A DNA stretch of 19,897 bases from a bacterium ADurb.Bin374. GTDB lineage: Bacteria; Riflebacteria; Ozemobacteria; Ozemobacterales; Ozemobacteraceae. Shown here piece by piece: positions 1-19,897 of the stretch; the first letter of the stretch is position 1, and each line of letters begins with the position of its first letter. A program made the translations under genes and the position numbers. Below the pieces are notes generated by a model that saw only the letters and a list, made by a program, of their open reading frames with translations, ran no database searches and was not told where the DNA came from. The DNA is taken from the NCBI GenBank assembly GCA_002068715.1, contig MWAR01000100.1, positions 1-19,897 on the forward strand, in the 5' to 3' direction.

Positions 1-1
1 C

Positions 2-41
2 CGCCGGGGCGGCGGCAACGCCGCCCCGGCGCCGATTTTTT
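2..41 (+). terminator. Rho-independent terminator of an upstream gene
   Basis: Positions 2-14 and 19-31 are perfect reverse complements (13 bp, all G/C pairs). They enclose a GCAA tetraloop (15-18) and are followed after four bases by six T residues (36-41). This is a canonical intrinsic terminator read on the + strand. It should end a gene lying left of the window and insulate the lipoprotein gene that follows. The reading frame of that lipoprotein is also open through this hairpin, so a coding role cannot be excluded from sequence alone. Confidence 0.85.
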
Positions 42-80
42 CCGGTTAGGCTTGCATCGGTCTGGTTCGTCTGCCTTCTT

Positions 81-551
81 TTGATTGTGTTGTCCGTCGG
101 CCTGATCGGCTGTGGCGGCGGAAGTGGCGGAGACGGTGATGGCAGTGATCCGCTGGGTCCGGAGATCAACGCCCGTATGGATGGCTTTCTGAATGCCATC
201 AATTCCGAGGATCTCGATGGAGCCATGGCATATATAGATGGAAGTGTAAAATGGTATCGCGCAAATTCCATCTGGAACCATGAGGACATCAAAAAAAACC
301 TTCAGGATTTTTTTGCAGCTGCTTCGAGCATCAGCCTGCAAGTCGATACTCGTGAAGTTGTTTCGAACTTGGAAACATTTGCCCTGTTTGCCGGTCGTCT
401 GAGCGGCTCATGGGTAGATGGGGACGGTGCTACGCATGAGTTCCAGGTGGAAAACATCGAAATTCAATGGAATCGCGAGCCCACCAATTGGGGAATTCTG
501 AGCTTTTCGGGCCATGCTGGAGCGGGGGCACACTTTCCTCCCGTCCTTTGA
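81..551 (+). CDS. Putative lipoprotein with NTF2/SnoaL-like domain; start uncertain
   Basis: The 156-residue protein starts at a TTG. A hydrophobic stretch ends in a lipobox (Leu-Ile-Gly-Cys, Cys at residue 11), followed by a Gly/Asp/Ser-rich linker, so it is probably an acylated lipoprotein facing the periplasm. Residues 28-150 read like a small NTF2-like (SnoaL/DUF4440-type) alpha+beta domain: an N-terminal helix with the 'FLNAINSEDLDGAMAYI' pattern, then alternating strands. Such domains bind small ligands or are non-catalytic; no active site is visible. The start is weak. TTG 81 has no Shine-Dalgarno site and leaves a signal peptide without a basic n-region. The same frame is open upstream and encodes Arg residues plus more hydrophobic sequence, but no ATG/GTG/TTG lies between it and position 3. 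The gene may begin left of the window or use a non-standard start. It is visibly less GC-rich than its neighbours, which suggests later acquisition or relaxed selection. Confidence 0.6.
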   Translation: MIVLSVGLIGCGGGSGGDGDGSDPLGPEINARMDGFLNAINSEDLDGAMAYIDGSVKWYRANSIWNHEDIKKNLQDFFAAASSISLQVDTREVVSNLETFALFAGRLSGSWVDGDGATHEFQVENIEIQWNREPTNWGILSFSGHAGAGAHFPPVL

Positions 552-596
552 TGACGGTTTGATAGGAAAGAAGCTCTGTTAACAGGAGGAGCTGGA

Positions 597-2069
597 TTGA
601 GCAACGAGACGACATTTCGGATGTCCGGCGGGCATCCGGCGATCGTATTCCGGCTGGATGGCGGCGCCATGGCCTGGCAGGACTGGATGTGCCAGCCGGT
701 CGCCCTGCTTGCCGAAACGCCCGGCAGCCCCGATCGCGCCGTTCTGCTGTCGTTTCAGACGGGGAGTGCACTTGCATCCGTGGCCGTTCCGCAGGAGATC
801 CTGGCCGCCCTGAAACCCGCGAAAGCCCACGTTCTGGCCTCCGGCGACGTTCCCGAATCGCAGGATGCCGATGCGGCGGTTGTGAAGCTCGAGCCGTTCG
901 ACGCCTCGGGGTTTCTGCACGAAGGCATCAAAAAGCAGATGCGGGGCGAGCTGGAAGCAGCCGTCGAAGCATACGGCCGTGCCGAAGCCGAAGTGCCGGG
1001 GTTGCCCCGCGCCGCGAATCTGCGCGGGCTGTGCCTGCGGCTCCTGGGCCGCAACGAGGAAGCGGAGGCCGCATACCGGCATGAAATCGAGATTTCTCCG
1101 GCCATGCCCGACGCGTTCGCGAATCTCGGCATTCTGTTCGCGCGCGCCGGTCGCAACGCCGAGGCCCGTGCAATGTTCGAGAAGGCGCTCGATCGCGACC
1201 AGTTCTACCTCAACGCCCTGCTGCACTTCGCCAGGCTGCTCGCCGCCGAGGGGCAGAAGGCATCGAAACTGTTCGCCTCGCTGAACATGCGCCTCCTGGG
1301 GGCCTGGGCCGACGTGCCTCAGGCGCAGGAACATCTCCTCGCGATGGCATCGGCCTGCGGCGCCTCGCCCGCAGAATTCGCCGCCCTGCTGAGGGCGGAA
1401 GCAGGCTGGCTGGCCGATCCATTCGTCCTCCAGACGATGAAACGGTGCGAGATCCTGCGCCTGAACGGCGCGTTCATCGCCGCATTGCGGGGCTACGGCG
1501 TCCTGCTCGACCGCACGGCCGGCACGCCGACGGCCGCCTTCTTCCGAAACTGGGTGACGAGGCGAAACGCGCTGGTCGAAACAATGCTTAAAGATATATA
1601 TAAAAAAGAATGGAATAGCCTGAAAGCGGAGCTGCAGACCCGCCATCCGGAACTCGCGCCGACTCCCGCCGACACGCCGGCCGATGCCGGCCGGGACGCG
1701 CAGCCCGAACGTGTCGGGGCGATGGGGCCCGAAGAGTTTTATGCGATCATCGTGACCGAGATCCTGCGCGATGGCCAGGTGTCGCGCCACGAAGCGGAGC
1801 TTCTCGGGAAGTTCCGCGCGGTCCTGCGCATCTCCGACCAGGCCCACGCCCGGATCCTCGACGGGGCGGTTGCCGCGACCGCGCGCAGCCCCATGACCGA
1901 CGGCGGCGGCGAGTTCCGGAGCGAGGCGTTCTTCCGGCGGCTGGCTGCGGCCGTGGTCCGCGACGGGAAAATCGACGAACTCGAGCGGAAGCTGGTAGTT
2001 CTTGCCGCTCAGGCGCTCAATGTATCATCCGATGCGGTCAAGGCCGCATTCCGCGAGGTGACAGCATGA
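597..2069 (+). CDS. TPR protein with C-terminal TerB-like domains
   Basis: This 490-residue cytoplasmic protein starts at TTG 597, supported by AGGAGGA at 584-590 with six bases of spacing. Residues 1-100 form a beta-rich region I do not recognise. Residues 105-210 contain three tetratricopeptide repeats with the usual small/aromatic pattern ('AVEAYGRAEAEVPG', 'AEAAYRHEIEISP', 'ARAMFEKALDRD'), so it is probably a protein-interaction scaffold. A helical middle follows. Residues 378-490 hold two similar all-helical units ('EILRDGQVSRHEAELLGKF' and 'AVVRDGKIDELERKLVVLA'), each with the acidic loop-helix pattern of TerB/DjlA-type domains. No enzyme motif is seen. It is the first gene of a tight cluster; its stop overlaps the next start by 4 nt. 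An AT-rich codon island lies at 1587-1619. The biological role is unknown. Confidence 0.72.
   Translation: MSNETTFRMSGGHPAIVFRLDGGAMAWQDWMCQPVALLAETPGSPDRAVLLSFQTGSALASVAVPQEILAALKPAKAHVLASGDVPESQDADAAVVKLEPFDASGFLHEGIKKQMRGELEAAVEAYGRAEAEVPGLPRAANLRGLCLRLLGRNEEAEAAYRHEIEISPAMPDAFANLGILFARAGRNAEARAMFEKALDRDQFYLNALLHFARLLAAEGQKASKLFASLNMRLLGAWADVPQAQEHLLAMASACGASPAEFAALLRAEAGWLADPFVLQTMKRCEILRLNGAFIAALRGYGVLLDRTAGTPTAAFFRNWVTRRNALVETMLKDIYKKEWNSLKAELQTRHPELAPTPADTPADAGRDAQPERVGAMGPEEFYAIIVTEILRDGQVSRHEAELLGKFRAVLRISDQAHARILDGAVAATARSPMTDGGGEFRSEAFFRRLAAAVVRDGKIDELERKLVVLAAQALNVSSDAVKAAFREVTA
1587..1619 (+). other. AT-rich rare-codon island B
   Basis: A 33-nt A/T-rich patch inside GC-rich coding sequence covers residues 331-341 of the TPR/TerB gene, with codons such as AAA GAT ATA TAT AAA AAA. 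It contains AGATATATA (1592-1600), which recurs at 3756-3764. Flanking codons return at once to G/C-ending usage. Confidence 0.6.
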
Positions 2070-2713
2070 AACAGGATCAACCTTCGAAAGACAAGTCCGC
2101 TCCGCAGGCTTCCGCCTGGGAAATCGGGATCATCAAGTCGGTCGCGGGGCACCTGACCGAGGAGGGATACCGGTTCCAGTTCATGTCGGACGCCTGCCTC
2201 GAGATGTATCTCCAGGGCAAGACACTCACGATGCGAATGCTCATTTACGCGCACAACAGGCATCTGGTGGTGCGCGTGCCGGGCTTCATCCGCAATGTCG
2301 AGATGCGCCGTCTCGACCTGCTGATGACCCTGATGCAGCTGATGGACGAGTATTTCGACATCCGGTTCGAGCTGTCGAAGGATGGCCAGAGCCTTTCGGC
2401 CGCCTGTACCCATATCATCGAAGACGGCACGATGACCAAGGCCCAGTGCATGCAGACGATGATGGTCGTCGCCTATATCGTGGACGATGCATATCCGAAA
2501 CTGATGCAGATCCTCTACGGTGCCCAGCAGACGGTGGGAACGGGTGATGCGATCCCGGTGGTCGCCGACGATCCCGAACCCGGTGACCCAGGCGACGAAG
2601 GCGATGACGACGACCCGGACGAGCCGGAAGATCCATCCGGCGAAAGCTCTTCCGGCCGCTCGGCATCGGGCCGCAGACGCGGCAAATTACCACGCACCGA
2701 CAAGGTGAACTGA
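2066..2713 (+). CDS. YbjN-like protein with acidic C-terminal tail
   Basis: This 215-residue soluble protein has an ATG that overlaps the preceding stop (ATGA, 2066-2069), giving translational coupling. Residues 18-150 look like a YbjN / type III secretion chaperone-like fold: an N-terminal helix, strands around 'FQFMSDACLEMYLQGKTL' and 'HLVVRVPGFI', a long amphipathic helix, then 'HIIEDGTMTKAQCMQTMMVV' and a final helix. Family members are small adaptor or chaperone-like proteins of poorly defined role. Residues 165-195 form a low-complexity Asp/Glu/Pro tail, followed by a Ser/Arg-rich basic end. No catalytic residues are evident. Its place directly after a TPR scaffold fits an adaptor function, but that is inference. 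Confidence 0.65.
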   Translation: MKQDQPSKDKSAPQASAWEIGIIKSVAGHLTEEGYRFQFMSDACLEMYLQGKTLTMRMLIYAHNRHLVVRVPGFIRNVEMRRLDLLMTLMQLMDEYFDIRFELSKDGQSLSAACTHIIEDGTMTKAQCMQTMMVVAYIVDDAYPKLMQILYGAQQTVGTGDAIPVVADDPEPGDPGDEGDDDDPDEPEDPSGESSSGRSASGRRRGKLPRTDKVN

Positions 2714-2719
2714 CCCGGA

Positions 2720-2775
2720 GCCGGCCGGGATCGCAGTATCCCGGCGCCGGCGGCCCACTCCCCGCGTCGCGCGGG
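2720..2775 (+). other. Two GC-rich hairpins between YbjN-like and secreted TPR genes
   Basis: The first hairpin pairs 2720-2731 (GCCGGCCGGGAT) with 2738-2751 and has a two-base bulge. The second pairs 2761-2766 (CCCGCG) with 2770-2775 around a TCG loop. Neither is followed by a T-run, so they are not clear intrinsic terminators. They may stabilise or partly attenuate the transcript between genes 2 and 3 of the cluster. The ribosome site AAGGAG (2787-2792) follows. Confidence 0.45.
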
Positions 2776-2798
2776 AATAGGATCCCAAGGAGCTTCAC

Positions 2799-3899
2799 AT
2801 GCGACTGTCCCTGCGTATTCTTCTCTGCCTCTTCCTGATCGGAGCGTTCGTAACATCTCCGGTCGCGGCCGATATGCCGAAACTGCCGCCCTGGTACGGG
2901 TTCGATGCCTCGCTGGCCGACATCCCGCGGATAGGCGTTCCGGTCGATGTCCTTGCCACCGTCACGTCCTGTCTCGGCGATCTCGAAGACGTCGATGTCT
3001 CGCTCCTTCTCCCCCCGGGATGGACCCAGACACCCCGGGAGGAACCGAAAGGCCGCCTCGGGTCCGGTTCCAGCAGACTTTTCAGGTTCACCGTCACCCC
3101 GACCGGCCCCCTCCCGAACGGCTCCATCGGCTGCAAACTCCGGGTTCGCACCCCGAAGGTCGAATTGATCCGAGAAGCCGGCAGTCGCTTCCCCGAGGAG
3201 GCAAATAAAATAGCCCAAACGATAAATGCCTGGCCGGATATGCACGAGGCGTTCGCGGACATGGCGTTCGCCCTGTACAAAGAGGAGGGCTTCTATCCCC
3301 TCGGGCCGGATATGTGGATCACCTACGATGACAGGCTCAGGCCCGAAGGGGCCGTGCGCGGGCCCAGCCTGTACCGGGATGTCATGATCACGCCGTTCCA
3401 GGCCCAGACCGACGTCGAGATGTTCGACAAACTCCAGGCGCTTCTCAAAAGTGATCCGAAGCTGGGGCCATCGCTCGCCGACAAGGGCATCGATCTGACG
3501 AAGAAGAGAGTCGACCAGCTGCTCGGCCTGTATGTGCTCGCCGTCGAGGCGTATCTGAAGAGCGATTTTCCGGCGGCGGAGGCCCTTTTGAATCGCTTCG
3601 TGACCGAAAGCGGGGAAACGCCCGCCGTGCCCGTCGAACTGGCCGTCGCCGCAGAAAACCTGCGGGGGCTCGCCGCATGGGCATCCGGCGACCGCAGAAC
3701 GGCGGAACAGGCACTGCAGAAAGCATTCTATAAGAACCGGAAACTACCCATCCAGAGATATATATTGAGAAATATAGGGCTGCTGATGATTGCGAAGGGC
3801 GATCGGTCTAGCGCTCGCGAGATGTTTCGGTTGGCCACCGAGATGAAGCCGGCCTACGTTCTTGCCGGCGAGGAATACGCCCGGCTGAAGGAACGCTGA
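2799..3899 (+). CDS. Secreted TPR-containing protein
   Basis: This 366-residue protein has an ATG preceded by AAGGAG (2787-2792). Residues 1-25 are a classical Sec signal peptide with a basic start, a Leu-rich core and a likely cleavage after 'PVAA'. Residues 40-130 are beta-rich and Ig-like, with two Cys near residues 58 and 111 that could form a disulfide. The C-terminal third (about residues 235-366) is helical with two or three TPR-like units ('AEALLNRFVTESG', 'AEQALQKAFYKNRKLP', 'AREMFRLATEMKPA'). It is probably periplasmic or surface-exposed and may assemble with partner proteins. It directly abuts the following gene and contains two AT-rich islands (3201-3227 and 3756-3779). No enzymatic function is recognisable. 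Confidence 0.7.
   Translation: MRLSLRILLCLFLIGAFVTSPVAADMPKLPPWYGFDASLADIPRIGVPVDVLATVTSCLGDLEDVDVSLLLPPGWTQTPREEPKGRLGSGSSRLFRFTVTPTGPLPNGSIGCKLRVRTPKVELIREAGSRFPEEANKIAQTINAWPDMHEAFADMAFALYKEEGFYPLGPDMWITYDDRLRPEGAVRGPSLYRDVMITPFQAQTDVEMFDKLQALLKSDPKLGPSLADKGIDLTKKRVDQLLGLYVLAVEAYLKSDFPAAEALLNRFVTESGETPAVPVELAVAAENLRGLAAWASGDRRTAEQALQKAFYKNRKLPIQRYILRNIGLLMIAKGDRSSAREMFRLATEMKPAYVLAGEEYARLKER
3201..3227 (+). other. AT-rich rare-codon island C
   Basis: Residues 135-143 of the secreted TPR protein use AAT, AAA, ATA, CAA, ATA, AAT in close succession, with two ATA codons. Neighbouring codons are G/C-ending. Confidence 0.45.
3756..3779 (+). other. AT-rich rare-codon island D
   Basis: Residues 320-327 of the secreted TPR protein are encoded by AGA TAT ATA TTG AGA AAT and then ATA GGG. 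The patch shares AGATATATA with the island at 1592-1600. It lies in a TPR helix, 120 nt before the stop codon. Confidence 0.6.
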
Positions 3900-6263
3900 T
3901 TGACGATCGATCCCGTTGCGGCGCTTCTCGAAGACCTGTCGTCGCCTGACCCGACGATCAGGTTCTCCGTTCTGTCCCGCATCGAGGATGTCGAGTGGAC
4001 GGCCGAAACGCTCGCGGCCTTCAAGCGGCGCGCCGCGACGGAAGCGGACCCTGGAACGCGGTTCCAGATGCAGAAGCTGCTGGCACGGATCGAACGGACG
4101 GCCGGAACTGTTTCCGCGGGCTCTGAAGGCGCTCTGGCCGAACTCGAAGCCCTCCTGAAGGATCCGGGGCGTGACGATCTGAGCCTTGCGATCGTCGTCG
4201 AAGGTATCCGGCGCGGCGATGCGCCGCTCGCCGCGATCGCCCTCCGTGAAGCGGACTGGTGGAACTTTTCGACCGAACTGCTCCCATCTATCCTTCAGTT
4301 TTTCAAAAAATTCGGCTCGGCCGAGGATGTGGCCCAGATCGAGACGATGTGCCGGCATGCCGATCCGCGCGTCCTGACGACGGCGGTCGAGGCGCTCGAG
4401 AAGCTGAGCCCGGACAGCCTGAAAGAGCTGATCGTTCCGCTGCTCGTGAACCCCGTTCACGGGATTCGCTCCCGTGCGATCCGGCTCCTCTACCGCTGGG
4501 ATCCCCAGGAAGCGCTGAACCATTTCGAGGCGGCGCTGTTTTCCGAGGATGCGAACGATCGCAACGCCGCCCTGTTTCAGGCGTTCTTCTTCCCGTTTCC
4601 CGAGATCGAGCCGCTCATGCTGCGATTCATCGCGATCGAGGATACGCCGTCGCTGCTCGAGAAAGCCGGCTTCCTGTTCCGGGCGAATCCGGCTCCCGAA
4701 GAGCCCCTGCGGCTTCTCGAAGTGCGCGAAAACTGTCGCGGCGAGAAGCGGAAGATCATCGGCGAGATCCTGTCGGGGGTGATCCAGTCCCTCCACCAGG
4801 CGGGGCTCGTTCAGAAGACGCCCGATCAGCTGACGCTCGAGCTCGAGGAAGTCTACCAGCGGCGGAAAGCCCGCCAGCTCATCGAAGGGTGCAGCCTTTC
4901 TCTCGCTTCCCAGGATGCCGAGACCCGGAAACAGGCGGCGCTGCGCCTGTGCGATTTCGCCCGGCTTGGGTACCAGGAGGCCCGCAGTTGTCTAAGCGGC
5001 TGGATCGGTGGCGAGGCGGATGCCGACGTCCGGGCCGCGATACACTCACGCCTTGCCGCTCTCGACGAAAAAGCCGCTGCCGCGGCCGACCTTGATCTGC
5101 AGAAGCTGCAACCGGAACAGCGGATGAGGCTGCTGGCCGGCCTCGACGGCGAGCGATTCAAAAAGCTGAGGCCGAAACTGCGAGAGTTCATGCGGAGCTG
5201 TACGCCCGAGGAGCGGTTGCTGGCTGTGCAGACCATCGGACGGGTGGGTGACAAGTCCGACGCCGGGCTGATCACAGGATACCTGGCTGGCGGGGAACCG
5301 CCCGTCGCCGCCGCCGCCATCGAGGCCCTGGGCTCGCTCGATCTCGATGTGCTGTCGCCTTATCTGCCCAAGCTGATCCAGCACCCGGCCGACGAGGTTC
5401 GGGCCGTCGCCGTTCGGGTGTTCGCGTTGTTCGACAAGAAACAGGCCCTGTCGCTGGTCGAGAAGATGTTCGCCTCGATCCAGCCCAGACAGCGGGCCTA
5501 TGCGATCTCGTGCGCCTCGCAGTTCGACTTTCCCGCCGTCCGAGAAATGCTGATCTCCTCGCTCCAGCGGGAACAGGACCCAGAAAATATTGGACAATAT
5601 ATAGCTATCTTCAAGGCGAACATGGACGAGGACCTCTGGATCAGCGTCTTCAGGATCGTCGAAAACACCCAGGGAACGCGGCAGGAAATGCTGCTCGCCC
5701 TGTGCAGAGAGGCTGCGGAGAACCTGTCTTCCGGCGGCCAGCCCGAAAAGCATTTCGAGTTCCTGAAAGGAAAGGCTCGGACACGGTTCGAGGCGGAGCG
5801 GGCGAAGAAAGCCACGGCCCAGCCGTCGTATGCCTTGTCGAACATCCAGAAGATTCGCAAACAGCAGGCGGAAAGGGCGAAAGAGCCGAATGCCGACCCG
5901 GGCCTGGTGTCGTTCGCGATCGTCTCGGTCCTTGTGGGGGCTGTTGCCACGGCGCTGATCTGGTTCCTGTTCCTCGCACCGCCGTCGGTACCGCCGAAAA
6001 AGCCGGCGAAAACGACGGAAACGACGGCGAAGCCGAAATTCGACAAGCGGCCGAAAAACGTTTCCGGCAACGTCACCGAGGTTTCGGCCGACGGGAAGCG
6101 TTTCACCCTGAAGACCGCCGGTGCAACCGGGGAGACATATCTCATCGAGATTGGAGCCGCCCTCGCCGCGCCTCCGTCCGTCGGTTCTGAATTCAACGGC
6201 CAGATCAAACCTGTTTCGAAAGACGGAACCGGGATTCTCGCCCAACTGATCATGGCCTATTGA
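3900..6263 (+). CDS. HEAT-repeat protein with single membrane anchor and small C-terminal domain
   Basis: This 787-residue protein starts at TTG 3900, immediately after the preceding TGA. AAGGAA at about 3888-3893 lies inside the upstream gene, so translation is coupled. Residues 1-600 are a long series of HEAT/armadillo-like helical pairs (for example 'DPTIRFSVLSRIEDVEW', 'DPRVLTTAVEALEKLSP', 'HPADEVRAVAVRVFALF'), a protein-binding solenoid. A basic, coiled-coil-prone region follows at about 610-660. A single hydrophobic helix at about 669-697 ('FAIVSVLVGAVATALIWFLF') is followed by a Lys/Thr/Pro-rich linker and a small beta-rich domain (718-787) resembling an OB fold. The likely topology is a cytoplasmic solenoid with an extracytoplasmic C-terminal domain. 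It may couple cytoplasmic partners to the periplasm, next to a secreted TPR protein; this is inference. An AT-rich island lies at 5583-5606. Confidence 0.7.
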   Translation: MTIDPVAALLEDLSSPDPTIRFSVLSRIEDVEWTAETLAAFKRRAATEADPGTRFQMQKLLARIERTAGTVSAGSEGALAELEALLKDPGRDDLSLAIVVEGIRRGDAPLAAIALREADWWNFSTELLPSILQFFKKFGSAEDVAQIETMCRHADPRVLTTAVEALEKLSPDSLKELIVPLLVNPVHGIRSRAIRLLYRWDPQEALNHFEAALFSEDANDRNAALFQAFFFPFPEIEPLMLRFIAIEDTPSLLEKAGFLFRANPAPEEPLRLLEVRENCRGEKRKIIGEILSGVIQSLHQAGLVQKTPDQLTLELEEVYQRRKARQLIEGCSLSLASQDAETRKQAALRLCDFARLGYQEARSCLSGWIGGEADADVRAAIHSRLAALDEKAAAAADLDLQKLQPEQRMRLLAGLDGERFKKLRPKLREFMRSCTPEERLLAVQTIGRVGDKSDAGLITGYLAGGEPPVAAAAIEALGSLDLDVLSPYLPKLIQHPADEVRAVAVRVFALFDKKQALSLVEKMFASIQPRQRAYAISCASQFDFPAVREMLISSLQREQDPENIGQYIAIFKANMDEDLWISVFRIVENTQGTRQEMLLALCREAAENLSSGGQPEKHFEFLKGKARTRFEAERAKKATAQPSYALSNIQKIRKQQAERAKEPNADPGLVSFAIVSVLVGAVATALIWFLFLAPPSVPPKKPAKTTETTAKPKFDKRPKNVSGNVTEVSADGKRFTLKTAGATGETYLIEIGAALAAPPSVGSEFNGQIKPVSKDGTGILAQLIMAY
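5583..5606 (+). other. AT-rich rare-codon island E
   Basis: Codons GAA AAT ATT GGA CAA TAT, then ATA GCT, encode residues 562-569 of the HEAT protein in an otherwise GC-rich gene. The patch contains AATATATAG. It sits between two HEAT units. Confidence 0.55.
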
Positions 6264-6292
6264 AAGAAGCTCGGTCGGCTGATTCCTCAGGG

Positions 6293-6321
6293 CGAACAGC
6301 ATGGGTTTCTGCTCGTGTTCG
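6293..6321 (+). other. Weak hairpin after the four-gene cluster
   Basis: CGAACA (6293-6298) can pair with TGTTCG (6316-6321), with a few inner pairs. There is no T-run. It is the only terminator-like structure seen downstream of the HEAT gene, so the cluster may end by a factor-dependent route. Confidence 0.3.
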
Positions 6322-6333
6322 GCAAGAGCGAAC

Positions 6334-6429
6334 CTGAATCACAGCGAACACGATGCTCACAGAGGTTTCACAGAGACTCTTTCATTCCTCCGTGGAAGCT
6401 CTGTGCCCTTTGTGAACTCTGCGATTCAG
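6334..6429. repeat. Dispersed CACAGAG-type intergenic repeat, copy 1
   Basis: This is an imperfect inverted repeat of about 96 bp. Its ends are CTGAATCACAG (6334-6344) and CTCTGCGATTCAG (6417-6429). The inside carries variants of CACAGAG and CTCTGTG on opposite sides of a central CCTCCG. The word GAGGTTTCACAGAGA (6362-6376) and the end CTGAATCACAG both recur at 13287-13377. Repeats built from CACAGAG/CTCTGTG words are, as I recall, common between genes in many environmental bacterial genomes. A spurious ORF with a Cys/Leu-rich peptide runs through it and is not a gene. Confidence 0.65.
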
Positions 6430-6467
6430 CGATTGTGAAAACTGATGCGCTTGCCCTGGCTGGTTCC

Positions 6468-6497
6468 TTGACATTGCCGGTCTGGGGCACGTATCAT
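6468..6497 (+). promoter_or_regulatory. Candidate sigma70 promoter of the STAS gene
   Basis: TTGACA (6468-6473) is followed after 18 bp by TATCAT (6492-6497). The expected start of transcription, around 6504, falls at or after the first ATG (6496) and next to the second (6505). If this promoter is real the message would be nearly leaderless from ATG 6505. Otherwise transcription comes from further upstream and ATG 6496 uses GGGG at 6484-6487. Confidence 0.45.
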
Positions 6498-6849
6498 GGC
6501 CCCCATGAGCCAGTATACATGCACGGGGGAAGCCAGGGGCACGGTGTTTGTCGTCAGAAGCACCGGATATCTGGATGAAAACGCTGGAATGTCCATGAGA
6601 AAAGCTGTCGAAGAGGCTTTTCCCAAGGGGTTCCGGAATTTCGTACTCAATTTCGAGGGTTCGCCCGTGATCAATTCGCAGGGGATCGCGCAGTTGATCG
6701 AAATCACCGAGATCGTCGTCGATGAGAAAAAAGGAAAACTTGCCTACACCGGCCTCAATGACCTGACGATGAACGTGTTCAAGATGGTCGGCCTTTTCCG
6801 AATGGGAACGCCTTTTCCGACCGAGGATGCCGCCGTCGGGTCGTTTTGA
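6496..6849 (+). CDS. STAS-domain anti-sigma factor antagonist
   Basis: This 117-residue single-domain protein (114 if ATG 6505 is used) has the STAS fold order: a strand ('TVFVVRSTGYLD'), a helix, a strand ('NFVLNFEGSPVI'), the phosphoacceptor loop 'NSQG' and a helix ('IAQLIEITEIV'). Ser61 occupies the position that is phosphorylated by an anti-sigma kinase and dephosphorylated by a SpoIIE/RsbU-type phosphatase in SpoIIAA/RsbV. The usual preceding Asp is Asn here. Its probable role is a phosphorylation-controlled switch that binds an anti-sigma or similar partner kinase. No HATPase kinase or sigma gene is in the window. A SpoIIE phosphatase is encoded nearby on the other strand (10347-13229), but whether they pair is unknown. 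The gene is monocistronic, between a repeat and the flagellin promoter. Confidence 0.85.
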   Translation: MAPMSQYTCTGEARGTVFVVRSTGYLDENAGMSMRKAVEEAFPKGFRNFVLNFEGSPVINSQGIAQLIEITEIVVDEKKGKLAYTGLNDLTMNVFKMVGLFRMGTPFPTEDAAVGSF

Positions 6850-6859
6850 CGCATGGTCG

Positions 6860-6889
6860 ATCGACAAAGTGTCGATTGGCGGCTATATT
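6860..6889 (+). promoter_or_regulatory. Flagellin promoter with palindrome over the -35
   Basis: TCGACA (6861-6866), 17 bp and TATATT (6884-6889) form a good sigma70-like promoter, with a predicted start near 6896 and a leader of about 48 nt. The -35 lies inside a perfect inverted repeat, ATCGACA (6860-6866) AAG TGTCGAT (6870-6876), a possible operator or the hairpin ending the STAS transcript. I found no clear sigma28 or sigma54 signature, which would be more usual for flagellin. Confidence 0.5.
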
Positions 6890-6943
6890 TAAGTTAGAGA
6901 CGGTTCCCAATCGGTTTGTCTGTACAACACCGGGAGCCGCGAG

Positions 6944-7735
6944 GTGAGGCAGATGGTCGAAAAAACATCGATGATGACCGCGAACAGGCTCGCCGAGATT
7001 CAGCGCTCGCTCGAGAAAACCGTGCTGCGTATCGCAACCGGCAAACAGATTCTCTCCGCATCCGATGACGCCGCCGGCCTTGCGATGTCGATGGCCATCG
7101 AGTCGCAGACGCGTGGTCTGACGGGTCAGATCGCCAACAGGCAGGACGAAATTTCGCTGCTGCAGACGGCCGAGGGGGGCATGTCCCAGATCGGCGAGAT
7201 GACCCAGCGCATCAGCGAACTGTCCGTGCAGGCTGCGAACGGCACGTTGACCACCGAGGATCGCCAGGCCATCCAGGCCGAGATCACCCAGCTCAACGCA
7301 GGCATCGACCAGATCAGCGGCTCGACGAACTACAACACGAAGCCGCTTCTCGACGGCAGCCTGAACATCCAGCTCCAGAACGGCAATCAGCTCGCCATTC
7401 CGGCCCTCGACTCGGCGAAGCTCGGCACCTCGGCGATCGACGTCACGACCGTGAATGGCGCGAACGCCGCCATGACGTCCGCGGGGCGCGCGGGAGAAGC
7501 GGTCGTTTCCGAGCGCTCGCGTGTCGGTGCGATCACGAACGGCATCACCAGCGAGATCACGGGGCTACAGCAGGAACTTATGAACGCCCTTTCCGCGCAG
7601 TCGCGCATCAGCGACGTAGACATGGCGCAGGCGGTCCTGCAGATGACGACACAGCAGCTCCAGCAGGACGCCACGATGCGGGTCTTCAAGATCGACGAGG
7701 CTGCCCGCTCCAAGGTGCTTCAGCTGCTGTCCTGA
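6944..7735 (+). CDS. fliC: Compact flagellin
   Basis: This 263-residue flagellin is built almost only from the conserved filament-core domains. Residues 10-135 match D0/D1 N-terminal sequence ('ATGKQILSASDDAAGLAMSM', 'ISLLQTAEGGMSQIGEMTQR', 'STNYNTKPLLDG'). Residues 200-263 match the C-terminal D1/D0 helices ('AQSRISDVDMAQAVLQMTTQ'), with the final 'KVLQLLS'. The middle is only about 60 residues, so the surface domains D2/D3 are absent. GTG 6944 is chosen because GGGAG (6932-6936) lies seven bases ahead. ATG 6953, with AGGTGAGG just before it, is a strong alternative and would remove three residues. It is secreted by the flagellar export apparatus and polymerises into the filament. It has its own promoter and terminator and no chaperone gene beside it. 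Confidence 0.93.
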   Translation: MRQMVEKTSMMTANRLAEIQRSLEKTVLRIATGKQILSASDDAAGLAMSMAIESQTRGLTGQIANRQDEISLLQTAEGGMSQIGEMTQRISELSVQAANGTLTTEDRQAIQAEITQLNAGIDQISGSTNYNTKPLLDGSLNIQLQNGNQLAIPALDSAKLGTSAIDVTTVNGANAAMTSAGRAGEAVVSERSRVGAITNGITSEITGLQQELMNALSAQSRISDVDMAQAVLQMTTQQLQQDATMRVFKIDEAARSKVLQLLS

Positions 7736-7757
7736 GTTTTACCCTGAAACGATGACG

Positions 7758-7786
7758 CCGCGGTCTTTGACCGCGGTTATTTTTTT
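7758..7786 (+). terminator. Flagellin terminator in the convergent gap
   Basis: CCGCGGTC (7758-7765), loop TTT and GACCGCGG (7769-7776) form a perfect 8-bp stem, followed by a T-rich tract (7777-7786). It terminates flagellin on +. The first three bases of the T tract are also the complement of the helicase stop codon, so the convergent genes are separated by 41 bp (7736-7776) holding one hairpin. Confidence 0.9.
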
Positions 7787-10347
7787 CTCGGTGCGACGCG
7801 GCGGGTCGGAATGGCCGTGAACGGGTCTTCCGGCCAGGGGTGGCGCGGATACTGGCCGCGCATCTCGCGTCTGAGCGCGGGGTAGGCGTTCAGCCAGAAG
7901 CTGCGCAGGTCCTGGGTGATCTGAAGCGGCCTGCCCGCGGGCGAGAGCAGATGCACCAGCACGGGAACCCGCCCGTCGACGACCTTCGGTGACTCGGTGA
8001 GGCCGAACAGTTCCTGGAGCTTGACGGCCAGCACCGGTGGCCCTTTCTGCTGGTATTCGAGACGGATCCGGCTTCCGGAAGGCACCGGCAAACGTTCCGG
8101 AACGAGCAGCTCGACGGCCTGCCGCTGTCTGTGAGTGAGGCGCGAGATCATCTCGCGACACAGATCGATACGCCGGAGTTCGGCGAAGCTTCTCGAACCA
8201 AGGCAGATTTCTGGGAGATGATCGGCCCACCATCCGACATCGATGACCGGAAGGGAATATTCGGAAGCGGCGCTGCGAAGCAGTTCGAATCTCAGCAGAA
8301 GCTGATCGAACTCCTCCGGCCAGGCGAAGGCGCGGCGCAGGTCTTTCGCCGCCTCTGTTGCGAGAAGCCTCGAAGCCGTCTCAAGCTCGTCCGGGGCGAT
8401 CGGCACGACCGTTTCTTCCAGCGGAAGGTCGAGATACCGTTTCCGCCTGCGCGCGACGATCGCTTCCTTTGCCGGGTCGAAAAAGACCTCACGCTCGGTT
8501 CCGACGGCGTAGGGAAACAGGTCGGCGAGCCATGCCGGTTCCACGGCGGATGCCCAGCGGATCAGCGCTTCGTTTCCGACACCCCGACCGGCCGCGGCGT
8601 CGGCGGAAGGCACGGTGACCAGTTCTTCATCGCGCACGGAGCACGCGGGGCTGAGGACAAGCCCGCGGCCGCCCGCCATTCTGAACTGGAGGCTGTTCTC
8701 GGCGCGTCTTCGCGCCACTCGGTCGGGATATCCGGCCAGAACGGTCTTCAGAAGCAGGGTTTCACGCTCCGCTCCGGCCGGGGGCGAGATGTTTTTCGCG
8801 GCGGTGCCGGCCAGCGCCGAGAGCTGCTGCGAGACACGGTCGGCCGTTGCGGCGGCCCGCATGTCGGTCCGGTCGCCATGGCCTCGAAAACCGCATGCGC
8901 GAGCTTCCTCGAGAAGATCGAGACGCAGGAGAAGGTCGCTGCGGGTGACGATGCGGGTTTCGCGGTCCTGGGTGCGCACGGCGATGTCGCGTTCCCCGAG
9001 CAGGGCCGCGAGATCGGCTCCCTGCTTCGCCATGCCGTGCCTGGCGGCGAACAGGAGCATCCGCGCGAGGCGTGGCGCGGCCGGGACCTCGGCCATCTTC
9101 GCGCCAAGCGGAGTGATGGCGCCAGAGTGGTCGAGAGCGCCGAGCGTTTTCAGGAGCTCTACGGCGGCGGCCATCGCCGGAGCCGGCGGGGCCTCGAACC
9201 AGCCGAAGGATGCCGGGTCGGTTTTTCCCCAGGTGGCGAGCGTGAGAAAAACGCCGGCAAGGTCGACCCGCCGGATGTCCGGTGGCGTCGAATCGGGCAG
9301 GAGAACGTGATCGGTTTCCGGCCAGAGGCGGAGCACCCGGCCCGGCCCGAGACGGCCGGCGCGGCCGGCGCGCTGTTCGGCGCTTGCCTTGCTGATCCGC
9401 TCGAGTTGGAGCTTTTCGAGACCCGTTTGCGGATCGAGCCGCAGGATGCGGCACCAGCCGCTGTCGACGACTGTCGTGATCCCTTCGATCGTCAACGATG
9501 TTTCGGCTATATTTGTAGATATAATAATTCTTCGTTTTCCCGACGGCTTCAGGGCGTCGTCCTGCCGGTCGAGGGGAAGACTGCCGTGCAGGGGAACCAG
9601 GGAAACGTCGCGGGTCGCTGTCGACTCCGAGAGGAGATCCATGGTTCTGGCGATTTCCCCGGCTCCCGGAAGGAAGACCAGCATGTCGCCTCGAAGCGGA
9701 TCGTTCGTGAGTTCCCTGAGCGCCGCGTCGGCCGTCGCCCTGCAGATGTCGGGGCCTGACTGCTTCAACGCCCACACCCGGGTGACGGGGTGGAGAAACC
9801 CTTTGCCCTCGAGCGACGGGCAGGGGGAGAGAAAACGGCAGATCGGCGTCGGATCGAGCGTGGCGGACATGACGAGGATCCGCAGGTCCGGTCGCACCGT
9901 CTGCTGAATCTCACGCGTCATGGCCAGACCGAGATCGCCCTGCAGACTGCGCTCGTGAAATTCATCGAAGATGACGAGGCCGACGCCTTCGAGAAACGGG
10001 TCGCCTTGGAGTCTGCGCGTCAGAAGTCCTTCGGTCAGAACTTCGAGGCGCGTGGCCGGCCCTGTGCGCTTGTCGAACCGCACCTGATACCCGATCGTCT
10101 CGCCGAGGCGCGTTCCATGAAGCGCCGCCATCCGGCGTGCCGACGATAGCGCCGCCACGCGGCGGGGCTGGAGCATCAGGATACGCTCGCCGGACATCCA
10201 TGTCTCGTCGAGGAGGGCGAGCGGGACGATCGTCGTCTTTCCAGCGCCGGGCGCCGCCGTCAGGACGAGATTCCGGCCTTCCGTCAGGATGCGCCTGATG
10301 TCGGGAATCGTTTCCGAGATGGGAAGCGAGGGCAGGCTGTTGCGCAT
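7777..10347 (-). CDS. hrpB: ATP-dependent DExH helicase HrpB
   Basis: This 856-residue helicase has all superfamily-2 DExH motifs in order: Walker A 'APGAGKTT' (32-39), 'DEFHER' near 127, 'MSATLD', motif V 'STNIAETSLTIEGI' (277-290) and motif VI 'QRAGRAGRLG' (about 319). The C-terminal HrpB-specific region ends with 'FWLNAYPALRREMRG' and 'YPRHPWPEDP', typical of the family, and the length is normal. It is predicted to unwind RNA or RNA-protein complexes using NTP; its cellular role in most bacteria is poorly defined. The open frame extends 50 codons further upstream, but that part overlaps the SpoIIE gene and lacks homology-like sequence. ATG 10347 overlaps that gene's stop (TAATG), and no Shine-Dalgarno site precedes it, so it is probably translated by reinitiation. 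An AT-rich island lies in motif V. Confidence 0.92.
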   Translation of the reverse strand: MRNSLPSLPISETIPDIRRILTEGRNLVLTAAPGAGKTTIVPLALLDETWMSGERILMLQPRRVAALSSARRMAALHGTRLGETIGYQVRFDKRTGPATRLEVLTEGLLTRRLQGDPFLEGVGLVIFDEFHERSLQGDLGLAMTREIQQTVRPDLRILVMSATLDPTPICRFLSPCPSLEGKGFLHPVTRVWALKQSGPDICRATADAALRELTNDPLRGDMLVFLPGAGEIARTMDLLSESTATRDVSLVPLHGSLPLDRQDDALKPSGKRRIIISTNIAETSLTIEGITTVVDSGWCRILRLDPQTGLEKLQLERISKASAEQRAGRAGRLGPGRVLRLWPETDHVLLPDSTPPDIRRVDLAGVFLTLATWGKTDPASFGWFEAPPAPAMAAAVELLKTLGALDHSGAITPLGAKMAEVPAAPRLARMLLFAARHGMAKQGADLAALLGERDIAVRTQDRETRIVTRSDLLLRLDLLEEARACGFRGHGDRTDMRAAATADRVSQQLSALAGTAAKNISPPAGAERETLLLKTVLAGYPDRVARRRAENSLQFRMAGGRGLVLSPACSVRDEELVTVPSADAAAGRGVGNEALIRWASAVEPAWLADLFPYAVGTEREVFFDPAKEAIVARRRKRYLDLPLEETVVPIAPDELETASRLLATEAAKDLRRAFAWPEEFDQLLLRFELLRSAASEYSLPVIDVGWWADHLPEICLGSRSFAELRRIDLCREMISRLTHRQRQAVELLVPERLPVPSGSRIRLEYQQKGPPVLAVKLQELFGLTESPKVVDGRVPVLVHLLSPAGRPLQITQDLRSFWLNAYPALRREMRGQYPRHPWPEDPFTAIPTRRVAPRKK
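9508..9531 (-). other. AT-rich rare-codon island F in helicase motif V
   Basis: On the coding strand, residues 273-280 (Arg-Ile-Ile-Ile-Ser-Thr-Asn-Ile) use AGA ATT ATT ATA TCT ACA, then AAT ATA. The residues are among the most conserved in the protein, so the AT richness is a synonymous choice. On the + strand the patch with its left flank reads CGGCTATATTT (9504-9514), also found at 6880-6890 in the flagellin promoter, then TAGATATA. Confidence 0.6.
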
Positions 10348-13229
10348 TACGACGGGGCTTTGGGGGATTCGGGCGGGGTCGGGGCAGACGCTCGGGTGAG
10401 GACGAGCAGGGTGATGTCGTCTTCCTGCATCGTGTCGGTCGTGAGGTCTCGATGCCAGGCGAATATGCGTTCGCAACTCTTGCGCGCATCGTCGCAAAGA
10501 CGTATGGCGATCTCTTCGCTCATGCGCTGATACCCGACCGGCTGGCTTCCGACCTTCGCCTCGATGATGCCGTCGGTGTAGAACACGATGCGGTCGCCCG
10601 GCAGAAGATCCGTCTCGGCCGGTGTCAGCAGGTTCTTCTTCATGCTTCCGAGGGGCAGTCCGTTCAATTCGAGGAAGAGCGGCGGCTGGCCGGTACGAAA
10701 CTTCACCGGGTAATTATGCCCGGCGTTCGCGTATGCCATCTTGTTCCGGGCAGGGTCGAGGATGGCGAGAAAACAGGTCATCATCCGCTTCCGCTTCAGT
10801 GTTCTGAATAACACTCGATGTATGACGTTTAATATTGATTCCGGGGTCGTCGGCTGTTCGATCTCGCGCTCGACGAGCGCCTTCGCCATGGCCATGACGA
10901 GGGCGGCCGGAACACCATGGCCCGAGACATCACCGACCAGAAGGAGGACCCTGCCGTCGGGAAGCTGCTGGAGATCGAAATAGTCTCCGCCCAGCGCCGT
11001 CATGGTATGGGACTCGCCGTAGATCCCGTATTCGCCGGCCTTTACCTCGTTCGAGGGAAACAGGCTCTCCTGGACGATTTTCGCGACTTCGAGGTCGGCG
11101 AGGCCTTCCATGACGCCATTGAACGTCCGGGCGAGATCGCCCAGTTCATCCTGGCCGGCGTCCGGGACGCGATGTGAAAATTTGCGCTGGCTGATCGCGT
11201 CGACGCCTGTCGCCAGCTCGCCGATCGGCGTGAGGAAGCGTTGGGAGAGATGGATGCCGAGGAAGATGCTCATAACGATGATCATGCCGGCGAACACCCA
11301 GATCCGGCGCTCGAGCAGTTTCATCTCCTCGATGATCGGCGCTTTCGGGACGAGACCGATCAGGAGATGATTCGTCAGTTCCTTTGGTTTGATGCCGGTC
11401 GCAAGCCAGACCTGATCGAGCCCGGTGAGCTGGCCGATCGTCGTCGACTGTTTTAGCCTGAGATCGGAAAGAAGCGGGGCCAGCCGTTTCGCGAGAGGAA
11501 AGTCGACCGGCGTGTTTTTCTCGCTCGAATTCCACCCGTAGATGCGCAGTCCCGGCAATGCCCGCTGGGACGGCACGAGATATTTCGATAGATATACACA
11601 CTCGAGAGCGAACTTCCGCCAGTAGGCAAGCATCATGTGGGTGACCCGGCCGCTCGAATTCCTGACGGGGAGCATCAGCATCCAGGTCTCGTTTCCGGCA
11701 AGCGACAGATTGAGGATGCGGCCGATTTCCCGGGTCAGGTTGGTCGCGAGGTTCTCTCCGTGAGCGAGCGTTTCCATGATGAGGGACGCGGTGTCGAGCT
11801 TGCCGGAGTATCGTTCCTGGTTCAGGTTCGCGATGACCTGGGCCCCGACGAGTCCCATCATCTTCCTCGCCTTCCGGCCCTCCTCGCTCGTTTCCTTGTC
11901 GAGATCGACGGCCACTTCGCCGGCGGTGTCATACAGAACCATGTTGTTCGAGAGATACCGCCTGTTGAAGAATTCCATCACTTTCCGCACGCGGCCGAGA
12001 TTGTTGCCGTTGGTGCGGCAGGTGTTGACCAGCTTGCCGAACGTGATCTCCATCATGCCGCGCATCTGGGGAAAACGGGCGTCGAAGGCCCGCAGGGCCC
12101 GTTCGCATTCGTCGTGAGTCTGGCGGATGCGGGCTTTGTACTTCTGATCGAGATAATCCATGCCCGCGAAGATGACGACGGCGAGGGGAATGCCGCTCGC
12201 GAAACCGAACAGGACGACGAGCCGCCATCTGATCGGAAACTGGAACCGGACGCCGCGGACCATCACGAGATAGCTGATGATGGTGCAGATGCCGAAAAGA
12301 AGGGAGGCGATCGCCGTGAACAGCAAGCGTGCCTGCGTGAAATCGACGGCCACACTCCTTGGCCGGCTTGCCCAGAGTCGTGAGGTGTGAGTGAGCGGCA
12401 TCACGGTGAACAGCTTGTCGCCGAACAGGTGGTGCTCGCGGGTGGACCGCTGATACTCGCCCAGTGCCAATGCGAGATCTGGGGGTATGGGGGCCTGGGA
12501 GTTGAGATCATGAATGCCGACCGTTATACCAAGGCGAGCGGCACGAGTCTTCATGAAACGGGCCATCAGGTCCCGGATGGCCAGCAGAGGCCAGTCGGGA
12601 ACGTGATTCGCGTGAAAGAAGATGCCGCCCTTCGAGGTGGTGGTATACCCGAACCATCTCCCTTCTTCCAAAAAGGAGGCTTCGAACAGGCTGCGGTGGT
12701 AGAGATTCATCCGCGCCAGCGGGGCTTCTCGACCGATGAATGCCTGGAACATCGACCACATCTGCGCGATTTTGCCGCGCATGACATCGTTTTCGCTGTC
12801 TTCGGGCCGTGCCTCGGCAGGAAATTTCGAAACTGCCTCGTACAGCCGCTTCACGAGAAGTTTCGAGGGGGTGCCGTCCGTGAGTTCAGGAATGATGGTC
12901 CCCTCGGAATCGGTGACGGTGAACCGGAGAATCCCCGGAAACCGCATTTTGAGAGTCGCGATTCCCCGTCGGAGGGTCCCGATCCGGTCGTTCGATCTGT
13001 CTGCGACTTCTCGAAGTTTGGAAACAAGCTTGCCGAGAAGGTCTGCTGTGTTTTCGCGCTTGCGGAACGTCAGAAGCGCATTATCGAGAAGCTGATACGA
13101 TTCCTCGATCGACTCCTGCTCGACGGTGTTCCAGCGGATGCCGAGGCCATACGCGACAAGCAGGACCGGAAGGGCGAAAAAGACGAGGCACGTCGCGATC
13201 CATCGCGTCACAAGGGGCCAACGGTTCAT
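10347..13229 (-). CDS. Membrane SpoIIE/RsbU-type protein phosphatase with two sensor regions and HAMP
   Basis: This 960-residue protein has a first membrane helix at about 8-32, followed by a large extracytoplasmic region (33-300). Helices at about 300-325 and 333-357 flank a short loop. A second large extracytoplasmic region (360-640) precedes a fourth helix at about 640-660, then a HAMP linker (660-710) and a PP2C-like SpoIIE domain (720-955). The metal-binding residues are all present: 'GGDYFD' near 746, 'GDVSGHG', 'AGHNYP', 'FYTDGIIEA' and 'EDDITLLVL' near 938. It should dephosphorylate a phosphoserine on a STAS antagonist in response to external signals, releasing an anti-sigma or other partner. 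Having two separate sensor regions in one chain is unusual; I do not recognise either as a standard Cache or PAS domain. The ribosome site is weak. The stop codon shares its last base with the start of hrpB. AT-rich islands occur at 10800-10838 and 11580-11600. Confidence 0.88.
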   Translation of the reverse strand: MNRWPLVTRWIATCLVFFALPVLLVAYGLGIRWNTVEQESIEESYQLLDNALLTFRKRENTADLLGKLVSKLREVADRSNDRIGTLRRGIATLKMRFPGILRFTVTDSEGTIIPELTDGTPSKLLVKRLYEAVSKFPAEARPEDSENDVMRGKIAQMWSMFQAFIGREAPLARMNLYHRSLFEASFLEEGRWFGYTTTSKGGIFFHANHVPDWPLLAIRDLMARFMKTRAARLGITVGIHDLNSQAPIPPDLALALGEYQRSTREHHLFGDKLFTVMPLTHTSRLWASRPRSVAVDFTQARLLFTAIASLLFGICTIISYLVMVRGVRFQFPIRWRLVVLFGFASGIPLAVVIFAGMDYLDQKYKARIRQTHDECERALRAFDARFPQMRGMMEITFGKLVNTCRTNGNNLGRVRKVMEFFNRRYLSNNMVLYDTAGEVAVDLDKETSEEGRKARKMMGLVGAQVIANLNQERYSGKLDTASLIMETLAHGENLATNLTREIGRILNLSLAGNETWMLMLPVRNSSGRVTHMMLAYWRKFALECVYLSKYLVPSQRALPGLRIYGWNSSEKNTPVDFPLAKRLAPLLSDLRLKQSTTIGQLTGLDQVWLATGIKPKELTNHLLIGLVPKAPIIEEMKLLERRIWVFAGMIIVMSIFLGIHLSQRFLTPIGELATGVDAISQRKFSHRVPDAGQDELGDLARTFNGVMEGLADLEVAKIVQESLFPSNEVKAGEYGIYGESHTMTALGGDYFDLQQLPDGRVLLLVGDVSGHGVPAALVMAMAKALVEREIEQPTTPESILNVIHRVLFRTLKRKRMMTCFLAILDPARNKMAYANAGHNYPVKFRTGQPPLFLELNGLPLGSMKKNLLTPAETDLLPGDRIVFYTDGIIEAKVGSQPVGYQRMSEEIAIRLCDDARKSCERIFAWHRDLTTDTMQEDDITLLVLTRASAPTPPESPKAPS
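10800..10838 (-). other. AT-rich rare-codon island G
   Basis: Within the SpoIIE domain, residues 798-810 use TCA ATA TTA AAC GTC ATA, then CAT CGA GTG TTA TTC AGA and ACA. Two ATA, two TTA and one AGA codons fall within 39 nt, against G/C-ending codons on both sides. Confidence 0.55.
11580..11600 (-). other. AT-rich rare-codon island H
   Basis: The coding strand reads TGT GTA TAT CTA TCG AAA, then TAT, in the second extracytoplasmic region of the phosphatase. On + it contains ATATTT (11579-11584) and TAGATATA (11589-11596), the same word pair as island F. Confidence 0.5.
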
Positions 13230-13265
13230 CTACTGCCTGTCTCCGGATTCATTCGGGGTTTTTCC

Positions 13266-13271
13266 ACTATA
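13266..13271 (-). promoter_or_regulatory. Candidate -10 of the SpoIIE-hrpB operon
   Basis: On the minus strand TATAGT (13271 to 13266) lies about 37 nt before the SpoIIE start codon. The -35 position 17 bp upstream is poor (TGATTC) and falls in the end of the dispersed repeat. It is the best candidate in this divergent gap but is weak. Confidence 0.3.
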
Positions 13272-13286
13272 CCATTTTCATACCTT

Positions 13287-13377
13287 CTGAATCACAGGTC
13301 CCAGAGACCGCTTCGCTACAGAGACACAGAGAAAATTTCGCCACCAGATCCCGAAAGCACGGAGGTTTCACAGAGAG
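13287..13377. repeat. Dispersed CACAGAG-type intergenic repeat, copy 2
   Basis: The left end CTGAATCACAG (13287-13297) is identical to that of copy 1 (6334-6344). The right part GAGGTTTCACAGAGA (13362-13376) is identical to 6362-6376. Between them are further CAGAGACACAGAG words, but the inverted right half is lost or diverged, so this copy looks decayed. It lies in the divergent region between the phosphatase operon and the TetR gene. Confidence 0.6.
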
Positions 13378-13443
13378 CGATGAAATCCTCTTGTGCTAAA
13401 AAAAGAGATTCGGCCATATGTGGGAACGCCAGGAAAGCCCGCC

Positions 13444-13503
13444 TTGACAGGTGGAATGGCCAAACGTATACTTACTGATAAGTAACCTACTAATCAGTAA
13501 GTA
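13444..13503 (+). promoter_or_regulatory. TetR promoter with 35-bp palindromic operator
   Basis: TTGACA (13444-13449), exactly 17 bp, then TATACT (13467-13472) give an almost perfect sigma70 promoter. A long palindrome centred at 13486 spans 13469-13503. Its outer arms TACTTACTGAT and ATCAGTAAGTA are perfect complements, and the inner AGTA/TACT also pair. It overlaps the last part of the -10 and the expected start of transcription (about 13479). This is the layout expected for tight autorepression by the TetR product, which should be relieved by a pump substrate. The two half-palindromes could accommodate two dimers. Confidence 0.85.
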
Positions 13504-13507
13504 ATTT

Positions 13508-14191
13508 GTGGGCGCAGGGATGATGCCGTCGAAAGTCGATCCGGTCCTGTCTTCCGGGGGGGCGCAGATGCGGGAGCGGCTCCTGGAGGTAGCATTGGAA
13601 CTGTTTTCCAGGCATGGCTACAGCGGGACAACGGTAAGTGCGATCGTCACCGCAGCCGGGGTCACCCAGCCCATGCTCTATTACTATTTCAAAAACAAGC
13701 AAGCATTGTTCGAGGCGTTGGTGGAGCAGGCGCTGATCGGCTACGACCAGCTGCTTCAGCACGATCTGCCTGGCGGTCTGTCCCCCAAACAACAGCTTCT
13801 CGAACTGTGCCGGCAGGGGCTTCTCGCATCAGGGCAGAACCCCGTCCTGACGAGACTGTTGTTCAGCCTGGCGTTTTCCCACTCCGAGGAAGTCGGGATC
13901 TGCGAACGTGTCGATGCCGTCATTCAGCGGTTTCTGAAAACGCTGGAAGGGATCATCCGTCGTGGTATCGCCGCCGGCGAGATCATGGACGTGGATCCGG
14001 CGGACCTGGCCTGGGCCATCTATGCCGTCCTTTTTCGGGCGATGGAATCAGCCCTGATAAACGTGCCGACGAATCCCGGGGTCGACGGGATGAGCCGCGT
14101 GATCGCGAACATCCTGCTGCCGCCTCCGGGCAAGGGACGTGTCAATGCGGGATGCCTGAAAAGCCGGTCGACGAAACGTCGCGAAAAGTGA
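13508..14191 (+). CDS. TetR/AcrR-family repressor of the efflux operon
   Basis: This protein has 227 residues from GTG 13508. The N-terminal helix-turn-helix is classical: 'MRERLLEVALELFSRHGYSG', then 'TTVSAIVTAAGVTQPMLYYY' and 'FKNKQALFEAL' (about residues 21-70). The C-terminal helical region would bind ligand and dimerise. The start is uncertain: GTG 13508 has no good ribosome site, ATG 13520/13523 follow GCAGGG too closely, and ATG 13568 sits at the usual TetR domain edge behind a G-rich run. It is the first gene of an operon with the adaptor and RND pump and lies just downstream of a palindrome it very likely binds. A small CGACG/CGTCG hairpin lies at its 3' end (14169-14181), without a T-run. 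Confidence 0.9.
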   Translation: MGAGMMPSKVDPVLSSGGAQMRERLLEVALELFSRHGYSGTTVSAIVTAAGVTQPMLYYYFKNKQALFEALVEQALIGYDQLLQHDLPGGLSPKQQLLELCRQGLLASGQNPVLTRLLFSLAFSHSEEVGICERVDAVIQRFLKTLEGIIRRGIAAGEIMDVDPADLAWAIYAVLFRAMESALINVPTNPGVDGMSRVIANILLPPPGKGRVNAGCLKSRSTKRREK

Positions 14192-14226
14192 TATATATGC
14201 AATATAAAATATATGAAGTTATATGC
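14190..14226 (+). other. AT-rich spacer between tetR and the adaptor gene
   Basis: Thirty-seven nearly pure A/T bases rich in ATATAT begin in the tetR stop codon. A small hairpin, TGCAC (14224-14228) with GTGCA (14233-14237), follows, and then the ribosome site GGGGGGAC at about 14244-14251. TATAAA at 14203-14208 could act as a -10, but no matching -35 was found. The base composition matches the intragenic islands and contrasts sharply with the flanking genes. Confidence 0.55.
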
Positions 14227-14255
14227 ACTTGCGTGCAGCGACTGGGGGGACATCG

Positions 14256-15479
14256 ATGAAACCGACCGGCATGCGCATGATGCTGCTCGCGGCTGCGGCC
14301 AGTCTCGCCGGGTTGTCCGGCTGTGCGGACGGGGAACGGCCGGTGGTGAAACGTCCCGTACCCGTAACCGTCGGAATCGTGTCGGACCACGAGCGGGCGG
14401 TTTCGCTCAGATATTCCGGAACCATCGAGCCGGGGGTCGTCGTTCCCGTGGCCTTCCGAACCGGGGGATACGTGAAGCGGATCGCTGAAATCGTCGAGCC
14501 CGCCGGATTCGCGAGGTTGTTGCAGACCGGCGATCGCGTCGCCTCGGGGGCTTTTCTGGCCCAGGTCGAGGACCGGGAATACCGTTCGCGCATGTCACAG
14601 GCACAGGCGGGCGTTCTCGAAGCGCAATCGGGGCTAATCGCGGTTCAGGCACAGGCATCCGCCGCCGCGAACACGGCCCGGCAAGCACAGGACGATTATC
14701 TGCGTGCCGAGCGACTGTTCGCGAACGACACCATCACCCGCGTCGACCGCGATACGGCGCGGACGCGCAGCCGCAATGCGGATGAAGCCCTCGCCGCCGC
14801 CCGGGCTTCCGTCGAGGCCGTCCGGGCGAAAATCCAGGCGGCGCAGGCCATGGTGCGCGAGATCGAGTCCGTGACGAGCGATACCTCGCTGCGATCTCCT
14901 CTCGAGGGATTCGTCCTTTCCCGGAACATCGAGTCCGGGGCCCTCATCGGCCCGGGGACGGTGGGGTTCGTCGTTGCGCAGATCGATCCGCTCAAACTCA
15001 GGTTTTCCATTCCCGACCGGCTTCTGGACAAGGTTTCCGTCGGCATGGAACTCGAAGGCACGCTCGATTTCCGGCCGGAATACCGGGTGCGGGGAAACGT
15101 GACTAAGATCGCCATGAGCGCCGATCAGAAGACTCGCCTGTTCGACGTCGAGGTGACGATTCCAAATCCCGAGGCCGTCCTGAAGCCGGGAATGATCGTC
15201 CAGGTCGGGTTGCCCCCTGACATGGGAAAGGGAATCGGGCTGATCCCTCTCGAAGCAATCGTCCCGGGACCGGGCGACGGGGAATCCTTTGCCGTCTTCC
15301 AGCTGACCGCTTCGGAGGGCAGAACCATCGCCCATCGCCGGGAGGTGAAGCTTGGCCGACCGGTCGGTAACCGCATCTCCGTCGAATCCGGCGTTCTTCC
15401 AGGGGAAAAAATCGTCATTTCCGGGGCGGCATTCCTCGAAGACGGCGACCAGGTCCACGTTGTCGAAGAGTCGCGGTGA
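14256..15479 (+). CDS. RND efflux periplasmic adaptor (membrane fusion) lipoprotein
   Basis: This protein has 407 residues from ATG 14256, chosen because a G-rich ribosome site (14244-14251) precedes it and because it then begins with a clean lipoprotein signal ending 'LAGLSGC' (Cys about residue 23). An in-frame ATG at 14223 lacks a ribosome site. The order of parts is that of AcrA/MexA relatives: a beta-barrel and lipoyl half ('GYVKRIAEI', 'GDRVASGAFLAQVEDREY'), an Ala/Gln-rich helical hairpin (about 110-205), the second lipoyl half ('LRSPLEGFVLSRNIESGALI'), a beta-barrel domain and a membrane-proximal domain. It should bridge the permease encoded next to an outer-membrane channel. The stop overlaps the ribosome site of the permease gene. 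Confidence 0.92.
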   Translation: MKPTGMRMMLLAAAASLAGLSGCADGERPVVKRPVPVTVGIVSDHERAVSLRYSGTIEPGVVVPVAFRTGGYVKRIAEIVEPAGFARLLQTGDRVASGAFLAQVEDREYRSRMSQAQAGVLEAQSGLIAVQAQASAAANTARQAQDDYLRAERLFANDTITRVDRDTARTRSRNADEALAAARASVEAVRAKIQAAQAMVREIESVTSDTSLRSPLEGFVLSRNIESGALIGPGTVGFVVAQIDPLKLRFSIPDRLLDKVSVGMELEGTLDFRPEYRVRGNVTKIAMSADQKTRLFDVEVTIPNPEAVLKPGMIVQVGLPPDMGKGIGLIPLEAIVPGPGDGESFAVFQLTASEGRTIAHRREVKLGRPVGNRISVESGVLPGEKIVISGAAFLEDGDQVHVVEESR

Positions 15480-15488
15480 GGCGACGCC

Positions 15489-18400
15489 ATGTCATCGCAT
15501 CTCGACGCCACTCCCCGAGAGGAAACATCCCTCCGGACGGCCCTTCCCCGGTTCTTCGTCCGGTCCAGGCAGGTCGCCTGGGTCTTGCTGATCTCGGTGC
15601 TGCTCTGGGGTGTCTACGGATATCTCGGAATGCCGCAGCGCAAGGATCCGGAAATTCCGGTCCATCTCGCGGTTGCCATCACGGCCTGGCCGGGGGCTTC
15701 GGCAGAGAAGATCGAACAGCTGGTGACCAGGCGGATCGAGACGAAGGTCGCCGAGAACGCATGGGTCGAAACCATCGAGTCGACCTCGCGCACGAACGTG
15801 TCGATCGTGTTCGTGACGCTCGACAAGCGGCTTGCCGAGACGGGAAGAGAGTTCGACGACATCGCCCTCAAGCTGAACACCGTTTCCCTTCCGGCCGGGG
15901 CGGGGCCGATCAATTTCATCAAGGATTTCGGCGACACCTCGGCGCTGATGCTGACCGTCGCGAGCCCGCTCGTCGACGGGAAGGAGATAGAGGTTCGCGC
16001 CCGTTTCCTCCGGGATGAAATCCTGAAACTGCGCTCCGGCGCCTCCTCGCCGGACAGGGTGTCGGCCGTGCTGTGCCTGCCGCATTTTCCCGTGAGGGAT
16101 TTCCTGGCCCGCCCGGTCCGGATGTTCGCCCGGTTTCTGCAGGAGAAAGCCCGGGCGACGGACATTCGCACGTTCGAGATCGCCGGCATGGTCGGGGCCG
16201 ATTTCTCCAGCCCGCTGCCCGACGAACGGATCAAATCGTTGATCAAGGCGTTTCTCGAGGACGAGATGCAGTGGCCGGAACTATCGCTCGAAGCCTGGGA
16301 ACCGTTTCTCGTGCGTGACCCCGCCGCGACGCGTGAAGCGATGGCCGCGGTGGCCGGGCCGAAGTTTTCCTATCGACAGCTCGATACAATGACCGAGCTG
16401 ATCGAGAAAAACCTCAAGACGCTGCCTCAGGTTTCGAAGGTCAATCGGGTCGGCCTCCTCCAGGAGGCGATTTACCTGGTCTTCAAGCAGGAACGCCTTG
16501 CCGCCCAGGGCCTCAAGCCCGCCGATCTCCCGGCGCTGCTCGAAGCCAGAAACCGTCTTCAGCCGGGGGGCATGCTGAACATCGCCGATCGGAACATCAT
16601 GATCGAGGGATCGGGCGCCTTCCAGAGCCCGGAGGAGCTCGGAAGCGTGCTTCTATCGGTCGGAAACTCCGGAACGCCGCTCTATCTCCGTGACCTGTTC
16701 GAGCAGTTCCGCGGCTACCAGGATCCGCCCAGGTTCCTGAACTACCTCTCGAAGCCCGATGCCCAGGGGGCATGGAAGCGGTTACCCGCCGTCACGATTG
16801 CCGTGCAGATGCGGCCGGGCGAAAAGATCGGCCGATTCGGGGCGGAGGTCGACAGGGTGCTGGAAACGGTTCGGCAGCAACTTCCAGCCGAGCTGATTCT
16901 CGAGCGGACCTCGGACCAGCCGGTTCAGGTCAGTGAAAACATCCATCTGTTCATCAAGAGCCTGATCGAAGCCGTCATCCTGGTGGTCCTGATCTCCTGG
17001 ATCGGATTCTGGGACTGGCGAACCGCACTGCTGCTGGCCGCATCCATTCCACTCACTCTGGCGATGACCTTCGGCATGATGCATCTGCTTCGCATCGATC
17101 TGCAGCAGGTGTCGATCGCCTCGCTGATCATCGCGCTGGGACTGCTGGTCGACGTCCCTGTCGTCGCGGGCGACTCGATCAAGCGCCTTCTGGGAAACGG
17201 CGTTCCGGCCTCGCAGGCCTGCTGGCTCGGCCCCTCGCGGCTCAACAAGGCGCTGTTCTTCGCCACCCTCACGAACATCGTTGCATATCTGCCGTTCCTG
17301 ATGCTGTCCGGAAACGTCGGCCGGTTCCTGTACAGCCTGCCCGTGGTCATCACCTGCTCTCTTATAGCTGCAAATATTGTATCGCTGACATTCGTTCCGC
17401 TGTTGAGTCGCTTCCTGCTGCGGCCCGTTCCGGAACCATCGATCGGGGAACTCCGGAAAACTCCGCTGTATGCTGCATACGGGCGGCTCATGGAGACGGC
17501 CATCGCCCACCGGAAGATGGTCCTGCTGCTTGCACTCTGCCTGCTGATTCCGGGTGCGATCGCGTTTTCAAGCCTTCCGCGGCAGTTCTTCGCGAAGGAT
17601 CTCTCGTATCTGAGCTACGTCGACGTTTGGCTGCCGGATGATGCGCCGCTTTCCGCGACGAACGAGATCGCCGCGAAGGCGGAGGTGGTCATTCGAGACA
17701 CGGCGGAACAGTGGGGAAAGGAACATCCCGGCATGGTCGGAGCTTCGGGGCTGGTGCTGGCGAACCTGACGACGTTCGTCGGCGGAGGCGGTCCCCGGTT
17801 CTGGTTCTCAGTCTCGCCCGAGCTGCAGCAGCTCAACTACGCTCAGATCCTCGTCGAAGTCACCGACAAGCAAGCCACCCGGTTCCTGGTGCCGCGGTTG
17901 CAGGAAGCCCTGTCGGCGCGGGTTCCGGGCGCCCGGTTCGATGTCCGCCAGCTGGAGACCGGCGAACCAGTCGGGGTGCCCGTTTCCCTGCGCATCTTCG
18001 GGCAGGACCTCGCGGAACTCCGCGAACAGGCGGCGCGTCTCAAAAAGCTGCTCTCGGCCTGCCCGTTTTCGGAGCGTGTCCGAGACAACTGGGGAACGCC
18101 CAATCTGACGCTCTCTCTCGAGACGCTCGGCGATCGGGCCAACCTCTCCGGCATCACGCATCTAGACGTGACGTCGGCGGCGGCGATCGCGGTGAACGGC
18201 TTCCCCCTGACGAAATACCGGGAAGGCGACAAGGAGATCCCGGTCATTGCCCGCTCCGCGATGGAAAACAGGGCGCACCTCTCGGATCTGGAAAATCTGT
18301 ATGTGTTCTCGCTCCTGACGAACCAGCGGCAGCCGCTCGGCCAGGTCGCCAACCTCGAATACCAGCTGAAGCCCGAGAAAATCCAGCGACGCAATCAATT

Positions 18401-19082
18401 CCGGTGCGTGACCGTTTCATGCTTCGCGGCGGACGGGTTTCTGCCGTCGCAGGTGATCACCTGGCTTCGGCCCGGGCTCGCTTCGTTCGGCGCTTCCCTG
18501 CCTCTGGGATACCGGCTCGAAATCGCCGGCGAACAGGAAAAGCAGGACAAGGGGTTCCGGGAACTGGCGATCGTGCTCGGCGTCTCGGTCTGCATGATCT
18601 ACCTGGCCCTCGTGTTCCAGTTTTCCCACGCGATGAAGCCGTTCATCGTGTTCGGGGCCATCCCGTTCGGCATGTTGGGCGCCGTTCTTGTGTTGCTCTG
18701 GGAGGACGCGCCGTTCGGATTCATGGCGTTTCTCGGGGTCGCCAGCCTGATCGGGGTCATCGTCAGTCACATCATCGTGCTGTTCGACTTCATCGAAGAA
18801 GAGCGGGAACGCGGCGCCGGCCTGGAGGACGCCCTGCTCGACGCCGGCATCATGCGGCTGAGACCTGTCATGATCACGGTCGCGGCGACCCTGATTGCCC
18901 TGCTGCCTCTCGCCAGGCACGGCGGTCCCCTCTGGGAGCCCCTCTGTTACGCCCAGATCGGCGGCCTCGCTATCGCGACGCTGGTCACGCTCCTGCTGGT
19001 TCCGACTCTGTATGCCGTCTTCGTCAGGGATCTCGGCCTCGTCGAGTGGCCGGAACCGGTGGAAGAAAAACGGCTGGAATAA
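15489..19082 (+). CDS. RND efflux permease with enlarged porter domain
   Basis: This protein has 1197 residues against about 1020-1050 for AcrB-type pumps. GGTGAGG (15475-15481) precedes ATG 15489. Twelve membrane helices are expected: one near residue 30, a block of six around 480-680, one near 680-700, and a final block around 1030-1180. Porter-domain sequence is recognisable ('ITAWPGASAEKIEQLVTRRI', 'NFIKDFGDTSALMLTVASP'). An extra segment of roughly 115 residues (about 175-290) interrupts it before 'IEKNLKTLPQVSKVNRVGL'. In TM4 the AcrB Asp pair is Asp-Val (Asp555, Val556), with Asp562 where AcrB has Glu414. In TM10 the AcrB Lys940 position is Ser1093, followed by His1094. It is probably a proton-driven exporter using a different relay. 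The substrate is unknown. No outer-membrane channel gene is in the window. An AT-rich island lies at 17358-17381. Confidence 0.92.
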   Translation: MSSHLDATPREETSLRTALPRFFVRSRQVAWVLLISVLLWGVYGYLGMPQRKDPEIPVHLAVAITAWPGASAEKIEQLVTRRIETKVAENAWVETIESTSRTNVSIVFVTLDKRLAETGREFDDIALKLNTVSLPAGAGPINFIKDFGDTSALMLTVASPLVDGKEIEVRARFLRDEILKLRSGASSPDRVSAVLCLPHFPVRDFLARPVRMFARFLQEKARATDIRTFEIAGMVGADFSSPLPDERIKSLIKAFLEDEMQWPELSLEAWEPFLVRDPAATREAMAAVAGPKFSYRQLDTMTELIEKNLKTLPQVSKVNRVGLLQEAIYLVFKQERLAAQGLKPADLPALLEARNRLQPGGMLNIADRNIMIEGSGAFQSPEELGSVLLSVGNSGTPLYLRDLFEQFRGYQDPPRFLNYLSKPDAQGAWKRLPAVTIAVQMRPGEKIGRFGAEVDRVLETVRQQLPAELILERTSDQPVQVSENIHLFIKSLIEAVILVVLISWIGFWDWRTALLLAASIPLTLAMTFGMMHLLRIDLQQVSIASLIIALGLLVDVPVVAGDSIKRLLGNGVPASQACWLGPSRLNKALFFATLTNIVAYLPFLMLSGNVGRFLYSLPVVITCSLIAANIVSLTFVPLLSRFLLRPVPEPSIGELRKTPLYAAYGRLMETAIAHRKMVLLLALCLLIPGAIAFSSLPRQFFAKDLSYLSYVDVWLPDDAPLSATNEIAAKAEVVIRDTAEQWGKEHPGMVGASGLVLANLTTFVGGGGPRFWFSVSPELQQLNYAQILVEVTDKQATRFLVPRLQEALSARVPGARFDVRQLETGEPVGVPVSLRIFGQDLAELREQAARLKKLLSACPFSERVRDNWGTPNLTLSLETLGDRANLSGITHLDVTSAAAIAVNGFPLTKYREGDKEIPVIARSAMENRAHLSDLENLYVFSLLTNQRQPLGQVANLEYQLKPEKIQRRNQFRCVTVSCFAADGFLPSQVITWLRPGLASFGASLPLGYRLEIAGEQEKQDKGFRELAIVLGVSVCMIYLALVFQFSHAMKPFIVFGAIPFGMLGAVLVLLWEDAPFGFMAFLGVASLIGVIVSHIIVLFDFIEEERERGAGLEDALLDAGIMRLRPVMITVAATLIALLPLARHGGPLWEPLCYAQIGGLAIATLVTLLLVPTLYAVFVRDLGLVEWPEPVEEKRLE
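17358..17381 (+). other. AT-rich rare-codon island I
   Basis: Codons TCT CTT ATA GCT GCA AAT, then ATT GTA, encode residues 624-631 of the permease in a membrane helix. Flanking codons are G/C-ending. This is the only such patch I found in 3.6 kb of this gene. Confidence 0.5.
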
Positions 19083-19083
19083 A

Positions 19084-19105
19084 TATTATATAAAACTATA
19101 TAATA
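19084..19105 (+). other. All-A/T hairpin at the pump operon end
   Basis: TATTATATA (19084-19092), loop AAAC and TATATAATA (19097-19105) are perfect complements, starting two bases after the permease stop codon. An A/T-only stem is thermodynamically weak as RNA, so a DNA-level role such as protein binding or DNA unwinding is as likely as termination. With 14190-14226 it brackets the adaptor-permease pair. Confidence 0.55.
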
Positions 19106-19128
19106 CGGCGCCCCTGAGGAAGGAGACT

Positions 19129-19166
19129 GCCCTGCGAAAGGCCTGGCTTGCGACCTTCCGCAGGGC
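19129..19166. terminator. Hairpin in the convergent gap, possible terminator
   Basis: GCCCTGCG (19129-19136) pairs with CGCAGGGC (19159-19166), and inner AAGG pairs with CCTT past one mismatch. It lies between the permease and the convergent secreted-protein gene (stop at 19175). Neither strand has a proper T-run after it, so intrinsic termination is uncertain, but position and stability suggest a shared transcript end. Confidence 0.5.
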
Positions 19167-19174
19167 TCGGGGTG

Positions 19175-19792
19175 TCAGCGGAGGACCCGCTTGAAATTCT
19201 CCAGGTTGACGGCCTTTTCGAGCTCGATGTTGATGCCGCCGTACGGATCGACCTTGATCCAGTCAGGGAGTTCATATCCGATCTTCATTTTGCCTGATTC
19301 GACCCAGGCATACTGCTTCGCGTGCGGATCGTAATACACATCGCAGTTCGGATAATACATGTAACCGAATTTTTCCCTGTATCCCCAGGCCGGGGCATGG
19401 GCAGGCGGTCCGCGGCGTTTCCCGAAATTCTTTTTGCCGTAGGTGTAGGGAAGACGCTCATAGTTGATCCGGTGATACTCGTACGGCGTTTCGCCGCCGA
19501 TCCTGATCCGTTCCGTCTCGCCGCCGACCGTGTAATGGGATGGAAGACTGGGGCCGTGGTTCCACCTCCCCGATTCGATCCAGTAATAAGTCCGGGTCGT
19601 GCGGTTGTAATACACGTTCTGGTTAACGTAATGGTCGTATTCGTAGGCGACATGTTTCGGGTGCGGAGCCTCTTTGCGCTCTTTTTCCTTCTTGTTCTCG
19701 CGATGCTTCTTGGCGAGCGCCTCCGTCTGCGGAAGCAGCAGCATGGCGCCGAGCACGGCGACCTGGAAACAGTTCATCCAGCGGTTCCTCAT
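19175..19792 (-). CDS. Secreted protein with two Tyr/Trp-rich repeats
   Basis: This 205-residue protein starts at ATG 19792 with GAGGAGG eight bases ahead. Residues 1-27 are a Sec signal peptide with a likely cleavage after 'TEALA', followed by a Lys/Glu/Arg/His-rich linker. Two similar units follow: about 50-105 ('YVNQNVYYNRTTRTYYWIES', then 'GRWNHGPSLP') and about 145-200 ('YMYYPNCDVYYDPHAKQYAW', then 'VESGKMKIGYELP'). The shared pattern is Y-x-x-x-x-V-Y-Y-[ND], four to five residues, Y-x-W-[IV]-E-S-G, then L-P and a short Gly-rich beta end. I have seen similar Y/W-G-LP repeats in short exported bacterial proteins of unknown function. No catalytic motif is seen. It is transcribed towards the pump operon from its own promoter. 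Confidence 0.75.
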   Translation of the reverse strand: MRNRWMNCFQVAVLGAMLLLPQTEALAKKHRENKKEKERKEAPHPKHVAYEYDHYVNQNVYYNRTTRTYYWIESGRWNHGPSLPSHYTVGGETERIRIGGETPYEYHRINYERLPYTYGKKNFGKRRGPPAHAPAWGYREKFGYMYYPNCDVYYDPHAKQYAWVESGKMKIGYELPDWIKVDPYGGINIELEKAVNLENFKRVLR

Positions 19793-19828
19793 CTCAAGCC
19801 TCCTCTGTCTGTTTGGAAATCGCGAATC

Positions 19829-19837
19829 AGTATATCA
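19829..19837 (-). promoter_or_regulatory. Extended -10 promoter of the secreted repeat protein
   Basis: On the minus strand TGATATACT (19837 to 19829) is an extended -10 element (TGn plus TATACT), with an expected start near 19822 and a leader of about 30 nt. The -35 region is poor, which is usual for extended -10 promoters. The remaining bases to the window end (19838-19897) hold nothing I recognise. Confidence 0.5.
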
Positions 19838-19897
19838 CGCTCTTCACCATGCATGTATGAGAGCCTCGGATATCGTCTCATAGCGTGTAGGGGCGGG

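What the first reader, a model, noticed from the sequence alone, without database searches (positions are those of the whole stretch)
1587..17381. Recurrent 20-40 nt AT-rich islands embedded in GC-rich genes
Eight discrete patches (1587-1619, 3201-3227, 3756-3779, 5583-5606, 9508-9531, 10800-10838, 11580-11600, 17358-17381), plus a milder one at 228-251, switch abruptly to A/T-ending codons and back. By eye, about twelve of some seventeen ATA codons I located in the real genes fall inside them; TTA, CTA and AGA also cluster there. Words such as AGATATATA, TAGATATA and ATATAG recur, on both strands and in unrelated genes, and similar sequence lies between genes (14190-14226, 19084-19105). Spacing is roughly one per 1-2 kb. 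Known single causes (foreign DNA, low-complexity protein) do not fit, because frames and conserved residues are intact. Possible explanations, all inference: binding sites for a nucleoid-associated or chromosome-organising protein, intragenic promoters, or programmed rare-codon pauses.
Basis: partly seen in the sequence, partly recalled or inferred. Interest (0 to 1): 0.7.

Follow-up and report, generated by a model that had tools for sequence, protein, structure and literature searches.

The report
Evenly spaced paired AT-site genome motif
The short AT-rich patches inside these GC-rich bacterial genes are copies of one hidden two-armed DNA signal, repeated and evenly spaced in one little-known lineage and written into genes through synonymous codons, most likely as docking sites for a chromosome-binding protein that has not yet been identified.

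Summary
The window belongs to an uncultured Candidatus Ozemobacteraceae lineage (closest held genome G001, 89% DNA identity). AT islands in coding sequence exceed a synonymous-codon shuffle, here and in G001. They share a palindromic bipartite motif, ATATAT-N6-ATATAT (core TATA-N8-TATA, arms 12 bp apart). Whole G001 has 334 TATA-N8-TATA against 10 with N9; none of 38 other genomes of the phylum resembles this. In G001 sites lie in every codon phase and between genes and are more evenly spaced than chance, about one per 2.4 kb; between the two species both arms are kept at 8 of 8 testable sites (controls 5 of 16). Codon pausing, foreign DNA and intragenic promoters are therefore unlikely main causes. 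Best reading: binding sites of a homodimeric protein acting along the whole chromosome (nucleoid-architectural). An uptake-signal-like drive is the main rival. No binding protein was found. The motif is well established; its function is inferred.

The parts
227..254 (.). Site in the ORF 3-548 (score 13.5)
   Evidence: not aligned in the relative, so conservation untested
1591..1618 (.). Site in TPR gene 597-2069 (score 19.8); left arm ATATATAT strong, right arm degenerate
   Evidence: left arm unchanged in L001, right part diverged; no exact TAT/ATA-N9 pair, so not among the 8 conservation tests
3203..3230 (.). Site in gene 2799-3899 (score 16.0; ATA-N9-ATA at 3210)
   Evidence: both arms kept, 7/9 inner bases kept in the relative
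3753..3782 (.). Site in gene 2799-3899 (score 18.7; TATA-N8-TATA at 3761)
   Evidence: arms kept
5580..5607 (.). Site in HEAT-repeat gene 3900-6263 (score 20.0; TAT-N9-TAT at 5588)
   Evidence: arms kept, 7/9 inner bases kept
9502..9529 (.). Site in hrpB-type helicase gene, minus strand (score 20.2; TATA-N8-TATA at 9508)
   Evidence: 15/15 kept
10815..10842 (.). Site in SpoIIE-phosphatase gene 10347-13229, minus strand (score 13.7; TAT-N9-TAT at 10821)
   Evidence: arms kept while only 5/9 inner bases are kept
11575..11602 (.). Site in SpoIIE-phosphatase gene, minus strand (score 20.1; TAT-N9-TAT at 11581)
   Evidence: arms kept, 8/9 inner bases kept
14188..14229. Two overlapping sites between the tetR-family gene and the next gene (scores 17.2 and 19.7; 20.6 for the right one)
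   Evidence: the alignment to the relative is gapped here, not testable
17357..17384 (.). Weak site in gene 15489-19082 (score 10.2 or about 12; TAT-N9-TAT at 17363)
   Evidence: 15/15 kept
19081..19108 (.). Strongest site of the window (score 25.8; TATA-N8-TATA at 19087), intergenic, just after gene 15489-19082
   Evidence: arms kept in one of two overlapping registers, 7/9 inner bases kept
288..315 (.). Doubtful site, A-tract type rather than TATA type (score 11.1)
   Evidence: outside the aligned part
19350..19377 (.). Doubtful weak site (score 12.2) in gene 19178-19792, minus strand

Best explanation
The islands are copies of a palindromic bipartite DNA element, ATATAT-N6-ATATAT, with an AT-biased stretch of about 22-28 bp, dispersed about every 2.4 kb through genes and intergenic DNA. 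SHOWN: the motif, its rigid arm distance, its absence from the other genomes of the phylum searched, its even dispersion in the part of G001 read, retention of its arms between two species, and its effect on codon choice. INFERRED: a homodimeric sequence-specific DNA-binding protein reads the two TpA-rich arms, one per subunit; selection for at least one site every few kilobases, as expected of a nucleoid-architectural protein that must act all along the chromosome (folding, bridging or condensing), keeps the arms and overrides the GC-rich codon bias inside genes.
For: Motif: EM on 79 islands beats dinucleotide-shuffled islands (log-likelihood 260 against 78-86 at width 16). TAT-N9-TAT is the most enriched triplet pair at any distance 3-33 (470 against 74, z 46). 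Whole G001: TATA-N8-TATA 334, N9 10; ATAT arms 423 against 37. Spacing is not codon periodicity: N5 8, N8 45, N11 11. Coding sites at score 14: 136 against 9.8 after synonymous shuffle; seven relatives show no excess at scores 7, 9 or 11. 60 of 61 strongest islands contain it; 191 of 608 ATA codons lie in the 1.0% of CDS inside sites. DNA level: all codon phases and intergenic; no significant sense-strand asymmetry (P 0.06); no hairpin-like covariation. Conservation: arms kept 8 of 8 against 5 of 16 control pairs; A/T-ending codons unchanged 45/55 in sites, 644/1156 elsewhere, P 1e-4. Even spacing: neighbours under 500 bp 23 against 42.3 +- 5.0; 10-kb segment variance/mean 0.52, P 0.004; without the five contigs picked for a related word, 21 against 36.9 +- 4.9 and 0.58, P 0.016; fewer close neighbours than expected in each of five subsets. 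[quoted passage not shown]
Against: No binding protein found: H-NS, Lsr2 and MucR Pfam models gave no hit in G001 or 23 relatives, HU has three hits in G001 as in 13 of 23 relatives, the MvaT model rang nowhere, controls included. Even spacing has also been described for uptake sequences (PMC1939737). Only one relative and 8 sites could be tested for conservation. In the window alone the exact-pair count at gap 9 (9) barely exceeds that at gap 7 (8), so the spacing case rests on G001. Chromosome-scale layout could not be seen: G001 is fragmented and about 14% of it was read.
Confidence: 0.5

Rival explanations
1. An uptake-signal-like sequence: the lineage is naturally transformable and its uptake machinery prefers DNA carrying the motif, so sites accumulate by molecular drive wherever the protein allows.
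For: Dispersion through genes and intergenic DNA, restriction to a lineage and reported even spacing resemble DNA uptake sequences as described in PMC1939737 (passages). A ComEC-type (PF03772) gene is present in G001.
Against: Uptake sequences are described there as not palindromic, whereas this is a dyad. The motif is soft rather than a fixed core. PF03772 hits also occur in 23 of 23 family relatives, which lack the motif, so presence is uninformative.
Confidence: 0.22
2. A HIP1-like iterated palindrome maintained by an orphan methyltransferase or repair process rather than by a structural protein.
For: Palindromic, many copies, confined to lineages, as HIP1 and alternate HIPs (PMC4390886, passages).
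Against: HIPs there are contiguous, GC-rich and tied to methyltransferase targets; this one is AT-rich, split and degenerate. Methyltransferases were not examined here.
Confidence: 0.1
3. A conventional transcription factor with an unusually large regulon, or a roadblock or terminator protein acting inside genes.
For: 4-bp arms spaced N8 is a usual helix-turn-helix dimer geometry (LexA CTGT-N8-ACAG, recalled). Tandem intergenic regions have two to three times the per-kb density of genes.
Against: 180 of 252 sites lie in CDS; divergent intergenic DNA has the smallest excess over control; ten proteins encoded beside some of the 13 top intergenic sites show no common theme (seven with a Pfam match, one of them below its cut-off; three without); even spacing is not expected of a regulon.
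Confidence: 0.1
4. Programmed rare-codon pauses or local low-structure mRNA.
For: ATA, TTA and GTA are strongly enriched in the islands.
Against: Sites occur in all codon phases, though unevenly, and in intergenic DNA; a fixed DNA spacing is required; no significant sense asymmetry; AAT, GAT, TAT and CAT are also raised 1.7- to 3.1-fold, although such codons share a tRNA with their C-ending partners (recalled).
Confidence: 0.03
5. Chance AT-rich patches or foreign DNA fragments.
For: A few listed patches (10800, 228, 17358) are weak individually.
Against: Synonymous-shuffle nulls, spacing, conservation, intact reading frames.
Confidence: 0.01

Closest known systems
DNA uptake sequences of Pasteurellaceae and Neisseriaceae (USS/DUS)
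   Same: Many copies in genes and between them, confined to a lineage, even spacing reported (PMC1939737 passages); a density of about one per kilobase is recalled.
   Different: Those are described as non-palindromic; this is an AT-rich dyad of two soft arms.
HIP1 and alternate HIPs of cyanobacteria
   Same: Highly iterated palindrome, present in some lineages and not in others (PMC4390886 passages).
   Different: HIP1 is the contiguous octamer GCGATCGC linked to GATC/CGATCG methyltransferases; this is split, AT-rich and degenerate.
H-NS / MvaT / Lsr2 / MucR xenogeneic silencers
   Same: Preference of H-NS and MvaT for multiple TpA steps (PMC4466236 passages) matches the arms.
   Different: They target AT-rich, often horizontally acquired regions; here sites sit in GC-rich genes at fixed arm spacing, and no H-NS, Lsr2 or MucR match was detected.
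Chi, KOPS and matS chromosome motifs (recalled)
   Same: Short motifs written into genes for a chromosome-wide process.
   Different: Chi and KOPS are oriented, not palindromic; matS is few copies in one macrodomain.
CtrA sites TTAA-N7-TTAA in Caulobacter (recalled)
   Same: AT-rich split motif in a GC-rich genome.
   Different: Promoter-located regulon; one base shorter spacing; different arms.

Membership tests
Genome-wide dispersed functional DNA motif (kind) | Large excess over composition- and protein-preserving nulls | tested here: met
Genome-wide dispersed functional DNA motif (kind) | Conserved at orthologous positions beyond the protein's need | tested here: met
   8 of 8 testable sites; 45/55 against 644/1156 codons; one relative only
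DNA uptake sequence | Preferential uptake of motif-bearing DNA | not testable with these tools
   needs transformation assays
DNA uptake sequence | Non-palindromic fixed core | tested here: not met
   motif is a soft dyad
HIP1-type palindrome | Contiguous palindrome containing a methyltransferase target | tested here: inconclusive
   not contiguous; methylation and methyltransferases not tested
H-NS/Lsr2/MucR silencer targets | Cognate silencer encoded in the genome | tested here: not met
   0 of 24 genomes, G001 included, each model ringing in one control genome; G001 is a fragmented MAG
MvaT silencer targets | MvaT-type silencer encoded | tested here: inconclusive
   model rang in no control genome
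Nucleoid-architectural protein sites | Dispersed, not promoter-centred, roughly even along DNA | tested here: met
   (about 14% of G001)
Nucleoid-architectural protein sites | Protein bound in vivo and effect on nucleoid structure | not testable with these tools
   needs ChIP or pull-down and imaging or Hi-C
Intragenic sigma-70 promoters | -10/-35 boxes about 17 bp apart, oriented | tested here: not met
   symmetric dyad with 12-bp arm distance; the promoter scan tool was not run

The most novel reading that the evidence does not exclude
A lineage-specific chromosome-organising code: an unknown dimeric protein needs at least one ATATAT-N6-ATATAT site every few kilobases, and the lineage has rewritten synonymous codons across its genes to provide them, at a cost to codon usage, leaving evenly spaced AT islands in a GC-rich genome.
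Probability: 0.45. Interest if true: 0.85.

Novelty: new variant of a known kind. Interest (0 to 1): 0.7.

Why it matters
Few genome-wide DNA signals are known in bacteria, and most were found in model organisms (general knowledge). This one is visible from sequence alone in an uncultured phylum, was found in one lineage only, competes openly with codon usage, and is evenly spaced. It gives a bait for isolating an unknown chromosome protein and a natural case for measuring how strongly a DNA-level signal can override codon selection. It also suggests a general check: clusters of rare codons in GC-rich genomes may be DNA sites rather than translational pauses.

Tried and rejected
Plain words: k-mer enrichment found no single fixed AT word; TATATAT (18 against 1.9) and similar words are fragments of the arms. 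A two-component EM without an AT-rich component collapsed into generic AT windows; adding that component recovered the dyad. N10 spacing beside N8 looked at first like a second geometry; the N10-seeded fit settled on ATAT arms again 12 bp apart, and TA-step distances 10, 12 and 14 exceed their neighbours with 12 the highest, so one arm distance suffices. A third arm at 24 bp was looked for and is not enriched. RNA hairpin: no clear covariation (0.41 against 0.30 at the pair next to the arms, none elsewhere). Known silencers: not found; the MvaT search was uninformative. Genes beside 13 of the strongest intergenic sites were located and 10 of those proteins scanned: no common theme. Low-GC relatives: islands cannot be seen there, but the N8 against N9 test can, and is negative. 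GC-rich relatives G012-G014: no islands at 18 or more. Relatives tested for island excess by shuffle: G003, G005, G007, G008, G002, G006, G012, G013, G014, G019, none with a clear excess. One search stopped on ambiguous bases at G020, so G020 and G021 were not tested, G009 had under 1 kb of coding sequence there, and the other family genomes were not tested for islands. Searches stopped on script errors and were rerun as (the segment statistics had already printed).

Limits: genes were called by a simple codon-usage script, not a standard gene finder; it mis-called the antisense of the hrpB gene, corrected by hand for the window; the same error may occur elsewhere. Of 60 G001 stretches fetched, 18 (C1-C18) were taken blind, two are the contig orthologous to the window, 20 (C155-C174) were a number range where listed AGATATATA matches had shown long contigs, and of the last 20 five were picked because they held such matches. 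Density is the same in the blind set (one site per 2.38 kb), and spacing was repeated without the five. The score-14 training set is selected by score, so its information content (19 bits) is inflated; the mixture fit gives 11.6.
Full report
WHAT THE WINDOW IS. Ten proteins were scanned with Pfam: eight match (TPR, YbjN, HEAT repeats, STAS, flagellin, HrpB-type helicase, SpoIIE phosphatase with HAMP, TetR) and two (3-548, 2799-3896) match nothing. That 14223-19082 encodes an RND-type efflux adaptor and pump is my reading of the sequence; no call. The phosphatase finds one held relative, a Candidatus Ozemobacteraceae MAG, 93% protein identity, whose genome is G001. The aligned DNA is 89.0% identical over 18,682 bases. 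No genome of the window's own is held.

THE ISLANDS ARE REAL. In the window CDS, 24-nt windows with 18 or more A/T number 11 against 3.8 +- 1.3 in synonymous shuffles; in 147 kb of G001 CDS, 18 against 1.4 at 20 or more. In 325 kb the figures are 40 against 2.4. The clear ones are runs of some 8-15 mostly A/T-ending codons, including Ala, Ser, Gly and Pro codons; some longer runs in the list look like mis-called genes or gene starts. ATA is 14-fold, TTA 35-fold and GTA 9-fold enriched in islands, CTA not at all (small counts for TTA). Not every relative does this: GC-rich family members G012-G014 have no islands at 18 or more (null 2.6, 0.5 and 1.6), and the low-GC G003, G005, G007 and G008 show no excess over shuffle.

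THE ISLANDS SHARE ONE MOTIF. EM on 79 islands gave tATAtttnnaaaTATa with a likelihood far above dinucleotide-shuffled islands. A spacing scan of 400 kb (G001 stretches plus window) gave TATA-Nn-TATA counts of 9, 2, 42, 0, 31 for n = 6 to 10. Over all triplet pairs at distances 3-33, TAT-N9-TAT and its complement were the most enriched, 470 against 74. A three-component fit gives a symmetric matrix, ATATAT-N6-ATATAT, strongest at the central A and T of each arm, 11.6 bits; a fit seeded with N10 settles on ATAT arms, again 12 bp apart (11.0 bits). So either phase of the AT alternation serves, at one arm distance, which hints that the TpA-rich shape is read as much as the bases (inference). TA-step distances peak at 12 with shoulders at 10 and 14, as expected of two-step arms at one distance. 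Codon periodicity cannot give this: N5, N8 and N11 are equivalent in phase but count 8, 45 and 11.

IT IS PECULIAR TO THIS LINEAGE. Whole-genome counts over 39 genomes of the phylum: G001 has 334 N8 and 10 N9. The other 38 have N8/N9 ratios of about 0.9 to 2.2, apart from G024 (28/8 = 3.5) and eight genomes with 6 or fewer N8 matches. With the matrix, CDS of seven relatives show no excess over their shuffles at scores 7, 9 or 11. Other species of the window's genus are not held, so its spread within the genus is unknown beyond the window and G001.

IT WAS FOUND AGAIN IN THE WINDOW. A matrix trained on 181 G001 sites, with the two loci of the contig orthologous to the window left out, finds 11 coding sites at score 10 against 1.57 in 200 shuffles (maximum 5), 9 against 0.78 at 12 (maximum 4) and 5 against 0.01 at 18 (maximum 1). 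The two intergenic patches hold the two strongest sites (20.6 and 25.8). The first fit that chose the training sites had included the window as about 3% of its data, so independence is near but not complete. By exact pairs alone the window does not settle the spacing: merged TAT/ATA pairs number 9 at gap 9, but 8 at gap 7 and 7 at gaps 14 and 21, and 0-5 at the other gaps from 3 to 25. In G001 the motif at score 12 is present in 142 of 188 islands with 18 or more A/T (12 of 82 after shuffling), 102 of 115 at 19 (8 of 28) and 60 of 61 at 20 (3 of 5). 191 of 608 ATA codons fall in the 1.0% of CDS inside sites. Masking sites at score 10 removes most of the ATA neighbourhood effect at +-1 to 2 codons but leaves a residue (for example 0.40 at -4), so weaker sites or another effect remain.

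IT ACTS AT THE DNA LEVEL. Sites fall in all three codon phases, unevenly (for example TAT-N9-TAT 59, 33, 30), and in intergenic DNA. The sense-strand matrix is not significantly asymmetric (175 sites, P 0.06), which is borderline. Positions beside the arms show at most weak complementarity (0.41 against 0.30 at the nearest pair) and no hairpin-like covariation.

IT IS CONSERVED. Nine merged TAT/ATA-N9 loci lie in the window; one (14209) is not testable. The other 8 keep both arms in the relative, while inner identity ranges from 5/9 to 9/9. At 19087 one of two overlapping registers is lost. Control pairs at other gaps keep both arms in 5 of 16 cases, Fisher P 0.002; single TAT/ATA triplets elsewhere are kept in 95 of 154. 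One further pair exists in the relative but not in the window (2168). A/T-ending codons with unchanged amino acid are kept in 45 of 55 cases inside sites and 644 of 1156 outside, P 1e-4.

IT IS EVENLY SPREAD. At score 12 there are 252 sites in 602 kb. Neighbours closer than 500 bp number 23 against 42.3 +- 5.0 for random placement; the deficit is smaller at score 10 (65 against 80.2 +- 7.3) and at 16 (5 against 11.1 +- 3.0). The variance/mean ratio of counts in 47 ten-kilobase segments is 0.52 (P 0.004), and each of them has at least one site. Leaving out the five contigs chosen for a related word, the results stand: 21 against 36.9 +- 4.9, and ratio 0.58, P 0.016. In the contigs taken blind the density is one per 2.38 kb and close neighbours are 6 against 9.0 +- 2.2, the same direction but not significant alone. 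For exact-arm pairs the excess over control spacing is about fourfold in CDS, convergent and tandem intergenic DNA but only 1.5-fold in divergent intergenic DNA (controls there were not merged, so these folds are approximate).

HOW IT MOST LIKELY WORKS. A dyad of two 4-6 bp arms with fixed spacing is what a homodimer reads. This is inference from geometry; LexA-type N8 spacing is recalled. Even dispersal, mostly inside genes, points to a role along the whole chromosome. [quoted passage not shown] No H-NS, Lsr2 or MucR match was detected in G001 or its family, and HU is not unusual. An uptake-signal role is the main rival: uptake sequences are also dispersed and were viewed by Karlin et al. as evenly spaced, though the author of PMC1939737 argues they are not as even as compaction would need, and they are not palindromic (passages).

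PRINT RECORD. Searching 5.39 million open papers for six spellings of the motif gave no paper. Searches for the lineage names gave 43 and 3 papers, of which 12 and 3 titles and abstract starts were seen; none of those concerns such a motif. Topic searches were seen as listings only; passages of three papers were read. Subscription journals are mostly not held, so this is not proof of novelty.

CHECK.

Noticed in passing
window 13461-13511: Upstream of the tetR-family gene lies an inverted repeat (ACTTACTGAT ... ATCAGTAAGT), a possible TetR-type operator unrelated to the islands.
   Followed up: no
window 14188-14229 and 19081-19108: The two strongest motif sites of the window flank the pair of genes 14223-15479 and 15489-19082, one on each side; possibly chance, possibly insulating.
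   Followed up: no
G001 coding sequence: TTCTCGA and GCTTCTCGA are strongly over-represented on the sense strand (162 against 48; 33 against 5.1) beyond the synonymous shuffle, less so on the antisense strand (128 against 79; 15 against 9.5); codon-pair bias or an oriented, Chi-like motif.
   Followed up: no
Family genomes G003, G007, G008: TATA pairs are scarce in the 100 kb read of each of these lower-GC relatives at nearly all spacings, as if TATA itself were avoided.
   Followed up: no
window 8131-9756 (+): The antisense frame of the hrpB-type gene is open for 542 codons and looked gene-like to a codon-usage caller; a trap for automatic annotation in this GC-rich genome.
   Followed up: partly
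HEAT-repeat protein 3900-6263: HEAT-repeat relatives seem expanded in the family: 8 to 41 matching places in each of 24 genomes (several places can belong to one gene).
   Followed up: no
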